DNA from: Microlunatus parietis
GTDB lineage: Bacteria; Actinomycetota; Actinomycetes; Propionibacteriales; Propionibacteriaceae
Length of the DNA: 64,000 bases
Direction of reading: 5' to 3'
NCBI RefSeq assembly: GCF_013407955.1
Contig: NZ_JACCBU010000001.1
Location: 5,704,001-5,768,000, forward strand
Shown: one piece after another, positions 1 to 64,000 of the stretch
Position numbering within the stretch: the stretch's first letter is position 1
How the letters are laid out: each line of letters opens with the position of its first letter
The notes under the pieces: model-generated
What the model saw: only the letters and a program-made list of their open reading frames with translations
What the model was told of the DNA's origin: nothing
Database searches by the model: none
Translations under genes and position numbers: made by a program

Positions 1-2
1 CG

Positions 3-872
3 TTCGCCATGATCATGGGCGAGCACGCCCCCTCGACCGCGGTGATCGAAACGCTGTCCGGCGGACCGTTCGGAATGCAGCTGATCGGCGGCCGACTGCC
101 CTTCTTCGACCCGTACGGCTGGGATCCGGCGCTCGGCTTCGACAACCTGCTCGACGCCCTGGGCTGGACCGCGACCGAGACCTCCGGCGGCGACGAGGAC
201 GAGGCCGAGGCGCGGCTCCGGGCTGCCGCCGCCGACGGGCCGGTCTGGGTCGGGCCGGTCGAGATGGGCTATCTGGCGCACCAGCCGGAGATGCGCGGCC
301 CGATCGAGGCGGACCACTTCGTCGTCGTGCTGGAGGTTGGGCCGGACCTGGTCACGATGCACGATCCGCACGGCTTCCCGTACGCGACGCTGCCGGTGCG
401 CGACTTCCTCACCGCCTGGCGGGCCGACACGCTGCCGTACGGAAAGCCGTACACGTTGCGCTCCGGCTTCCGCCGCGAGACCGAGGTCACCGAGATCGAG
501 GCGCTGCGGCGCGGGATCGGCGCGGCGACGGCCTGGCTTGACCTCGATCCGGCCCGGGAGGTGCCGCCCGGGACGCTCGGCAACGGCGACGCGGCGCTCG
601 CCCTGGCCGACCTGTGGGAGGCCGGCCTGGACGACGGCCTGCGCGGTCACCTCGCCTACTTCGCGGTACGGGTCGGAGCGCGCCGGCTGGACGACGCGGC
701 GACCTGCCTGGCCCGGATCGGCCTCGACGAGGCGTCGGCCGTGTTGCGGGATCAGTCCCGGCTGGTCGGATCGCTGCAATATCCGGTCGTCACGAGGGAC
801 GACCCGGCCGTGGCGCGCGGGCTGCGGGCGCTCGCGCCGACCTACGACAAGCTCCGGGCGGCGCTGGGCTGA
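3..872 (+). CDS. C39-peptidase-like / BtrH-like protein, 5' end outside window
   Basis: The reading frame is open to the window edge, and the first ATG codons (9 and 15) have no room for a visible ribosome binding site, so the true start is probably upstream. The central segment around DHFVVVLEVGP followed by MHDPHGFP resembles the His and Asp-Pro part of papain-like C39/BtrH N-terminal domains, which cleave or transfer peptides. The matching N-terminal catalytic Cys is not seen: the expected stretch reads GEHAPST. The C-terminal third is helical, Ala/Asp-rich and unassigned. It ends about 30 bp before the operator of the TetR-ABC operon and is not part of that operon. The family call is tentative, and no substrate can be inferred. 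Confidence 0.5.
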   Translation, partial: FAMIMGEHAPSTAVIETLSGGPFGMQLIGGRLPFFDPYGWDPALGFDNLLDALGWTATETSGGDEDEAEARLRAAAADGPVWVGPVEMGYLAHQPEMRGPIEADHFVVVLEVGPDLVTMHDPHGFPYATLPVRDFLTAWRADTLPYGKPYTLRSGFRRETEVTEIEALRRGIGAATAWLDLDPAREVPPGTLGNGDAALALADLWEAGLDDGLRGHLAYFAVRVGARRLDDAATCLARIGLDEASAVLRDQSRLVGSLQYPVVTRDDPAVARGLRALAPTYDKLRAALG

Positions 873-902
873 CCATCACCGTGGCGGGCTGATCACGTGT
901 TA

Positions 903-955
903 CGCTACACTTGTGTAGCGAAAGGGTGATGAGCATGATCGTCCGGCCCGGATGA
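903..955 (+). promoter_or_regulatory. TetR operator, -10 box and 8-codon leader ORF
   Basis: A perfect inverted repeat CGCTACAC-TT-GTGTAGCG lies at 903-920. A -10-like TACACT (906-911) is inside it, so a bound repressor would block the polymerase. Downstream, AAAGGG (921-926) precedes an ATG at 929 that opens an 8-codon ORF (MSMIVRPG). Its TGA (953-955) overlaps the ATG of the TetR gene at 952. This suggests autoregulation, with translational coupling through the micro-ORF. Confidence 0.65.
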
Positions 956-1545
956 CTGGCCGGCCACGCAGCGGCGCGGCCGACGAAGCGATCTTGGAAG
1001 CGGCTCTGGAGTCGTTGATCGAGCGAGGGATCGAGGCCACCACCATCGATCAGGTGGCCCGAGACGCCGGCGTCGCTCGGACGACGGTCTATCGGCGCTA
1101 CCCGGACAAGAACCAGCTGCTCATCGCCGCGATCAAGCACGGTCATGATCAATTGCCGCTCCCTCCGGCGCCCGCGGAACCGACGATCGAAGACGTGATC
1201 AACGCCCTCGCGATCGCGCTGGCCGATCCGCGGGGTCGCCGACTGATCCGGCGGAATGCGTACTCGCTGCGCGATCATCCCGATCTTGAACGGTCCTATC
1301 GTGCGGCGAGTATTCAGGCTCGGGAGGACGCGATCCTCGATGCCCTGACCCGTGCTCACCGGGCCGGTCGGTTCCCGCCGGACTCCGATCCCGTCATGAT
1401 CCAGACCCTGCTGTTGGCCTCGATCACGTTCCACCTGTTCAACTACGACGACCAACGCACCGAGTCCGAGATCCGCGACTATTTCACAGCAGTTCTCAAG
1501 CATCTCGGGTACCGGAACAAGGCTTCGAAGGGGAGCCGACGATGA
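952..1545 (+). CDS. TetR/AcrR-family repressor of the adjacent ABC exporter
   Basis: This is a one-component regulator of 197 residues, normal for TetR proteins. The N-terminal helix-turn-helix is clear at about residues 32-55 ([12 protein letters not shown] followed by [10 protein letters not shown]); the C-terminal ligand-binding half is divergent, as usual. The start at 952 is forced because an in-frame stop lies at 916 with no other start between; it overlaps the stop of an 8-codon leader ORF. The gene ends in an ATGA overlap with the ATPase gene, so repressor, ATPase and permease form one operon. The palindrome at 903-920 is the likely binding site. The inferred role is derepression of export when a toxic ligand binds; the ligand cannot be predicted. 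Confidence 0.88.
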
Positions 1546-2471
1546 CCACCGAAACCATGATCAGTAACAACCAGGACACCGATACGGTGATCCGCGTCCG
1601 CGGCCTGGTGAAGTCCTACGGGACGGTGCGGGCGCTCGATTCGCTCGACCTCAGCGTGCGCCGGGGCGAGGTGCACGGTTTTCTCGGGCCCAACGGAGCT
1701 GGCAAGACCACCACGATGAAGGTGCTGCTCGGGCTGGTTCGGGCCGACGGGGGCAGCGTCGAGCTGCTCGGCGGCGATCCCTGGCGAGACGCCGTTTCGC
1801 TGCATCGGCGGATCGCGTACGTGCCCGGAGATGTTGATCTTTGGCCGACGCTGACCGGCGGCGAGGCGATCGACCTGCTCGGCCGGATGCGCGGCGGCCT
1901 GAACGAGGCTCGGCGGGCCGACCTGATCGAGCAGTTCGATCTTGATCCGGGCAAGAAGGGCCGTACCTACTCCAAGGGCAACCGGCAGAAGGTCGCCCTG
2001 ATCGCGGCGCTCGCCACGGACGCAGAACTGCTCGTGCTCGACGAACCCACCTCGGGTCTCGACCCACTGATGGAGGTGGTGTTCCAGTCGGCGATCGCCG
2101 ACGCCAAGCTGCGCGGCTGCACCGTGCTGCTGTCCAGCCACATCCTGGCCGAGGTGGAACGGCTGTCCGATCGGATCAGTATCATCCGGGCCGGACAGAC
2201 CGTGCAGACCGGCTCGCTGGACGAGTTGCGGCACCTGACCCGGACCCACATCGACGCCCGGACAGCGAATCCAGTCACCGGCCTGGAGAGCGTCGAAGGA
2301 GTGGCGGACCTCGAATTCGATCATGACCGGGTGGAGTTCAGCGTGGCCAGCGATCGGCTCGACGCGGCGCTGAAACACCTCGGCCGCTTCGACATCTGCG
2401 CGTTGACCAGCCAGCCGCCGACCCTCGAAGAGATCATGCTGCGGCACTACCGGAGGGCCGGTGATGAGTGA
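1542..2471 (+). CDS. ABC exporter ATP-binding protein (drug-resistance type)
   Basis: The cytoplasmic ATPase of a two-gene exporter, 309 residues. Walker A GPNGAGKT is at residues 49-56, the signature region reads SKGNRQK (144-150, a variant of LSGGQ), and Walker B LLVLDEP has its Asp-Glu at 167-168. A C-terminal extension of about 90 residues follows, typical of the DrrA/CcmA-like antibiotic-resistance subgroup. Its start overlaps the TetR stop (ATGA) and its end overlaps the permease start by 8 bp, so expression is coupled. It should power the 12-helix permease encoded next. Substrate unknown; related systems export polyketide-type antibiotics. Confidence 0.93.
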
Positions 2472-4065
2472 CACAGTGGCCGTACGGGCTTGGGGCTCGG
2501 TGCCGGCAAGCGAGAGTTCGCTGACCGGAACAGCTTTGCTGCTGCGCCTCGCCCTGCGCCGGGACCGGATCAAGATCGTCGTCTGGCCGGCGGGAATCGC
2601 TCTCTTCGTCGTGTTGTTCGCCAACAACCTGCGGACGATGGCGAGTCAGGGGAGACTGTCGGAGTTGACGGCGCAGATGTCGGACGCGATGGGCATGCTG
2701 CAGTTCTTCGTCGGTCCGGCCTTCGGCCTGGATCAGGGACGCATCGAACTCTTCTTCCTGATGTACACCCAGGAGTTCCTGCTCGCCGCCGCGTTGATGA
2801 ATCTTCTGTTGATCATTCGGCACACCCGTGGCGAGGAGGAACACGGCCGGACCGAGCTGGTCCGCTCGGCGGTGATCGGCCGGCACGCTCCGTTGACGGC
2901 GGCGATGATCACTGCGCTGATCACCAACGCCCTGACGGTGGTCTTGGTCACCGGCACGACGCTGGCCATCGGCTTCGCTGCCAGCGACGCCGTGCTGTTC
3001 GGTGTCGGCGTCGGTCTGACCGGGATGATCTTCGCTGGAGTGACCGCGATCAGTTGCCAACTCACCGAGGGTGGCAGGGCGGCCGGCGCCCTGGTCGGGC
3101 TCCTACTGGCCGTCGCGTTCATGGTGCGGGGCGTGGGATCGGTGATCGACAACGACGGCTGGCTGGTCTGGCTGTCGCCGTTCTCGTGGGCGCCGATGAC
3201 ACGGGTCATGGTGGAGCCGAGGATCTGGCCGCTGGCGATCCCGATCGTGGTCGCCGCCTGCTGCTTCGCCGTCGGGTATGTGCTGTCCGCTCGCCGCGAC
3301 GTCGGGGCCGGGCTGCTGCCTACCCGGGCGGGTCGGGTGCGCGCGGCAGGCTGGCTGCGGTCATCCCTGGCGCTGGCGTACCGGCTGCAGCGGGGCAGCC
3401 TTGGCTGGTGGCTGCTCTCGATGACCGTGCTGGCGGTGATCTGGGGCGCTCTCGTCAACTCCGTTCAACTGGGCATGATCGAGGGCCTGGACGGAGACAT
3501 CGTGGCCGGCTACCTCAGCCTGATGGGCGTGACCCAGGTGCTGGTCGTCGGTGGGTACGTCGTGATCATGCTGTACCGGCTGAAGACGGAGGAGACCAGC
3601 GGGCGGCTCGAAGCGGTGTTGTCCACGTCGACCGGACGGGTCGCCTGGCTCGGCTCCTGGACGCTGGTCACCGGTCTCGGCGTCGGCCTGCAGTTGATCA
3701 TGATCGGCGCGGGGATCGGGCTCGGCGGCGCGGCGACGACTGGAAATGGCGTCTGGCTGGGCGTGATGCTCGGCGCGGTGACATCCCGGATGCCCGAACT
3801 GCTGGTCCTGCTGGCAATCGGCGCACTGCTGTACGGGCTGGCGCCGCGGCTGCTCTGGCTGACCTGGCTCGTGCTCGGGTACGGAGTCGTCATCCGGTTC
3901 TTCGGCCAGGGGTTGCCCGGCTGGCTGATCGCGGCATCGCCCTTCCAACACCTGGCGCGGATTCCGGTGGAAGGGTTCACCGCGACGCCGGTGGCCGTCC
4001 TGTTGGCGCTGGCCGCGGTCGGCTTCGGGATCGGGCAAGGGGCGTTCCGCCGGCGCAGTCTTTGA
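2464..4065 (+). CDS. ABC exporter permease, putative polyketide-antibiotic exporter family
   Basis: An integral membrane protein of 533 residues with about 12 predicted helices arranged as two similar halves, the layout of the TnrB3-like 'exporter of polyketide antibiotics' permeases. Each half has a conserved cytoplasmic turn with an E-x-x-G-R-x-E/L-x-V/L motif ([14 protein letters not shown] in the first half, [14 protein letters not shown] in the second), which supports an ancient internal duplication. Translation starts at ATG 2464, or at the adjacent in-frame GTG 2461, overlapping the ATPase stop. It acts with the upstream ATPase. No native substrate can be deduced. Confidence 0.9.
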
Positions 4066-4078
4066 TGGTCCGACCGGG

Positions 4079-4117
4079 TAGCCTGTCGCCATGACTACGG
4101 CGGGGGAGACACCATGA
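4079..4117 (+). promoter_or_regulatory. Leaderless promoter and 8-codon micro-ORF before rlmN
   Basis: TAGCCT (4079-4084) sits 6 nt before an ATG at 4091, the spacing expected for a leaderless actinobacterial transcript. That ATG opens an 8-codon ORF (MTTAGETP) whose TGA (4115-4117) overlaps the rlmN ATG (4114). A GGGGGAGA sequence inside the micro-ORF could serve as Shine-Dalgarno sequence for rlmN. RlmN synthesis would therefore be coupled to translation of the micro-ORF. Confidence 0.55.
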
Positions 4118-5235
4118 GCGGGGGCACGCTGCCGCTCGTCTTCTCCGCGCCCCGACGCGGAAAGCCGCCGCGGCACTGGGCCGACCTGACTGCGGCCGAG
4201 CGGCGGGAGGCGGTCGAGGCCCTCGGCCACCGCGCGTTCCGGGCCCGCCAGCTTTCCGCCCACTACTTCGCCGGCCTGCGTACTGACCCGGCCGAATGGA
4301 CCGACCTGCCGGCCGAGGTCCGCGACGAACTCGCCACGACCTTCATGCCGCCGCTGCTGAACCGGGTCCACGAACTGACCTGCGACGACGGTGCGACGGT
4401 GAAGTCGCTGTGGCGGCTGCACGACGGCGCGACCGTCGAGAGCGTCCTGATGCGCTATCCGGACCGGGCCACCATGTGCGTGTCCAGCCAGGCCGGCTGC
4501 GGCATGGCCTGCCCGTTCTGCGCGACCGGGCAGGGCGGGCTGCAACGCAACATGAGCACCGCCGAGATCGTCGAACAGGTCGTCGACGGCGCCCGGCGGC
4601 TGGGCCGCGGCGAGATCGCCGGCGGACCCGGCCGGATCTCCAACGTCGTGTTCATGGGCATGGGCGAGCCGATGGCCAACTACAAGGCCGTCATCGGCGC
4701 GGTCCGGCAGCTCGTCACCCCGGCGCCGGACGGTCTCGGCATGAGCGCCCGCGGCATCACCGTCTCCACCGTCGGCCTGGTGCCGCGGATCCAGCAGCTG
4801 GCCACCGAGGGCCTGCCGGTCACTCTGGCCATCTCACTGCACGCCCCGGACGACGAGCTGCGCGACGAGCTGGTCCCGGTGAACACCCGCTGGAACGTCG
4901 ACGAGGTCGTCGACGCTGCCTGGGAGTACGCCAAGATCACCAAGCGCCGGGTCTCGATCGAGTACATCTTGATCAAGGACATCAATGATCAAGCTCACCG
5001 CGCCGATCTGCTGGCCAAGGTGCTGCGGCGCGGCAACTGGGGCTGGGTCCACGTCAACCTGATCCCGCTCAACCCAACTAAAGGTGCGACCAAGTGGCAG
5101 CCTTCCGACTTGGCCGACCAGGAGGAGTTCGTTCGGCGCCTGGAGCACCGAGGCGTTCCGGTCACCGTACGTGACACACGTGGCCGGGAGATCGATGCTG
5201 CCTGCGGACAACTCGCGGCCAGCGAGCGCGCATAG
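4114..5235 (+). CDS. rlmN: Dual-specificity RNA methyltransferase RlmN, C-terminus supplied by the mobile element
   Basis: A radical SAM enzyme that methylates C2 of A2503 in 23S rRNA and A37 of some tRNAs. The [4Fe-4S] motif is C129-x3-C133-x2-C136 (CGMACPFC). The essential methyl-carrying cysteine is C364 in the C-terminal IDAACGQL. The length of 373 residues is normal. Up to about N320 the codons look chromosomal; after the NPT at residues 320-322 the sequence changes character. A second, closely similar rlmN 3' end lies 24 kb downstream at 29313-29477. The gene is therefore a chimera: the element's left end restores the frame and provides the catalytic cysteine, so integration should not abolish activity. 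Confidence 0.95.
5071..5085. other. attL junction (approximate)
   Basis: This is the region where chromosomal rlmN passes into element-supplied rlmN sequence. Codon by codon, the left side reads L-N-P-T-K-G and the right junction reads L-N-P-T-P-G. Only short identities are shared, including CC and AC in the P-T codons and GGT in the Gly codon. This fits serine-recombinase crossover, which needs only a 2-bp core. The exact dinucleotide cannot be fixed without the empty site. Confidence 0.6.
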
Positions 5236-5243
5236 CCGGGACC

Positions 5244-5654
5244 TCAGCTCGCGCGAGCTTCACCAACTGACAAGGGCGGGTCGCCGTTGCCCTTCCAGGC
5301 CCACCGCAACGTCGCGGCGGCTCCCTCGATGATCAGCCGGCGCGGGTCGTCGGTTCCCTGCACTCGAATCGACGCCCTCTCTGCTGCCTGAAACTCGCGT
5401 TCGAGCAACTCTTCGTGCGCGCGGCGCCGGGTCCGCGTTATCGGTGCGAAAGCGGGACTGGGACGGCCGTTGAAGACGACGGTTGCACAGGCGATCCACC
5501 TGCACATCAGGGTCACGCCGGTCGCGTACTCGTCAGTCTTGCCAAGTTGCTCGGCCGCCCGCCAGACCTCCGCAAAGGTGACGCGCGGCACCCGGAGATT
5601 CCCGGTAGGGATCCCTTCGATGTCCTCCGCGCGAATGTCCATGCCTTCAACCAT
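5244..5654 (-). CDS. Hypothetical protein at the left end of the element
   Basis: A protein of 136 residues, or 132 if the second Met (MDIRAEDIEG) is the start; neither start has a convincing ribosome binding site. It has a compact N-terminal segment with an aromatic, Arg-rich helix, then a Cys/Met-rich hydrophobic patch (VTLMCRWIACATVVF), a basic central helix and a Gly/Asn-rich end. No known domain is recognised. It is convergent with rlmN, 8 bp away, and divergent from the next unknown gene, so it is the first gene inside the element. Readthrough from rlmN would run antisense into it. Its function is unknown. Confidence 0.6.
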   Translation of the reverse strand: MVEGMDIRAEDIEGIPTGNLRVPRVTFAEVWRAAEQLGKTDEYATGVTLMCRWIACATVVFNGRPSPAFAPITRTRRRAHEELLEREFQAAERASIRVQGTDDPRRLIIEGAAATLRWAWKGNGDPPLSVGEARAS

Positions 5655-5783
5655 CGCACGGACGTATGACAGTTCCTAGCCCCAATTGGCGCAGGAACCA
5701 TTTCTCCGCGGTCAGTCGAGTGTCGTACGCGGGTGCAACACTTGTTGATCCGAGCCAATTTACCGAGCGGGAGGACTTGGCAG

Positions 5784-6473
5784 ATGAGCAATCGGCGCAA
5801 GCGGAAGCAGTCGCAGTTTCGGCGGATGGTGGGTACTCCGACGATGAACCTGGGCAGAGATGCCACCGGCCGGCCGGTGCTGCCCGACGGCGTGGGGACG
5901 GATCAGGCTGAGATCGAGCGCATCGCGAACGACACCCACACGAACGCTCGGGCGATCTTTTCGACGCACCCGGCGATCGGGCTGGGTAGCCCTGTCACGC
6001 TGGCGAGGAACATTCAGGCTGTCGGTCCGACGTTCGTGCCCGATCCCACCGCCGAGGCGCTGCCGGTCGTGCTCTTCGAGCCGGAGAAGGCGCTGATGAT
6101 GTCGGATCCGCTGAACGGCGAGACGAGTGAGGTCCAGGTCGCCGGCATTTGCCGGCAGGGCTTCACGCGCTGGCCGCCCGTGGCGACGATGCTCAAGGGC
6201 GCACCAGGTTGGTCGGTGCGACGGGTCGGCAAGACGCTTGAGCTGCGGGACGAGCAGGACGGGTTATGGGCGGTCGCGGAACTGACTCCGGATCCTGAGT
6301 GGATCTCAGCGGCCGTCAGCCAGCGCTACGTGACGGTCGTCTACGGGCCCAAGATCGGAGTTCGGACGCCACCTTCGTCAACCGGCTACAGCGAATCTGA
6401 CCGGAAAGCGGAACTCGCCGAGTCGCGGAAATTCGGCATGGTCGCGACTGCGATCGTCGAGTGGCGCGGCTGA
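5784..6473 (+). CDS. Hypothetical cargo protein (229 aa)
   Basis: ATG 5784 is preferred because GGGAGG (5769-5774) lies 9 nt upstream. The product opens with a very basic stretch (MSNRRKRKQSQFRR), then a region with many Thr/Ala/Pro residues and a beta-rich C-terminal half (SVRRVGKTLELRDEQDGLW). No signal peptide, membrane helix or catalytic motif is evident. It is the first of a rightward series of unknown genes ending at the NYN gene; a 189-bp gap separates it from the next, so it may have its own transcript. GC content looks lower than in the chromosomal arms. Not recognised. Confidence 0.65.
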   Translation: MSNRRKRKQSQFRRMVGTPTMNLGRDATGRPVLPDGVGTDQAEIERIANDTHTNARAIFSTHPAIGLGSPVTLARNIQAVGPTFVPDPTAEALPVVLFEPEKALMMSDPLNGETSEVQVAGICRQGFTRWPPVATMLKGAPGWSVRRVGKTLELRDEQDGLWAVAELTPDPEWISAAVSQRYVTVVYGPKIGVRTPPSSTGYSESDRKAELAESRKFGMVATAIVEWRG

Positions 6474-6662
6474 GCCGGGTCTTGAAATGCGCGAAGGCCG
6501 GGTCCCGTCGTCCGGCGGGGGTTCCGACCTCACGGCTTCCCAACTGTCAGCGTCAGCGGGCTTACGCGCAAGCCTACACAGCCGGGCGACTCGACTCACC
6601 CTGGAGACGCGCCGCGGGTGCGTCCGGGCGATCGACTGGGTTCCGATGCGAGACTCGCTGTC

Positions 6663-7310
6663 ATGACTGGTATCGATGATGCGCAAGCGCGACATGGTAA
6701 CTATCGTGCCGACTGCGACCGGCTGCGGGCGATCTGGGAGAAGACGATCGCGGGGCGCGGCGGGCCGTTGCCTGGGGCGATTCTTGATCCGATCCGGACT
6801 CCCACCGGATGGTGCGGTCAGGTCCAGTTGAGACCAGGTCAGCATTCCACGCGGAGTGTTATTGACGCCTCGTCATCAATCGCAGCGGCGTTCGGTCTGC
6901 CGCGAGGCTCGATCGTCGTCGAGGGTGGTGTTGATGAGACGGCGGATACCGCGTTCATCTGGGCCTACGATGCGCCTTCGCAAGCTGACTATCACGAGCA
7001 CCGACCAATGCGAATTCCGGACCACTCGATCGGCAAGACGAAAGACATCCATAGAAGTCATGTGCGGGGTTGGGCCTCCGACTACCGCGGCGCCTGGCAG
7101 GCCCTACTCGCCAACCGTGGACAGGGCAAGATCATTGACGACGTGGTGCACCGGCTCCTACGACTGCGGGCGGGGTTGATCGATCTGCTGCCCGACAGTG
7201 CGCCGGATGCGATGCGGGACCTGTTGGTCGAACAGGGCGTCACGGCGGAATCACTTCCACGCGATCTTGTCGAGTTGTGCGGTCTTTCCTACGACAGGGA
7301 TCGGCGATGA
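6663..7310 (+). CDS. Hypothetical cargo protein (215 aa)
   Basis: Not recognised with confidence. The first half (IRTPTGWCGQVQLRPGQ, then AAAFGLPRGSIVVEGG) has the rhythm of the N-terminal region of FtsK/TraB-type mobile-element translocases, where a beta-sheet is followed by an A-x-A-hG-L-P motif, but no ATPase domain follows. The second half is helical and Asp/Leu/Arg-rich. ATG 6663 is the first good start; no strong ribosome binding site is visible. Its stop overlaps the next start (ATGA), so it is co-translated with the 153-residue protein downstream. It could be a degenerate translocase fragment or an independent cargo protein. Confidence 0.6.
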   Translation: MTGIDDAQARHGNYRADCDRLRAIWEKTIAGRGGPLPGAILDPIRTPTGWCGQVQLRPGQHSTRSVIDASSSIAAAFGLPRGSIVVEGGVDETADTAFIWAYDAPSQADYHEHRPMRIPDHSIGKTKDIHRSHVRGWASDYRGAWQALLANRGQGKIIDDVVHRLLRLRAGLIDLLPDSAPDAMRDLLVEQGVTAESLPRDLVELCGLSYDRDRR

Positions 7311-7768
7311 AGGAGACCAGGCAGCAGAGGCGAGCGCGGGAGCGCGCCGAAGCCAAAGCAGCACGGTCGTCGCCGACGAACTTGGCGCTGCCATCCACGT
7401 TGGGCGTTGCCGCCTCCGCCGATCCTACGAGTGCACCCGGAACCAGTAGCCACAGCTCCTCGGCGACAAAGGTCATGGAGGTTCGGCTTTACGGCACCTA
7501 CTTCAGCGGCGACGACCTGGATGAGTACGAGGATCCCTACGTGGCATGGTCGGCCGAGTGGGCCTGGAGGGACAACAGCGTCGGCACTGAGGACGGTAGC
7601 AACGACATTGCAGAACTTGTTTCGATCGTGCTGTCAAGCATAAGGAAGATGGCAAGGGGTCGAACCGTTGAACTTGACTGGGAAGTCAACGAAATCGACG
7701 GGCTCCGGCCCGGTGCCGTAGACAAGGAGTTGGCTGCCGCCGGGGTCACCTTGCCGACTCACGTCTAG
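7307..7768 (+). CDS. Hypothetical cargo protein (153 aa)
   Basis: Starts in an ATGA overlap with the preceding gene. The N-terminus is strongly basic (KETRQQRRARERAEAKAAR) and could bind nucleic acid. A Ser/Thr/Ala-rich linker of about 35 residues follows, then a folded acidic C-terminal domain with Trp-rich (AWSAEWAWRDN) and Asp/Glu-rich segments. No signal peptide is present. Coupling to its neighbour and close spacing to the NYN gene suggest a three-gene unit. Function unknown. Confidence 0.62.
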   Translation: MKETRQQRRARERAEAKAARSSPTNLALPSTLGVAASADPTSAPGTSSHSSSATKVMEVRLYGTYFSGDDLDEYEDPYVAWSAEWAWRDNSVGTEDGSNDIAELVSIVLSSIRKMARGRTVELDWEVNEIDGLRPGAVDKELAAAGVTLPTHV

Positions 7769-7822
7769 CTTGTGCCGTGTCGCAGACCGAGGTGTGCCCA
7801 GGCCTCTCCGAGAATCGAGGTT

Positions 7823-8512
7823 GTGACCACGTCTGAGCCGGAACCGAAGCCGCGTCCTCGGACGATCGTCTACGTTGACGGGTTCAACCTGTACTACCGG
7901 CTCCGGAAGACTCCGTTCAAATGGCTGGATCTCGGCGCCATGTTCCGCGGCTTGCTGCACGACCACGACATCGTCGGCATCCGCTACTGCACAGCTCGGG
8001 TGAAGGAACTGCCGGACAACCCTGGGGTGGCGGCGCGGCAGGAGGCCTACCTAGCTGCACTGCGGTCCGTGCCGGGACTGTCGATTCACTACGGAAAGTT
8101 CCGGGCAGATAAGAAGTACGCCCGGCTGGTCAACCCGCCGCCACCGCCGGACCCCCCGACCGTGCTGGTGCACAAGTTTGAGGAGAAGGGCAGTGACGTC
8201 AACCTGGCGACACTGATGCTGGTCGACGCCTTCGACCAGGCCTGCGACGCGTCGGTCCTGGTGAGCAACGACTCCGATTTAGTCCTGCCGTTGTCGCTTC
8301 TCGGGAGTCGGTTCGGGCAGACGATCGGTCTCGTGAACCCATGGGATGCACCGCCGAACCGGGAGTTGCTCGCCACCCGTCCGACGATCATTCGTCGGAT
8401 CCGAGACGGTTTGCTCGCTGCGTCACAGTTCGATAGCCCGCTGATCGTCGGCAACCGCACACTGCACCGGCCGGCAGCGTGGCCAGCGCCGCCGAGGCCT
8501 GTGGGTACCTAA
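7823..8512 (+). CDS. NYN-domain (PIN-like) ribonuclease
   Basis: A NYN/LabA-type nuclease fold. The first acidic motif is V-Y-V-D19-G-F-N22; the later motifs KGSDVNL and SNDSDL supply the other metal-binding Asp residues, so the site looks intact. Family members are metal-dependent RNases. The start is uncertain: GTG 7823 places Met 18 residues before the catalytic Asp, while an earlier GTG at 7772 would add 17 residues. The C-terminal 30 residues are Pro/Arg-rich. It is the last gene of the left cargo block and is followed by a strong terminator. An RNase on a mobile element could act in defence, toxin-antitoxin or exclusion functions; this is inference only. Confidence 0.82.
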   Translation: MTTSEPEPKPRPRTIVYVDGFNLYYRLRKTPFKWLDLGAMFRGLLHDHDIVGIRYCTARVKELPDNPGVAARQEAYLAALRSVPGLSIHYGKFRADKKYARLVNPPPPPDPPTVLVHKFEEKGSDVNLATLMLVDAFDQACDASVLVSNDSDLVLPLSLLGSRFGQTIGLVNPWDAPPNRELLATRPTIIRRIRDGLLAASQFDSPLIVGNRTLHRPAAWPAPPRPVGT

Positions 8513-8519
8513 GAAAGCA

Positions 8520-8543
8520 GAAACCCCGCCGTAGCGGGGTTTC
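8520..8543. terminator. Bidirectional terminator hairpin
   Basis: GAAACCCCGC-CGTA-GCGGGGTTTC forms a perfect 10-bp stem with a 4-nt loop. It lies between the rightward NYN gene and the leftward cupin gene and can terminate both. Confidence 0.88.
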
Positions 8544-8604
8544 GCGGCCAACTGCTCAAGTCAGCTGGTGGGTTATGGCCCCAGAGTAGCAGCTACGTCG
8601 TAAT

Positions 8605-8952
8605 TCAGACGACAGACGGCCAGCGGACCGTCACGACAACAGCATCTGTCACGGCCTGCCACGAGTGGTCTGTGCCGGCGCCCCACAGCACGTAGTCCCC
8701 TTGCCGCTCAAGCGTCACGCTGTCGCCGGGGAGGTCGAGTCGAAACGTGCCGCTGACAAGGAGCAGCAGCGTGGTGCGCTTCTCGCCGGTGGTCCACTCT
8801 GGGCGCGACTGGCCGGCCGGATGCACACCCCACTTAACTTCCAGGTCACCAGTGGCGCGCATGGAGCCTGCGGGCTCCATGAAGTGGCCGAGCAACCAGC
8901 CGCGGGTTGCGGTCTCGTCGTTGGCATTGCCGGTGTGCCAGTCAGCGGTCAT
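8605..8952 (-). CDS. Cupin-like protein coupled to the helix-turn-helix/Nudix regulator
   Basis: A 115-residue single-domain protein with the beta-rich pattern of small cupins (LLLVSGTFRLDLPGDSV, then GDYVLWGAGTDHSW). Close relatives in actinomycetes are often mislabelled signal peptidase I, but no Ser/Lys catalytic dyad or membrane anchor is present. The start at 8952 overlaps the stop of the upstream regulator gene (ATGA), so it is made from the same mRNA. Only a few candidate metal ligands are visible, so it may bind a small ligand without metal. A role as partner or sensor for the regulator is inferred from coupling alone. Confidence 0.75.
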   Translation of the reverse strand: MTADWHTGNANDETATRGWLLGHFMEPAGSMRATGDLEVKWGVHPAGQSRPEWTTGEKRTTLLLLVSGTFRLDLPGDSVTLERQGDYVLWGAGTDHSWQAVTDAVVVTVRWPSVV

Positions 8953-10517
8953 CAGATCTCCTCTGAGATGTTGGGAATTGCCGTGCGGTCGCCTCCTACC
9001 TCCGACAGGCGGAGGAGCCCGCGGAGTAGAGCGAACAAGCCTTCGTTGCTCCATCGATCGTCCTGGATCAGGTGGAGCAGCGCAGCCGTGTCACGCGCCG
9101 AGTACTGCTGCAGGTGATTGGCTTCCCAGTTGGCCAGCACGTCTCCACCGAACGAGCCCCACCAGTGTTCATCATGGATTGCGGTCAGTGCAGCGAATTC
9201 GTAGTTTCCAGTCAGTAGATTCACGCCGAAGCCCGTGCACTCCATCTGCCAGATTGCCGGGTCTTGATGCTCCATCAGCCACCGCATCGGTTCCGACAGC
9301 CGGCTCGGGTGGATCGGATCCGCCACGCCCTGACCGCCGAGCTCGAGGTCATCCCTGCCTAGGAGTTCCTCCTCAAGCTCGCGTTGGAGAGTCATAGACA
9401 GGTGCGCGTCGTCGGCGTAGTTAACGAGGGGCTGATGAAAGGCCTTCGGGATGACGGCCAGTTGCCCATTGGCATTGACGACCTGACCGGAGCGTTCCTG
9501 GATGAGAAGCACATAGTCTGCCGGCCAACCGGTCCGGCTCGCGGGGCGGGCCGCAGCGAACAATGAGAGCACTCCGCCGGCGGGCCTGCGGCTTCCGAGA
9601 TCTAGAGCGCTCAGAGGGGTGGGCAGGTACCGAGACCTCAGCGGCAAGCTGGACCAGTCTGCGCGGTCACTAACCAATCCGTCGACGAGCTCGGTCGCGA
9701 TCAGATCGGTGGTGAGTGCGTACTCGCGGAACTGACCAAGTTGAAACGTGCCTGAGATGCCAGCGGTGCGGTCGATCGTCACGCCAGTGAGCGCGTAAAG
9801 CTGGGCATCGAAGAATCGTGATCCAGTTGCCACGATCTCGGCGACCCGGTTGCTTGCAGCAGCATGCGCGGCATCGTCCAGATGGACCGGTCTGATGGGC
9901 GAACGATCAAGGTCGAATTGATCTTGGCCAGAACCCAATGGAACCGGGCCGGCGACCCAATCAGGCTGCACCAACATCGTCGTACGGATCGGGCCCGACG
10001 CCGTGCTCGCCTGGTACAAGCTCGCGTTCTCCGCTGCCGTCGGATACAGGCCGGCTACTGCATCCGCTAGTGCCGACCTTCCGACTTTGCTGCGCTGTCG
10101 CTTGATCCGACGGGAGGTGCGTGGGTCAAGCTCTGCGAGACGTGATGCAACCAGCGCCTCGGTTGTTCCATCAGGTAGCTCCGCCGCCTCATCCAGCCAG
10201 TCGATCGCGTTGATCAGATCCTGGTCAACGTGATCGAGCACCCCCGGCTCGGACGGAAGTGCCGTCGGATCAGGGGGAAGTAGTTGGGCGAAGCGCGCTC
10301 GCTCATCCTCATCCGCGTCGCGATGAGCGGTGTCAAGAATCTGCTGCATCACCGGCACGGGAACTACTGCGGGTTTGGCATGCCAATTCGCAACCGTGCG
10401 AACGGCGATCCCTAGCCGTGCCGCGAACGCTTCGTTGCTGAGCCGGAATGCGCGCTGTAGCGCGGTAGCTTCCTGACCTGTCCAGGTGTCGATGACCCGC
10501 ATGTTCAGCTCCCGCAT
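8952..10517 (-). CDS. Helix-turn-helix regulator with Nudix-like C-terminal domain
   Basis: A protein of 521 residues. Residues 15-50 form an XRE-like helix-turn-helix (LSNEAFAARLGIAVRTVANW). A long middle region has no assigned domain. Near residue 380 a degenerate Nudix box appears: RELEEELL matches the R-E-U-x-E-E core, but the preceding Glu and the following Gly are missing, so hydrolysis is doubtful. The Pif immunity factor of the actinomycete element pSAM2 also carries a Nudix motif, which makes an entry-exclusion role worth considering. ATG 10502 (MRVIDTW) also has a good ribosome binding site and would shorten the protein by 5 residues. The gene is coupled to the cupin gene. Confidence 0.78.
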   Translation of the reverse strand: MRELNMRVIDTWTGQEATALQRAFRLSNEAFAARLGIAVRTVANWHAKPAVVPVPVMQQILDTAHRDADEDERARFAQLLPPDPTALPSEPGVLDHVDQDLINAIDWLDEAAELPDGTTEALVASRLAELDPRTSRRIKRQRSKVGRSALADAVAGLYPTAAENASLYQASTASGPIRTTMLVQPDWVAGPVPLGSGQDQFDLDRSPIRPVHLDDAAHAAASNRVAEIVATGSRFFDAQLYALTGVTIDRTAGISGTFQLGQFREYALTTDLIATELVDGLVSDRADWSSLPLRSRYLPTPLSALDLGSRRPAGGVLSLFAAARPASRTGWPADYVLLIQERSGQVVNANGQLAVIPKAFHQPLVNYADDAHLSMTLQRELEEELLGRDDLELGGQGVADPIHPSRLSEPMRWLMEHQDPAIWQMECTGFGVNLLTGNYEFAALTAIHDEHWWGSFGGDVLANWEANHLQQYSARDTAALLHLIQDDRWSNEGLFALLRGLLRLSEVGGDRTAIPNISEEI

Positions 10518-10528
10518 TTCATCCCCGC

Positions 10529-10543
10529 TGCACGTTCAGTGCA
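10529..10543. promoter_or_regulatory. Candidate operator upstream of the helix-turn-helix/Nudix gene
   Basis: TGCAC-GTTCA-GTGCA, a 5-bp inverted repeat with a 5-bp spacer, lies 12 bp upstream of the regulator start codon. It partly overlaps the palindrome AGTGCACT. The position suits autoregulation. Confidence 0.4.
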
Positions 10544-10641
10544 CTACCGATGCATGGTTCGCCTCGCCCCACCAGTATTCACTGGTTTCCATGGAACCAA
10601 GGGGATCGGCAGGACACAGGGCTCGCGGCCAGCTCGTGTGG

Positions 10642-10980
10642 TCAACGGAGTTCATCGAGTTTCAACTCCAAGGCCTCGACGCGGGCGGCAAGCAGTGCAA
10701 TCTCCTTGCGGAGCGAGGAGATGTCATTTTCAGCAGCATCGTTCGTCGCCGCGGGAATCACGTACACGCCCCTGGTTCCATGCGATCGAACGAGGCCTTC
10801 TCGTTGGAGTTCATCGACGGCCTTCTGTGCCGTCGGGATCGCGACGCCGTAGGTCCGAGCAAGTGCCCGGCCGGCCGGGAGCTTCGCGCCTGGTGGGAGT
10901 TCGCCGGAGCTGATCGCAGCTCGCAGTGCGTCGGCGATCTGCAGGTACGGCGGCTGGGGGGCCCCTGCGTCGATGGTCAT
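10642..10980 (-). CDS. GntR-family transcriptional repressor
   Basis: A short GntR protein of 112 residues (119 if the in-frame GTG at 11001 is used). The winged helix-turn-helix occupies residues 10-75 (YLQIADALRAAISSGELPPG, then QKAVDELQREGLVRS). The C-terminus is a coiled coil (LRKEIALLAARVEALELKL) instead of a ligand-binding domain, suggesting dimerisation without an effector pocket. It is divergent from the excisionase-like gene, and repeated TTGACCTATGTCAA-type sites fill the gap. KorSA, the repressor of the actinomycete element pSAM2, is also GntR-family. The inferred role is to keep transfer genes silent. Confidence 0.88.
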   Translation of the reverse strand: MTIDAGAPQPPYLQIADALRAAISSGELPPGAKLPAGRALARTYGVAIPTAQKAVDELQREGLVRSHGTRGVYVIPAATNDAAENDISSLRKEIALLAARVEALELKLDELR

Positions 10981-11008
10981 AGGAAGACCGTAGCCGCTCA
11001 CTGACGAG

Positions 11009-11081
11009 TTGACCTATGTCAACGAGCCGGAACTGTTGTAAAGACTGATGACCATGGTTAAACTATGTCAAGAATAGTCAA
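11009..11081. promoter_or_regulatory. Divergent control region with repeated GntR-type operators
   Basis: TTGACCTATGTCAA (11009-11022, arms TTGAC/GTCAA) is repeated as TTAAACTATGTCAA (11058-11071; 12 of 14 positions agree), with a further half-site TAGTCAA at 11075-11081. TAAACT at 11059-11064 looks like a rightward -10 box inside the second copy. The region separates the GntR repressor gene from the excisionase-like gene, so one protein could control both directions. Confidence 0.68.
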
Positions 11082-11100
11082 CTGGAAGGAAGTGGAAGCT

Positions 11101-11418
11101 ATGCCAACACCTGTGACGGGTGAGGGCTCGGTTCAGCCGAGCGGCATCGATCTGACTGAGCGGCTCGCTGAGCAGGCCGTTGCGGTCTCGGCCGACGAGA
11201 GCCCGACCAAGCAGTTGCTCACGATCAAGGAGTTCGCCGCGTTCGCGGGCATTTCGGCGATGACCGTCTACCGCCTCATTCACTCGGGAGACTTTCCGGC
11301 TGTCCGGGTGGGGCGGCGCCTGTTCGTGCCTGCCCGACTCATGGAGGACCTGGGCAATGCAGCGCTTGCCCAGGGCCGCGTCGTGACGGCAACCGACTGG
11401 CAGGGGGCCAGGGAATGA
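11101..11418 (+). CDS. Excisionase-like helix-turn-helix protein (MerR/HTH_17 type)
   Basis: A 105-residue protein. Residues 39-90 carry the compact winged helix-turn-helix shared by excisionases and BldC-like proteins (LLTIKEFAAFAGI, then MTVYRLIHSGDFPAVRVGRR). The N-terminal 35 residues look disordered. ATG 11101 is chosen because GGAAGGAAG lies 8 nt upstream; ATG 11065 falls inside the operator region. It lies 16 kb from the recombinase, so it may act as a recombination directionality factor or as an activator of the mobilisation operon, whose first gene overlaps its stop (ATGA at 11415). Confidence 0.8.
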   Translation: MPTPVTGEGSVQPSGIDLTERLAEQAVAVSADESPTKQLLTIKEFAAFAGISAMTVYRLIHSGDFPAVRVGRRLFVPARLMEDLGNAALAQGRVVTATDWQGARE

Positions 11419-11440
11419 GCACACCACGGAGAGATCGAGA

Positions 11441-11504
11441 CCGGCCCCGCCCAGGCGCCAACCAGACCGGGGCCGGTTCTCCGACAACCCAGCTAGGAGC
11501 AGCG
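11441..11504 (+). repeat. Stem-loop element, copy 1 of a duplicated segment
   Basis: Positions 11446-11504 are 54/59 identical to 27630-27688. The segment contains a perfect 9-bp stem, CCGGCCCCG (11441-11449) with CGGGGCCGG (11468-11476), and an 18-nt loop that is identical in both copies. One stem pair changes C-G to T-A in copy 2, a compensatory change. Copy 1 ends at a strong GGAGGT ribosome binding site 8 nt before ATG 11517. The frame from ATG 11415 also reads through it, so it could be a leader peptide as well as an RNA element. Confidence 0.7.
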
Positions 11505-11516
11505 GAGGTATCAATC

Positions 11517-11951
11517 ATGACGGGTCGGGCTGTGTCGGCGGAGGCGTGGGTGCCTCGGTTGGGCACGTTGAAGGTGTTGCCGGCGGAGCGGGCTGCGTTG
11601 GTTCGCGGTTTGTTCGAGCTGGCGGCGTGGGTTTGTGATCATCCGGAGTTGCCGTTGCCGGCGGTGTCGGCGCGGGTGCCGTCGGGATATCACGCCCACG
11701 ATGTTGTCGACGCGGTCGCCGGTTCGACTGGCATGGAGCCGTTCACGGAGTGTGATCGGCGGAAGTACGCGGTCGAGGCGGGGTTTGGTCCGGTGCGGCT
11801 GTCGTGCATCGCGTACGGGCCGCGGGTGTTGCGTGAGTCTCGGGTCCAGCCGGGAGCGCCGCGCGGTGGAAAGTCGACCGCGCTGCTTGGCCACGTCGCG
11901 GCAGGCCGAGCGGTCGATCCGGCGTCCTTTGGTCTAGGGGTGTCGTCGTGA
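11517..11951 (+). CDS. Hypothetical protein, first gene of the mobilisation operon
   Basis: A 144-residue protein from ATG 11517, which has GGAGGT 8 nt upstream. An in-frame ATG at 11415 overlaps the previous stop and would add 34 residues encoded by the duplicated stem-loop segment. The N-terminal half is a helical bundle (ALVRGLFELAAWVCDHPELP). Near the C-terminus GAPRGGKSTAL resembles a P-loop, but no other ATPase motif follows, so this may be chance. Its stop overlaps the coupling-protein start (GTGA). Function unknown. Confidence 0.65.
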   Translation: MTGRAVSAEAWVPRLGTLKVLPAERAALVRGLFELAAWVCDHPELPLPAVSARVPSGYHAHDVVDAVAGSTGMEPFTECDRRKYAVEAGFGPVRLSCIAYGPRVLRESRVQPGAPRGGKSTALLGHVAAGRAVDPASFGLGVSS

Positions 11952-14026
11952 GGCGGCCGACAGAGAAGGAAGGCCTGGTCATGCCGTGGGCCGGCCTGGT
12001 CGGGCTGGCGTTGTTGATCTTGGGTGGCGCGATGTTGGCCGCGCACCTGCCGGTGGGCTTGTGGGTGATCTTGACCGGTGCCGCGTCGGTGATCATGTTC
12101 TGCCTGGTGTTTTGGCGGCTGGTCGTCGGCGGGATCTTGTCGGGCGGGTTCTGGCTGGCTCTGATCGGCGCGCTGTGGCTGTTGCAGCCGGGGATTCCGT
12201 TGAAGCAGTACGGGTGGATTCCGCTCGCGGTTGGCGCGGTCGTGGTGTTGATCATGCTTGCCCGGTTGTCGCATCGTCGGACGGGATCGGGTGGTCTGGT
12301 GCGGCGTTGGTCGCGGCGGCTTGCTCAGCAGGATGGTGTGGCGTCGTGGTGGGTGTTGTGGCGGCGGGCGTCGGCGTTCGCGCTGCGCCGTAAGGCCCAC
12401 ATCCTGCGGCCGTCGCTGCGGGACGTGTCGTGGTGGGTGCGTTGGTTCAAGCTCTCGGCGACCGAGCTGGGCACTCGGCTGGCGAAGGTTGGAATGTTCG
12501 GGATCTGGTCGCCGATCGAGGACGTCACGCTCAGGTTTGGTGGGCCGCGGATCGGTAAGTCGGGCGAGATGGCCGGGCGGATCTTGGACGCGCCGGGCGC
12601 GGTTATCTGCACTTCCACCCGGACGGATCTGATCGACAATACCGAGCTGCTGCGCGGCAAGGTTGGTCCGCTGTATGTGTTCAATCCGAACGGGTTGGCG
12701 AAGCTGGAATCGACGTTGACGTTCGACCCGCTGGCCGGGTGTGAGGCGCCGGCCGTGGCGATGTACCGGGCTGAGGACTTGATCGAGGGCGGTTCGCCGG
12801 GTGACGGCGGCGACGGTGATCGGAAGTTCTGGCTGCTGCAGGCGGCGCAGGCGTTGTCGACGATGCTGCACGCCGCGGCCCTGGGCCGGGCGGCGGGCGG
12901 CGAGTACGGCATGAGTGACGTGCACGATTGGGCCGCGCAGCCGTCGAAGGACGTCAAGGAGCTGGTTACGCGGCTGCTGAGGCGGTCGCCGGCGGCGAAG
13001 GCGTTCACGGCGCAGGCCGTCCAGTTCTTCGACAACAACGAGCGGACCCAGTCGTCGATCACGACGACGATCCTGCCCGCGTTGCGCTGGATGATCTCCG
13101 AGACCGCGAGCGCCGCCGCGCGGCCGGGGGAGTCGATCGACGTGGCGAAGTTCCTTGACGAGAAAGGCACCCTGTATCTGCTCGGTGCCGAGGACGCCAG
13201 CACCGCCCCGTTGGTGACGGCGTTGACGGCGCATATCGCGCGGGAGGCACGCCGGATCGCGTCGGAGCAGCCGTCGGGTCGGCTGGATCCGTCGCTGACG
13301 ATGGTGTTGGACGAGGCCGCCCTGATCTGTCCGATTCCGTTGCCGGAGTGGACGTCCGACATGGGTGGCCGGAACATCACCATTCACATTGCGGCGCAGG
13401 GCCGGTCGCAGTTGCGGAAGCGGTGGGGCGATACCGGGGCGGGTTCGATCATGAACAACTCCGCGACCGTCCTCGTCTATGGCGGCGCCCGCGATACGGA
13501 TGATCTTGCGACCTACTCGAAGTTGGCCGGCGAGCGGGACGAGGACGTCGCGACGCATGATCACAGCTCGCGCGGCTACTCGACCACGAAACGGCGCCAG
13601 GCGATCCTGTCGGAGGCTCAGTTCGCGCAGTTGGAGCCGGGACAGGTCGTGATCATCGGACGGTCGATGCCGCCCGCGATCGGCAAGGTCGAGATGGTGT
13701 GGAAGCGCCACGACTTCCGCAAGGCCGCCCGGGCCAAGCAGCGGGCCGACAAGGCCGCCGACCGGCTGAACCGGCGGATCGCCACCGGGCGTCCAGCGCT
13801 GGTCGAGATCTCCTGGCGGTCCGGCTGGGCCGGGTTCCGTGCCTGGCTGGCCAGCCTCCGCCCGGCCGACCGGTTCACCCCGACCCTGTCCACGACCCGC
13901 CGGGTCGGTGACATCCCGGTCAGCCCGACCGACTTCAACACCGACACGGATCCGGTGTGGCCGACCGAACGTGACCGGCACCTGGTGGTCGTTCCGCCGG
14001 CCGATGACGATCGGAGCCGGTCATGA
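11948..14026 (+). CDS. VirD4/TraG-family conjugative coupling protein (T4CP)
   Basis: The membrane ATPase that brings the relaxase-DNA complex to a mating channel. The first 110 residues hold about four membrane helices. Walker A GPRIGKS is at residues 199-205 (a TraG-type variant) and Walker B MVLDEA has its Asp-Glu at 455-456, numbered from the GTG at 11948, which overlaps the previous stop. An ATG at 11981 with AAGGAAGG upstream is a good alternative start. The length of about 690 residues suits the family. It heads a run of ATGA-overlapping genes ending in the relaxase. Its presence with a MobF relaxase indicates single-stranded DNA transfer, not the FtsK/TraB double-stranded route usual in actinomycetes. 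Confidence 0.9.
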   Translation: MRRPTEKEGLVMPWAGLVGLALLILGGAMLAAHLPVGLWVILTGAASVIMFCLVFWRLVVGGILSGGFWLALIGALWLLQPGIPLKQYGWIPLAVGAVVVLIMLARLSHRRTGSGGLVRRWSRRLAQQDGVASWWVLWRRASAFALRRKAHILRPSLRDVSWWVRWFKLSATELGTRLAKVGMFGIWSPIEDVTLRFGGPRIGKSGEMAGRILDAPGAVICTSTRTDLIDNTELLRGKVGPLYVFNPNGLAKLESTLTFDPLAGCEAPAVAMYRAEDLIEGGSPGDGGDGDRKFWLLQAAQALSTMLHAAALGRAAGGEYGMSDVHDWAAQPSKDVKELVTRLLRRSPAAKAFTAQAVQFFDNNERTQSSITTTILPALRWMISETASAAARPGESIDVAKFLDEKGTLYLLGAEDASTAPLVTALTAHIAREARRIASEQPSGRLDPSLTMVLDEAALICPIPLPEWTSDMGGRNITIHIAAQGRSQLRKRWGDTGAGSIMNNSATVLVYGGARDTDDLATYSKLAGERDEDVATHDHSSRGYSTTKRRQAILSEAQFAQLEPGQVVIIGRSMPPAIGKVEMVWKRHDFRKAARAKQRADKAADRLNRRIATGRPALVEISWRSGWAGFRAWLASLRPADRFTPTLSTTRRVGDIPVSPTDFNTDTDPVWPTERDRHLVVVPPADDDRSRS

Positions 14027-14838
14027 CCATCAAGGGAGTGGGGGCTGTCGAGTTGTGGGACGGCCGATCCTGGCTCGGCCGGGTCGATGCGGATGGTCTG
14101 TTGTCGTTCCCGTTCGGATGGGCGCCGGATGGTTTGTTGACGCGGCGGCAGTTGCGTGAGGCCGGTTTGTCGCCGGGTGGTCAGGAGCCGTATGGGCGGA
14201 TCGTGTGGAAGCGGGAGCAGCGGTTCGCGTGGCTGTACCGGGAGGATCTGGCCGCACCGAAGCGGGTTCCGACTCCGGCGCAGCTCGCCGCCGTCGAGGC
14301 CGCGCTGGCCGCCCGCAGGGTCTGCGTCGAGTGCGGCCCGGTCGACCACACCGTCAGGACGACCGATCACCTGTGCGGCGACTGCTACGCCGCCATGGTC
14401 GACGGCGAAGTTGATCAAGTCGCCACTGATGAGGCGACGGACGAACTGAACGCCCTCTACCGGACGATCCCGGCCACGGACGACCCGTTCCGGGCCGACA
14501 TCGATCCCGACGAGGACCAGGTCGAGCCGATCGCGGCCCCGGCGGCGGAGACGGCCGTTCAAGATCAACACGGTCAAGATCAACAGGCCGTGGAGCACGA
14601 CGACGGGACCGGGCACGAACGGCCCGGTGGTGACCGGGCGCAGATCGCCGCGGTGTGGTCGGGGACCGAGGTCACGGATGCGTTGGAGCGGGCCCGGCGG
14701 GCCCTGGATGACCTGGTGGCCCGCCAACTCCGCACGAACAGCAGTCGCGCTGAGGATCCCGCCTGGCCGACGGCCGACACGACGCCGGCCGTCGCGGTCG
14801 ACGGCTACGAGGACTGGCGAGAGAGGGGTGTGGCATGA
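14023..14838 (+). CDS. RRQRL-motif-like zinc-binding protein
   Basis: A 271-residue protein. Near residue 45 it carries RRQLREAGLSPGGQ, matching the RRQ(R)L signature of a zinc-binding family common on actinobacterial mobile elements. At about residues 104-126 are two Cys pairs (CVECG and CGDC) that would form a zinc ribbon. The C-terminal half is acidic and probably disordered. ATGA overlaps link it to genes on both sides. A role in the transfer complex or its regulation is inferred from context; no biochemical function is known to me. Confidence 0.72.
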   Translation: MTIKGVGAVELWDGRSWLGRVDADGLLSFPFGWAPDGLLTRRQLREAGLSPGGQEPYGRIVWKREQRFAWLYREDLAAPKRVPTPAQLAAVEAALAARRVCVECGPVDHTVRTTDHLCGDCYAAMVDGEVDQVATDEATDELNALYRTIPATDDPFRADIDPDEDQVEPIAAPAAETAVQDQHGQDQQAVEHDDGTGHERPGGDRAQIAAVWSGTEVTDALERARRALDDLVARQLRTNSSRAEDPAWPTADTTPAVAVDGYEDWRERGVA

Positions 14839-15518
14839 CGATCACGATCGAGGAACGCGTCCAACTGTTGCAGCGTGGGCTGGCCGGGCTGGGTCGGGAG
14901 GTCGAGGCCACCCGTACGGCGCAGGCCGGGCTCGCGGACCGGGCGGGGCTGGAGCAGCTCGCCGAGGAGGTCCGCAAGCTGGCCGAGCAGGTCGCCGCGC
15001 TGCCGGACCTGCTGACGCCGGAGCCGGACCAGGTGCCGCCGGTCGAGTCCTGGCTGGCCGGGCTGCCGGACACGTTCACGCCGTCCGAGGTGCTGACCGA
15101 CCTCACGCAGTGGTTGCGGACGGTGTACCTGCAGTACGCCGACGGGGCGGCCGGGCTGCCGGAGTGCTGGCTGTGGCACCCGGAGGTGATCGAGGAACTG
15201 GTCTGGCTGATGCAGGCCTGGCGCGCCTCGTACCTGGGCCGGCCGTCGGTCCGGTCGGCCGCCGATTGGCACGACCGGATGCGGCCCGGCGTGGTCCGCC
15301 GGATCAGCGACTACGCCGGGAAGTGCTCCCTGGACCACCACCAGACCGATCAGGCGACCGGACGGCCGGACGTTCCGACCGCTACCGCAGCCGACGCGAT
15401 CGCCGCCTGGTGGGAGGGCCCGCACGACCGGCCCGCCCCAGTACCGACCGACGAGCAGCTCGCGGCCGCCGACGCGGCGTTCCACCGCCGCACCCGAACC
15501 CGAGGAGGACAGTCATGA
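14835..15518 (+). CDS. DUF4913-type protein
   Basis: A 227-residue protein. Residues 1-60 form an amphipathic coiled coil (LLQRGLAGLGREVEATRTAQ). Residues 80-165 carry the W-rich DUF4913 pattern (WLRTVYLQYADG, then CWLWHPEVIEELVWLMQAW and W-H-D-R-M-R-P-G-V). DUF4913 genes occur next to T4CP and relaxase genes in actinobacterial elements, so a transfer-accessory role is plausible. The coiled coil suggests oligomerisation or docking to another complex member. Coupled by ATGA overlaps on both sides. No signal peptide or membrane helix. Confidence 0.75.
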   Translation: MTITIEERVQLLQRGLAGLGREVEATRTAQAGLADRAGLEQLAEEVRKLAEQVAALPDLLTPEPDQVPPVESWLAGLPDTFTPSEVLTDLTQWLRTVYLQYADGAAGLPECWLWHPEVIEELVWLMQAWRASYLGRPSVRSAADWHDRMRPGVVRRISDYAGKCSLDHHQTDQATGRPDVPTATAADAIAAWWEGPHDRPAPVPTDEQLAAADAAFHRRTRTRGGQS

Positions 15519-15886
15519 CCACCACCTGGAACGAGTATTGGGCCCGCGTCGGCAGTGAGGAATGGCTCGCCGCGAAGGCGCTGCTTGAACTCTCACCGGC
15601 CGTACGCCGAGATGCGAGCTTGTGGCTGCTCGCCGTCGGCGACGACCGGCGCGATCCGTGGCAGGCCTGGGTTGACGACGTCGACACCCGGGGCCGCGGC
15701 TGGTCCAGCACCGAACGCCGCCTCTACGCGATCGTGGCGAGCCTGACGACCGGCCGACTGCTCGACCTGTCCACGATCGCCAATCTCGGCTCGTGGGAGA
15801 CCGCCGCCTGGGCGATCTTGGTCGACTGGGGCACCGGCGGCAACAACCGCGAGTACCCCGGCCGGGCTCGGGTGGTCGCACGATGA
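15515..15886 (+). CDS. Hypothetical protein in the mobilisation operon (123 aa)
   Basis: Starts in an ATGA overlap with the DUF4913 gene and has GAGGAGG about 7 nt upstream. It is a small, soluble, Trp-rich helical protein (WNEYWARVGSEEWLAAKALLEL, quoted in part, then WLLAVGDDRRDPWQAW). No known domain is recognised. The tight overlap with both neighbours supports a real gene expressed in stoichiometry with the transfer proteins. Confidence 0.68.
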   Translation: MTTTWNEYWARVGSEEWLAAKALLELSPAVRRDASLWLLAVGDDRRDPWQAWVDDVDTRGRGWSSTERRLYAIVASLTTGRLLDLSTIANLGSWETAAWAILVDWGTGGNNREYPGRARVVAR

Positions 15887-16332
15887 TCAGCCTCACGCAG
15901 ATCCGGTGGGCCGTCCTCGACCGGTTCGAGGACCTGGCCGTCAAGGCCGTCCGCTGCCGCCGGCCGTTCACGCGGCTGGTGGAGCCGTGGTCGTCGGCAC
16001 TCGTCCTGTCCTGGGCTGACGTCGAGCTGGGCCGGGTACCGGTGGCCGGCGGGCTTCACCAAGACGGTTGGGACGGGCATTGGCGGGCCTGGCTCATGGT
16101 CGGGCCGGTCGAGTTCGACCTGTCCCGCCGTGCGGTGACTCGTGCGATCGCCGCGTGCGACCGCGCCCGCTTTCACCAGTTCGCCGACGTTCGGATCGGG
16201 CCCGTCTCGGTGGCGGCCCAGCCGGACCTTCGCGCCGCGATCCGGAGCGAGTTGATCAAGCTCGCGCGCCAACTCGACCCGCCGCCACCGATCGGCAAGC
16301 CGCTTCCCCTCACTTCTGGAGGTCTGTCATGA
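15883..16332 (+). CDS. Hypothetical protein in the mobilisation operon (149 aa)
   Basis: Starts in an ATGA overlap. The sequence alternates short beta strands and helices with several conserved-looking Trp and Arg residues (DGWDGHWRAWLMVGPVEFDL) and ends in a Pro-rich tail (LDPPPPIGKPLPL). No signal peptide, transmembrane helix or known motif is seen. It sits between two other small operon members upstream of the DUF2637 membrane protein. Function unknown. Confidence 0.66.
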   Translation: MISLTQIRWAVLDRFEDLAVKAVRCRRPFTRLVEPWSSALVLSWADVELGRVPVAGGLHQDGWDGHWRAWLMVGPVEFDLSRRAVTRAIAACDRARFHQFADVRIGPVSVAAQPDLRAAIRSELIKLARQLDPPPPIGKPLPLTSGGLS

Positions 16333-17687
16333 ACCCGTTCGATCTGATCCCGTACGGCGTGATCGTCCTGGTCGCGATCTTGGTCGTCGTGGTGATCGTC
16401 CGCACGGTGCGGCGGGCCGTGCGCGCCTTCCAGCAGCGGGCGCGCCGCAGCACCGGGGCCGGGTCCCGGTTCGGGTTCGGTGTCGCGGTGGCGTTCGCTT
16501 TGGTGGTGGCCGGGATCGGCGGTGTGACGTCGTTCGAGGCGGTCTCTGCCGCGTTCGGGTCGCCGTTGGTGCCGCTGGTTGCGGACGGCATGATCATCGC
16601 CTGCACCGCGCTGCGGTTGGCGGCGATGAGTCGTGGCTGGACGATCCCGGGCGCGATGTTTACGACCTACGTGTTCATTGTCGGGTCGATCGTGATCAAC
16701 GCCGCGAGTGTGGAGGGGTGGGCGGCCAAGCTCGGTCACGCCCTGGCCCCGCTCGCTTACGCGATCATCGTGGAGATGCTGGCGCACCTGCTGCGGCAGC
16801 ACATGGGCCTCATTCAGCCTCGGCAGGAGCGCCGTTTGTCGGCGTTGATGTCGGCCCGTTGGTCCGTACTGACGTGGCTGACGTCGCCGGTGATCACGAC
16901 CCGGGTGTGGCTGCACCTGGCCCGGACCGGCGGTGACGATCCGGTCGCCGCACGGGCGTTGATGCAGCAGCTCGTCCGGGTCTCGTCCCGCTTGGCGGCG
17001 GTCTGTCCGACTCCGGCCGGGTGGCGGCCGATGCTCCGTGCCCGCGCGGCCCGGACTGCCGTCCTGCGCACGATCCGTGACGGGCTGCTGTCGGCCCGCG
17101 ATGTCGCCCTGCTGCTGCCCGACGACGACCGGCAACTCTCACCCGGTCAGTTGCTCGCCCGGCTCGACCGCGCCACGATCACCCTCCCCACCCCCGACCC
17201 GGCAATGGGCCGGGTGACCGGTGAGCCGCACCGGCCGGTGCACACCGCTGTTGCTGCACCGGTGCACCGCCCTGCTGCTGTGAGCGCTTCCGCCCCGGTG
17301 CAGCCGGGTGCTTCCGGTAGCGCTTCCGAGCCTGCTACGGCTGCCGCTGCCGTTCCCGCCCCGGCGGTGCAGCCGCCTGCTGTTGCCGAGGGCGCACCGC
17401 CCGACGGTGACGACGCCGCCCTGGTCGGCTGGCTGCACCGGCATGCCGCCGCCCACAACGACGGCGAACCGCTGTCTGCGCGCGCGGTGATGAAACTTCT
17501 GTCTTCCGGCTGGCCCCGCGCGAAGCGGATCCACGAACTCGCCGGTTGGAACGACACCACCGACACCGACCAGACCGCCGAGACCAAGACCGAGCCGAGA
17601 CAGCTCCAGTTGATCCCGAACACCAGCAAGTCAGAGCCGAACGAGCCGTCAGATTCCGAGCCTGAGCTTGAGGAGAGCCGAGCATGA
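16329..17687 (+). CDS. DUF2637 membrane protein, SpdB-like
   Basis: A 452-residue protein. The N-terminal 150 residues hold about four membrane helices with the DUF2637 pattern (GIGGVTSFEAVSAAF, then PLVADGMIIACTALRLAA). A cytoplasmic helical region is followed by a low-complexity Ala/Pro/Val linker with repeated VHxxVAAPVHRP-like units at about 300-360, then a C-terminal domain with a helix-turn-helix look (LSARAVMKLLSSGWPRAKRIHELAG). DUF2637 proteins recur in actinomycete plasmids and elements beside spread (Spd) genes. The inferred role is inner-membrane scaffold or spread function. A GGAGG ribosome binding site and ATGA overlap fix the start. Confidence 0.82.
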   Translation: MNPFDLIPYGVIVLVAILVVVVIVRTVRRAVRAFQQRARRSTGAGSRFGFGVAVAFALVVAGIGGVTSFEAVSAAFGSPLVPLVADGMIIACTALRLAAMSRGWTIPGAMFTTYVFIVGSIVINAASVEGWAAKLGHALAPLAYAIIVEMLAHLLRQHMGLIQPRQERRLSALMSARWSVLTWLTSPVITTRVWLHLARTGGDDPVAARALMQQLVRVSSRLAAVCPTPAGWRPMLRARAARTAVLRTIRDGLLSARDVALLLPDDDRQLSPGQLLARLDRATITLPTPDPAMGRVTGEPHRPVHTAVAAPVHRPAAVSASAPVQPGASGSASEPATAAAAVPAPAVQPPAVAEGAPPDGDDAALVGWLHRHAAAHNDGEPLSARAVMKLLSSGWPRAKRIHELAGWNDTTDTDQTAETKTEPRQLQLIPNTSKSEPNEPSDSEPELEESRA

Positions 17688-17851
17688 CCAGCCACTCCAG
17701 CACGAATCAAGTTTCCGATTTCCATGGCCCGATTCAGGTAGCCAGCGATGTCCAGATGAGCGCACGAGACCCACAAGATTTTCAGTACACACCTTGGCAT
17801 CACGATCAGATGGGCCGCCTGGCGGCGGGGGCGGCGGTGGCCGGATGCTGA
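17684..17851 (+). CDS. Small ORF between DUF2637 and relaxase genes (55 aa)
   Basis: This ORF starts in an ATGA overlap with the DUF2637 stop and ends 7 bp inside the relaxase start (ATGCTGA), so it continues the coupled chain and could deliver ribosomes to the relaxase start. The peptide (MTSHSSTNQVSDFHGPIQVA and onward) is polar with a short Ala/Gly-rich end and matches nothing I know. Its base composition is clearly less GC-rich than its neighbours. It may be a real small protein or only a translational relay. Confidence 0.42.
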   Translation: MTSHSSTNQVSDFHGPIQVASDVQMSARDPQDFQYTPWHHDQMGRLAAGAAVAGC

Positions 17852-20800
17852 CCGTCAACTCAGGCCACAGCGCCTCGTACCTGACCGACGCGATCGCCAC
17901 CGGCCGGGAGAACTACTACACCGGCGCCGTGACCGAGGGCGAACCGCCAGGCCGCTGGCAGGGCGCCGGCGCTGCCCTGCTCGGCCTGTCCGGCGAGGTC
18001 GACGCGCAGGACATGCAGGCCCTGTATGAGCGGTTCCTGGACCCGCGTGCCGACGGGTTCGACGACCCGGAGAAGTGGGGCGAGGTCGACACTCTCGGCC
18101 ACCAGGGTCGCCACTATCCGACCGAGCACGAGATTTATGCGGCTGCACTGGAGCGCGAGCCCGGTGCAGACGCCGAACGCCGCGCCGCACTGCGGATCGA
18201 GGCGGGGCAGAAGGCCCGCAAGAACGTCGCCTTCCACGACGCCACGTTTAGCGTGCAGAAGAGCGTCACCGTGCTACATACTGCTTTCGAAGCGCAAGCA
18301 GTGCAGGCGCAGAAGCGGCTCGACGACGCCCTGGCCGCACTGGCCGTAGCCGAGCAGGACGCGGCCGGTGCGGCGGTGCAGGCGGCCGGTGCACCGGTGC
18401 AGGCGGTGCACGGTGTGCAGCCGTTGGAGGCGGCGGTGCGCCGGGCGCGGCGTGAGGTCGAATCCTGGGCCGCCTACCGGACGGCGGTGGAGGATGCGAT
18501 CTGGGCCGGGAACAATGCCGCGCTCGACTATCTGTCGGAGAAGGCCGGCTATGCCCGGGTCGGGCACCACGGCGGTCCGGCTGGTCGGTGGGCGGACGCG
18601 CACGACTGGGTCGTGGCGAGCTTCTTCCAGCACGACTCGCGGAACCACGATCCGCAGCTGCACATTCACAACGCGATCCTGAACCGGGTTCCGGGATCGG
18701 ACGGGAAGTGGCGCACGCTCGACTCCCGCGCCCTGCACAAGTACAAGGGCAGCGCGGGCGCGGTCGCCGAGCGGGTCATGGAACAGCACCTGACCCGCGC
18801 GCTCGGCGTCCAGTTCGCGACCCGCCCGGACGGCGCGGCCCGCGAGATCGTCGGGATCGACCAGTCGGTGATGGACCTGTTCTCGTCACGGAAGACCGCG
18901 ATCGGGAAGAAGGCCGGCGAACTGGTCGCCGCGTTCGAGAGCAAGTTCGGCCGGGCGCCGAACGCGTTGGAGCTGAACCGGCTGAAGCAACAGGCCACGC
19001 TCGCGACCCGGCGGGCGAAGTCGCACGACGGCGAGACCGTCGCCGAACGGCTCGACCGGTGGGACCAGCAGCTTCGAGCCGAGGTCGCCGGCGGCCTCGC
19101 GGCAGTCGCCGATCAGGCCCTCGCGGCCCGCACCGAACAGCCTGCCGGCGGCGGGGAATGGACCGAGACGGCGGTGCTGCAGGCCGCGCTCGCCCGGGTG
19201 CACGAGACCCGGGCCTCCTGGAACGAGTCGGACCTGACCCGGGCGATCAGTGACAGCCTGCCCGACCACCTCGGGAACCTGCAGCCCGGCGAGATCACCG
19301 AGCTTCTCGTCCGGCTCACCCAAGACGGCGTCAAGCTCGCCACACCGTTGGAGCCGGAACGTCCCGGCGAGGCCGTGCTGCCCGACGAGCTACGGCTCGC
19401 GAACGGCGCCTCGTCCTATCAGGCGCCCGGCGGCCGGGTCTACGCCACTCCCGGCCACCTGCACACCGAGAAGCTGCTCCACGCCGCCGACCGGTCGACC
19501 GACCGGCGCGCCCTCGACCCGGCCACGGCGCGGACCGTGATCGCCACGGTCGCCGAGCAGGGGACCGAGTTGGGTGCCGACCAGGCGGCCGCGATCACCG
19601 GAATCCTGACCTCCGGTGCCCGGATCGAAACGCTGATCGGCCCGGCCGGGACCGGTAAGAGCTTCCTCCTCGGTACCCTCGCGAACGCGTGGGAAGACCC
19701 CGCCCTGTGGGGCGGGGAGCGGCGTCGGGTTGTCGGGCTGGCGACCGCGCAGATCGCCACCGACGTCCTGGCCGCCGAGGGGCTCACCGCGCGGAACACG
19801 ACCCAGTGGCTCGGCATGCAGGACCGGATCGCCGCCGGCGACGCCCGGCCGGAGGAACGCGCCTGGGCACTCTCCGCCGGCGACCTGGTCGTAGTCGACG
19901 AGTCCGGCATGGCCGACACGGCCGCGCTGGCCCGGATCCACGCCTACGCCGAGCAGGCCCGCGCGAAACTCCTGCTGGTCGGTGATCACCGCCAGCTTTC
20001 GGCCGTCGGCGCCGCCGGCGGCATGGACCTCGCCGCCGCGACCGGACCCCGGTACGAACTGACCGAAACTAGGAGGTTCGCCGAGGACTGGGAGGGCCCG
20101 GCGTCGTTGCGGCTGCGTGAGCACGACACCTCTGTGCTGGGCGAGTATCACCGGCAGGGCCGGTTGCTCGACGGCGGCGCAGTCGAGCAGACCGAGCAGG
20201 CCGCCGGCCGGGCGTGGCTGGCCGACACCCTGGAAGAGCGCCGGTCGCTGCTGATCGTGGACAGCAACGAGCAGGCCGCCCGGCTGTCTGGTGACCTCCG
20301 GGCCCGGCTCGTTGATCTTGGCCGGGTCGACGACACCCGCACCGTCCAGCTCGGCCTCCAAGGGCTGTTCGCCGGTGCCGGCGACGTCGTGCAGGCCCGG
20401 GAGAACGCGTGGCACCTGGCCGGCTATGCCGGTAACCGGCGGGCGCCGCGGAACCGGGACGAGTTCAAGATCACCGACGTGCACGACGACGGGTCGATCA
20501 CCTGCGCCCCGATCGACCGGGACACCGGCCGACCGGTCGACGGGGAGACGATGCGGCTGCCGGCCGACTACGTCGCCGACAAGCTCGCCCTCGGCTACGC
20601 CTACACCGTCCACGCGGTGCAAGGCGTCACCGTCGACACCACCCACTCCGTGGTCAGCGCTCGAACGGGAGCGGACGCGCTCTATGTCGGGATGAGCCGC
20701 GGCCGGCACGCCAACACCGCCCACGTTGTCACCCTCGACCGGCCCGACCAGGCCCAGACCGGCGAGGTGCTGGAGGCGGTCCACCGCGACCCGCAAGCCG

Positions 20801-22362
20801 TGCTCGCGACCGTCCTGGAGACCGACGAGCCCGAACTGTCCGCCCTCGCCCACGCCGCCGAGGCCGCCGACGAGAACGCGGCGATCCGCACACCCGGCGA
20901 GCTGTTCGCCGACGCCTGCGAGATCGCGATCGCCGGCCGCACCGAACGATGGCTCGACGAACTCGTCCAAGCCGGCACCCTCACCGAAGGGCAGCGGGCG
21001 ACAATCGCCGCCGAGGACGGCGCCGCCACCCTCACCCGGCTGCTACGCCGGGTCGAGATCGCCGGCCACGACCCCCGCGCCGCCCTGGTCGACGCCGTCG
21101 AACGGCGCGACCTCGACGACGCCCGGCAGATCACCAACGTCCTCCACTCCCGGATCACCGACCACACCACGACCCTCGATCCGACCGGTGACGGCTACGG
21201 CGATTGGATTCCGGCGATCGAGGACGCCCAGTGGAGTGCTTACCTGCAGCAGCTTGCGGGTGACGCGGATGCACGACAGACGGAACTCGGCAGGGCTCTT
21301 GCGGCGGCCCCTCCCCAGTGGGCGATTGAGTCACTGGGCCCCGTGCCCGAGGACAAAGATGCGCAGGAGCAGTGGCTCGACAACGTCGGCAAGGTTGCGG
21401 CGCACCGTGAGCTGACTGGGTATGAGGATCCGGCAGAGGCGTTGGGCCCCGCGCCGAAGCCGGGACAGGTGGAGGCGTACGCCTCGTGGCATGCGGCGTG
21501 GCGAGCGTTGGGTCGGCCGGTCGCGGACCGGGCCGAGGCCGAAATGAGCACGGGCCAGTTGCGGGTCCGGATCGCCGCCTACGAGCGGGAGAAGACGTGG
21601 GCGCCGTCCTATGTGGCCGACCAGCTCGCGGCGACCCGTCAGACCGCCGAACAGCGACGTAACGATGCCGCCCTGCTGAACGCGCAGGCCGACGCCGCCA
21701 CGGACCGGGCGGAACGGGACCGGCTGCTCGATGAGGCCGGCGACGCTGCGGCCCTCGCTGAAGCGTTGGAGGCGCAGTCGGCCGAGCTGGCGGTCGCGGA
21801 CGAGGCCCGCGCCGCCTGGTACGCGCACACGGCGGAGACACGGGCGGCGGCCGAGCGGGCCGCGGCCGAGCTGCCGACCCGCGAGGACGCAGCTTTGGAC
21901 GAGGAGCCGGTGACGGCCGAGGAGTGGCTCGCCGCCCGCCGCGAAGCCGATGCCGCTGAGGATCCGCACCGCGAGATCACCGGCGAGCACGAACTCGCCG
22001 ATACCGAACAGGCCCGGGACCAAGACCTGGCCGCGGTCCGGCCCGAGCCGGTCGAGGTCGAGCCGGTCGCCGACCCGGTGCCCGACATTCGGGCCGAGAC
22101 CGAGGGTGCGGTCGAGGTCGAGGACGTACTGCGGGTCCCGTCGGCGGAGGAGTCCGCGGCGGCGGTGCGTAACGCGCAGCGGGCGATCGTCGAGATCCGC
22201 CACCGCCAGACCGTCGAGGAGCAGCGGGCCGCCGACGAACAGGAGGCCGAGCGGGACGACGAACTCGCCCGCTGGCACACCGACTACACCGACCAGCCGG
22301 CCGACAGCCGTTCCGCCGTTCGGCAGGACGACGACGGTCCGGCGCTCGAACTTTCGCACTAA
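17845..22362 (+). CDS. MobF-family relaxase with TraA/RecD-like helicase
   Basis: Nicks at oriT and pilots the cut strand. The start at ATG 17845 places the catalytic tyrosines at Y24-Y25 (GRENYYTG). The metal-binding His motif is H268-D-P-x-L-H273-x-H275. The helicase half has Walker A GPAGTGKS (599-606), Walker B VVVDES (Asp-Glu 685-686), motif III GDHRQLSAVGAAG, and late motifs YAYTVHAVQG and YVGMSRGRH, so both activities look intact. The length of 1505 residues is normal for MobF proteins. An Ala/Val/Gln-rich insert lies at about 170-195. The last 75 residues share a module with the next gene's product. It is the last strictly overlapping gene of the operon. Confidence 0.93.
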   Translation: MLTVNSGHSASYLTDAIATGRENYYTGAVTEGEPPGRWQGAGAALLGLSGEVDAQDMQALYERFLDPRADGFDDPEKWGEVDTLGHQGRHYPTEHEIYAAALEREPGADAERRAALRIEAGQKARKNVAFHDATFSVQKSVTVLHTAFEAQAVQAQKRLDDALAALAVAEQDAAGAAVQAAGAPVQAVHGVQPLEAAVRRARREVESWAAYRTAVEDAIWAGNNAALDYLSEKAGYARVGHHGGPAGRWADAHDWVVASFFQHDSRNHDPQLHIHNAILNRVPGSDGKWRTLDSRALHKYKGSAGAVAERVMEQHLTRALGVQFATRPDGAAREIVGIDQSVMDLFSSRKTAIGKKAGELVAAFESKFGRAPNALELNRLKQQATLATRRAKSHDGETVAERLDRWDQQLRAEVAGGLAAVADQALAARTEQPAGGGEWTETAVLQAALARVHETRASWNESDLTRAISDSLPDHLGNLQPGEITELLVRLTQDGVKLATPLEPERPGEAVLPDELRLANGASSYQAPGGRVYATPGHLHTEKLLHAADRSTDRRALDPATARTVIATVAEQGTELGADQAAAITGILTSGARIETLIGPAGTGKSFLLGTLANAWEDPALWGGERRRVVGLATAQIATDVLAAEGLTARNTTQWLGMQDRIAAGDARPEERAWALSAGDLVVVDESGMADTAALARIHAYAEQARAKLLLVGDHRQLSAVGAAGGMDLAAATGPRYELTETRRFAEDWEGPASLRLREHDTSVLGEYHRQGRLLDGGAVEQTEQAAGRAWLADTLEERRSLLIVDSNEQAARLSGDLRARLVDLGRVDDTRTVQLGLQGLFAGAGDVVQARENAWHLAGYAGNRRAPRNRDEFKITDVHDDGSITCAPIDRDTGRPVDGETMRLPADYVADKLALGYAYTVHAVQGVTVDTTHSVVSARTGADALYVGMSRGRHANTAHVVTLDRPDQAQTGEVLEAVHRDPQAVLATVLETDEPELSALAHAAEAADENAAIRTPGELFADACEIAIAGRTERWLDELVQAGTLTEGQRATIAAEDGAATLTRLLRRVEIAGHDPRAALVDAVERRDLDDARQITNVLHSRITDHTTTLDPTGDGYGDWIPAIEDAQWSAYLQQLAGDADARQTELGRALAAAPPQWAIESLGPVPEDKDAQEQWLDNVGKVAAHRELTGYEDPAEALGPAPKPGQVEAYASWHAAWRALGRPVADRAEAEMSTGQLRVRIAAYEREKTWAPSYVADQLAATRQTAEQRRNDAALLNAQADAATDRAERDRLLDEAGDAAALAEALEAQSAELAVADEARAAWYAHTAETRAAAERAAAELPTREDAALDEEPVTAEEWLAARREADAAEDPHREITGEHELADTEQARDQDLAAVRPEPVEVEPVADPVPDIRAETEGAVEVEDVLRVPSAEESAAAVRNAQRAIVEIRHRQTVEEQRAADEQEAERDDELARWHTDYTDQPADSRSAVRQDDDGPALELSH

Positions 22363-22390
22363 CTAACCAACACCACGGAAGGAAATGATC

Positions 22391-25300
22391 ATGACCGACA
22401 CCACCAACGACCCGACCGATCCGCTCGAGATCGCGCGGAGGATCGTCGCCCGTGAAGAACAGCACCGCCAGAGCGTGTATGAGGCCGACCTGGCCATGGC
22501 TGACCTGAGCGAGGTCGTTTCGGAGGAGGAGTACGAGCAGGCCTACGACGCCTACCGGCGGCGGCTGGATCAGGCTGAACGACGGCTCCAGGAGCAGGCC
22601 CAGAAGGATCTCGCCACCAGCGTCACGCCGGACCAGCCAGCGCCCGCAGCCGATCGAGGGAACCGCGACCAGTCGGGTTACCGGCTGGCTACCGATGCTG
22701 AGGCCATGGCCGGGATCCTGGCCGCTGTCGAGGCCGGTGAAATGAGCGTGTATGTATCGGAGAAGGAGACGCGGGCTGAGCTTGCGGCGGCGTTGGCCGA
22801 TGTGCACGAGGCGATGGCCCGGGCGGCGGCGGTCGAGAAGGCTGGCCGGGTCGGGGCCGGCTACGAAGCGGTGACCTCGCCGTTTGAATGGCGGCTCTGG
22901 CGAACGATGACCCACGCCATCGCCGCCGTCGACCGGATGATCGAGTTGGACCCAGCCCTGGATCATCCGATCCTGGCCAACGTCAAGGTCGGCGACGACC
23001 GGACCGCCGAGGTCGCAGAGCTGGACGACACCGAGCGGGACGCGCTGCTCGTGCCGGCTCACGTTGCGGCCGGGAAGGCTGCCGAGCGGGCGCAGGTGTT
23101 GTTGGACCGGCTGACCGCCGACTACGGCCACACCGAGCAGGAAGAGGCGGTGTGGGCGGAGGTGGACGAGCGGCTGGACCGGATCGCCGGGACGCTCCGG
23201 GTCAACTCCGGCGAGCTGGCGTGGCCCGCTTTCCGCGCCATGGTCCGGACCGACTGGGAGCACGAGGCCGCGGAGCGCGCCGAGCTGGCCGCCACCTACG
23301 ACCAGCTCTCTGCCGCTGGGCGGGCCGAGGCGTTGAGCCTCGGTATCGCCGGCCACGACGCCGCCGCCAACGCCGAGCGGCGTGATCTGGCCCAGCGGCT
23401 GCAGGTCGAGCACAGCCAACGCAACAAGGCCTATTTCACCGGCCAGACCGCCGAACGACCGATCAGCCCACCGTTCGGGCTCCGACTGATCGTCAAGCAC
23501 GAAGGCGACCTCGCCGCCGTAATCGCCGACGACGCGATCAACGGTGACCTGATCACCGCCCTCACCTTGGCCTCGCCCGGCGAGGAGCGTGACCGCGGCT
23601 GGTCGCCGCGACCGGACGACCTCGACCGGCTCGCCGAGGAACGCGGCCGGCTCGCCGACCAGCTCGGCCTTGAATCCCAGGACACGGCAGAGGCTGGCGA
23701 GGAGTACTCCGCCGCGGACCGGCTTGAAGCCCACGCCCTGGAGCCCGTCAGCCAGGAGGGGAGGGATCGGTTGGTGGCAACCCCGTACGGCCCCGGCCGG
23801 ATCGAGGAGGCGTTCTACGGCTACGGCCTGGACGCGGACGCGTCGACGCCGGTTGAGGGCTACCGAGTTGTGGTCGCTGCGAGCGGCGCAGAGAAGTTGA
23901 TCAAGGCCGAGCATGTCTCGACAGACCCTGCCGAGATCGCGAAGTCCGGCCTTCAGGCCCGGTACTCGGACGGGTCACCGGTCCGCGTCACCGCTGACGG
24001 GTTGATCTTGGCCGAGGACGAGGTGTGCAACGACGATTGGGATCGGGACTACTGGTACCGGATCCCGCAACGCAACACCGACGCCCGGCAAACCCTGGCG
24101 GCGTCCCTGTTCGAGGCCGACACCGCCCTCGGCCGGGCCGAGGAGATCGAAGACCAACTCCGGGAAGCCGCCGGGTATGACGAAGTGAACTCGGAGTTCG
24201 CCCTGGACATCGACTTCGCCCGCGGTGACGTGCAGCGAGCCATCGCTGAACAACGCCTGATCGAAGGAACCCCTGGAGCGACGGCCCAGGCCTCCGCTGA
24301 AGCCGACGCCGCCGGCGACCAGCGGCCGGCCATCGACACGGCCGCGGCTGCCGAGCGGGCTGTTACCGCTCCGGCTGTGGACTCCGAGTTGGGTGAGGGT
24401 GGGCACAGTCTCGGCGCGCACCGTGACGCCGATACTGCGCTGAGCCGGGCCCGGTCGGCATTCGACCTCCTGCGGGGCACCGATGACGCCTACGCCGAAT
24501 GGGACCGCACCGACGCCACACCGACCAACGTTGACCTGCTGGGCGAGCTAATCGGGTCGGCGCAGGCGATGACGCGGTCCAACCTGGACGATCTCCAGAC
24601 GCCCGGTATCGACGACCGGATCAGGGCCGACTGGAAAGACCAGGACGAAGCGACCCTGGGCCTCGCACCGGAATATGCCGACGATGCCCGCTTCGACGAC
24701 GACTCGTGGTGGAGTGAGCCCGACGCTGAGGCTGCGGCCGAGATTGACCGGCTGCTTGCCGTCGTTAGTCGTGGCGAGGGCGCCCAGCATCGGCGGGAAG
24801 CTATGCCGCCAGACGCTCCAAACCATGACCCGTGGCGTGATCTTCGCACCGCACCCGCCGCGAACGCCGGTGACTCCACCGCAACCCCGACCGCCGAACA
24901 TCACGACGGCGGCCAGGATGTCGACGACGACGCGGTGGACACCGGCGCGGTTGACGCCGTGCATGTGCCGGCCACGATCTCGGACCAGGCGCAGGTGATC
25001 TTGTCGTCGGACGAGATCCGCCTGGTTCGTGGGCTTCTGTCCGGCTACCGGGCCCGCGAGTTGGCCCAGGTGGAGAACGACGAGGACGGCGAGTTCGACT
25101 ACTACGACCGTGAGGTGTTCTACGAGAATGCCCACCGGGCCGAGCTCATCGAGAACCGGCTCGCCGCGGCCGACCTGGAGCTGCGCGAGGCGCGCGCTGA
25201 GGCGATCGCTGAATCGCACAAGTCCGGGCCGAGCAAGGACCTCATTCGACGCTTGGAACAGATAGCTGCTGCCGCTCGATCCGAAGGCGATGTGGTGCGG

Positions 25301-25708
25301 GCGGAAGGCACGGAGGCGGTGCTCTCCGATCTGCATGCGGGGTACCCGTCCGAGGTTGCCTATGAGCGGTCACGCGAACGGGATCTCGCAGCTCCAGGAG
25401 GAGACCGGGATCCGAGGCCGGCGGGCAACTCGGCTGATCATCCCGCCCAGGACGTAGCGCCGGACTTTGAGCGGCAGCCGTTGGACGAGCCACCGGACGA
25501 AACCGCTGTGGCGGTACACCGGGCCGGGCAGGCCGTGCACGATCTGCAGCAGCGCCAGACCGAGGACCACCGCAGGACCGCCGCGGAGCGGGCCCGACAC
25601 GACGAGGACCTCGTCCGGTGGCATCAACAAGATCAACAACAGCACGCCGCCATCGAGCGCACGGACAGCCAGCCGGTGCTGGACCGCGCTGATTACGACG
25701 ACCGTTAG
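22391..25708 (+). CDS. Large acidic coiled-coil protein sharing a C-terminal module with the relaxase
   Basis: A protein of 1105 residues with no recognised domain. It is highly charged (Asp/Glu/Arg/Ala) and mostly helical, with long coiled-coil segments. Similar blocks beginning D-T-A-L-x-R-A occur twice (near 575 and 680). A short beta-rich insert (VATPYGPGRIEEAFYGYG) sits near 460. The C-terminal segment A-V-H-D-L-Q-Q-R-Q-T ending in DLVRWH aligns with the relaxase tail (I-V-E-I-R-H-R-Q-T ending in ELARWH). ATG 22391 is chosen over 22385 for its spacing from GGAAGG. Following the relaxase by 28 bp, it may bind the same partner, for example the coupling protein, or be co-transferred. This is inference. 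Confidence 0.78.
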   Translation: MTDTTNDPTDPLEIARRIVAREEQHRQSVYEADLAMADLSEVVSEEEYEQAYDAYRRRLDQAERRLQEQAQKDLATSVTPDQPAPAADRGNRDQSGYRLATDAEAMAGILAAVEAGEMSVYVSEKETRAELAAALADVHEAMARAAAVEKAGRVGAGYEAVTSPFEWRLWRTMTHAIAAVDRMIELDPALDHPILANVKVGDDRTAEVAELDDTERDALLVPAHVAAGKAAERAQVLLDRLTADYGHTEQEEAVWAEVDERLDRIAGTLRVNSGELAWPAFRAMVRTDWEHEAAERAELAATYDQLSAAGRAEALSLGIAGHDAAANAERRDLAQRLQVEHSQRNKAYFTGQTAERPISPPFGLRLIVKHEGDLAAVIADDAINGDLITALTLASPGEERDRGWSPRPDDLDRLAEERGRLADQLGLESQDTAEAGEEYSAADRLEAHALEPVSQEGRDRLVATPYGPGRIEEAFYGYGLDADASTPVEGYRVVVAASGAEKLIKAEHVSTDPAEIAKSGLQARYSDGSPVRVTADGLILAEDEVCNDDWDRDYWYRIPQRNTDARQTLAASLFEADTALGRAEEIEDQLREAAGYDEVNSEFALDIDFARGDVQRAIAEQRLIEGTPGATAQASAEADAAGDQRPAIDTAAAAERAVTAPAVDSELGEGGHSLGAHRDADTALSRARSAFDLLRGTDDAYAEWDRTDATPTNVDLLGELIGSAQAMTRSNLDDLQTPGIDDRIRADWKDQDEATLGLAPEYADDARFDDDSWWSEPDAEAAAEIDRLLAVVSRGEGAQHRREAMPPDAPNHDPWRDLRTAPAANAGDSTATPTAEHHDGGQDVDDDAVDTGAVDAVHVPATISDQAQVILSSDEIRLVRGLLSGYRARELAQVENDEDGEFDYYDREVFYENAHRAELIENRLAAADLELREARAEAIAESHKSGPSKDLIRRLEQIAAAARSEGDVVRAEGTEAVLSDLHAGYPSEVAYERSRERDLAAPGGDRDPRPAGNSADHPAQDVAPDFERQPLDEPPDETAVAVHRAGQAVHDLQQRQTEDHRRTAAERARHDEDLVRWHQQDQQQHAAIERTDSQPVLDRADYDDR

Positions 25709-25808
25709 TCGAGCCGGGCGGCTGCCGGGCCCGGCCTGGTGCCCACCGCCCTGCGGGCGGGAAAGAGGGTGCCTGGCCGGGTCCGGTGGCCTGGTGCCAG
25801 CCCGGCCC

Positions 25809-25924
25809 CTCCAACCTCAATCAGGGTCCGTGAGGTTCTCGCCTGACGGACGTCGGCGCTCGCAAGCTCGCTTATTTCCTAGTCCGCCAAACGAGAACCT
25901 CACGGACCCTGATTGACCTTGGAG
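25809..25924. repeat. Very large inverted repeat, candidate oriT or terminator
   Basis: Arms 25809-25841 and 25892-25924 pair at 31 of 33 positions, with an uninterrupted 25-bp core (25817-25841 with 25892-25916) and a 50-nt loop. The loop holds a direct repeat GCTCGC-AA-GCTCGC and a weak inner stem (ACGGAC/GTCCGC). It is the main feature of the 311-bp gene-free stretch 25709-26019, which also holds the palindrome GCCGGGCCCGGC and a second hairpin. A position just after the relaxase block suits an origin of transfer. A strong terminator or a MITE-like insertion are alternatives; no target duplication is evident. Confidence 0.72.
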
Positions 25925-25954
25925 CCTCTACCGGGCCGGCATGCGACAGCAGTC

Positions 25955-25983
25955 GGCAGGCCCCCAAAAAACAGGGGGCTGCC
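25955..25983. terminator. GC-rich hairpin before the small-gene cluster
   Basis: GGCAG-G-CCCCC pairs with GGGGG-CTGCC across an A-rich 8-nt loop, with one bulged G. It lies 36 bp before the first small gene and could be a terminator for upstream transcription or a leader hairpin. Confidence 0.5.
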
Positions 25984-26019
25984 GCCACCCAACGGCCACC
26001 AGCAGGGGAGTTGATGATC

Positions 26020-26190
26020 ATGGCGAACGGGTCAAACCCTCCGCGCCGGATTCCGGCCGGAGCCTGCACCTGGTGCGGCCACGCACCCCACGCTGGCCCC
26101 TGCGGCGACCAGATCCGCACCCACCGCGAACACGCCATCCACCAACCCTGTCCCTGCAACCACCACACCAACCGGAGGAACCCGAAATGA
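26020..26190 (+). CDS. Small Cys-rich, probably zinc-binding protein (56 aa)
   Basis: ATG 26020 has GGGGAG about 9 nt upstream; the stop overlaps the next start (ATGA). The peptide contains CTWCGH near residue 16, another Cys near 28 and CPC near 45, interspersed with many His residues, a typical small zinc-knuckle composition. The ends are basic and Pro-rich. Single-domain proteins of this kind are common on actinobacterial elements and can bind nucleic acid, but no function is established here. Confidence 0.6.
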   Translation: MANGSNPPRRIPAGACTWCGHAPHAGPCGDQIRTHREHAIHQPCPCNHHTNRRNPK

Positions 26191-26468
26191 TCACCACCGA
26201 GACCAAGAAGGCGAGCCGGATCTCCGACGTCAACGGCCTGGCGATGTACGTCCTCAGTGACGACTGCAGCTGGGGCGACCGTGCTGGGTTCGACGGCATC
26301 GGCATCTGGCACGCCGCCGACCGGATTGCCGTCTACCCGGTCTACTACTGGACGCCGGCCGCTGACGGGAACTTCCCCAACGGCATGGTCAAGTCCGAGC
26401 CCATGGCGCACTTCCACACCGACGCCACGCACATCGAGATTCTGGCCGCGTTCGGCTACTCCCTCTGA
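26187..26468 (+). CDS. Hypothetical small protein (93 aa)
   Basis: Starts in an ATGA overlap with the zinc-knuckle gene; GGAGG lies 10 nt upstream. It is a beta-rich soluble protein with many aromatic residues (RIAVYPVYYWTPAADG) and no membrane segment. It belongs to a cluster of five small genes each with a good ribosome binding site. No family recognised. Confidence 0.62.
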   Translation: MITTETKKASRISDVNGLAMYVLSDDCSWGDRAGFDGIGIWHAADRIAVYPVYYWTPAADGNFPNGMVKSEPMAHFHTDATHIEILAAFGYSL

Positions 26469-26543
26469 CCCGTCCCAGTGGCGCCCGGACCCCGCACCGG
26501 GCGCCGCCGAGGCAGACCAGACCAAGATCACAAAGGAGCAGAG

Positions 26544-26756
26544 ATGACCGAGACCTATGCCGACCTCAAGCCCGGCGATCGCATCCTCTTTCCGGTTCAC
26601 AACATCCGCGTCTGGGGACCCGAAGAGCGGACCGTGAAGGAGGTCTTCGGCAACTTCGGATCCCCGAACCTGGTCATCTACTGGGAGGAGGGAGGGCCCC
26701 CAGGAGTCGTTGCCCGCGCAGCCAAGATCACCCGCGCCCGACCGACCCGACCTTGA
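26544..26756 (+). CDS. Hypothetical small protein (70 aa), SH3-like
   Basis: AAAGGAG lies 8 nt before ATG 26544. The pattern L-K-P-G-D-R-I-L-F, then R-T-V-K-E-V and N-L-V-I-Y-W, suggests a small beta-barrel of about 60 residues, like SH3-type or KOW-like folds. The C-terminus is basic. It is part of the small-gene cluster; no function is known. Confidence 0.58.
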   Translation: MTETYADLKPGDRILFPVHNIRVWGPEERTVKEVFGNFGSPNLVIYWEEGGPPGVVARAAKITRARPTRP

Positions 26757-26772
26757 TCACGAAGGAGTAGAC

Positions 26773-27003
26773 ATGTACGCCGCGCACAACACCGAAACCC
26801 ACTACATCACCGTTTACGCCGATGGCGGCCAGATCGAGGGCGCGTTCACCGATGCCGATTACGTCGGTTCGACCGTGACCCTCTCCGAGCACATCGCCCG
26901 CTACGGGTACGAGGTCGGAGAGTGGTTCAAGATCAACTCGAAGACGTATGCCGCTGACGCCGCCCCGACCAAGGTCGGCGAGTCCGACACGTCAGGAGAA
27001 TGA
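26773..27003 (+). CDS. Hypothetical small protein (76 aa)
   Basis: GAAGGAG lies 7 nt before ATG 26773. The product has an alternating hydrophobic pattern suggesting a small mixed fold (HYITVYADGGQIEGAF) and a Gly/Ser-rich acidic tail. Its stop overlaps an ATG at 27000, but the next gene more likely begins at 27006. No family recognised. Confidence 0.58.
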   Translation: MYAAHNTETHYITVYADGGQIEGAFTDADYVGSTVTLSEHIARYGYEVGEWFKINSKTYAADAAPTKVGESDTSGE

Positions 27004-27005
27004 TC

Positions 27006-27602
27006 ATGACCAATTATCGCGAACGCATTGGTGAGCGTGACCGCGAGGGGCGCTACCCGGGCGCCCCGGCGTGGAACGGTGATCTTGAAACCCTGAGTCC
27101 GGCCGGGCTGGAGGAGCATGACCGCGGCCTGCAGGGCTACATCGCGAACGTGACCGTCAGGTCAGAGGGCTGGAACGACCGCCGGCCTTGGCGGGTCTCG
27201 ACGCCGGCTGAGCGCCGCGCCGCCGGCCTGGACCGCTACGTGGCCCGGCTGGTCGAGGTCCGCACCGAACGGGCCCGCCGTGAACGGGAGATCGGCTTCA
27301 ACGAGTACCTTCGGCTTCAGGCCAGTCCGGCGGGTCACAAGCCGTGGCCGAAACCCGAGCAGCGCCAAGACGTCGCGCCGGCCCCTCAGTACGTCTGGCC
27401 GAGCCGTGCAGACGACATCTTCAAACCACGCCGGTTTCGCGGCCGCTGGGCCGTGTTCGACACCTACTACCGCCGCCACATCCGCCGCGATCTCTCCGAA
27501 GCCGAAGCCCGGCAGCTAGCCGCCGAGTACAGCACCAACGCACGCCACGAACTGCAGGAGTCCAACGACCGCGAACAACAACAACAGGAGCACCGGAGAT
27601 GA
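27006..27602 (+). CDS. Hypothetical charged protein (198 aa)
   Basis: ATG 27006 is chosen because GGAG lies 7 nt upstream, while for ATG 27000 it is too close. The protein is rich in Arg, Glu and Trp, with helical segments (VARLVEVRTERARREREIG) and a C-terminal Gln/Glu-rich tail. Short stretches (PWRVSTPAERRAAGLDRY) look conserved, but no domain is recognised. It is the largest gene of the cluster before the recombinase. Its stop overlaps an ATG at 27599 that reads through the second stem-loop copy. Confidence 0.6.
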   Translation: MTNYRERIGERDREGRYPGAPAWNGDLETLSPAGLEEHDRGLQGYIANVTVRSEGWNDRRPWRVSTPAERRAAGLDRYVARLVEVRTERARREREIGFNEYLRLQASPAGHKPWPKPEQRQDVAPAPQYVWPSRADDIFKPRRFRGRWAVFDTYYRRHIRRDLSEAEARQLAAEYSTNARHELQESNDREQQQQEHRR

Positions 27603-27624
27603 GGAAACGACAAGCCGTGCAAGG

Positions 27625-27688
27625 CCAGTCCCGCCCAGGCGCCAACCAGACAGGGACCGGCACTCCGACAACCCAGCTAGAAGCAGCG
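27625..27688 (+). repeat. Stem-loop element, copy 2 of a duplicated segment
   Basis: Positions 27630-27688 match 11446-11504 at 54 of 59. The stem CCAGTCCCG (27625-27633) with AGGGACCGG (27652-27660) keeps 7 of 9 pairs, including one compensatory C-G to T-A change; the 18-nt loop is unchanged. It precedes ATG 27695 by 6 nt and, like copy 1, follows a gene whose stop overlaps an in-frame ATG (27599). Confidence 0.66.
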
Positions 27689-27694
27689 ACCGTA

Positions 27695-27880
27695 ATGACG
27701 AATCACCGCGGAGAGCCAACGAGCGACGACCAGCAGAAGGAAGCATGGATACAGAAGCAGTTGGCAGCAGCGCCGGAGCCCTCCGCGGCCCTCATCGCGT
27801 CGCTCAACGCGCTTCGCGCCACACCGGACGGAGTCGGTCGGGGTCGAACCGTGGCCGGCCGGTTGCCTGAGAGCGCGTAA
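27695..27880 (+). CDS. Small protein next to the recombinase (61 aa)
   Basis: A peptide with W-I-Q-K-Q-L-A-A-A-P-E-P-S then a short helix. This resembles the small 'W-x-x-x-Q-L-A-x-A-P-x-h' proteins encoded beside integrases in many actinobacterial phages and elements, though the usual later part is altered. An ATG at 27599, overlapping the previous stop, would add 32 residues encoded by the repeat. The last 77 bp overlap the convergent recombinase gene, so one of the two ends may be mis-set or the overlap is real. Function unknown. Confidence 0.5.
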   Translation: MTNHRGEPTSDDQQKEAWIQKQLAAAPEPSAALIASLNALRATPDGVGRGRTVAGRLPESA

Positions 27881-29279
27881 CGACGATTGAGGAGAACACT
27901 CGATCGATATATCCGCGCTGCTTGTGCGTCGGCAGGTTGTCCCATTCCTCCCGGCTGAGCTGTTCAGGAATCGGGCCTGCTGTCTCGGCGAGCCACCGCC
28001 GCCGGGCTTTTTTCAGGGTCGCTATTTCGTCCTCAAGCGTTTGGACGACAGGAAATACTCGCGCCTCAGAGAGTTCGCCGCGCGAGAATGCTGCCAGTAG
28101 CGCTTTGGCCCTTTCCTCTTTGGCGGTCAGCTCCTCTTCCTGTGGCCAGGTTTGAGGAGCTGGCTGCGTTTCGAGGCTTATTCGCGCCATGTAGCGCAGG
28201 AGCAGGCCAACTACTGTTTCTTCGGTCTGCAGTCGGTCAATAACCATGTAGTGTTTGTTCTCTGTACCAAGAGAACTGGTCATGAGCCCACATCGATAGG
28301 CGGCGTTGTACCGCTTCGTTCGTGTTCCATCCGGCCGGAGATTACCTCCTCGGCCGGAGATCGCATGCATCCGTGTCCCGCACACGCCGCACCGAAGCAC
28401 TCCACTCAGGAGCGCCTTTTCGTTACGATCTCTCACATGTATGCCTAGCTCTTTGTTGCGATCGAGACGCGCGCACAGCCGTTCGAACGTGTCAAGCTCT
28501 ATCAATGGGTCCCATTGTCCCTTGACCGGATCGCCAGTCAGCGAGTGTAGATACAGTTCACCGTCCTGGCCGACGTAGCCGGCGAGCCTCGGGTTGTGAA
28601 AGTAGGTCAGAGCGGTCTGATAGGTCCAGGGATTCCCTCGGGATGTTCGTAATCCAGCATCGTTGAACCCTCGACACACTTCGTGCAGCGACGCGCCTTC
28701 GATGAGTATCGAAACCGCCTCTCGTGCATGCTGTGCCTCGATTGGGTCGAGGTGTATCCGATCCTTCTGCCAACCAAATGGGCGAAATGCAGAATGCGGC
28801 TCGCCTTTGTCGCGCTTCGCCTTTCTTGCTCGGGCGATCCGTTCGCCAGTGCGCTCAGCCTCACCGGCATCGGCGGCCGCCTTGAATCTAGCGACCATAC
28901 GCCCGTCCGCGGTCGAGAGGTCGTCCTCACCTGAGACCATGGTGATGATCCGGATGGGCCGATCGATGCGGAGTCGATGGTTGTACAGCTCAATGAAGCC
29001 CTCCAGCTCCATAGGTCGGCGGGTGAGTCGCGAGTTCGAGTAGGCAATGATGGCGTCGAACTCGCCTTGCCAGGCGCGTTCCATCATCCGTTCGAAGTCG
29101 GGCCGACTCTTCCGACTCAAGGTCGAGGCACCGATATCGTTGTCTTCGAAGGAGTGTGCGAGCGTGAACCCCTCGCGCTTGGCGAGGGTCGAGTTGTCTT
29201 CCCGCTGCCGGTCTACGCCGACCTCAAGGCCCTCGGGGTCTTCGCTGATACGGCAGTAGCCAACCGCAATCCTGGTCAC
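27804..29279 (-). CDS. Large serine recombinase (element integrase)
   Basis: Catalyses site-specific integration and excision. The N-terminal resolvase domain has the catalytic serine S12 in Y-x-R-I-S, followed by the Arg-rich active-site region ([12 protein letters not shown]). The recombinase domain (AFRPFGW onward) and a zinc ribbon (CGVCGTRM, then YRCG) follow; a fourth zinc ligand is not obvious. A coiled coil ([20 protein letters not shown]) lies near residue 390. Length 491, usual for the class. The GTG start at 29279 is about 40 bp from the right junction. Codon use is visibly less GC-rich than in the flanking chromosome, as expected for acquired DNA. Confidence 0.95.
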
Positions 29280-29312
29280 GTCACCGAGGGTACATGTTTT
29301 TTAGGTCTGTGC

Positions 29313-29477
29313 CCCTTGAATCCCACCCCTGGTTCGAAATGGACCGCATCGCGGCGCGAGGACGAGGAAGAGTTCGTGCGCCGGCTGGAAAGGCGGGGCG
29401 TGCCCGTGACCGTACGGGACACGCGCGGGCGCGAGATCGACGGTGCCTGCGGCCAGCTCGCGGCTGCGAAGAGCTAG
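29313..29477 (+). pseudogene. rlmN: Displaced native 3' end of rlmN
   Basis: This fragment encodes [10 protein letters not shown] and the rest of the RlmN C-terminus through [15 protein letters not shown], closely parallel to the last 55 residues of the intact gene at 4114. It has no start signal of its own and is cut off from the rlmN promoter by the element. It keeps the catalytic-cysteine motif GACGQL, so excision would restore a functional native gene. Its GC-rich codons match the chromosome rather than the element. Confidence 0.9.
29319..29333. other. attR junction (approximate)
   Basis: Element sequence gives way to the native rlmN 3' end, reading N-P-T-P-G-S-K-W in frame. Aligned to the left junction, the codons for N-P-T and Gly match at the protein level, with short nucleotide identities only. 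Excision here and at attL would rebuild an uninterrupted rlmN. Confidence 0.6.
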
Positions 29478-29518
29478 TTGATCGAAACGCTCATTCCTCG
29501 GGGTGCATACGGAAGGTG

Positions 29519-29539
29519 CCTGGCACGGTCCGTGCCAGG
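29519..29539. terminator. Native rlmN terminator
   Basis: CCTGGCACGG-T-CCGTGCCAGG gives a perfect 10-bp stem, 42 bp after the stop of the displaced rlmN end. It was presumably the terminator of rlmN before insertion; the chimeric gene no longer has it. Confidence 0.8.
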
Positions 29540-29638
29540 AAGTGAGCTCGAGACCCGTCCGGACGGACGTGGCGCTCGGGCTTTGCACTTCAGACCGACC
29601 AGTGAAGCTCAACTGATGACGGCGGCCGGTGGCGCTGT

Positions 29639-30043
29639 TCAATCGCCGCGATAGGTGCCGAAGCTCCAGAGGCAACCTTCGGGATCGGCTACCGTCGCGT
29701 CGCGGGTCGCGTGGTGCGACGTCTCTGGACCGCCGAACGGCTTGGCTCCGGACCTCACCGCCCGTTCGTACAATCCGTCCGGGTCGTCGGTATGCAGGTA
29801 GATCCCGATCGGAATCCGCGGCCCGAGGTCCTGGAAGGCGACGACCTCCGGCTCGGCGGTGTGAACCGTGATGATCGCGCCTGAGCGCCAGCGCAGTACC
29901 GCCTGATTGATCGCACCGGGAGCGCTTCCGGGATGGATGGCGATCTCCTCGAAGCCCAGTGCCTCCTTCAAGAACTGGACAGCTGCGGTCGCGTCTCGAT
30001 ACCCGAGGCTCGGCCACAGGCCCGGTGGTGTCGTCGATTCCAT
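29639..30043 (-). CDS. VOC/glyoxalase-superfamily protein (PhnB-like)
   Basis: A 134-residue single-domain protein. The opening L-G-Y-R-D-A-T-A-A-V-Q-F-L and the closing DPEGCLWSFGTYRG are typical of PhnB-type VOC proteins, which bind small ligands or metals in a paired beta-alpha-beta-beta-beta fold. ATG 30043 is 4 bp after the stop of the upstream AraC gene, so the two are co-transcribed. Function unassigned; possibly binding or detoxification of the compound sensed by the regulator. A similar pair lies at 48142-49460. Confidence 0.85.
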   Translation of the reverse strand: MESTTPPGLWPSLGYRDATAAVQFLKEALGFEEIAIHPGSAPGAINQAVLRWRSGAIITVHTAEPEVVAFQDLGPRIPIGIYLHTDDPDGLYERAVRSGAKPFGGPETSHHATRDATVADPEGCLWSFGTYRGD

Positions 30044-30047
30044 GCAG

Positions 30048-30923
30048 TCAGCTTGGGCCGGAACCACCATCGCTGTCTTGGACGAAAGGGAGATTCTCGG
30101 ACCGGAGCCATTCTGACGGCGGGCACCCAGCAAGATCATTCCAGTCTCGAGTCATGTGCGCCTGGTCGTAGTAGCCGCACCATGCCGCAATCTCGGACAG
30201 CGACGGTGTCGGAGCCATCGGGTGGTGCTTGGTTCGTCCGAGAGTCTTGACCAGTTCTGCCGATCGTTCGAACCGAACGATCCTGGCGGCCTGTTTGGGC
30301 GACAGGCCGTACTCGCGAAGGAACTTGTCTCTCAACTGGCGGTGGCTGTAACCCGACTCCGTGGCCAGGTCTCCGATCCGAACCGTGCCGCCGGAGGCGA
30401 GGATGCGGTGCCAGGTGTGCTGGGCGTCGGCGTCCTCCCGGATCCGGTCGCTGGCCCGAGACGCGAGCGAACTCAGTGAGTCGTCCAGGACCGACCAACA
30501 CGCTGCCCAGTCGGTCGCGCTCGCCAGGCGCTCGGTGAGTTCGGCGGCGCCCTTTCCCAGCAGCGCGTCGAGGTCGACGAACTGCCCGGCCAGCTCGGCG
30601 GCAGGGACGCCCAGTAGCTTCCTCGCACCGCGTGGTGTCAGCTCGAGCGAAACGTTCCGCATCGACCCGTGGAGCGCAACGTTCACGGGCCGACGGTGCA
30701 GACCTCCGACCAGCCCTGCGTACGGACGCGCCAGCAGCCCACCGCTCGAGTTGATCATGAGAGGCTGCCCGAGGCAGATGATGAACTCGAGTTGGTGCGA
30801 GGGAAGGCCGCGATGAACACATGGCGCGAGGTCCTCGAACCTGGCGCCGTGATAACGCTGGACGAACGGCATGAGGGCGCGTGCCGGGTATCCAGTCACT
30901 GTGACCGCCGCCGGCTCTTCCAT
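30048..30923 (-). CDS. AraC-family transcriptional regulator
   Basis: A 291-residue protein. The C-terminal AraC domain has both helix-turn-helix units (IGDLATESGYSHRQLRDKFL and EIAAWCGYYDQAHMTRDW). The N-terminal 150 residues are a DUF6597-like sensing region with a conserved-looking H-R-G-L-P-S-H-Q-L segment. The start at 30923 is supported by TATCGT exactly 6 nt upstream (30930-30935), a leaderless signal. The VOC gene follows after 4 bp. It probably activates this small operon in response to a ligand, which cannot be predicted. Confidence 0.87.
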   Translation of the reverse strand: MEEPAAVTVTGYPARALMPFVQRYHGARFEDLAPCVHRGLPSHQLEFIICLGQPLMINSSGGLLARPYAGLVGGLHRRPVNVALHGSMRNVSLELTPRGARKLLGVPAAELAGQFVDLDALLGKGAAELTERLASATDWAACWSVLDDSLSSLASRASDRIREDADAQHTWHRILASGGTVRIGDLATESGYSHRQLRDKFLREYGLSPKQAARIVRFERSAELVKTLGRTKHHPMAPTPSLSEIAAWCGYYDQAHMTRDWNDLAGCPPSEWLRSENLPFVQDSDGGSGPS

Positions 30924-31157
30924 GGCCTCACGATAGGGCGCTCGGTGATTCCGGCCGAGGACGGCCATCGACATCACCAACCAGCACTCCACGATCCTGA
31001 CGACCGAAGCCGCTCAGGCTTCCGATGGGTGATCACCATGGACCGCAGGTGATCGTGTGCGCACCCGAACCGGCCGACCCGGTTGGAGGCGATCGTCGCG
31101 GCGCGCGGTGCGCGAGAATGTGTGGAACCTTGGTCCGTTCGACGGCTGGAGGTGGCC

Positions 31158-31556
31158 ATGCGCATGCTGCACCTGGGACTCCGGGTCACCGACCTGGACC
31201 GTTCGCTCGCCTTCTACACCGCCCTCGGCTACCTGGAGGTCGGACGGGTGCCCGAGACCGGGTTCGGCAGTCTGACGATGCTGCGGTTGCCGGACGATCC
31301 GTACGTCAGCCTCGAACTGGTCCACGACCCGGAGCGGCCGGTCACCGACACGAGTGCGATCAACCACCTCGTCGTCCAGGTCGATGATCTTGATGCCATG
31401 ATCAGTGAACTCGCCGGCCGCGGCATCGAGGCCGAGCCGCCGTCCGAGCCGGGACCGCGCGTCTCCTGGTTGACCGATCCGGACGGTTACCGGATCGAAC
31501 TGGTGCAATGGGCGCCCGGCCATCCGCCGGGCATGACCGAGGCGGACTTCCGCTGA
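31158..31556 (+). CDS. Glyoxalase I-like VOC protein
   Basis: A 132-residue VOC protein close to lactoylglutathione lyase in pattern: H-L-G-L-R-V-T-D-L-D-R-S-L-A-F-Y at the start, SLELVHDP in the middle, INHLVVQV for the second half, and FLTDPDG-like WLTDPDGYRIELVQ at the end. Metal ligands H5, E59, H80 and E126 appear conserved (approximate numbering). GGAGG lies 6 nt before ATG 31158. Actinomycetes lack glutathione, so another thiol or ligand is likely. It is convergent with the next gene. Confidence 0.86.
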   Translation: MRMLHLGLRVTDLDRSLAFYTALGYLEVGRVPETGFGSLTMLRLPDDPYVSLELVHDPERPVTDTSAINHLVVQVDDLDAMISELAGRGIEAEPPSEPGPRVSWLTDPDGYRIELVQWAPGHPPGMTEADFR

Positions 31557-31562
31557 TCTTGC

Positions 31563-32447
31563 TCAGTGACTCAATCGTGACTCGGCCAAGGCCAGTTGCC
31601 AGTCGATCACGGGCGCGGCGGCGCCGCGGCGGAGGGCCCTCGGCAGTTGGTGCAGCAGCCAGAATGCCCAGAAGGTCCGGAGCTGGTCGGGTGGGATCAG
31701 GTCCGTCAGGATCTCGTCCAGCAGGTGTGCCGCCGCGAGTTCGACCTGGTCGGGATCGGCGCGCCGGACGAACCATTCGCGGTCGAACCGGGTCTGGACC
31801 AGGGCCAGTCGCCGATCACCGCGGTAGACGCCGAGGTTCCAGTCGACCACGGCCGTCGGGCGCTCCTGATCATCGAAGAGGACGTTCGCCGCGCTGAGAT
31901 CGACGTGGACAAGATCATCGCCAGCGAGCCGGTCCTCGCTGGCCTCAGCCGTCGTGATCCGCAGGATCTCCTCGGCCACGTCGCGGGCCCGGTGATCATG
32001 CTGCGGAACCAGGTCCAGGATCAGGTACGGGTCCGTACCCGGTGGCCGGAACCAGCGCGTGACCGGCGGCACGTCCGGAAGGTCGGCCAAGGCGCCCGCG
32101 AACCGCTCGTTGATCGCGGCGATTCCCCGGATCCGCGCGAGGCTGAGCCCAGTCGAGGCCGCCTGGGGCAGGCGCTGCTGGACGAAGACGACCTGATCAC
32201 CGAGCTCGACCACGAGCTCGTGTCGGGGCACCGGGTATCCGCGGTCCTGCAGCAGATTGAGAATTTCGGCCACCTGGCGGGCGGCCGGCAGTTCGCCGTC
32301 GAAGAGCGTCACCACCGCGGGTCGCCCGTCCGGCCACTCGGCATAGATCGCGCCACCGAGCTTGCCGTGCTCCGCGCGTCCCCGGACGATCAGTCCGGCG
32401 CCCGTTCGGCGATTGATCGCCCGGATCAGTTCGGAGTCGCCATCCAT
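31563..32447 (-). CDS. APH-family small-molecule kinase
   Basis: A 294-residue protein of the aminoglycoside phosphotransferase fold. The catalytic Brenner motif is H-V-D-L-S-A-A-N-V-L-F-D, followed by the magnesium-binding A-V-V-D-W-N in place of the usual IDW. The N-lobe is short. The start MDGDSEL at 32447 removes a low-quality N-terminal extension. Such kinases phosphorylate aminoglycosides, macrolides or metabolites such as homoserine and choline; no feature here identifies the substrate. It stands alone between convergent neighbours. Confidence 0.78.
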   Translation of the reverse strand: MDGDSELIRAINRRTGAGLIVRGRAEHGKLGGAIYAEWPDGRPAVVTLFDGELPAARQVAEILNLLQDRGYPVPRHELVVELGDQVVFVQQRLPQAASTGLSLARIRGIAAINERFAGALADLPDVPPVTRWFRPPGTDPYLILDLVPQHDHRARDVAEEILRITTAEASEDRLAGDDLVHVDLSAANVLFDDQERPTAVVDWNLGVYRGDRRLALVQTRFDREWFVRRADPDQVELAAAHLLDEILTDLIPPDQLRTFWAFWLLHQLPRALRRGAAAPVIDWQLALAESRLSH

Positions 32448-32544
32448 CCGGCCAGTGTCGCGAACATCCCCCGCTCTGAGCGGAAAGTCGCGTACTCGGG
32501 CGTTTCTCCCCAACAGCGGGGGACATCGGCGACAGCGTTCTTGA

Positions 32545-32799
32545 TCATGACTTCACGTAGCCGCGGGCCTCGATGATCTTCCCCGCGCGGATCCGGATCA
32601 GGGTCACGCCGCGCACCGACTCCGCGAGCCCGGCGCCGAAGTGGAGCCGCCAGCGAATCGTCGCGTGTTCGCCGCCGATGGTGACCGCCTCGGGCTCGAA
32701 CCGGCTGCCGCGATCCTGGGCGAGCGTGCGCCAGAACTCCAGGCAGGCGTCGCGGTCGACCGTCCGGGCGCCGTCCGGAGCGGGCTGCATGGCTTCCAT
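32545..32799 (-). CDS. SnoaL/NTF2-like protein
   Basis: An 84-residue protein with the cone-shaped NTF2-like pattern in its C-terminal half (EAVTIGGEHATIRWRLHF, then G-V-T-L-I-R-I-R-A-G-K-I-I-E-A-R-G-Y). It is shorter than typical SnoaL proteins (about 120 residues); the N-terminal helices are reduced. ATG 32799 lies 7 bp from the operator shared with the divergent TetR gene, so the two are probably co-regulated. Family members include small isomerases, hydrolases and ligand-binding proteins. Confidence 0.74.
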   Translation of the reverse strand: MEAMQPAPDGARTVDRDACLEFWRTLAQDRGSRFEPEAVTIGGEHATIRWRLHFGAGLAESVRGVTLIRIRAGKIIEARGYVKS

Positions 32800-32805
32800 C
32801 AGGTT

Positions 32806-32843
32806 ATAGACCAATCGGTCTATCGGCCAAGTAGGGTGATGCC
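32806..32843. promoter_or_regulatory. TetR operator and leaderless promoter
   Basis: ATAGACC-AATC-GGTCTAT is a perfect 7-bp inverted repeat (32806-32823) between the divergent SnoaL-like and TetR genes. TAGGGT (32832-32837) sits 6 nt before the TetR ATG at 32844, a leaderless promoter. Repressor bound at the palindrome would cover the -35 region of the TetR gene and the start of the SnoaL-like gene. Confidence 0.72.
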
Positions 32844-33419
32844 ATGACCACACGGACGACGCCCGGCCCGCGTGATCGCCTGCTGGCGGCGGCCAAGGAG
32901 CTCACGTACGCGCAGGGCATGGCAGTCGGGATCGATGCCGTGCTGAAGCAGGCGAAGGTCGCCCGGCGTTCCCTGTACGAACACTTCGGCGGCAAGGACG
33001 GGTTGATCACCGAGGTGCTACGGGTGACGGCTGCCGAGGACGAGGCGGCCTACCGGCAGACCCTGGAGGCGGCCGGGACCGATCCGCGCCGCAGGCTGCT
33101 GGCGATCTTCGACTGGCTCGGCGCGGTGATCGAGGAACCCGACTTCCGGGGCTGTCGTTATCTGGCCGCCGAACTCGCCCTGGCCGATCCGGACCACCCC
33201 GGCCACGAGGTCACCCGGGACTACCACCGGCGCGTGCACGAACTCATCGAGCACGAGTTGCGCGAGCTCGCGCACCCGCAGCCGGCACTCGCCACCGAGC
33301 AGCTCGTCCTGTTGATCAACGGAACGCTGGCCGTCGGCGCCAACCACCCGGCGTCCAATCCGGCGCCCGGCGCCCGGCAGCTCGCCGAATCGATCATCGG
33401 CAACGGGCGCCGTCGCTAG
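32844..33419 (+). CDS. TetR-family repressor
   Basis: A 191-residue regulator. The helix-turn-helix lies at about residues 28-50 (VGIDAVLKQAKVARRSLYEHF), followed by the usual G-G-K-D-G-L-I. The C-terminal region has an E-E-P-D-F-R-G-C-R-Y segment typical of the TetR_C subgroup that represses oxidoreductases and small detoxification genes. Transcribed from a leaderless promoter and divergent from the SnoaL-like gene; both likely answer to the palindrome at 32806-32823. Ligand unknown. Confidence 0.9.
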   Translation: MTTRTTPGPRDRLLAAAKELTYAQGMAVGIDAVLKQAKVARRSLYEHFGGKDGLITEVLRVTAAEDEAAYRQTLEAAGTDPRRRLLAIFDWLGAVIEEPDFRGCRYLAAELALADPDHPGHEVTRDYHRRVHELIEHELRELAHPQPALATEQLVLLINGTLAVGANHPASNPAPGARQLAESIIGNGRRR

Positions 33420-33589
33420 CCCGAGACAGTGCTTGCGGGTCGTCTCACCAGCGAACCCTCCGCCGCTGGCGGCACTTGGTTCGGGCGGCATCTCGATGAC
33501 GGCATTGCGGAGCGGGCCGGAAGGGAGGAATGTGGATCCCTAGCCGGCGATGCCGGTCGGGCATCGCCTCAACCGTTGGGAGGTGGACC

Positions 33590-34207
33590 GTGTTTGCACG
33601 CTCCTCCACGTTTCGCGGCATGCCGGAGAACATCGATCCTGGCATCCGATTCGTGGACGAAGAAGTCCGTCCGATGTTGGGCGCCATCGGTGGGTGTCGC
33701 GGCCTGTCCGTGCTGATCGACAGAGACTCGGGTGAATGCATCGCGACGAGTTCCTGGGACTCCGAGGAGTCGATGCGAGCCAGTATGGACGAGGTCGAAG
33801 CGATCCGGGCCCGGGCCGGCGAAGTCTTCGGTGGGTCGATTTCGGTGGACGAGTGGGAAATTGCCCTAATGCACCGCGAGCACCGTACGTCGGAAGGCTG
33901 CTGCAGTCGGGTGACCTGGGCAGACGTCGAGCCGTCCATGCCCGAAGCGGCGCTGCAGTTCATCCGCGACTCATTGCCGAAGATCGAGCAGCTGAACGGA
34001 TTCTGCAGCATCAGTGTCCTGCTCAACCGGGACACCGGTCGGTGCTGCATCACGTCGACGTACGACTCCCGCGAAGCTCTCGAGGGCAGTCGCGCCATGG
34101 CCGATCAGCTTCGCGCCGCCGCCACGGACGCTGCAGGAATGGCGATCAGGGAGGTGAGGGAGTACGAACTTGCGATGGCTCATCTGCACGTGCCAGAGCT
34201 TGTCTGA
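33590..34207 (+). CDS. Tandem antibiotic-biosynthesis-monooxygenase-like (ABM) protein
   Basis: A 205-residue protein with two similar halves: FARSSTFRGMPENIDPGIRF, then C-R-G-L-S-V-L-I-D-R-D-S-G-E-C-I-A-T-S-S-W; and in the second half F-C-S-I-S-V-L-L-N-R-D-T-G-R-C-C-I-T-S-T-Y. This is a duplicated dimeric alpha-beta-barrel fold. GTG 33590 is chosen because family members begin MFARS and GGGAGG lies 7 nt upstream. The catalytic residues of true monooxygenases are not obvious. Probably a small oxygenase or ligand-binding protein. Confidence 0.78.
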   Translation: MFARSSTFRGMPENIDPGIRFVDEEVRPMLGAIGGCRGLSVLIDRDSGECIATSSWDSEESMRASMDEVEAIRARAGEVFGGSISVDEWEIALMHREHRTSEGCCSRVTWADVEPSMPEAALQFIRDSLPKIEQLNGFCSISVLLNRDTGRCCITSTYDSREALEGSRAMADQLRAAATDAAGMAIREVREYELAMAHLHVPELV

Positions 34208-34294
34208 GTCACCACTCAGGAACGGCGGCCGGCCCTCATGTGCCTGCGCACTCACGGGGGCCGGCTCGTCGGGAACCTCGCTAAGGTGACATCC

Positions 34295-34822
34295 ATGGCT
34301 ACTCCGTACGACGTGATTGGGTCCGTGCCCTCGTTCGACCTGACCAGTGATGATCTTGCCGACGGTGCGGTGCTCGGGCAGCCGCAGGTGAGCGGGCGGA
34401 TGGGCGCCGGGGGAGCGGACCGGTCGCCGCAGCTGTCCTGGTCGGGCTTCCCGGCGGAGACGAAGTCGTTCGTGATCACCGTCTTCGACCCGGACGCCCC
34501 CACCACCAGCGGGTTCTGGCACTGGGCCGTCGCCGACGTTCCGGTGAGTACGACCTCGCTGCCGACCGACGCCGGAGCCGAGGGTGACGCGAACCTGCCG
34601 GCCGGGGCGTTCCAGCTGCGCAATGACGCCGGCTTCGCCGGTTATGTCGGTGCGGCGCCGCCCGCCGGGCACGGGCCGCACCGCTACTACATCGGCGTCC
34701 ATGCGGTCGGCGTCGCGTCGCTCGGCATCCCGGCCGAGGCGAGTTGTGCCTACCTCGGCTTCAATCTGTTCTCGCACAGCGTCGGCCGGGCCGTGATCAT
34801 GGGCACCTGGGAAGCTCGCTAG
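34295..34822 (+). CDS. YbhB/YbcL-like phosphatidylethanolamine-binding protein
   Basis: A 175-residue protein of the PEBP fold. The D-P-D-A-P motif ([16 protein letters not shown]) and the G-x-H-R-Y motif ([13 protein letters not shown]) form the anion-binding pocket and are intact. There is no signal peptide, so it is cytoplasmic like E. coli YbhB. TAAGGT (34282-34287) lies 7 nt before ATG 34295, a leaderless promoter. It stands alone; the 228 bp after it, up to 35050, show no feature I can support. Physiological role in bacteria is poorly known. Confidence 0.92.
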
Positions 34823-35053
34823 GGGCTACGCGACACCAGGGTCCCGCACTCCTCGGATATTCACTGGCAGGTCGCGGCCCTGCGGGGTTACAGTCCGAAG
34901 CGGACGAGGAGGACAGTTCCGATGATCAGGATCATGTGCGAGGCCGGTCGGGTTCCCGACCGCTGACTTCGCGCTCCGATCACGAACTGTCCACTGCACC
35001 GGCTGCCCGCCTCGACGGATGCCGGCCGGTGATCACGTCTGCACCATCGGGTG

Positions 35054-35914
35054 ATGATCATGAACGGACCTGTGTCCGGCATGCGCGCGGATCCGGTGAT
35101 CACGTCGCGTACCAACAAGAAGGTGGCCGAGCTGGTACGGCTCCGGCTGCCGCGCCATCGGGCTCGCGCCGGCGCCTTCCTGATCGAGGGCTACCGGGAA
35201 CTGAGTCGAGCCCAGTCCCGGGTCGACCTGCTCGACCTCTACTACTGCCGGGCACTCTGGTCCGGCCGGCACGAGGCGGCACTGCTGGCCCGCGCCCGCG
35301 CCGGTGGCACTCGCCTGGTCGAACTCGCCGAGGAACCGTTCCGGCGGATCAGCCACCGGGACCGGCCCGACGGGCTGATCGGAGTCGGCCGGATCTTCCC
35401 GGCGCCGTTGAACGGGCTGCCCGCCCAGCACGGCTCGTTGCTCCTGGTGGTGCAGGGGATCGAGAAGCCGGGCAACCTCGGCGCCATGCTGCGCACCGCC
35501 TGTGCGGCCGGCGTCGACGGCGTGATCATCTGCGATCCGGCGACCGATCCGTACGGGCCCGGGGTGGTCCGGGCCTCGCTCGGTCATCTGTTCACCGTGC
35601 CGCTCGCGATCACCGACTCGGGCTCGGCGTTGCGCTGGTTGCAGCAGCGGGGGATCACGATCTTCGCGGGCATCCCGGACGCACCGGACGCCTCCTGGGA
35701 CGCGGACCTGACCGGGGCTGCGGCCATCGCCATCGGCAGCGAGCAGCGAGGGCTGTCGTCGCGCTGGGCCGAGGTCGCCCATCCGGTACGGATTCCGATG
35801 TCGGCCGGGCCGGCGGGTGGGCCGGACAGCCTCAACGCGGCGGTCGCGGCCGGGGTGCTGCTGTTCGAGGCGGCCCGGCAGCGGTCCGGGATCGCGGCCC
35901 CCGGGTCCGGGTGA
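35054..35914 (+). CDS. SpoU-family RNA 2'-O-methyltransferase
   Basis: A SPOUT-class methyltransferase of about 286 residues. The three SpoU motifs are present: E-K-P-G-N-L-G-A-M-L-R-T-A (motif 1), I-A-I-G-S-E-Q-R-G-L-S (motif 2) and S-L-N-A-A-V-A-A-G-V-L-L (motif 3), forming the knotted SAM site. The N-terminal substrate-binding domain (ITSRTNKKVAELVRLR) is typical of TrmH/RlmB-like enzymes. Start uncertain: ATG 35054, or ATG 35081 just before the conserved region. It modifies ribose in 23S rRNA or tRNA; the exact target is unclear. Confidence 0.9.
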   Translation: MIMNGPVSGMRADPVITSRTNKKVAELVRLRLPRHRARAGAFLIEGYRELSRAQSRVDLLDLYYCRALWSGRHEAALLARARAGGTRLVELAEEPFRRISHRDRPDGLIGVGRIFPAPLNGLPAQHGSLLLVVQGIEKPGNLGAMLRTACAAGVDGVIICDPATDPYGPGVVRASLGHLFTVPLAITDSGSALRWLQQRGITIFAGIPDAPDASWDADLTGAAAIAIGSEQRGLSSRWAEVAHPVRIPMSAGPAGGPDSLNAAVAAGVLLFEAARQRSGIAAPGSG

Positions 35915-35939
35915 ACCGGGTCCAGCCGCGAGGAATTCG

Positions 35940-37139
35940 ATGAACCCGTCGCTCCTGGTTCGCCTCTTCCTCGGCTGGATCGGTGCCCGCGCCGTCCTGC
36001 ACAACGGCTGGTGGCTGCTGGCCAGCCTGTTCATGGTGGTCGACGCGCGCCTCACTCCGGCCGAGTTGTTGATCATCGCGGCGGCCCAGGGCGTCGCCGC
36101 GGTGATCTTCGAAGTGCCGGCCGGGGTGTTCGCGGACGCGATCAGCCGCAAGGGGGCGATCGTGATCGCGCACGCCCTGATGGGGACGGCCATGATCACC
36201 ACCGGGCTGTTCGGCAGTTTCTGGCCGCTGCTGCTGTCCCAGATGCTCTGGGGCATCTCGTGGACGTTCTCCAGCGGGGCCGACGTCGCCTGGATCACCG
36301 ACGAGTTGGACCGGCCGGCCATGATCACCTCGGTGCTCACCCGGCAGGCCCGCTGGCAGCTGGCCGGGGCCGCGGTCGGCATGATCACGCTGGGCGGGCT
36401 CGGCATCCTGGTCGGCCGGCAGACCGGCATCGTCGTGGCCGGCGTCGCGATGCTGGTGCTCGGTGTCGTCGTCGCCGTCACGTTCCCAGAGCGCAACTTC
36501 ACGCCGGTCCGGACCGGCCACCTGCGCGCCGCCCTGGGCATCGCCCGCCGCGGTGCCCGGCTGGCGCTGCGCGACCGTACCCTGTTCGCGTTGGTGATCG
36601 TCACCGTGCTGGTCAACGGCGCCGCCGACTCGTTCGGCCGGATCTACCCGGTCCGGCTGGCCGAGCTCGGCTTCCCGTCCACCCGGGACGGCACGCTCTG
36701 GTTCACGCTGCTCGGCATCGCCGGCCTGATCACCGGCGCGCTCGCCCTGCTCGCCGTCGAGCGCCGCATCGAGGGCGAACGCGGCGCCCGCACCGCGCTG
36801 ATCATGGCCTGCGGAGCGGCCGCCGCCGGGCTGACTCTGCTGGCGCTGGCGCCGAACCTGACCTGGGCCGTACTGGCGGTCCTGATCGCCTCCGGCGCCG
36901 CGCTGCCCTTGATCCGTACGGTCACGACGATCTGGGTGAATCGCCGGGCCACCAGCGACGTCCGGGCCACCGTGCACTCGTTCCTCGCCCAGGCCGAGTA
37001 CGTCGGCGAGATCGCCTGCACCTCCGTCCTCGCGGCGATCGCCGGCCTGGCCGGCCTGACCGGAGCCCTGCTCCCCGCGGCAGGGCTGTTCCTGATCAGC
37101 ATCCTGGTCCTGACCGCCCGCAACGACAACGCTCCCTGA
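35940..37139 (+). CDS. MFS transporter
   Basis: A 399-residue membrane protein with about 11-12 predicted helices. The loop between helices 2 and 3 reads V-F-A-D-A-I-S-R-K-G, a version of the MFS motif A. The start at ATG 35940 has GAGGAA 6 nt upstream and removes a Pro/Gly-rich extension overlapping the methyltransferase gene. It ends in a terminator shared with nrdB. Probably an exporter by subgroup (similar to MFS proteins lacking a sugar signature); substrate unknown. Confidence 0.88.
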   Translation: MNPSLLVRLFLGWIGARAVLHNGWWLLASLFMVVDARLTPAELLIIAAAQGVAAVIFEVPAGVFADAISRKGAIVIAHALMGTAMITTGLFGSFWPLLLSQMLWGISWTFSSGADVAWITDELDRPAMITSVLTRQARWQLAGAAVGMITLGGLGILVGRQTGIVVAGVAMLVLGVVVAVTFPERNFTPVRTGHLRAALGIARRGARLALRDRTLFALVIVTVLVNGAADSFGRIYPVRLAELGFPSTRDGTLWFTLLGIAGLITGALALLAVERRIEGERGARTALIMACGAAAAGLTLLALAPNLTWAVLAVLIASGAALPLIRTVTTIWVNRRATSDVRATVHSFLAQAEYVGEIACTSVLAAIAGLAGLTGALLPAAGLFLISILVLTARNDNAP

Positions 37140-37167
37140 ACCCTGCCGGAGGGCAGGATCAGGGAGC
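37131..37167. terminator. Bidirectional terminator between MFS and nrdB genes
   Basis: Nested inverted repeat: GCTCCCTGA (37131-37139) pairs with TCAGGGAGC (37159-37167), and inside it CCTGCC (37142-37147) pairs with GGCAGG (37152-37157). It lies between convergent genes and overlaps the MFS stop codon. Confidence 0.85.
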
Positions 37168-37178
37168 GTCGGCGGTGA

Positions 37179-38162
37179 TCACTTGGCGCGGGCGTTGACC
37201 TCATACGACGTGTTGATCGACTCGAAGAAGTTGACCAACTGCAGCGTGTCGTTGGCGGTCGCCATCCACTTGGCCGGGTTGGTCACGTTGTACTCGGACT
37301 CGAAGCCGAGCTCCTCGAGGCGCCGGTCGGCCAGATACTTCACGTACTGGTTGATGTAGTCGGCGTTCATGCCCAGGATCCCGTTGGGCAACAGATCCCG
37401 GTTGTACGCCTCCTCCATCTCGACCGCCTTCAAGATCATCCCGCGGATCTCCTCGGCGAACTCCTCGGTGCCGACCTCGGGGTTCTCGTCCAGCACGGTC
37501 AAGATCAGGTTGATCCCGAACTTCAGGTGCAGGCTCTCGTCCCGGACGATCCAGTCGATCAAGGAACCGAAGTTGCGCAGCAGGTTCCGCTGCCGGAACG
37601 AGAGTGCCACCATGAAGCCGGAGTAGAACCAGATCCCTTCCAGGATCACGTTGTACGCAACGAGATTCCGGACGAAGTCCTGCTTGCCCTCGACGGTGGA
37701 GATGTCCAGGGTCTGCTCGGTCATCCGGCGGATGAAGTTGACCTCGAACTGCTCCTTGGCGGCCATCGACGGCACGCTGATGTGCGACTCGTAGGCCGCC
37801 GCCCGGTCGATCGGGAACGTCTCCAGCACGTACTCGAAGGCCATGCAGTGGTTGGCCTCCTCCCACATCTGCTTCGCCAGATACAGGTGGCACTCGGCCG
37901 AGTTCACGTACGGATACACCCCGAACGCCAGCGCCTTGTTCACCAGGAGCTCGTTCGGATTGAAGTAGCTCATCAGGTGCGTCAGCGCGTGCCGTTCGTC
38001 GTCCGTCATCCGGCCGAAGTCGCTCAGATCCTCGCCGAGCTGGACCTCGTGCGGGAACCAGGTGTTGGCCACCGCCTGGTTGTAGAGCTCGTACGCCCAT
38101 GGATACGTCACGGGCTTCAGCAGCAGCCCTTCGGTGATCCCGGTCCCCAGAATCGATGTCAT
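37179..38162 (-). CDS. nrdB: Class I ribonucleotide reductase beta subunit (R2), Phe at the radical position
   Basis: Generates the oxidant that starts nucleotide reduction by NrdA. ATG 38162 is chosen because GGAAGGA lies about 7 nt upstream; the earlier ATG 38168 is too close. All six metal ligands are present: E71, E102, H105, E175, E209 and H212, with spacings (31 and 34 residues) equal to those of E. coli R2. The residue four after H105 is F109, where the radical Tyr normally sits (EANHCMAFEY). A Glu as first ligand together with Phe matches the class Ic Mn/Fe type known from Chlamydia. Tyr111, two residues on, is an alternative. Downstream of nrdA by 49 bp. Confidence 0.94.
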   Translation of the reverse strand: MTSILGTGITEGLLLKPVTYPWAYELYNQAVANTWFPHEVQLGEDLSDFGRMTDDERHALTHLMSYFNPNELLVNKALAFGVYPYVNSAECHLYLAKQMWEEANHCMAFEYVLETFPIDRAAAYESHISVPSMAAKEQFEVNFIRRMTEQTLDISTVEGKQDFVRNLVAYNVILEGIWFYSGFMVALSFRQRNLLRNFGSLIDWIVRDESLHLKFGINLILTVLDENPEVGTEEFAEEIRGMILKAVEMEEAYNRDLLPNGILGMNADYINQYVKYLADRRLEELGFESEYNVTNPAKWMATANDTLQLVNFFESINTSYEVNARAK

Positions 38163-38211
38163 CGCCATTCCTTCCCACGTGGTGCCGCGACCGAGTCTGA
38201 CAGGTACCGGC

Positions 38212-40998
38212 CTACTGGCAGGAATCGCATTGCACCAGGTCCTGCGGGTCGATCAGGTCGAGGTCGTTCACCGAGATGGCCGGCGTCACGGACAGCTGCA
38301 CGGCCCGGGCCGGCCGCGCGACGGACTCGCTCTCGGACTGCACCGGCTTGGTCGCCTGCGCGGTGGCGGCACGTTCGGCCGCGGTGGGCCGGTGCGCCGT
38401 GACGGCCTGCGCCTCGGCGGACTGTGTTTCGACTGTCTGGGGCCGCTGCACCGAGACCGCGTCGACCGTCTCGGCTGCCGCGACCGCGGGCACCTCGGAC
38501 GCCGTGGCGGGGGAGGTCGGGGTACGGCCGCCGGAGCGCCCGAAGCCGAACCCGCGCCGCGCCGGGGTGCTCTTGGTCGAGCCGCCGTCGGCCTCGGCCG
38601 GGGCCGACCCGCCGCGCAGCTCGGCCGCCTTGTTCACCTTCACGGTGCTCTGCTCGGCGGTGTGCCGCGGCATCATGTGCAGGTAGTACGTCGTCTTGAC
38701 GCCCTTGTCCCAGGCCGCGCTGTACAGGTCGACCATCTCGCCGACGTCCCGGCTGGCCAGGTAGATGTTGCGGCTGATCGCCTGGTCGATCCACTTCTGC
38801 GCCCGCGCGGCCACGTTGATGAACGCGTACGGGGACAGCTGGAACGACGTCCGGTAGATCTTCTTCAACTCCTCCGGCACGATGTCGATCTTGGACACGT
38901 CGCCCTGGGCGCGCAGCAGGTCGTCGCGGACCTGCTCCCAGAGGCCGTACTCCTTGAGATCCTTGACCAGGTTGCGATTTACCTCGAGGAACTTGCCCGA
39001 CGAGGTGGCCCGGCTGAAGATCTGCGAGAACTGCGGATCCAGGCCCGGGGTGGTGCCGGCGACCAGGCCGATCGAGGCGGTCGGGGCGATCGCCATCAGG
39101 GTGGCGTTGCGGATGCCGCCCTTGACCTTGGTACGCAGAGCGTCCCAGTCCAGCCGGGTGGTCCGGTCGACGTCGACCTTCACGCCGCGGTCCCGCTCCA
39201 GCTCGTCGATCGTGTCGAACGGGACCATGCCCTTCGACCAGCGCGAACCCGGGAAGTTCGAGTACGCCCCGCGCTCACGGGCCAGGTCGGCGCTCTCGTC
39301 GATCGCGTGGTAGCTGACGAACTCCATGATCTCGTCGGCCAGCGCGTAGCTCTGCTCGCTCTCGTACGAGTAGCCCATCCGCTCCACCACGTCGGTGAAG
39401 CCCATCACGCCGAGCCCGATGGCCCGGTTGTCGGCATTGGACCGCTCCGACTCCGGCACCGAGGAGATGGTGATGTCGATCAGGTTGTCCAGCTGCCGTA
39501 CGGCGGAGCGGGCGGACTGGCGCAGCCGGTCCCAGTCGATCCGGGCCTGCGGGCCGGAGCCGCGCAGGTGCTTGGACAGGTTGATCGAGGCCAGGTTGCA
39601 GACCGCGACGTTGTCCCGGTCCTGCGGCAGGCAGACCTCGGTGCACAGGTTGGACAGGTGGATCGTCCCGGTGTTGTTGTTCAGCGCCCGGGTGTTGATC
39701 GTGTCCTTCCAGGTCAGCCACGGGTGCGACGTGGTCTGCAGGGAGATCAGGATCGCCTGGAACTGCTCCCGGGCCCGAATCTTCTTGAACCGCTTGATCT
39801 CGCCGGCTTCGGCCATCCGGATGTATTCGGCGTAGCGCTGGGAGAACGCGGCCCCGTACAGCTCGGTCAGGTCCTCGACCTCCAGCGGGTCGAACAGGTA
39901 CCAGTCCTCGTCGTTGCGCACCCGCTTCATGAACTCGTCGGAGATCCAGACCGCGGTGTTGGCGGTCCGGGTGCGGCGGTACGGGTCGCCGGCGTTCTGC
40001 CGGAGATCGAGGAACTGCGGGAAGTCGAGGTGCCAGTTCTCCATGTAGAAGCAGAGCGCGCCGAACTTCTTGCCGCCACGAGACACCGCCCGCAGGGTGG
40101 AGTCGATCGTGTGCATGAACGGGATCGGGCCGGTCGAGGTGGTGTTGTTGGACCGGATCGGCGAGCCCTCGCTGCGCAGCTTGGACACCGAGAGGCCGAT
40201 CCCGCCGGTGCCCTTGGTCAGCCACATCACGTCGCGAACGGACTTCGCGATGTGCTCGATGTCGTCCTCCATCTGCATGACGAAGCAGTTGGAGAGCTGG
40301 GCGTACGAGGTGCCGGCGTTCACCAGCGTCGAGCCGGCGGCCAGGTATTCCAGCCGGGACATGCCCTCGTAGAAGCCGAGCGCGGCCTCGGTCGGGTCCT
40401 CCTCGTTGAGCGAGAGGCCCATCGACACCCGCATCCAGAAGTACTGCGGCACCTCGAGCGGGTTCCGATCATGATCACTGATCATGTAACGGGTCCGCAT
40501 GGTCTGCACGCCGATGTAGCGGAGCAGGTCGTCGCGGGTCGGATCCAGCGCCGCGGCCAGCCGCTCCAGGTCGAACATCTCGCTGCCCAGCCGGGGATCC
40601 AGCAGGCCGCGCTCGATCGCGTCGCTCAGGTAGTCGGCGAACCGCAGCCGGTGCAGCGCCTGGATCGTCTCGGGCGCCGAGTCGCCGAACAGGTCGTTGG
40701 TCTCGCCGAGCACTCGCTTGTAGAGGGTCTTGATCAACAGCCGGGCGGCGATCGTGTCGAACGCCGGATCGTCCTTCACGTTCTGCAGCGCGATGCCGAT
40801 CACGGCCTCGTCCAGCTGCTCCGTGGTGATCTTGTCGAACAGCGTGATCTCGAGCTCGGACTGGATCTGGGTAGCCCGCTTGATGGCGTCGTCGAGGCCG
40901 CGTGCGGCGTCCTCGATGGAGCGGGCGATCTCGTACCCGTCGTACTGCTGAAGGCCCCCGTCACGCTTGACGACTCGGATCTCACTGGTCACGGTCAT
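38212..40998 (-). CDS. nrdA: Class I ribonucleotide reductase alpha subunit
   Basis: Reduces ribonucleotides to deoxyribonucleotides. The start at 40998 has AGGGAGGATC upstream and gives 928 residues. The N-terminal ATP cone (VVKRDGGLQQYDGYEIARSI) provides allosteric activity control. The catalytic core shows NTAVWISDEFM and PTASIGLVAGTTPGLDPQF-type motifs and the LSNLCTEV cysteine region. The C-terminus ends C-D-S-C-Q, the redox-active pair that is re-reduced by thioredoxin-like proteins. Before it lies a low-complexity Ala/Glu/Thr-rich tail of about 110 residues that acts as a flexible arm. nrdB follows 49 bp later, forming an operon. Confidence 0.96.
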   Translation of the reverse strand: MTVTSEIRVVKRDGGLQQYDGYEIARSIEDAARGLDDAIKRATQIQSELEITLFDKITTEQLDEAVIGIALQNVKDDPAFDTIAARLLIKTLYKRVLGETNDLFGDSAPETIQALHRLRFADYLSDAIERGLLDPRLGSEMFDLERLAAALDPTRDDLLRYIGVQTMRTRYMISDHDRNPLEVPQYFWMRVSMGLSLNEEDPTEAALGFYEGMSRLEYLAAGSTLVNAGTSYAQLSNCFVMQMEDDIEHIAKSVRDVMWLTKGTGGIGLSVSKLRSEGSPIRSNNTTSTGPIPFMHTIDSTLRAVSRGGKKFGALCFYMENWHLDFPQFLDLRQNAGDPYRRTRTANTAVWISDEFMKRVRNDEDWYLFDPLEVEDLTELYGAAFSQRYAEYIRMAEAGEIKRFKKIRAREQFQAILISLQTTSHPWLTWKDTINTRALNNNTGTIHLSNLCTEVCLPQDRDNVAVCNLASINLSKHLRGSGPQARIDWDRLRQSARSAVRQLDNLIDITISSVPESERSNADNRAIGLGVMGFTDVVERMGYSYESEQSYALADEIMEFVSYHAIDESADLARERGAYSNFPGSRWSKGMVPFDTIDELERDRGVKVDVDRTTRLDWDALRTKVKGGIRNATLMAIAPTASIGLVAGTTPGLDPQFSQIFSRATSSGKFLEVNRNLVKDLKEYGLWEQVRDDLLRAQGDVSKIDIVPEELKKIYRTSFQLSPYAFINVAARAQKWIDQAISRNIYLASRDVGEMVDLYSAAWDKGVKTTYYLHMMPRHTAEQSTVKVNKAAELRGGSAPAEADGGSTKSTPARRGFGFGRSGGRTPTSPATASEVPAVAAAETVDAVSVQRPQTVETQSAEAQAVTAHRPTAAERAATAQATKPVQSESESVARPARAVQLSVTPAISVNDLDLIDPQDLVQCDSCQ

Positions 40999-41044
40999 GT
41001 TGGGGATCCTCCCTACCTGTAGTGGCTGTTTGGCGCGAAGACCA

Positions 41045-41054
41045 CCATATATGG
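41045..41054. promoter_or_regulatory. Palindrome upstream of nrdA, possible NrdR-type site
   Basis: CCATATATGG is a perfect 10-bp palindrome 47 bp before the nrdA start, in an otherwise GC-rich region. NrdR boxes have an ATAT-rich palindromic core, but they come in pairs one to three turns apart and no clear second copy is visible, so the assignment is weak. Confidence 0.35.
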
Positions 41055-41286
41055 AAATGACAGGTTTGTAACTACCCAGTCGCCGCGAATTCGCCCGGCC
41101 GCCGCGCGGCACGCTCAGCGGACCCCTGAGAACCTGCGGAAACCTGCTCGACGGGCCCGCGCGGAGGCCTCCGGACGAGTGGTGGAACTCACGTCGGACG
41201 GCCCGGACGGGCCGCCGCCCGGTGCCGGAGGGGAGGTCCGGCACCGGGCGGCGGGAGGGGGAGGAAACGTGGTCGGTGGGGAGGGG

Positions 41287-41856
41287 TCAGCGGCGCCCCG
41301 GTCCGGCCGGGATGACGCCGGCCTCGGCGGCCTTGACCACCGCGTCGGCCTCGGCCTGGGTCAGGGTGCCGGCCTCGACCGCCTCGGCCAGCCGCTCCTT
41401 CAGCGCGGCGATGCCGTCGGCCCGGGCGGCCTCGCGCAGTTCGGTGAGCGCCTTTTCCACTGCGGCCTGCTCGACGCCCAGCTTCTCGGCGAGCAGCTTG
41501 GTCAGCTGCTGCTGCCGCTCCTCCCGGGACGGTCGGTCGTCCGGATCGGCGTCCCGGTCGGGGCGCAGCTCCTGGAACGCGGCGCGGAGCGCCTCGTCGA
41601 CCAAGGCCTCGTCGAGCCCGAGCTTCTCCGCCAGCTCGGGCGCCGCGAAGACCCCGCCGGGTCCGGTGTGGCGCACCGGACCGGTCCGGTCGTCCGGCGC
41701 CTTCCTGGGATCGGCCGACGGGGTGCCGCTCGCCGACGGGCCGGCGCTCGGAGTGGGCGTCGGTTCGGCCGCGGCGACTCCGGTGCCGGCGACGATCCCG
41801 GTCACGGCCAGTGCGCTGCCGGCGATCGCGGCGGCGACGGTGGTCTTGGATCTCAT
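41287..41856 (-). CDS. Secreted helical protein with duplicated module
   Basis: A 189-residue protein. A Sec signal peptide covers residues 1-30 (RSKTTVAAAIAGSALAVTG, then A-A-A-E). A Pro/Ser/Thr-rich linker follows. The rest is helical and contains two copies of a module A-E-K-L-G-(L/V)-(D/E)-x-A-x-V-(D/E)-x-A-L, at about residues 83-100 and 128-145. Similar modules occur in secreted actinobacterial proteins of unknown function. The gene stands alone and is divergent from malQ. Confidence 0.72.
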   Translation of the reverse strand: MRSKTTVAAAIAGSALAVTGIVAGTGVAAAEPTPTPSAGPSASGTPSADPRKAPDDRTGPVRHTGPGGVFAAPELAEKLGLDEALVDEALRAAFQELRPDRDADPDDRPSREERQQQLTKLLAEKLGVEQAAVEKALTELREAARADGIAALKERLAEAVEAGTLTQAEADAVVKAAEAGVIPAGPGRR

Positions 41857-41992
41857 GCGATGGTTCTCCCTTGTTGTCGTGGTGGAGATCCCCAGGTGAG
41901 TGGCGGAGGCTGGCATCGGGCTGGGTTCGGGCTGGCCGGCGCCTGTGGGTTGCTGTGGGTGGACTCCGGTCCGGGCATGCCAGGATGGCGTC

Positions 41993-44152
41993 GTGTCGTC
42001 CGCTGACCCCGACCTGATCCGGCTCGCGCAGGCGTACCGGATCGACACCGAGTACTACGACTGGCGGGGCAACCTGACCCGGGTCGACCCGGCCACGATC
42101 GTCGGCGTGCTGGCCGGCCTCGAGGTCGACGCATCGTCACCGGACTCGGTCCGGGCCGCGCTGGCCGATCATGAGCTGGCGCCGTGGCGATCGGCCTTGC
42201 CGCCGTGCGTGACGGTGCGTCGGGGCCAGTCGATAGCGGTGCCGGTGCACGCGCCGGCCGGGTCCGAGGTCCGGCTCACGCTCGGGTACGAGGACGGGCG
42301 GCCGGACCTGGAGTTGGCGGCGCCGGACGGCCCGGACGGCGATCGCGAGGTGGCCGGTGCGCTGATCCAGCGCTGGTCGTACCCGCTGCCGGACGACCTG
42401 CCGACCGGCTATCACACCCTGCGGGCCGAGGTCGGCGACGCCCGCGCCGAGGCGGCGCTGATCGTCACCCCGGACCGGCTCGACTGGCCGGGCGGCCTGG
42501 CGGCCCGGCCGGGCTGGGGCCTCGCCGCGCAGCTGTACAGCGTCCGCTCGGAGTCGTCCTGGGGCAGCGGCGACCTGGTCGACCTGACCGACCTCGCGGC
42601 CTGGGCGGCGGTCGAGCACGGCGGCGACTTCGTGGTGATCAACCCGGTGCATGCCGCCGAACCGGTGCCGCCGCTGGAGCCGTCGCCGTACCTTCCGGCC
42701 AGCCGGCGGTTCGTCCACCCGCTCTACCTGCGGCCGGAGGCGATCTTCGAGTACGCGACGCTGCGGCGGAAGGACCGGAAGCGGATCCGCCGGCTCCGGG
42801 AACGGCTGCTGCAGACGCCGGGCGTCGGCTACCGGATCGACCGGAACGCCGCCTGGGCGGCGAAGCTGGCCGCACTCAAGATCATCTTCGGGGCCGGCCG
42901 GACGCCTGGCCGGCAGCTCGCCTTCGCCGGGTACGTGGAGCGGGAGGGCTCGTCGCTGACCGACTTCGCCACCTGGTCCGTGCTGGCCGAGCGGCACGGG
43001 CCGGACAGCCGGACCTGGCCGGAACCGTACCGGGACCCGCGATCGGCCGAGGTGCAACGGTTCGCCGATGATCATGCCGCCGAGATCGACTTCGTCCGCT
43101 GGCTGCAGTGGCAGTGCGACGAGCAGCTGTCCCGGACCCAGGACGACGCGCGCCGGTTCGGGATGCGGCTCGGGGTGCTGCACGACCTCGCCGTCGGCGT
43201 GCATCCGGGCGGCGCGGACGCGTGGCGGCTGCGGGACTGCTACGCAGGAGGGTTCAGCGTCGGGGCGCCGCCGGATGCGTACAACCAGCTCGGTCAGGAC
43301 TGGAACCAGCCGCCCTGGCGGCCGGACCGCCTGGCCGAGACCGGCTACCGGCCGTTCCGGGAGATGGTCGCGGCGCTGCTCCGGCACGCCGGCGGGCTCC
43401 GAGTCGATCATGTGATCGGCCTGTTCCGGCTCTGGTGGATCCCGCGCGAGGCGGGTCCCAAGGAGGGCACCTACGTCCGCTACGACCACGAGGCGCTGGT
43501 CGGCATTCTGGCGCTGGAGGCGGAGCGGGCCGGCGCCGTGATCATCGGCGAGGACCTGGGCACGGTCGAGCCGGCGGCCCGGGACTTCCTGCGCGAGCGC
43601 GGCATCCTGGGCACCTCGATCCTGTGGTTCGAACGGGACTACCAGGCCGACACGCCGCTGCCGGCGGAGCACTGGCGGACCGCCTGCCTGGCGTCGGTGA
43701 CCACGCACGACCTGCCGCCGACCGCGGCCTACCTGCGCGATGATCATGTCCGGCTGCGGGAGCGGCTCGGCCTCCTGGAACGGCCACTGGCCGAGGAACT
43801 CGCCGGCTCCCGCGCCGAACGCGAGGGCTGGCTGACCGAACTGCGCGGCCGCGGGCTGCTGGCCGAAGATGATCAAGGTGAGCAGCCGGTGGTCGAGGCG
43901 CTGCACCGGTTCCTCAGCGCGACCCCGGCCGTGTTGCGGGTGGCGGCGCTGCCCGACCTGGTCGGCGATCGGCGGGTGCAGAACCAGCCCGGCACCATTG
44001 ATCAACATCCGAACTGGCGGATGCCGCTGAGCCATCCGGACGGCCGGCCGATGACGCTGGAGGAGTTGATCATGAGCCCGCGCGCGGCCGCCCTGGCCGA
44101 GGTGATGGCGGCCGGGCTGCGTACGGACCAAGATCACTCGGCCGGTCGGTAG
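41993..44152 (+). CDS. malQ: 4-alpha-glucanotransferase (amylomaltase)
   Basis: A GH77 enzyme that transfers maltodextrin segments in glycogen and maltose metabolism. 719 residues, normal for actinobacterial MalQ with its extra N-terminal domain. The nucleophile Asp is in LRVDHVIGLFRLWW and the acid/base Glu in IIGEDLGTVEP; TTHDLPPTAAYL carries the transition-state Asp region. SPYLPASRRFVHPLYL is the usual substrate-binding signature. Start GTG 41993: CAGGAT lies 6 nt upstream, a leaderless arrangement. It overlaps the convergent oxidase gene by 19 bp. Confidence 0.95.
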   Translation: MSSADPDLIRLAQAYRIDTEYYDWRGNLTRVDPATIVGVLAGLEVDASSPDSVRAALADHELAPWRSALPPCVTVRRGQSIAVPVHAPAGSEVRLTLGYEDGRPDLELAAPDGPDGDREVAGALIQRWSYPLPDDLPTGYHTLRAEVGDARAEAALIVTPDRLDWPGGLAARPGWGLAAQLYSVRSESSWGSGDLVDLTDLAAWAAVEHGGDFVVINPVHAAEPVPPLEPSPYLPASRRFVHPLYLRPEAIFEYATLRRKDRKRIRRLRERLLQTPGVGYRIDRNAAWAAKLAALKIIFGAGRTPGRQLAFAGYVEREGSSLTDFATWSVLAERHGPDSRTWPEPYRDPRSAEVQRFADDHAAEIDFVRWLQWQCDEQLSRTQDDARRFGMRLGVLHDLAVGVHPGGADAWRLRDCYAGGFSVGAPPDAYNQLGQDWNQPPWRPDRLAETGYRPFREMVAALLRHAGGLRVDHVIGLFRLWWIPREAGPKEGTYVRYDHEALVGILALEAERAGAVIIGEDLGTVEPAARDFLRERGILGTSILWFERDYQADTPLPAEHWRTACLASVTTHDLPPTAAYLRDDHVRLRERLGLLERPLAEELAGSRAEREGWLTELRGRGLLAEDDQGEQPVVEALHRFLSATPAVLRVAALPDLVGDRRVQNQPGTIDQHPNWRMPLSHPDGRPMTLEELIMSPRAAALAEVMAAGLRTDQDHSAGR

Positions 44153-44652
44153 CGGGTCTGGCTGAAGCCGGCCGGACCGCGACCGAAGGCGAGGATCTTC
44201 TGCGGCCGCACGGCCCAGACCTTGGCAAAGCCGCCGCTCGGCGTGCCGAAGCCGCCATCGGTCACGATGTGCTCACCCCAGAAGCCGTCCCACTTGCCGT
44301 CCCAGGCCGCCGCCACCCGGGCCAGCACCGCGGGATCGGTCACCGACTCGGCCCGTCCTTCGACGACGACGTCCAGCCCGGCGTACCAATGATCGGAGCC
44401 GGTGGTCAGGGCTACGCGATCATGGTGCCGGAGATTGGCCGTCTTCTGTTCCTCCTCGCCGGAGCTGAAGTACAAGACGTCGTCCAGCCAGACGGCGACG
44501 AGCGGGACGACATGTGGCCGGCCGTCCTCGCGGACCGTGGCGATCCAGAACAGCTGGGCCGTCTCGAGCACGGACCGGGTGTGGCTCCAGCTCGTCGGCG
44601 GCTGGCCGGTGTCGCTGTAGCGGGGATCGAGGTCGATCACGGGGTTGTTCAT
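44134..44652 (-). CDS. Pyridoxamine 5'-phosphate oxidase-fold protein (FMN/F420-type)
   Basis: A 172-residue split-barrel flavoprotein. Typical elements are FWIATVREDGRPHVVPL near the N-terminus and LYFSSGEEEQKTANLRHHDRVAL in the middle (quoted in two parts: LYFSSGEEEQ and KTANL). Actinobacterial members use F420 or FMN, or bind heme. AAGGGAA lies about 7 nt before ATG 44652. Its last bases overlap the end of malQ on the opposite strand. Substrate unknown. Confidence 0.88.
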   Translation of the reverse strand: MNNPVIDLDPRYSDTGQPPTSWSHTRSVLETAQLFWIATVREDGRPHVVPLVAVWLDDVLYFSSGEEEQKTANLRHHDRVALTTGSDHWYAGLDVVVEGRAESVTDPAVLARVAAAWDGKWDGFWGEHIVTDGGFGTPSGGFAKVWAVRPQKILAFGRGPAGFSQTRYRPAE

Positions 44653-44784
44653 CACAAGTTCCCTTCAGTGCCTGTTGCGTTTGTACCCACCCGACGAACG
44701 GGTGACCCCGGGGATCGACACCCGGAGCAGGCCGTTACTCACCCGGGCCACGGGGCCCGACCCGTCCCGGGAGACCTCGTCACT

Positions 44785-45171
44785 ATGCTGACCCGGGTGA
44801 CCAGACTGACCCAGGCCGTCTCCGTCATCCTGATCTTGACCGGCGTGATCACGTTCATCGCGACCGGAGCGTCCAGCGCGACCGCGCTGATCCCGGCGTT
44901 CGTCGGGATCCTGATCGGGATCTGCGGCGTGCTGGCGATGCGGGAGAAGTTCCGCCGCCACGCGATCCACCTCGCGCTCGTGTTCGCGCTGATCGGCGCG
45001 CTCGGCTCGCTGATGAACGTGGCCAAGATCGGCCAGCTGTTCGACGGCACCGCCGAACGCCCCGGCGCGATCATCGAGAGCATCATCATGCTCGTCGTCA
45101 CGGTGGTCTACCTGATCTTCGGGATCAGGTCGTTCATCGCCGCCCGCAAGGCCCGCACCGAAGGGGAATGA
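44785..45171 (+). CDS. Small integral membrane protein (4 helices)
   Basis: A 128-residue protein with four predicted membrane helices: AVSVILILTGVITFIATG, ALIPAFVGILIGICGVL, HLALVFALIGALGSLM, and IIMLVVTVVYLIFGI. The N-terminus and C-terminus are basic, so both are probably cytoplasmic. Relatives are annotated only as membrane proteins. The quinone oxidoreductase gene begins 2 bp after its stop, so the two are co-transcribed. Confidence 0.8.
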   Translation: MLTRVTRLTQAVSVILILTGVITFIATGASSATALIPAFVGILIGICGVLAMREKFRRHAIHLALVFALIGALGSLMNVAKIGQLFDGTAERPGAIIESIIMLVVTVVYLIFGIRSFIAARKARTEGE

Positions 45172-45173
45172 TC

Positions 45174-46142
45174 ATGGCGTACGCGATCCGGTACGCCCGT
45201 GCTGGCGGCCCCGAGGTGATCGATTACGTCGAGGTCCCGGACCGCGAGCCCGGCCCGGGCGAGGTGGCGATCGACGTCGCCGGCGTCGGGGTCAACTTCA
45301 TCGAGACCTATCAGCGCAGCGGAACCTACAAGGTCGACTACCCGTTCGTGCCCGGCGGCGAGGGGGCCGGCGTGATCAGCGCGGTCGGGCCGGAGGTGAC
45401 CACGTTCGCGGTCGGCGACCGGGTGGCCTGGGCCGGCATCCCGGGTTCGTACGCCAGCCGGCTGGTCGGCCCGGCGGACAAGCTGCTCGCCGTACCCCGT
45501 GGACTGTCCGACGAGCAGGCCGCTGCCGTACCGCTGCAGGGGCTGACCGCGCACTACCTGGCCACCTCGACCTATCCGATCCAGGCCGGCGACACCGTGC
45601 TGGTGCACGCCGGCGCCGGCGGGGTCGGCCTGCTGCTGACCCAGATCGCCAAGATCAAGGGCGCCCGGGTGATCACCACCGTCTCGACCGAGGAGAAGGC
45701 GGAACTGTCCCGGGAGGCCGGCGCGGACGAGGTGATCGTCGGCTACACCGGCTTCGCCGACCGGGCCCGCGAACTCACCGACGGCGAGGGCCTTCCGGTC
45801 GTGTACGACAGCGTCGGCCGGGACACGTTCGACGCGTCACTGTCCGCGGTCCGGCGGCGCGGCCACCTGGTGCTGTTCGGCGCGTCCAGCGGCCCGGTGC
45901 CGCCGGTCGACCCGCAGCGCCTCAACGACGCCGGCTCGGTCTTCCTGACCCGGCCGAAGCTGGCCGACTACACGGTCACCCGGAGCGAGCTGCTGGAACG
46001 GTCGACCGAGCTGTTCGCCTGGATCGGCGACGGCCGGCTCTCGGTCCGGATCGGCGGCACCTACCCGCTCGCGGAGGCGGCTCGGGCCCAGTCCGACCTG
46101 ACCGCCCGCAAGACGACCGGCAAGCTCGTCCTGCTCCCCTGA
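45174..46142 (+). CDS. Quinone oxidoreductase (zinc-independent MDR family)
   Basis: A 322-residue NADPH-dependent reductase of the QOR/zeta-crystallin group. N-terminal GroES-like domain with GVNFIETYQRSG and PFVPGGEGAG; nucleotide-binding HAGAGGVGLLLTQIAK. The catalytic-zinc cysteines of alcohol dehydrogenases are absent, as expected. AGGGGAA lies 6 nt before ATG 45174. It probably reduces quinones or enones. It is co-transcribed with the small membrane protein. Confidence 0.93.
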   Translation: MAYAIRYARAGGPEVIDYVEVPDREPGPGEVAIDVAGVGVNFIETYQRSGTYKVDYPFVPGGEGAGVISAVGPEVTTFAVGDRVAWAGIPGSYASRLVGPADKLLAVPRGLSDEQAAAVPLQGLTAHYLATSTYPIQAGDTVLVHAGAGGVGLLLTQIAKIKGARVITTVSTEEKAELSREAGADEVIVGYTGFADRARELTDGEGLPVVYDSVGRDTFDASLSAVRRRGHLVLFGASSGPVPPVDPQRLNDAGSVFLTRPKLADYTVTRSELLERSTELFAWIGDGRLSVRIGGTYPLAEAARAQSDLTARKTTGKLVLLP

Positions 46143-46186
46143 CCCACGCCGGAGTCGTCCGGTGGCGTAGGTCGCGGTTGTGCTGG

Positions 46187-46252
46187 ATCCGCGACCGTTC
46201 CACTCATCCGCGACCGCTGCATCAGTCGCGGATTGGTGCAACAGTCGCGGAT
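46187..46252. repeat. Four-copy 9-bp motif in 2+2 inverted arrangement
   Basis: ATCCGCGAC occurs at 46187-46195 and 46206-46214; its complement GTCGCGGAT occurs at 46225-46233 and 46244-46252. The copies are spaced 19 bp apart within each pair. A fifth, degenerate GTCGCGG is at about 46171. The cluster lies between convergent genes, so it could act as a terminator able to form several hairpins; regular spacing also suits a protein-binding array. Confidence 0.6.
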
Positions 46253-46281
46253 AGATGCGGGGGCGGGGATGCGGAGGGCGG

Positions 46282-47415
46282 TCAGGGGCTGAACTCGGCG
46301 AGTCGGTCCAGGGCCTCGGGGACGGAGTCGACGCAGGCGATCACGGCGGCCATCGACCGCTCCTCGGCGATCTTGGCCAGCAGCGGCCAGGCCGGCAGGG
46401 CCCGGGTCCAGTAGTCGGTGCCGACCAAGATCATCGGCGCGATCTCGGAGTCGTCGGTGGCGTAGTAGTTCTCGGTGACGGCCTGGAAGATCTCCTGGAG
46501 GGTGCCGGCCCGGCCCGGCAGATAGACGATGCCGCCGCGGCAGCGGTGCAGCAGGGTGTCCTCGCGGAGCGCGTTGGCGAAGTACTTGGCGATCTCGGTG
46601 GCGAACACGTTGCTCGGCTCGTGGCCGTAGAACCAGGTCGGGATGCCGAGGCTGTGCCCGGCCTTGGCGGCCGGCAACAGCTCCCGTACCTGATAGCCGG
46701 TCTCCACCCAGTCGTCGATCGAGACCCGGTAGTCGGTCACCTTGCCGAGCAGCGCCCGCGCCTCGACCAGCGCCTCCGGCTCGGGGCTCAGGTAGGCGCC
46801 GAGGTTGGCCGCCTCCATCGCGCCGGGTCCGCCACCGGTGAGCACCACCCGGCCGGCCGCGGTCAGGTCGGCGCCGAGCCGCGCCGCCTGCCAGTACGCG
46901 TCGTCGGTCCGGGCCAGCGCGTGGCCGCCCATGATCCCGACCACCCGGCGACCGTTCTGGTACGCCGAGCCGTGCATGGCCTCGTCCAGCGCGTCCGACA
47001 TCGCATGATCATGAAGCGACGCGGCCAGCGAGTGGTCCAGCGAGCGGTGCACCTGGGCCTCCTTCGCCCACGCATAGATCGCCGCATCGGGACTGCTCGG
47101 GTACGGCACCAGCCGGCCGTCCGCCGGATCGCCGTAGAGGTCGTCGGCCGAATAGAGCCGAGGCCGGTACGGATCGAACGGCAACTCCGGCAGCGTGGGG
47201 AAGATCAACGCGCCGCGCCGCCGCAGCCGCTCCTCGACACCCGGCCCGAACCGGCAGCCGAGGAACACGGCGCCGCGGACCACGACCCGGTCCAGTTCGG
47301 CCGCCCGCTCGGTCAGGTCGACCGACTGGACGAACCAGCCGTTCAGCCGGGAGGTGGACGCCAGATGATCATCGAACGCGGCCAGGCTCTCGATCTCGAT
47401 CGTGCGCCGGGTCAC
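46282..47415 (-). CDS. LOG-family (TIGR00730-like) protein
   Basis: A 377-residue protein. The C-terminal half is a Rossmann-like LOG domain: V-L-T-G-G-G-P-G-A-M-E-A-A, then Y-L-P-G-R-A-G-T-L-Q-E-I-F, a variant of the P-G-G-x-G-T-x-x-E catalytic motif of cytokinin nucleotide phosphoribohydrolases. The first Gly of that motif is Arg here, which may alter activity. The N-terminal 130 residues are an added domain. The GTG start at 47415 overlaps the stop of a 10-codon leader ORF. Inferred role: nucleotide phosphoribohydrolase. Confidence 0.86.
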   Translation of the reverse strand: MTRRTIEIESLAAFDDHLASTSRLNGWFVQSVDLTERAAELDRVVVRGAVFLGCRFGPGVEERLRRRGALIFPTLPELPFDPYRPRLYSADDLYGDPADGRLVPYPSSPDAAIYAWAKEAQVHRSLDHSLAASLHDHAMSDALDEAMHGSAYQNGRRVVGIMGGHALARTDDAYWQAARLGADLTAAGRVVLTGGGPGAMEAANLGAYLSPEPEALVEARALLGKVTDYRVSIDDWVETGYQVRELLPAAKAGHSLGIPTWFYGHEPSNVFATEIAKYFANALREDTLLHRCRGGIVYLPGRAGTLQEIFQAVTENYYATDDSEIAPMILVGTDYWTRALPAWPLLAKIAEERSMAAVIACVDSVPEALDRLAEFSP

Positions 47416-47456
47416 GGTCGCCCCGCCGGTCTCGTCGCAGACATGCCCGCAGTCTA
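47412..47456 (-). promoter_or_regulatory. Leaderless promoter and 10-codon micro-ORF before the LOG gene
   Basis: On the minus strand TAGACT (47456-47451) lies 6 nt before an ATG at 47444 that opens a 10-codon ORF (MSATRPAGRP). Its TGA (47414-47412) overlaps the GTG start of the LOG gene (47415-47413). The layout matches those before rlmN and the GNAT gene. Confidence 0.55.
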
Positions 47457-47467
47457 GGGACCCCGGG

Positions 47468-48112
47468 CTAGTCCCGGCGCCCGTTCAGGGCCACGCCGAC
47501 GCCGAGTCCGATCATGGTCAGTCCGGAGGCGCCGCCGACCAGCTCCAGCCGTCGGCGGGACGCGGCGAACCAGCCGCGTACGGTGCTGGCCGCGAGCCCC
47601 CAGATCGTGTCGGAGAGGAGCGCGATGGCCGCGAAGATCGCGCCGAAGATGATCATCTGCAGGCCCGGTGGCGCGCCGGCGGCACGGTCGACGAACTGCG
47701 GCAGGACGGCGGCGAAGAACACCATCGACTTCGGGTTCGTCACGCTGACCACGAAGCCCTCGACGAACGTGCGTCGGCCGCCGACCGGCGCGGCTCCCTC
47801 TTCGAGGGCCTGCCAGAGCTTGCCGCGGTGCCGGATCGCCCGGATGCCCAGATAGACCAGGTAGCCGGCGCCGGCGAACTTCAGCACCGTGTACGCAAGC
47901 GCGGAGGCCTGCAGCAGCGCTCCGACGCCGACGGCGATCCCGACCGCGCAGACGAAGCTGCCGAGCGCGCCGCCGAGCACGGTGAGCACCGCCGTCCGGC
48001 GCCCGTACGCGAGCGCCCGGCTGACCACGAACAGCACCGACGGCCCCGGGATGATGATCAAGACGAAGGCGGCGAGGGCGAACGCGAGCGTGTTGCCGAG
48101 CGGCACGAGCAT
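47468..48112 (-). CDS. LysE-family exporter
   Basis: A 214-residue membrane protein with about six helices. The N-terminal motif ALAAFVLIIIPGPSVLFVV contains the P-G-P signature of LysE/RhtB amino-acid exporters. A cytoplasmic loop carries VGGRRTFVEGFVVSVTNPKS. TAGACT lies exactly 6 nt before ATG 48112, a leaderless promoter. The LOG gene follows 12 bp beyond its micro-ORF promoter. Substrate not predictable: amino acids, homoserine lactone or related compounds. Confidence 0.92.
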   Translation of the reverse strand: MLVPLGNTLAFALAAFVLIIIPGPSVLFVVSRALAYGRRTAVLTVLGGALGSFVCAVGIAVGVGALLQASALAYTVLKFAGAGYLVYLGIRAIRHRGKLWQALEEGAAPVGGRRTFVEGFVVSVTNPKSMVFFAAVLPQFVDRAAGAPPGLQMIIFGAIFAAIALLSDTIWGLAASTVRGWFAASRRRLELVGGASGLTMIGLGVGVALNGRRD

Positions 48113-48141
48113 GTCCGCAGTCTAGGGAGCACACTGGGATC

Positions 48142-49044
48142 GTGGCCGTCAGTTCCGAGGAGACCGAGGACGCCCGGCGCCGGTACGCGTTCGTCACGCC
48201 GCCGAGCCGGCTGCCCGGCCTGGTCGCCTCCGCGACGGGCTACCACACCACGGACAACCCGGTCGGGCTGCACCGCGGGCTGCCGTCGCCGTACCTCGCC
48301 TTCATCTTCGCGCTGGACGACGCCCCGATCATCGGTGCCGACACGCCGGACCGAGCCCTGACCCCGGCGGCACCGCGGGCGGAGGTGCTGCTCGGCGGCC
48401 TGCACCAGCGGCCGGCCTACGTGGTCCAGCCGCGCAGCCAGGTCGGCATCCAACTCGCCGTCCACCCGCTGGCGGCGCGCCGCCTGTTCGGCCCGCCGAC
48501 CCGCGAGCTGACCGAGTTGGTCGGCGACGGGGTCGCCGTGCTCGGCGCCGAGGCGGCCCGGCTGCGGGAGCGGATGGCGGAGACGCCGACCTGGGCGGAA
48601 CGGTTCGAGCTGCTCTGGGCGTACCTGCGCCGTCGGGTCGAGGCCACCGAGCGGGTCGAGGCCCCGCCGCCGGCGCTCGTCGAGGGCTGGCGCTGGCTGG
48701 CCCGGTTCGGCGGCACCGGCTCGATGGACGGCCTGGCCCGGCACCTCGGCTACAGCGGCCGCCGGGTGAGCCAGCTGTTCGGCGCCGAACTCGGGGCGTC
48801 CCCGAAACAGGTCGGCCGGCTGTTCCGGTTCGACCTGGCCCGCCGGCAGATCGCCGCCGACATCGACCGGACCGGGCGGAGCGACCTGGGCCGGGTGGCG
48901 GCCGAGCGCGGCTACTACGACCAGTCGCACCTGGTCCGGGACTTCCGGCAGTACACGGGCACCAGCCCGTCCCGCTGGATCGCCGAGGAGTTCCGAAACA
49001 TCCAAGCCGGTGGGCACCGGGCTCCGGAAGACTCGCCACCATGA
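48142..49044 (+). CDS. AraC-family transcriptional regulator
   Basis: A 300-residue protein. The C-terminal AraC domain has two helix-turn-helix units (MDGLARHLGYSGRRVSQLF and RVAAERGYYDQSHLVRDF). The N-terminus is a DUF6597-like sensing domain. Start GTG 48142: CACACT lies 6 nt upstream, a weak leaderless signal. It overlaps the VOC gene by ATGA, a tighter version of the AraC-VOC pair at 29639-30923, and is divergent from the LysE gene by 29 bp. It likely controls its VOC partner and perhaps the exporter. Confidence 0.9.
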   Translation: MAVSSEETEDARRRYAFVTPPSRLPGLVASATGYHTTDNPVGLHRGLPSPYLAFIFALDDAPIIGADTPDRALTPAAPRAEVLLGGLHQRPAYVVQPRSQVGIQLAVHPLAARRLFGPPTRELTELVGDGVAVLGAEAARLRERMAETPTWAERFELLWAYLRRRVEATERVEAPPPALVEGWRWLARFGGTGSMDGLARHLGYSGRRVSQLFGAELGASPKQVGRLFRFDLARRQIAADIDRTGRSDLGRVAAERGYYDQSHLVRDFRQYTGTSPSRWIAEEFRNIQAGGHRAPEDSPP

Positions 49045-49460
49045 CCGACACCGACACTGCTGCCAACGTCTGGCCCACCTTGCAGGCCGCCGACGCACCG
49101 GCCCTGATCGACTTCCTGGTCGATGTGCTCGGCTTCGAACGCACCGCCGTGTACGCCGACGGCGACCGGGTCGCCCACGCCCAACTCAACTGGCCGCACC
49201 CGGGCGGCGCCGGGACCGGCGGGATCATGCTCGGCAGCCACCAGCCGGACGCCGACTGGAGCCGCCGGCCCGGCACGGCCGGGACCTATCTGGTGGCCGA
49301 CGACGTCGACGAGATCCACCGCCGGGCGGTCGCCGCCGGCGCCAAGATCATCAACGAGCCGGTCGACCGGGACTACGGCGGCCGCGAGTTCACCCTGGCC
49401 GATCCGGAGGGCAATCTCTGGTCCGTCGGCAGCTACCGCGGCGAGCCCCGTACCCGCTGA
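49041..49460 (+). CDS. VOC/glyoxalase-superfamily protein
   Basis: A 139-residue protein: L-Q-A-A-D-A-P-A-L-I-D-F-L-V-D-V-L-G-F at the start, DYGGREFTLADPEGNLWSVG at the end. These are PhnB-like features, as in the protein at 29639. ATG 49041 overlaps the AraC stop, so the two are co-translated. Probably a ligand-binding or detoxifying protein under control of the regulator. Confidence 0.87.
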   Translation: MTDTDTAANVWPTLQAADAPALIDFLVDVLGFERTAVYADGDRVAHAQLNWPHPGGAGTGGIMLGSHQPDADWSRRPGTAGTYLVADDVDEIHRRAVAAGAKIINEPVDRDYGGREFTLADPEGNLWSVGSYRGEPRTR

Positions 49461-49513
49461 TCTTGTCGGGACGGGCGCCGGCGGTGGGACCGCGCCGTGA
49501 TTGACTGACGCCC

Positions 49514-50422
49514 GTGTCGACGCCCGGCTGGTATCCCGACCCCTCCGGCGCACCCGGTCAGTACCGCTACTGGGACGGTCGTGCCTGGTCCCAGCAGACC
49601 ACCGACCGCCCGGGCGGCCCGGCCACCGGCGCCGAGCGGCCGGGGAAACGGCGCGGGCTGTCCTTGATCATCGGCGGCCTGGCGCTGGTCGTCGTACTGG
49701 GCTTGATCATCTTCTTCGCGGTACGGCAAGCGGGCGCCGGCCGTCCGATCACGGACGACCCGGTCCCGTCCTCGACGGTGTCCGGCTGGGACGACAGCCG
49801 GCCCACCGCCTCGCCGACCCCCACCGCGTCGCCGACGCCGTCACCGTCGCCGACGCCGAGCCCGTCCGCCAGCGGGACCGCCGAGACGACGATCGCCTGC
49901 CCGACCGGCAATCCCCGCGAGCGCGGACCGCGCCCGCCGGACGGCCGGGTGCACGGCGGCGGCCTGTCCTTCCCGCGGATCGACGGCTGGGTGGACGACC
50001 TGCAGACCAGCGGCGTGAGCTGGGGCTACGACGTCGAGTCGCAGGGCTTCTCGGTCTACCCGGGCTGGGCCGCGTTCCTCGGCGTCGGCGAGATCCGTGC
50101 CGCGGACGGGTTCGCCCCGACGCCGAAGGCCGCCGCGCAGAAGGTGATGCAGTGCGTCGCCAGCTCCGGCTGGTACACCACCGAACAGTCCACCAAGGAC
50201 CTCAAGGCGGAGCAGACGACCATCGACGGCCACCAGGCCTGGTGGATCCGGACCGACATCTACGTCTCCGACCGCAGGGTCCCCGGCGACACGGTCGACG
50301 TGATCGTCGTCGACACCGGCCGTCCGGACGCCTACGGCCTGTTCATCGGGGCCGTCGCGATCGGCGACGCCGGCCTGCAGACCCTCCGCGACAACGCGGT
50401 CCGCGACCTCACCGTCGATTGA
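49514..50422 (+). CDS. DUF2510 single-pass membrane protein
   Basis: A 302-residue protein. N-terminal DUF2510 motif P-G-W-Y-P-D-P-S-G-A-P-G-Q-Y-R-Y-W-D-G near residues 4-22, a membrane helix at about 49-69 (LSLIIGGLALVVVLGLIIFF), a Ser/Pro/Thr-rich linker (SPTPTASPTPSPSPTPSPS) and an extracytoplasmic C-terminal domain of about 170 residues with two Cys. The DUF2510 part is cytoplasmic and may mediate protein contacts. Start GTG 49514. Function unknown. Confidence 0.85.
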   Translation: MSTPGWYPDPSGAPGQYRYWDGRAWSQQTTDRPGGPATGAERPGKRRGLSLIIGGLALVVVLGLIIFFAVRQAGAGRPITDDPVPSSTVSGWDDSRPTASPTPTASPTPSPSPTPSPSASGTAETTIACPTGNPRERGPRPPDGRVHGGGLSFPRIDGWVDDLQTSGVSWGYDVESQGFSVYPGWAAFLGVGEIRAADGFAPTPKAAAQKVMQCVASSGWYTTEQSTKDLKAEQTTIDGHQAWWIRTDIYVSDRRVPGDTVDVIVVDTGRPDAYGLFIGAVAIGDAGLQTLRDNAVRDLTVD

Positions 50423-50608
50423 CCCGGGCCGACACAGTCATGGAGAAGGAGTGGCGCCTGCCCTGAGCCCGCCGCGGCAGACGGGACGGGTCGTCGCGCC
50501 GGGAACCGGGGTCGCGACCCGAGATCAGGGTCGCGGCTAGGCATCGAAAGGCCGGACCGTCGTGCGGCGCGCGAGATCGTCCCCGCCGCGCCGACCCATC
50601 CGCCTGGA

Positions 50609-50675
50609 ACGTCGGGTTGTCGACATTTCAACGCCAGGACTCGCGCCAGCGATGGGATTGTCGACAACCCGACGT
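50609..50675. repeat. 17-bp perfect inverted repeat
   Basis: ACGTCGGGTTGTCGACA (50609-50625) and its exact complement (50659-50675), with a 33-nt loop. Each arm contains the palindrome GTCGAC. It lies at the left edge of the G-rich block. Confidence 0.8.
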
Positions 50676-50715
50676 GGGCCTGCTGGGGACGGCGAGGGCA
50701 GAGGCGACGCCGACG

Positions 50716-50763
50716 GGCGGCGCGACGAGCAGGCGGCGCGACGAACAGGCGGCGCGACGAACA
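50716..50763 (+). repeat. Three tandem copies of a 16-bp unit
   Basis: GGCGGCGCGACGAACA repeated three times (first copy has one mismatch), followed by a degraded fourth copy. 16 bp is not a multiple of three, which argues against a coding repeat. Confidence 0.78.
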
Positions 50764-51261
50764 GACGGCGCGGCGACCGGCAGTGCGCGAGGCAAGGCGG
50801 CGCGGGAACGGGCGGGCGGGCCGGGGCGAATGGCTGCGGGCGCGGGGACGGGCGAGGCGGAACGGCGCGGCCGAAAGGGCTGGCCGGGCGAGGCCGGAAC
50901 GGCGCGGCCGAAACGGCCGGCCGGGCGCGGCCGAATCGGGTGGCCGGCGCGGGCGGAAACGGGTGGGGCGGAAACGGGTGGCCGGCGCGGCGGAAACTGG
51001 TGGTCGGGCGCGGGCGGAACCGGGCGGGGCGGAATCGGGCTCGGCGGCGCGCAGACGGGCGGCGCGGGGACGGGCGAGGCGTAACGGAGCGGCCGAAACG
51101 GGGCGGGGCGGAAACGGGCGCGGCGGAATCGGGCGCGGCGGCGCGGGGACGGGCGAGACGGAACGGGCGGGCGGGGGCGGGTGGAGCGTGGGGGACGGCG
51201 GGGCGGAGCCGGCGGGCGCGTGCACCGGGCGGGATGAGGGCGCTGTGCTGGGCGCAGTTGG

Positions 51262-51337
51262 CGTCGTTTTTCCTCCACGGTTCGCAAGCCAAGGGCGAGT
51301 GCCACGTGGCAATGCTCGACGCGTGGAGGAAAAGCGA
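51262..51337. repeat. Nested inverted repeat at the right edge of the G-rich block
   Basis: GTCGTTTTTCCTCCACG (51262-51278) pairs with CGTGGAGGAAAAGCGAC (51321-51337) at 16 of 17 positions. Inside the loop is a second stem around the palindrome GCCACGTGGC, flanked by CGAG/CTCG. The two-level structure suggests a folded RNA or a terminator. Confidence 0.72.
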
Positions 51338-51518
51338 CACCATCGCTGCCGGACCCATGCCTCAACCTGCCCGCGGGCCCGAGCCGGGCACCGCTCGACG
51401 ACTGAGCGCCCTGGCCGCCCTCGCGACAGCCAGGTCGAGCAATTCCCTGATGCTGTGGGTCACTACCTGCCGCGTACACCCGGCCGGATACGCCCCACTC
51501 GCTTGGGTCCGCGGGGTT

Positions 51519-52964
51519 TCAGAGGGTCAGGGCGCGGGGGAGGGCTAGGCCGAAGAGGGAGGTGCCGGGGAGCGGGGCGGTGACCCACTCGGTGATGGTG
51601 CCGCCGGTCGAGGGCGCGTACCAGAGGGTCATCCGGTGCGGGGTCTGCACCAGCACCAGGTCCAGCCGGAAGATGTCGTCCAGCCAGGTGCCGCTGGCGG
51701 CGAGCCGCAGCTCCCGGTCGCCGGGCAGTTCGACGGTGGTCTCGAGCCAGCGGTCGGCCGCGGCGACCAGGTCGAAGTACGGCGTCTCCGGCGGCAGCAT
51801 CGGATCGGAGTGGGTCAGGCTGACCCGCCAGACGCCGTAGTCGCCCGACTCGACACCGGTGACGTGGACGTCCGGCCGCGGCGCGTCCTCGGCCTCCGGC
51901 GGCCGGCCGTACGGCTGCTCGGCGGCCGCGTCGGCCGCTTGGTCGGCGGTCGGCAGGGTCAGCGTCGCCAGTCGTTCGGCCAGCGCGTCGGCGTCACGGT
52001 CGGCGCCGGACAGCGGCCGTTGGCTGAAGCCGGGCAGCAGGTGCTGCCAGACCGTCGCGAGGATCGACTGGGCGTCGAAGGCGGCCGACGTCATCACGAT
52101 CACCGCGTCCTGGTCCGGCAGCACCAGGCAGAACTGGCCGAACGCGCCGTCGGCCCGGTAGCCGTACCGGGACCGCCAGAACTGGAAGCCGTAGCCCTGC
52201 TGCCAGTCCGGCGTCGACCCCTGCTGGTTGGGTGTCAGCGCCGAGGTCGCCTCGTCGACGTACGCGGCGGGGACGAGCTGCCGGTCGCCCCACCTCCCGC
52301 GGCGCAGGTAGAGCTCGCCGAACTTGCCGATCGACTCCGTGGTCAGGTGCAGGCCGGTGTAGCCGAGCTGGCGGCCTTCCGGGTACGCGGTCCAGTGCGC
52401 CTGGTCGATGCCGAGCGGCTTCAGCAGCCGCGGCGTCAGGTAGTCCAGCAGCGTCTCTCCGGTGACCCGCTGGGTGATCGCGGCGATCGCGTACGTGGCC
52501 GTGTTGTTGTACGCGAACACGCTGCCCGGTTCATGATCGGGTTCGATCCCGAGGAAACCGCGCAGCGGCTCGTGCGGGTCGGCGACGAAGGAGCGCCAGA
52601 GCGTGTCCTCGAGGTGCCCGGTGGCCATCCGCAGCGTGTCCCGTACGGTCAGCTTCCGGATCCGGTCACCGGCCGCGGAGTCGGCCAGGTCGTCCAGGTA
52701 GGCCAGCAGCGGCAGGTCCAGATGCAGCTTGCCCTCGGCCACCGCGATCCCGGCGGCTGTCGCCGTGAAGCTCTTGCTCAGCGAGTAGATCAGGTGCACC
52801 TGCTCCGGCCCGTACGGTGCCCACCAGCCCTCCGCCAGCACCTTGCCGTGCCGGATGATCATCAGGCTGTGCAGTTCCTGATCAAGATCATCGAGGAAAT
52901 CGAGGACGGCCCTGGGCCTCAGCCCGTGCTCGGCCGCCGAAGCCCGTTCCAACTGCTGGGTCAC
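51519..52964 (-). CDS. Serine hydrolase, class C beta-lactamase family
   Basis: A 481-residue protein. The catalytic S-x-x-K is SLSK near residue 75 and the Y-x-N motif is YNN near 153. After the roughly 330-residue hydrolase domain comes a C-terminal all-beta domain of about 120 residues, as in several actinobacterial esterase/peptidase homologues. No signal peptide is seen, so it is probably cytoplasmic. Start chosen at GTG 52964 (VTQQLE), with GAGG and AAGGTG upstream; an in-frame ATG at 53009 would add 15 residues. Substrate unknown (ester, D-peptide or beta-lactam). Confidence 0.85.
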   Translation of the reverse strand: MTQQLERASAAEHGLRPRAVLDFLDDLDQELHSLMIIRHGKVLAEGWWAPYGPEQVHLIYSLSKSFTATAAGIAVAEGKLHLDLPLLAYLDDLADSAAGDRIRKLTVRDTLRMATGHLEDTLWRSFVADPHEPLRGFLGIEPDHEPGSVFAYNNTATYAIAAITQRVTGETLLDYLTPRLLKPLGIDQAHWTAYPEGRQLGYTGLHLTTESIGKFGELYLRRGRWGDRQLVPAAYVDEATSALTPNQQGSTPDWQQGYGFQFWRSRYGYRADGAFGQFCLVLPDQDAVIVMTSAAFDAQSILATVWQHLLPGFSQRPLSGADRDADALAERLATLTLPTADQAADAAAEQPYGRPPEAEDAPRPDVHVTGVESGDYGVWRVSLTHSDPMLPPETPYFDLVAAADRWLETTVELPGDRELRLAASGTWLDDIFRLDLVLVQTPHRMTLWYAPSTGGTITEWVTAPLPGTSLFGLALPRALTL

Positions 52965-53114
52965 GAGGCACACCTTAGCCTCGATCGGTGGTCCGGCGGT
53001 CTCGGACAAGATCAGTTCGAGACCCGTGCACCGAGCGGATCACCCGGTGTCGACGACCTCGACGCGGGGTGCGAAGCGGGTCACGGCCTCGGCGAGTCGG
53101 TCGCGGGACAGGGG

Positions 53115-53639
53115 TCAGCCCCAGACCCGCCGGCTGGCGTACGCGACGTCGGGCGGGACGTGCGGGACCCAACGGCGCAGCCGGTCGATCATCGCGGCGT
53201 AGCGGGACGGGTCGGTGACCGGATCGGGCCGGCCCGGGAGGATGATCGGAGCCTCGGTCCCGCGGAGCCCGAGAAAGCGGCCGGTCCGTGGCCCGAACCC
53301 CTGCACCCGATAGAGATACGTCCGGTAGACGACCACCGCATCGATCGCCGTCCACGGCACGGTGTGCGTGGTCTCCCGGTGGCGGAACGGCTGCCCGCCG
53401 AACGTCAGCCCGTGACTGTCGACCCGCAGCGCGACCTTGCCGAGCCGGGCCAGATGGCTGACGACCAGGAACAGCGCGAAGCCGCCGGCGAAGGGCAACG
53501 GGATCCAGGCCAGCGGCTCTGCGGTCGTCGCGGCGAGGCGCGCCAAGGAGAAGGTCAACGCCACACTGAGCGCGGCCAGCGCCAGGCTCTCCCACGAGGC
53601 CGAATACCGGATCACGTACGCGCCGGTCTGGTCATTCAT
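53115..53639 (-). CDS. PH-like membrane protein, apparently truncated by an in-frame TGA
   Basis: A 174-residue protein. Two membrane helices (ALAALSVALTFSLARL and WIPLPFAGGFALFLVV) precede a bacterial PH-like beta domain (ALRVDSHGLTFGGQPF, then THTVPWTAIDAVVVY). The stop at 53115-53117 is followed in the same frame by 24 more codons (SRDRLAEAVTRFAPRVEVVD and ends) to a second stop at 53040-53042. The extra segment has good codon use and reads like a natural C-terminus, so the TGA may be a recent nonsense mutation. It is divergent from dxr. Confidence 0.72.
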   Translation of the reverse strand: MNDQTGAYVIRYSASWESLALAALSVALTFSLARLAATTAEPLAWIPLPFAGGFALFLVVSHLARLGKVALRVDSHGLTFGGQPFRHRETTHTVPWTAIDAVVVYRTYLYRVQGFGPRTGRFLGLRGTEAPIILPGRPDPVTDPSRYAAMIDRLRRWVPHVPPDVAYASRRVWG

Positions 53640-53759
53640 GCTGCGGCTGCTCCTCGGGGGCGTTGATCCGTGCGGTCGCTCGGGCCTGAATGCACGGTGA
53701 CCGCTCCCGCTGACGCGGCGCTGACGCCGGCCCGGCCAAGGATAGGGAAGACTGAACCC

Positions 53760-55010
53760 GTGCGTGACGTCGTCGTGTTGGGCAGCACCGGATCCATCGG
53801 CACCCAGGCCCTGGAGGTGATCGCCGAGAATCCGGGCCGGTTCCGGGTATCCGTGCTGGCCGCCGGCGGTACCCGGCCGAAGCTGCTGGCCGAGCAGGTC
53901 CTCGAGTTCGGCCCGCGGCTGGTCGCGCTCACCCAGGCGTCGGCGGTGCAGGACCTGCAGCTCGCGCTGTACGCGGAGGCGTCCCGGCGCGGCTGGGCCG
54001 AGGGCAAGCTGACCTTGCCCAAGATCATCGCCGGCCCGGACGTGGCGACCGAGGCGGCGGCCGAGCCGGCCGACGTCGTGCTGAACGGGATCACCGGGTC
54101 GGCCGGCCTGCGCCCGACGCTGGCCGCGCTGGCCGCCGGCAGCACGCTGGCGCTGGCCAACAAGGAGTCGCTGGTGATCGGCGGGGCGCTCGTCACGGGG
54201 GCGGCGAAGCCGGGGCAACTGGTCGCGGTCGACTCCGAGCACTCCGCGCTGGCGCAGTGTCTGCGGGCCGGCCGGGCCGAGGAGGTGGACCGGCTGATCG
54301 TCACCGCCAGCGGCGGGCCGTTCCGCGGCTGGACCCGGGAGCAGATGCGCGACGTCACGCCGGAGCAGGCGCTGGCCCACCCGACCTGGGACATGGGCCG
54401 GGTCATCACGACCAACTCGGCGACGCTGGTCAATAAGGCGCTGGAGGTGCTCGAGGCGCACCTGCTGTACGGGATCGACCTGGACCGGATCGACGTCGTG
54501 GTGCACCCGCAGTCGATGGTGCACTCGATGGTCCAGTACGTCGACGGCTCCACGCTCGCCCAGTGCTCCCCGCCGGACATGAAGCTGCCGATCGCGCTGG
54601 CCCTGACCTGGCCGGACCGGCTGCCCGGCGCCGCCCGCCCGTGCGACTGGACCCAGGCCACCAGCTGGACGTTCGAACCGCTGGACGACGCGGCGTTCCC
54701 GGCGGTGGAGCTGGGCAAGCGGGCCGGCCGGGCCGGCGGTACGGCCACCGCGGTCTACAACGCGGCCAACGAGGTGTGCGTCGACGCCTTCCACGAGGGC
54801 CGGATCAGCTTCACCGACATCGTCGACATCGTCGCCGACATCCTGGCCGAACACCTCGGCGAGGCGAGACCTGCGGGCGATCCCGGAGCCGACGTAGGAT
54901 CATCGGTGGCCGCACCGGCCGGCTTCACCGACCACGTGACGGTGGAGACCGTGCTCGCGGCGGACGGCTGGGCCCGGCAACGGGCCGGCGAGGAATGCTA
55001 CCGGCGCTAG
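53760..55010 (+). CDS. dxr: 1-deoxy-D-xylulose 5-phosphate reductoisomerase
   Basis: Converts DXP to MEP, the first committed step of the non-mevalonate isoprenoid pathway. The NADPH-binding motif is [11 protein letters not shown] at the N-terminus; catalytic and metal-binding elements [18 protein letters not shown] and TASGGPFRG are intact. 416 residues, slightly long because of an insert near the C-terminus ([15 protein letters not shown]). The GTG start at 53760 has AAGACT 6 nt upstream, fitting a leaderless transcript. First gene of dxr-rseP-ispG, the standard actinobacterial order. Confidence 0.97.
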
Positions 55011-55031
55011 CCCGGGAGATCGAGAGGACCG

Positions 55032-56348
55032 ATGTCAGCCCTGGAGACCGTGATCTACATCGCGGGCGCACTCATCTTCTTCGCGTTGGTGATGGCGTCG
55101 GTGGCGTTGCACGAGATCGGCCACCTGGTCCCGGCGAAGCTGTTCGGCGTCAAGACCACCCAGTACTTCGTCGGCTTCGGTCGTACCCTGTGGTCCCGGC
55201 GCAAGGGCGAGACCGAGTACGGGATCAAGGCCATCCCGCTCGGCGGCTTCGTCCGGATGATCGGCATGTACCCGCCGAGCCGGGAGCGGCCGAATCAGGT
55301 CCGGGCCACCCGGACCGGCATCTTCCAGTCGCTGGCCGACCAGGCCCGGGCCGCCGAGTACGAGGAGATCCGGCCCGAGGACGACGGCCGGCTGCTCTAC
55401 CAGAAGAAGCCGTGGCAGAAGTTGATCATCATGGCCGGCGGGCCGATCATGAACATTCTGCTGGCCTTCGTGATCTTGCTCGGAGTGACCGCGACGTACG
55501 GTGTCTACCGGGAGACCCTGACCGTGCAGACGGTCAGCGAGTGCATCCGGCCGCTGGACGCGCCGGCCTCCGCCTGCGCCCCGAACGACCCGAAGACGCC
55601 CGCCTTCCTGGCCGGGCTGCAGCCGGGCGACGAGATCGTCTCCTTCAACGGGGTACGGATCGAGTCCTGGGACCAGCTGCAGGCGACGATCCGCGCCAAT
55701 CTCGATCATGAAGCCAGGCTCACCGTGCTGCGCGGCGGTCAGCCAGTCGAGCTGAAGCCGGTCAACACGGCACTGAACGGGGTCCGCGACGAGTGGGACC
55801 CGTCCAAGATCATCCAGCAGGGCTTCCTCGGCGTGACGCCGCAGCCGGTCCGCGAGCGCGGCGGCCCGGTCACCGTCCTCAACGACATGTGGGACCTGAC
55901 CCAGCGCACCGGCTACCTGCTGGCGCAGTTCCCGGTCAAGGTCTTCAACGTGGCCAGGGATCTGGTCACCGGCCAGCCGCGGGACGTGTACGGCCCGATG
56001 AGCATCGTCGGGGCGAGCCGGGTGGCCGGCGAGATCGCCTCCACCGACCAGGTGCCGGTCGCCGACAAACTCGCGGCGCTGGCCCTCACGCTCGGCAACG
56101 TCAACCTGTTCCTGGCCCTGTTCAACCTGATCCCGCTGCTGCCGATGGACGGCGGGCACATCGCCGGCGCGATCTACGAGTGGCTCAGGCGAGGCCTGTC
56201 CCGGCTGTTCCGGCGGCCGGACCCGGGCCACGTCGACACCGCGCGGATGCTGCCGGTCGCCTGGGCGGTCGGCATCGTGGTGGCGCTCTCCGGGGCGGTG
56301 TTGATCATCGCCGACATCTTCGACCCGATCAAGCTGTTCAGCGGCTGA
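55032..56348 (+). CDS. Site-2 intramembrane metalloprotease (RseP/Rip1-like)
   Basis: Cleaves membrane-embedded anti-sigma factors and other membrane proteins. H27-E28-x-x-H31 (HEIGH) in the first helix and [11 protein letters not shown] near residue 365 form the zinc site. A PDZ domain lies at about 180-240 ([18 protein letters not shown]). Four membrane helices; 438 residues. GAGAGG lies about 5 nt before ATG 55032. It is 21 bp after dxr and 17 bp before ispG, one operon. The orthologue in Mycobacterium is Rip1. Confidence 0.95.
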
Positions 56349-56365
56349 CGTACAGAAAGAAGAGC

Positions 56366-57547
56366 ATGAGTATTGATCTTGGAATGCCGCCGCTGCCGCC
56401 GCCCACCCTGGCCGAACGGCGGCCGACCCGGCAGATCAAGGTCGGCAAGGTGCTGGTCGGCGGCGGTGCCCCGATCAGCGTCCAGTCGATGACCACCACG
56501 CTGACCTCGGACATCAACGCGACCCTGCAGCAGATCGCCGCGCTGACCGCCAGCGGCTGCGACATCGTCCGGGTCGCGGTGCCGAGCCAGGACGACGCGG
56601 ACGCGCTGCCGGCGATCGCGCGGAAGTCGCAGATCCCGGTGATCGCCGACATCCACTTCCAGCCCAAGTACGTGTTCGCGGCGATCGAGGCCGGCTGTGC
56701 CGCGGTCCGGGTCAACCCGGGCAACATCAAGGCGTTCGACGACCGGGTCGGCGAGATCGCCCAGGCCGCGCGCGAGGCCGGGGTATCGCTGCGGATCGGC
56801 GTCAACGCCGGGTCGCTGGACAAGCGGCTGCTGGCCAAGCACGGCAAGGCGACCCCGGAGGCGCTGGTCGAGTCGGCGCTGTGGGAGGCCAGCCTGTTCG
56901 AGGAGCACGGCTTCGGAGACTTCAAGATCTCGGTCAAGCACAACGACCCGGTGATCATGGTCCGCGCCTACGAGCTGCTCAGCGAGCAGTGCGACTACCC
57001 GCTGCACCTCGGCGTCACCGAGGCCGGGCCGGCGTTCCAGGGCACGATCAAGTCCGCGGTCGCGTTCGGAGCCCTGCTGTCGAAGGGAATCGGCGACACG
57101 ATCCGGGTCTCGCTGTCGGCCGACCCGGTCGAGGAGGTCAAGGTCGGCTCCAAGATCCTGGAGTCGCTCAACCTGCGCCCGCGCAAGCTCGAGATCGTCT
57201 CCTGCCCGTCCTGCGGCCGGGCCCAGGTGGACGTCTACAAGCTGGCCGAGGAGGTCACCGCCGGGCTGGAGGGCCTGACCGTGCCGCTCCGGGTCGCGGT
57301 GATGGGCTGCGTCGTCAACGGCCCCGGCGAGGCTCGCGAGGCCGACCTCGGCGTCGCGTCTGGCAACGGCAAGGGCCAGATCTTCGTCCGCGGCGAGGTG
57401 ATCAAGACGGTCAAGGAGAGCGAGATCGTCGAGACCCTGATCGAGGAGGCGATGCGGATCGCCGACGAGCTCGGCGATTCGGTCGAGGGCGAGCCGCTGG
57501 TCGAGGTCGCGGGCGCCGCATCGACGCCGGCCCCGGCGCGGGGATAA
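56366..57547 (+). CDS. ispG: 4-hydroxy-3-methylbut-2-en-1-yl diphosphate synthase
   Basis: Iron-sulfur enzyme of the MEP pathway (GcpE) producing HMBPP. 393 residues. [19 protein letters not shown] marks the N-terminal TIM barrel; [13 protein letters not shown] and [12 protein letters not shown] supply the three [4Fe-4S] cysteines and the catalytic Glu. AAAGAAGAG lies about 5 nt before ATG 56366. It is the last gene of the dxr-rseP-ispG operon. The C-terminal 15 residues (Ala/Pro-rich) are variable. Confidence 0.97.
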
Positions 57548-57587
57548 CGTCGGACCCATGAGACCTCGCCGCGGAACCGACGGATGA
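57545..57587 (+). promoter_or_regulatory. Leaderless promoter and 9-codon micro-ORF before the GNAT gene
   Basis: TAACGT (57545-57550) lies 7 nt before ATG 57558, which opens a 9-codon ORF (MRPRRGTDG). Its TGA (57585-57587) overlaps the GNAT start (57584). The -10 box overlaps the ispG stop codon, so the GNAT gene probably has its own promoter inside the ispG end. Confidence 0.55.
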
Positions 57588-58459
57588 CGGCCGCGTCGAC
57601 GGTCACCGGGCGGTCCGGCCACGCCGGCACGGTCCGGGTGCTGAACTCCGGTGATCTTGCCGCCGCGGTGCGGATCCTCTCCACCCGGCCGGTCGACAAC
57701 GTCTTCGTCGCGTCCCGGGTGCGCGGTGCCGGTCTCGACCCGAACAGCCTCGGCTGCCCGATGTGGGGGTACGAACGCGACGGCGTGCTGCGGTCCCTCT
57801 GCCACGCCGGCTCCAACCTGGTCCCGGTCGGCGCCGACCAGGAGGCGGTCGACGCCTACGTCGAGTTCGCCGGCCCGCAACGGATGTGCTCCTCGATCAT
57901 CGGCCCCGCCGAGACCGCGATGGCGCTGTGGCGTGGGCTGTCGGACCGCTGGGGCCAGTCCTGGGCGACGGTACGGGAGGTGCGGCCGCACCAGCCGGTG
58001 CTGGCGATCGACTCGGAACCCCGGGTGGTGCCGAATCCGTACGTCCGGCCGGTGACGCTGGCCGAGTGGGAGCCGTACTCGGAGGCGGCGATCAAGATGT
58101 ACACCGAGGAGGTCGGCGTCTCCCCGGTCCAGGGCAACTCGGCCGGCTACCGGTTCTACGTGCGGCAGTTGATCTCCGCGGGCCGGGCGTTCGGCTGGAT
58201 CGAGAACGGCCGGGTCCTCTTCAAGGCCGACCTCGGCTCGGTCTCGGCCACCGCGAGCCAGGTCCAGGGCGTCTGGCTCGACCCGGAGTTCCGCGGCCGC
58301 GGCCTGGCTCCCGCCGCGATGGCCGCCGTGGTGCAGCAGGCCCGCGCCGTCGCGCCGGTCGTCTCGCTCTACGTCAACGACTTCAACCATGCCGCCCGCG
58401 CGACGTACCGCCGGGTCGGCTTCCGCCAGGTCAGCGAGTTCGCCACGATCCTCTACTGA
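57584..58459 (+). CDS. GNAT acetyltransferase with N-terminal DUF4081
   Basis: A 291-residue protein. The first 130 residues match DUF4081 (RILSTRPVDNVFVASRVR); the C-terminal GNAT domain has VQGVWLDPEFRGRGLAPAAM, whose R-G-R-G-L-A is the acetyl-CoA binding loop, and LYVNDFNHAARATYRRVGF. Proteins of this type are conserved next to ispG in actinobacteria. It acetylates an unknown protein or small molecule. Start overlaps the micro-ORF stop (ATGA). Confidence 0.9.
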   Translation: MTAASTVTGRSGHAGTVRVLNSGDLAAAVRILSTRPVDNVFVASRVRGAGLDPNSLGCPMWGYERDGVLRSLCHAGSNLVPVGADQEAVDAYVEFAGPQRMCSSIIGPAETAMALWRGLSDRWGQSWATVREVRPHQPVLAIDSEPRVVPNPYVRPVTLAEWEPYSEAAIKMYTEEVGVSPVQGNSAGYRFYVRQLISAGRAFGWIENGRVLFKADLGSVSATASQVQGVWLDPEFRGRGLAPAAMAAVVQQARAVAPVVSLYVNDFNHAARATYRRVGFRQVSEFATILY

Positions 58460-58547
58460 CGACTGCCACGGCTCAGGCCCTGAAGTCCAGCACCAGTTCG
58501 GGCGGCGGGAAGCCCGCGGCGCTCGTCAGGATCACGACGCGGCTCCC

Positions 58548-58946
58548 GGGCTGGTCGTGCTCGGTCGGTACGACGAGGTCCAGTTGATCACTCCGCCGGC
58601 CAGGCTGCTGCTGGACGACCTGGTCCGCGCGAATCCGGCTGCCCCGCACGACCTGCCGCTGCCGGTGCTGTCGCTCGCCGCCGTCGCGCGGCGGCAGGCC
58701 CGCGGCATGCCGGACCGGGCGTCACCCGGGCTCGAGGTGCCCACCCGAGCGGGCTGGCTTTCCTTGCACGCTTCGGTTCCCGAGGGCGTGCGGTCCGAGC
58801 AGGTGGCGATCGTGATCCAGCGCGCGGCGCCCGAGACCGCGGTCGCCCTGGAACTCGAGACCTATGACCTGACCGCGGGAACGGGTGATCGCCGACCTCT
58901 CACTGCCGACGGGTCCTTGATCATTGCGCCGGTGCGAGGACAGTGA
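58548..58946 (+). pseudogene. Remnant of a LuxR-type regulator, sensing part only
   Basis: The frame reads L-V-V-L-G-x-x-D-E-V-Q-L-I then L-L-L-D-D-L-V and further RAGWLSLHAS, VAIVIQRAAPETA and ETYDLTA. This is the order found just before the helix-turn-helix of actinobacterial LuxR-family regulators (normally ...YGLTxRE followed by the DNA-binding domain). Here the sequence changes after DLTA and the DNA-binding domain is missing; no proper start or N-terminus exists either. Its last 26 bp overlap the convergent DoxX-like gene. A decayed gene. Confidence 0.65.
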
Positions 58947-59280
58947 AGACGAAGGTGGCGCTGCTGAGGGTGAGCATGCCCAGGCAGTTGAGGAAGAAGT
59001 TGCGGCCGAAGTCGCGGGCCCGGATGTGCGCCCCCGCGGCGAGCAGGAAGTAGATCACCAGCGCCGCGGTGGTGAGGATCGCCAGCGGCCGGAACCAGAT
59101 CCCGATCACCAGCCCGGCCGTCGCGGCGAACTTGATCGGCGGCGCGACCCACCAGAACCGCCTCGGGAACCCGACGTCCTCGAAGCACTTCCGGATGAAC
59201 GCGACCGGCTTCAGGCACATCAGTCCGTCGCCGAACTGGATCAGGGCAAGGACCGCGAGCGGCCACCAGGGATCGATCAT
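58921..59280 (-). CDS. DoxX-like membrane protein
   Basis: A 119-residue protein with four predicted membrane helices: PLAVLALIQFGDGLMCL, then VAPPIKFAATAGLVIGIW, AILTTAALVIYFLLAAG and NCLGMLTLSSATFVFTVL. DoxX-type helices with an F-R-P-L loop are typical. ATG 59280 (MIDPWW) is preferred; an upstream Met at 59316 would add 12 residues. Family members are of uncertain function, some linked to quinone or redox proteins. It stands alone. Confidence 0.8.
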   Translation of the reverse strand: MIDPWWPLAVLALIQFGDGLMCLKPVAFIRKCFEDVGFPRRFWWVAPPIKFAATAGLVIGIWFRPLAILTTAALVIYFLLAAGAHIRARDFGRNFFLNCLGMLTLSSATFVFTVLAPAQ

Positions 59281-59410
59281 GACCCTACGATGGCGAACGG
59301 GCTCGGTTTGTGACATCGGGCACCGGCGGGAAGTCGAGGACTCGTGCCGAGGCGCTGTCGATTTCCGGCGCTGCCGTTCGTCCCTGGGGTGTCAACCCTG
59401 AGGAGGCACG

Positions 59411-59752
59411 ATGAAGATCAGCGGCGTCACCGTCGGACTGTCGGTCAGCGATCTCGACCGATCGACCGGCTGGTACGAACGCATCCTGGAACGCGGCGGC
59501 CCGGATCTCCGCCCCGTCGACACCGTCGTCGAGTACGACCTCGGCGGCGCCTGGCTGCAACTCGGCCTGGACGAACCGCGCCCGGGCAACACGGTGGTCC
59601 GGTTCGGCGTTCCCGACGTCCGGGCGGAACGGCAACGGTTGATCGATCTGGGCATCGCCGTGGGCGAGCTGATCGACATTCCCGACGTGGTCGCCTACTT
59701 CGAGTTCGACGACCCGGACGGTCACCGGCTCAGCTGCTACACCGAAGCCTGA
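59411..59752 (+). CDS. VOC/glyoxalase-superfamily protein
   Basis: A 113-residue protein with GVTVGLSVSDLDRSTGWYER at the start and YFEFDDPDGHRLSCY at the end, a standard single VOC domain. GAGGAGG lies 5 nt before ATG 59411. It is 57 bp upstream of the SigJ-like gene in the same direction and may be co-transcribed with it. Ligand unknown. Confidence 0.87.
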   Translation: MKISGVTVGLSVSDLDRSTGWYERILERGGPDLRPVDTVVEYDLGGAWLQLGLDEPRPGNTVVRFGVPDVRAERQRLIDLGIAVGELIDIPDVVAYFEFDDPDGHRLSCYTEA

Positions 59753-59809
59753 GGCCTGCGAACGCCCCGGACCGACCTCGACCGACCCGGCTCGGACGGA
59801 TCGGTCAGG

Positions 59810-60736
59810 ATGGAGTTCATGATCGATTCCGGGTCGACCTTCGCCGAGTACCGACGGCTGCTGTTCACGATCGCGTACGACCTGCTCGGCTCGGTCGGCG
59901 ACGCGGAGGACGTGGTGCAGGAGGCCTGGCTGCGCTGGGACACGGTCGATCACGCCGCGGTGGCGAACCCGCGCGGCTACCTGGTCCGGATCGTGGTGAA
60001 CCTCTCCCTGGAACGGTTGCGGCAGCTGCGCCGGGCCCGGGAGGACTACGTCGGGCCGTGGCTGCCGGAGCCGCTCTGGACGACCGAGGACGTGGCCGAG
60101 CGGGTCACCGACGCGGAGGATCTGGCGACCGGGATGCTGGTCGTGCTGGAGACGCTGTCGCCGCTGGAGCGGGCGGCGTTCGTGCTGCACGACGTGTTCG
60201 GGTTCGACCACCCGGAGGTCGCCGAGATGCTGGATCGTTCCCCGAGCGCGGTACGGCAGCTGGTGCACCGGGCCCGTGATCACGTACGGGAGCGGCGGCC
60301 GCGGTTCCGGGCCGAGCCGGAGGCGGCGCGGCAGGCGGCGGACCGGCTGATGCAGGCCGCGACCGGCGGCAGCATCGAGGGTCTGCTGGAGGTGTTGGCG
60401 CCGGACGTCGTGCTCTATCTGGACGGCGGTGGCGCGATCCGTACCGCACTGCGGCCGATCACCGGCGCGGAGAAGGTGGCCCGGCTGTTCGGCGCGATCG
60501 GTCCCGACCTGCCGAGGTACGAGCTGGTCTGGGATGCCGGGACCCGGCGGGCGATCGGCTATGCGGACGGGCGGCCGCTGACCGCGCTCGGGCTGGACGT
60601 GGCCGACGGCAAGGTCACCGGCATCTACGGGGTGCTCAATCCGGACAAGCTGAAGCACCTGGCGGAGAACAAAAAATTCGGCCGGCCCTCAACCAAGCCT
60701 GCGGGTACTTGGGAGGACCGGCCTACTGATGAATAG
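59810..60736 (+). CDS. SigJ-type ECF sigma factor with SnoaL-like C-terminal domain
   Basis: A 308-residue sigma factor (ECF41/SigJ group). Region 2 has the core-binding helix GDAEDVVQEAWLRW; region 4 reads ERAAFVLHDVFGFDHPEVAEM. From about residue 175 a SnoaL/NTF2-like domain follows (EGLLEVLAPDVVLYLDGGG), which in this group modulates sigma activity instead of a separate anti-sigma factor. ATG 59819 (leaderless, with CAGGAT 7 nt upstream) is as likely as 59810. The preceding VOC gene may be its partner or target; regulation of nearby oxidoreductase-type genes is usual in the group. Confidence 0.92.
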   Translation: MEFMIDSGSTFAEYRRLLFTIAYDLLGSVGDAEDVVQEAWLRWDTVDHAAVANPRGYLVRIVVNLSLERLRQLRRAREDYVGPWLPEPLWTTEDVAERVTDAEDLATGMLVVLETLSPLERAAFVLHDVFGFDHPEVAEMLDRSPSAVRQLVHRARDHVRERRPRFRAEPEAARQAADRLMQAATGGSIEGLLEVLAPDVVLYLDGGGAIRTALRPITGAEKVARLFGAIGPDLPRYELVWDAGTRRAIGYADGRPLTALGLDVADGKVTGIYGVLNPDKLKHLAENKKFGRPSTKPAGTWEDRPTDE

Positions 60737-60797
60737 TTAAGCCGCCCAGGCATCACGAACGATCAACTTCTGCTCAAGGATGCCCGAAGATTCGCCA

Positions 60798-60817
60798 CTA
60801 GTGTCGCACGACACTAG
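60798..60817. terminator. Hairpin between convergent genes
   Basis: CTAGTGTCG-CA-CGACACTAG is a perfect 9-bp inverted repeat with a 2-nt loop. It overlaps the stop codon of the leftward membrane gene and lies 62 bp after the sigma gene; likely a bidirectional terminator. Confidence 0.65.
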
Positions 60818-61128
60818 GTTCCGGTCGGGCCCTGGAAGCGTTGCAGGAGCGGGCCGAGCGAGGTCACCAGCGCGGTGATCGCGCAGACGACCAGGGTGAT
60901 GATCACGCCGGCTCCGGGGGTGTGATCGTTGTCGCTGAAGAAGATGATTCCGGAAGTTGCGAGGACGGCGAGCCAGCCCAGGACGGAGCGGGCCAGCAGC
61001 CGGTCCGGCCGGGCCAGGACACCGACCACGACGAACGCGAGCAGGATCCCGATCGCCAGCACGAGAGCGAACAGCATGCGGTGGTTCACCGTCGCCAGCA
61101 TCCCCCAGAGCGTGGAGGTCCGGTTCAC
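60814..61128 (-). CDS. Small membrane protein (104 aa)
   Basis: GTG 61128 overlaps the stop of a 42-codon upstream ORF (GTGA). Three membrane helices are predicted: LFALVLAIGILLAFVVVGVL, SVLGWLAVLATSGIIFF and AGVIITLVVCAITALVTSLG. A short charged loop (SDNDHTPG) sits between helices 2 and 3. No family recognised; likely an inner-membrane protein of unknown function. An alternative start is the Met at 61104. Confidence 0.6.
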   Translation of the reverse strand: MNRTSTLWGMLATVNHRMLFALVLAIGILLAFVVVGVLARPDRLLARSVLGWLAVLATSGIIFFSDNDHTPGAGVIITLVVCAITALVTSLGPLLQRFQGPTGT

Positions 61129-61253
61129 GTCGACTCGGGCGTCTCGTACAGCTTCTGCAGCCAGGGTGTCGCGGTGAGCGCCAGCACCGCGGCGCTGCTG
61201 AACGGCGGCAGTCGCCTCGGCAAGCTCGCCAAGGCTCCCTGCGGTTCGGACAT
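61125..61253 (-). CDS. Small ORF coupled to the membrane protein (42 aa)
   Basis: A small ORF with GAGGAAAG about 5 nt before ATG 61253, ending in a GTGA overlap with the membrane-protein gene. The peptide is helical and hydrophobic in the middle (SSAAVLALTATPWLQKLY). It may be a small protein or a coupling leader. Codon bias alone does not settle the matter. Confidence 0.4.
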   Translation of the reverse strand: MSEPQGALASLPRRLPPFSSAAVLALTATPWLQKLYETPEST

Positions 61254-61343
61254 GTCTTTCCTCGCTCCTCTTGTCGCTGAGCGGACACCGTAACGACCGG
61301 CGGGGCACGGCGCAGCCCAACCCCACCCGGTTCCCAACTCAAG

Positions 61344-61362
61344 TAAGGTGAGGCTAAGCTTT
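61344..61362. promoter_or_regulatory. Candidate iron box (IdeR/DmdR-type)
   Basis: TAAGGTGAGGCTAAGCTTT matches the 19-bp consensus TTAGGTTAGGCTAACCTAA at 14 positions, including the central GGCTAA. It lies 28 bp upstream of the first of two ferritin-like genes and would repress them when iron is plentiful. Confidence 0.6.
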
Positions 61363-61390
61363 CTCTGATTGGACTTCTGGGGGTGCACGG

Positions 61391-62197
61391 ATGGAGTGGT
61401 ACGACGACGCCGGCCGGCTCGATCGTGATCTCCGCGAGCATGCCCGGGCCGCCTCGGGGAGTCTGGCCGAACGGCTGCCGCTGGAGGGAATCCGCTGCTC
61501 GGCGACGACCCTGCGGTTGCTCCGGGTGCTCTACCTGATCGAACGCTCGACCATCGAACGGATGCGGGTGCTGCTGGTCACGCCCACCCACAGCGACGCT
61601 CAGGTCACGGCTTTCCTGTGCACCTGGGCCTACGAGCGGCACTGGATCGCGGACGCGCTGCGGACCGTGCTCGAGGCGCATGCGTGGCCGGTCGACTTTC
61701 CGCCGCCCTCCCGGTGGTCGGTGCGCGGGCTGCTCGGCGACGCCCGGCACCGGCTGCTGCCGATCACCGAGGCGCTGCGGACCAACCTGATCGGCGATCC
61801 GGTGGTCGCCGTCCATCTCGTCGAGGGTGTCCTGGACGACGAACTGAGCCGGGTCGGTTACCGGGAGTTGATCAAGCTCGAACCGGACCTTGCCGAGCTG
61901 GCCGAGTCGGTCCTCGCGATCAAGATCATCCACGGCCGCTACCTGCGCACCCGGGCCGCTGTTGATCTTGACCGGTCCGCCGCGGCCCGGCGCCTGGTCG
62001 GCCGGCGCCTGCGGTCGTACGCGTGGCCGGAGCGCAGTCCCGGGCTGCCGGAGGCAGAGGTGTCCTGGTTCGTCCGGACCGTCTTCGGCGGGCTTGATGA
62101 TCATGACGTCGACGCCGGTCTGCCGGGCCTGCCCGGGCTCCGGCTCATCGAGGGCCGGGGCCGGCTTCGCTTGCGTACCGACGAAGGGAGTCGTTGA
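61391..62197 (+). CDS. Ferritin-like paralogue with degraded diiron site
   Basis: A 268-residue protein, paralogous to the next gene product. Aligning the two, the first Glu ligand is kept (E51) and a His is kept (H181), but the E-x-x-H pair of the second helix is lost (Arg83 and Ile86), the third-helix Glu is Asp150 and the fourth-helix Glu is Lys178. It probably cannot form a normal diiron centre and may serve as a structural partner of its neighbour. A candidate iron box lies upstream. The downstream gene starts 2 bp after its stop. Confidence 0.75.
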   Translation: MEWYDDAGRLDRDLREHARAASGSLAERLPLEGIRCSATTLRLLRVLYLIERSTIERMRVLLVTPTHSDAQVTAFLCTWAYERHWIADALRTVLEAHAWPVDFPPPSRWSVRGLLGDARHRLLPITEALRTNLIGDPVVAVHLVEGVLDDELSRVGYRELIKLEPDLAELAESVLAIKIIHGRYLRTRAAVDLDRSAAARRLVGRRLRSYAWPERSPGLPEAEVSWFVRTVFGGLDDHDVDAGLPGLPGLRLIEGRGRLRLRTDEGSR

Positions 62198-62199
62198 TC

Positions 62200-63006
62200 A
62201 TGGCCTTCGACATCGACAAGTACGCCGACACGTCGGAGCGGGTGCACTGGGAGGACCTGGACTTCTCCGCCTTCGACGACCGGCCGCTGTCGCCGGAGAC
62301 GCTGCGCAGCCTGCACTACATGTGCGACATCGAGTACCACACGGTCTGCTACATGCGGGACATGCTGACCACGCCGTCGCATCGGGAGGACGCGGTGTCG
62401 ACGTTCATGACGATGTGGAACCGGGAGGAGTACTGGCACGGCGAGGCGCTGGCGGCGGTCCTGCAGCGGCACGGCATCTCGGTCGACTTCGACGCCCTGA
62501 AGTCGCGCCGGCTCAAGCTTGGCTGGCGGGACAAGATCGCTCCGGTCAAGCAGGCGCTGCTGGGCAACCTGGTCGGCGCCGACTTCGTCGCGGTGCACAT
62601 GAGCTGGGGTGCGGTGAACGAGTGGTCTGCCACCGCCGCGTACCGACGGCTGGCCAAGCTCGAAGATCATCCGGCGCTGTCGCCGCTGCTGCGCCGGATC
62701 GGCCAGCAGGAGACCCGGCACGTCGCCTTCTACACCACCCAGGCCCGGGCCCGGCTGGAGCAGAGCGCCGCGGCCCGGACGCTGACCCGGTTCGCGCTGT
62801 CGAAGGCGTGGGGTCCGGTCGGCTCCGGGGTGATGCCGGAAGCCGAGGTCAGGCACGTGATGAAGCACATCTTCGGTTCCCCGGAAGGGATGGCGGAGAT
62901 CCGCAAGATCGACGAGCACGTGGCCCGGCTGCCCGGCCTGGAGGGGCTGCAGGTGGTCACCGACGCGTTCCGCGCCCGCGGCATCTACTCAGACGAGGTC
63001 GCGTAG
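62200..63006 (+). CDS. Ferritin-like diiron oxygenase / acyl-ACP-desaturase-like protein
   Basis: A 268-residue protein of the ferritin-like superfamily. The full diiron ligand set is visible: E45, E77-x-x-H80, E141 and E171-x-x-H174. Residue layout resembles acyl-ACP desaturase-like and ferritin-like oxygenase proteins of actinobacteria. It acts probably on lipids or a small organic substrate with oxygen. GAAGGGAG lies about 10 nt before ATG 62200. It follows its degenerate paralogue by 2 bp, and both sit behind the candidate iron box. It overlaps the broken DHFR-family gene by 22 bp at its end. Confidence 0.85.
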   Translation: MAFDIDKYADTSERVHWEDLDFSAFDDRPLSPETLRSLHYMCDIEYHTVCYMRDMLTTPSHREDAVSTFMTMWNREEYWHGEALAAVLQRHGISVDFDALKSRRLKLGWRDKIAPVKQALLGNLVGADFVAVHMSWGAVNEWSATAAYRRLAKLEDHPALSPLLRRIGQQETRHVAFYTTQARARLEQSAAARTLTRFALSKAWGPVGSGVMPEAEVRHVMKHIFGSPEGMAEIRKIDEHVARLPGLEGLQVVTDAFRARGIYSDEVA

Positions 63007-63547
63007 ACGGCCTCGATCATGCCGGAGTCGAACGTCCGCGCGGTACGCAGCGTCAGGGGCAGCGCGGCACCGAGCTCGGCGAACATCGAGCTGCCCTGAC
63101 CGACGGCGACCGGGCTGATCTTCAACCAGAACTCGTCGACCAGGCCCGCCGTGATCATGGACCGGATCGACGCCACGCCGCCGAACATCACCAGAGCACG
63201 CCCCCGGACTCCTTGAGTTTCCGGACCTGCTCGGCGCCGTCGCCGGTCGCCAGTGTGGTTCCGGGCCAGATCGAGACGTCGAGGTCGGCAGTCGAGGTCA
63301 GCACGACCTTCGGGGTGGCATTGATCCAGTCAGCCATCGGGCTCTCGACCTTGGTCCAGTGGGCCTCCATGTCCAGGAACGTCTGCCGGCCGATCACGAT
63401 CGTGTCGACCGTCGAACGGAACCGGTCGGCCAGGTCGTCCTCCTGATCCTCGTCGGGGACGATGAACCTGAGCGACGCGAGGTCGCCCTCCGGCCCGGCC
63501 ATGAAGCCGTCGAGGGAGATGTTGCAGGAAACGATCAGTGGTCTCAC
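62985..63547 (-). pseudogene. DHFR-family (RibD C-terminal-like) reductase broken by a frameshift
   Basis: The 5' part (63547-63188, opening PLIVSCNISLDGFMAGPEGD) stops at a TGA directly after KLKESGGVLW. The 3' part (63191-62985, starting MFGGVASIRSMITAGLVDEF) continues the same family alignment in another frame. In intact homologues the sequence runs through as x-G-G-V-V-M-G-G-A-S, so a 1- or 2-nt indel near 63188 broke the gene. The TGA overlaps a GTG-ATG pair, so the two halves could still be co-translated. It is divergent from the TetR gene at the window end. Confidence 0.75.
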
Positions 63548-63592
63548 GGTACGTGCTCCTCACGTGGGGCGGCGGCACTGGCGTACGTCGTA

Positions 63593-63617
63593 CCGTACTA
63601 TGTACGGCGACTAGGGT
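63593..63617. promoter_or_regulatory. TetR operator and leaderless promoter
   Basis: CCGTAC-TAT-GTACGG (63593-63607) is a perfect 6-bp inverted repeat, flanked by GTCG and CGAC on either side. TAGGGT (63612-63617) lies 6 nt before ATG 63624. The site lies between the DHFR-family remnant and the TetR gene and likely controls both. Confidence 0.7.
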
Positions 63618-63623
63618 CCAGAC

Positions 63624-64000
63624 ATGCACGGAGCGGAATTGTCACGGGTACTGCCGCTGCTGTGGCGTACCGCCGAACGGTCGAGCCCCGGCGACCGGCT
63701 CTCGGTGGGGCGGATCGTGCAGCAGGCCGTCGAGCTCGCCGACGTGAGCGGTCTCGAGCGAGTGACGATGCGTGCGCTCGCCCAGGAACTCTCGGTCGGC
63801 ACCATGTCGCTCTACACGCACGTGCCGGGGAAGCCCGAACTGCACGCGTTGATGCTCGACCACGTCACCGGCGAGGATCTCCGGCCGGTACCGGAGACGG
63901 TCGGCTGGCGGGAGGCCGTGATCGAGATCGCCCACAACGACCGGGACCGCTACCTGCGGCACCCCTGGCTGCTACAGCTGACCGCGACCCGGCCCCCGTC
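63624..64000 (+). CDS. TetR-family regulator, 3' end outside window
   Basis: The frame from ATG 63624 stays open to the window end (125 codons). The helix-turn-helix is near residues 48-72 (VTMRALAQELSV, then TMSLYTHVPGK), followed by L-H-A-L-M-L-D-H-V. The N-terminal extension of about 20 residues is usual for the TetR_C_1-like subgroup, whose members regulate exporters and reductases. A leaderless promoter and a palindrome lie just upstream. Probably represses the divergent DHFR-family gene. Confidence 0.85.
   Translation, partial: MHGAELSRVLPLLWRTAERSSPGDRLSVGRIVQQAVELADVSGLERVTMRALAQELSVGTMSLYTHVPGKPELHALMLDHVTGEDLRPVPETVGWREAVIEIAHNDRDRYLRHPWLLQLTATRPP

Follow-up and report, generated by a model that had tools for sequence, protein, structure and literature searches.

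A putative integrative mobilizable element in rlmN of Microlunatus parietis that replaces the 3' end of the gene with a homologous, in-frame copy

Organization of the locus

The window analyzed here, a 64,000-nucleotide stretch of the M. parietis genome, contains an rlmN gene on the plus strand (4114-5235) encoding 373 amino acids. A whole-genome search with this protein returned two places, the gene itself and an orphaned rlmN 3' end (29289-29471, E = 2.6e-20, too strong to be a chance match), which bears out the first-pass annotation's description of one end fused in frame to the gene and a second orphaned downstream. The features of the intervening DNA and its boundaries are as follows:

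4114-5064, plus strand: native rlmN 5' part, coding for residues 1-317; protein identity 63-91% to 16 congeners over the gene
5064-29311: integrated element, 24,248 bp core to core, from the attL/attR comparison and the empty site in the closest congener, G019
5064-5066, plus strand: predicted CCC crossover core at attL, made up of the third base of the Ile317 codon and the first two bases of the Pro318 codon
5067-5235, plus strand: element-borne rlmN 3' end, in frame, coding for residues 318-373 (Cys364 of ACGQL among them) and the stop
7772-8512, plus strand: NYN-domain protein, cargo (Pfam PF01936, 1.5e-6; PADLOC candidate HEC-09, PDLC04163, 2.1e-33)
10642-11001, minus strand: GntR-type regulator (PF00392, 2.2e-17)
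11065-11418, plus strand: small HTH_17 protein, candidate excisionase-like protein (PF12728, 1e-10; AlpA 5.9e-4, below cut-off)
11948-14026, plus strand: VirD4/TraG-type coupling protein (PF12696, 1.2e-21; PF02534, 1.7e-12)
16068-17687, plus strand: DUF2637 protein (PF10935, 3.9e-9)
17668-22362, plus strand: MobF (TrwC-type) relaxase with helicase domain (PF08751, 8.1e-49; NCBIfam NF041492, 159.2 bits against a cut-off of 100)
27804-29279, minus strand: large serine recombinase, 491 aa (PF00239, PF07508 and PF13408, all above cut-off)
29280-29311, plus strand: P arm, between the recombinase start and the core, assigned by position
29312-29477, plus strand: attR, consisting of the core and the displaced, orphaned native rlmN 3' end (54 residues, then a stop codon), with 91.5% identity to G019 rlmN over 29312-29464

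The recombinase has the Resolvase, Recombinase, and zinc-ribbon domains by which large serine recombinases are recognized, as had been proposed for the gene at the right junction, and its start codon lies 32 bp from the crossover triplet at 29312 rather than the roughly 40 bp first reported. Carrying both its own integrase and a relaxase, the element can be classed on its gene content as a putative integrative mobilizable element. The best plasmid relative of the MobF relaxase is 37.7% identical over 81%. VirB4 was not found among the element's open reading frames scanned with Pfam, nor was there a match to TraB or Rep, the coupling protein being of the TraG/VirD4 type; a 1107-aa element protein had no Pfam match.

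An empty site in the closest congener

The first-pass annotation held that a 24-kb element sits in rlmN and has replaced its 3' end together with the catalytic cysteine, and suggested looking in related genomes for an uninterrupted gene. G019 has one: its rlmN matches both flanks of the element, over window positions 4074-5219 and then 29636-30765, and ends with the type of sequence found here at 29312-29477. Of the 19 congeners searched, 16 gave an rlmN match; all 16 carry this native, PTPGS-type end, and the PTKGATKW end now attached to the gene is absent from every one of them. A relative with an empty site and an rlmN ending as at 5235, which would have contradicted this reading, was sought among these 16 and did not appear.

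The imported and native ends of rlmN

Residues 1-317 of the fused protein are native and residues 318-373, including Cys364, are element-derived. The element does carry its own copy of the gene's end, although this amounts to 56 residues and not the 50 codons originally counted, and the frame of the orphaned end, read from 29313, encodes 54 residues before its stop. The two ends are homologous but, at the DNA level, far from the near-identity first attributed to them, since identity is confined to 16 of 55 aligned codons, against 25 with synonymous differences and 14 with a changed residue, and one further codon is inserted (dN 0.22; dS 3.1, saturated). That the C-termini differ (ASERA against AAAKS) is correct, but the change is wider than this because the imported part also includes a rewritten stretch directly past the junction. 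GC3 is 0.70 in the element-borne end versus 0.93 in the 5' part. The imported end is of an ordinary actinomycete type judging by its sequence matches; the best of those listed, in another family of the same order, reaches 79%, so no donor emerged from them.

The fused protein passes the RlmN equivalog model TIGR00048 (317.4 against a cut-off of 290) and retains the C-terminal cysteine, its ACGQL aligning to the solved RlmN chain 6fz6. Against a profile of the 16 congeners it scores 733 bits, compared with 757 for the virtual native protein and 639 for a truncated one. Past the junction, 27 of the 31 columns that are invariant in the congeners are kept. With an imported end that is in frame, differs mostly synonymously and preserves these residues, the fused enzyme is probably active; the four missed residues, all within positions 323-335, mean that its activity could nonetheless be lower.

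The recombination site

The attL and attR sites appear to share only a short identical core, CCC, and the predicted attP adjoins the recombinase gene, an arrangement expected of large serine recombinases. The exact core is our best estimate from comparing the two junctions with the empty site of G019. The P' arm would fall within the first codons of the element-borne rlmN end, which is where that end departs most from normal RlmN. The P arm (29280-29311) showed no significant likeness to the other arms tested. Inverted symmetry in attP is weak: of 2000 shuffles, 47 equalled the best dyad in the window and 976 that in a second element described below (G066). In arm-to-arm alignments, 1730 of 2000 shuffles were as good for the window and 39 of 2000 for G066.

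An element at the matching rlmN codon in another genus

It had also been suggested to look for other elements with a recombinase gene beside an rlmN 3' fragment. One was found in another genus, in genome G066, where a 5.9-kb element is inserted at the same rlmN proline codon, with an imported end different from that in the window and the native end orphaned 5.9 kb away. The G066 case also has a shared CCGCTCAACCC, and its element shows an 11-bp shared stretch. Its recombinase is 36% identical to that of the window over 426 aa, and its imported end alters 8 of the 31 invariant residues, compared with 4 of 31 in M. parietis. Both elements keep the reading frame, the cysteine, and the RDTRG..I..ACGQL block. 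By these comparisons they are distantly related elements, and the end that each brings is homologous, in frame, and equipped with the cysteine motif. The G066 recombinase falls below the 1e-60 limit of our family search; it was the rlmN end that led to it.

Surveys of recombinases and rlmN ends

At E ≤ 1e-60, a search of 198 family genomes with the recombinase matched only the M. parietis genome itself, leaving no close relative in this set with which site choice could be tested. At 1e-50, 396 phylum genomes gave three further matches (33-34% identical), and a two-sequence profile at 1e-75 recovered G066, G677, and G1093 besides the source genome from 391 order genomes. Matches also occurred in 28 phage records (best identity among those listed, 40.4%), in two plasmid records (at most 28.8%), and at two distant loci each in viral contigs and genome contigs (23-29%). 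In the recombinase tree, the enzymes of the two rlmN elements are not placed together with firm support (50/41). The surrounding 6-19 kb contained no rlmN 3' fragment for the recombinases of G010, G220, G242, G528, G677 (two), G1093, three Streptomyces phages, and Nonomuraea. One of the two G677 enzymes does have an intact rlmN some 9 kb away, which we take as coincidence.

At the class level, 376 of 393 genomes had an rlmN match and four had two (M. parietis, listed as G000, G606, G683, and G718). No orphan emerged besides that of M. parietis, because the second match in G606 and G718 is a paralogue, situated elsewhere in a frame of 376 or 394 aa, and in G683 the two copies, both in long frames, are separated by about 1 kb. 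At the family level, 183 of 195 genomes matched, 26 of them more than once; 21 of the 25 besides M. parietis were re-listed, the remainder being the fragmented assemblies G157, G162, G172, and G173. With G019 and G066 set aside, the re-listed cases resemble split contigs, gap-broken alignments, a distant paralogue, a duplicate in G174 (a 98-residue copy), or a contig-edge piece (G077). An orphan rlmN end in G019 may be a third trace of such insertion. In phages, rlmN-like ends occur in 21 records; of three inspected, one shows a whole host gene and the other two are without annotation. A scan of viral contigs for rlmN ends gave seven loci at 31%.

A model for 3'-end exchange

We favor, with a probability of roughly 0.88, a model in which the element's serine recombinase integrates at rlmN and the native 3' end is replaced by an imported in-frame one, keeping the gene. 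It builds on the anatomy of the locus, the empty site, the two end types, the codon pattern, and the second example. If the recombinase joins attP on the element to attB inside rlmN, at the CCC that spans the boundary of the Ile317 and Pro318 codons, then because attP leads into an in-frame copy of the remaining rlmN (56 residues with the ACGQL cysteine), integration would exchange one coding 3' end for another and leave the gene unbroken. The native end would come to lie next to the recombinase gene, at the opposite boundary, from which excision would rejoin it to rlmN. The P' arm would be written into the codons directly past the junction, and transfer would presumably proceed via a helper system.

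Site-specific insertion would also be compatible with an imported end that is decaying, or left over with poor activity, in which case the element in effect damages rlmN. The altered invariant residues, 4 of 31 here and 8 of 31 in G066, could be taken in this sense, and passages of PMC4701971 and PMC5704250 describe serine-recombinase ICEs and IMEs as gene-disrupting. However, the frame is intact in both elements, the cysteine and the RDTRG..I..ACGQL block are kept, synonymous change is in excess in the window, and the profile score stands 94 bits above that of the truncated protein, so we consider damage unlikely.

It is scarcely credible that rlmN was partially duplicated and that an unrelated 24-kb insertion or rearrangement came afterwards, with the recombinase beside the fragment by coincidence. 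Duplications of rlmN do exist, as in G174 and G683, but here the unusual end is joined to the gene and the native end is detached from it, the break in G066 falls at the same codon with another recombinase, and the G019 empty site contradicts such a history. A foreign rlmN could instead have replaced the 3' end by homologous recombination before the element arrived by its own route, for which the ordinary actinomycete character of the imported end might speak; this would leave the native end at the element's far side, next to the recombinase, unexplained and would require two events at one codon, and we think it very improbable.

Returning to recombinase-driven exchange, a broader version is speculative and, in our estimate, rather doubtful: a serine recombinase lineage specialized on one rlmN codon, its attP packaged inside a coding copy of the catalytic 3' end, could through repeated integration and excision function as a system of end exchange, spreading alternative RlmN C-termini between genera, with integration state setting the catalytic end and perhaps the level of A2503 methylation.

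Relation to known elements

SCC elements integrate at the extreme 3' end of rlmH/orfX by means of Ccr serine recombinases, and the 3' end of this 23S rRNA methyltransferase gene stays coding. The element described here resembles them in pairing a serine recombinase with the still-coding 3' end of a 23S rRNA methyltransferase gene, but its recombinase scores 34.7 bits for CcrB against a cut-off of 900, and its target is rlmN, not rlmH. A replacement gene end that makes integration silent is also carried by e14, which sits in icd, and by elements at the 3' ends of tRNA genes; these rely on tyrosine integrases and have longer stretches of shared identity, whereas the rlmN element has a serine recombinase and a predicted core of 3 bp.

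Streptococcal ICEs and IMEs that encode a single serine integrase, according to passages of PMC4701971 and PMC5704250, target rumA, another 23S rRNA methyltransferase gene, at an internal site, altering the C-terminus on integration. Exchange is said there to shift the translation frame and disrupt the gene, whereas in rlmN the homologous imported end keeps both frame and motif, a gene-preserving exchange that departs from these published statements. Two distantly related elements at the same rlmN codon show how a conserved gene could serve such a serine recombinase as a safe target, provided that the att site is compatible with the protein sequence, and that a mobile element can drive exchange of a core enzyme's catalytic end. 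In such cases annotation will report an intact rlmN although the native end lies kilobases away.

Insertion in rlmN is itself already published for a Streptomyces AICE: AICE03 of strain RLB3-6 lies in rlmN with an 11-nt direct repeat (PMC9513070). The two places where that paper mentions rlmN give neither a replaced 3' end nor the integrase class, and AICEs are recognized there by integrase, Rep, and TraB. AICE03 and the present element are alike as actinomycete conjugative-type elements in rlmN, the 11-nt repeat recalling the 11-bp shared stretch in G066; the element in the window differs in having a relaxase and a TraG-type coupling protein.

The native and the imported end of rlmN

A whole-genome protein search with the 373-residue RlmN returned 2 places, the gene itself and a 62-residue match at 29289-29471, bearing out the claim of the first-pass annotation that the 3′ end of rlmN is duplicated, with one copy fused to the gene and one orphaned. 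The features of the interval are:

4114-5235, + strand: rlmN, 373 residues encoded
7772-8512, inside the element: NYN-domain protein, PADLOC candidate HEC-09 match
22385-25708, transfer region: 1107-aa protein
Between the two rlmN ends: MobF relaxase
Between the two rlmN ends: TraG/VirD4 coupling protein
Between the two rlmN ends: DUF2637 protein
Between the two rlmN ends: small regulators, GntR and HTH_17
Right end of the element, − strand: large serine recombinase
Read from 29313, + strand: orphan rlmN 3′ end, 54 residues and then a stop

Within the genus, rlmN was matched in 17 of 20 genomes, including that of the window, and all 16 matching congeners have a gene ending of the PTPGS type, to which the orphan also belongs, rather than the ending found at 5235. 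An uninterrupted copy was found in the closest congener, G019, where blastn aligns rlmN with window 4074-5219 and the sequence beyond it with 29636-30765; window 29312-29464 is 91.5% identical to the end of the G019 gene. This locus is an empty site, the gene-attached end in the window is the imported one and the orphan is of native type, so the original reading, that an element displaces the native end, stands on both the empty site and the congener end types. GC3 is 0.70 in the imported end, 0.93 in the 5′ part of rlmN, where no 56-codon window falls under 0.875, and 0.82 in the native end.

With the G019 empty site as a guide to attB, we infer a crossover at CCC, which spans the third position of the Ile317 codon and positions one and two of the Pro318 codon, at 5064-5066 in the left junction (attL) and 29312-29314 in the right junction (attR). 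Measured between the cores, the element is then 24,248 bp long and provides RlmN residues 318-373; it does carry its own rlmN end, as first proposed, though not just the last 50 codons, and its recombinase does lie beside the right junction, starting 32 bp from the core rather than about 40. For approximately 33 bp to the right of the core (29312-29344), the window and G019 rlmN are identical, with AT-rich codons unlike those of the other congeners listed, and beyond this the orphan and the G019 end are only about 83% alike.

The NYN-domain protein is possible defence cargo, and the 1107-aa protein had no match in Pfam, NCBIfam or PADLOC at the limits used. ARAGORN found no tRNA genes in the window. 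A 166-aa open frame at 28977-29477, antisense to the recombinase start and running into the orphan end, is probably a chance product of high G+C.

The imported end as coding sequence

The two ends had been described as near-identical, which does not hold at the codon level: of the 55 codons that align, 16 match exactly, 25 are synonymous and 14 residue-changing (by NG86, dN is 0.22 and dS, which is saturated, 3.1). With 317.4 against a cut-off of 290, the fused protein is recognised by the RlmN model TIGR00048. Its ACGQL motif can be aligned with the one in the solved chain 6fz6, and work on E. coli RlmN has identified the cysteine of this motif as the catalytic one. A profile built from 16 congeners gives the fused protein 733 bits, compared with 757 for a virtual native-ended protein and 639 for one cut at the junction. 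Of the columns after the junction that are invariant in these congeners, the native end keeps 31/31, the imported end of the window 27/31 and that of G066, a genome of another genus in the family, 23/31. In the window the four residues missed are 323, 325, 329 and 335 in native numbering; these changes thus sit near the junction, in the region of the att arm. Both imported ends have a lysine after NPT or NPI near the junction, which may be dictated by the att sequence.

A second element in another genus

Another element pairing a recombinase with an rlmN 3′ fragment, which the first-pass annotation had suggested seeking, was found in G066; there the fusion in rlmN falls on the same proline, and the attached end is a different one. 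Its recombinase gene differs in polarity from that of the window:

L037 7748-9471, − strand: G066 recombinase gene, immediately following the fused rlmN, same strand

The enzyme has 545 residues as translated, its start codon not being settled, and is 36% identical to that of the window over 426 aa. A DNA methylase, an IS-type transposase and then the native end follow, the latter on the far side of a junction-to-junction distance of 5,937 bp; attL and attR have in common the stretch CCGCTCAACCC. Given its place behind rlmN in the same orientation, the recombinase gene may be driven by the host rlmN promoter for as long as the element stays integrated. A 34-codon block of the two ends contains 8 identical, 16 synonymous and 10 non-synonymous codons, which points to constraint less strongly than the codons of the window ends do.

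A shared origin of the two elements is possible. We compared ten pairs of att arms with 2000 shuffles each, P being, in the window element, the arm between the recombinase start and the core and P′ that within the first codons of the imported end. The score of the window P′ arm was equalled by 0 shuffles against the G019 P arm and by 1 each against the G066 P and P′ arms, the last likeness being due in part to LNP, which is encoded in both. Within G066, the comparison of its two arms was equalled by 39 shuffles, and the remaining six pairs by 79 to 1730. The recombinases of the window and of G066 pair in a tree of 13 rows with support of only 50/41, and the best attP dyad from a free search was reached by 47/2000 shuffles for the window and 976/2000 for G066. 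A likeness between the G066 and G019 P arms was rejected as kinship, since 284 of 24,942 stretches of the locus score equally.

Insertion in rlmN and in other genes

As an insertion site rlmN is not new, since a Streptomyces AICE is inserted there with 11-nt repeats (PMC9513070). According to the other sources, serine-integrase ICEs modify the C-terminus of rumA and change its frame, all insertions of 29 such ICEs disrupt genes (PMC4701971), site-specific serine-recombinase IMEs disrupt dispensable genes (PMC5704250), and thousands of large serine recombinases include distant ones with a common target gene (PMC10083194), the main text of which lacks the word rlmN. Replacement of a gene end by integrating elements is of a known kind, but here it involves serine recombinases and falls within the catalytic portion of a core enzyme, at an internal site; the passages of these papers considered here describe no internal site of a serine recombinase at which an imported end continues the reading frame. 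The case in G066, in another genus, makes the window finding more than a curiosity. We consider the finding real and its main interpretation to stand, with excision, transfer and activity of the fused enzyme as putative features predicted from sequence.

Frequency and a possible third trace

The arrangement is rare in both samples surveyed. In the family, rlmN was matched in 183 of 195 genomes and orphan 3′ ends starting at the same codon occur in the genome of the window, G019 and G066, four fragmented assemblies with double matches being left out of this check; the class sample (393 genomes) contained no orphan end besides that of the window. One genome, G077, has a 46-residue rlmN piece at a contig edge. 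In another, G174, an intact rlmN is followed after 1.1 kb by a 98-residue duplicate of its 3′ end (L038 4043-4333); the 8 kb retrieved there contains nothing matching the window recombinase, and this is a different kind of duplication.

The orphan in G019 is not at the rlmN junction, being roughly 2 kb downstream of the intact gene and beyond a glyoxalase-type gene:

L022 6727-6891, flank to about 6920 (= L076 11727-11891), − strand: G019 orphan rlmN 3′ end

An earlier element may have left it behind. When GGTGCACCTTTAGTCTGGTTGTGC, the sequence on its left flank, is aligned with the P′ arm of the window element in inverted orientation, the score exceeds that of all 5000 shuffles and is reached at 2 of 42,646 window positions (every third, both strands), a count that may include the site itself. 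No recombinase match was found in the 19.9 kb fetched around it. The two G019 ends are identical at 155 of 165 nt and differ by 8 synonymous codons and 1 non-synonymous codon, a pattern that would fit two ends still coding during their divergence. What follows rlmN in three other congeners (L006, L008 and L017) aligns with window 34.3-34.8 kb, and the interval downstream of rlmN has therefore probably been rebuilt more than once.
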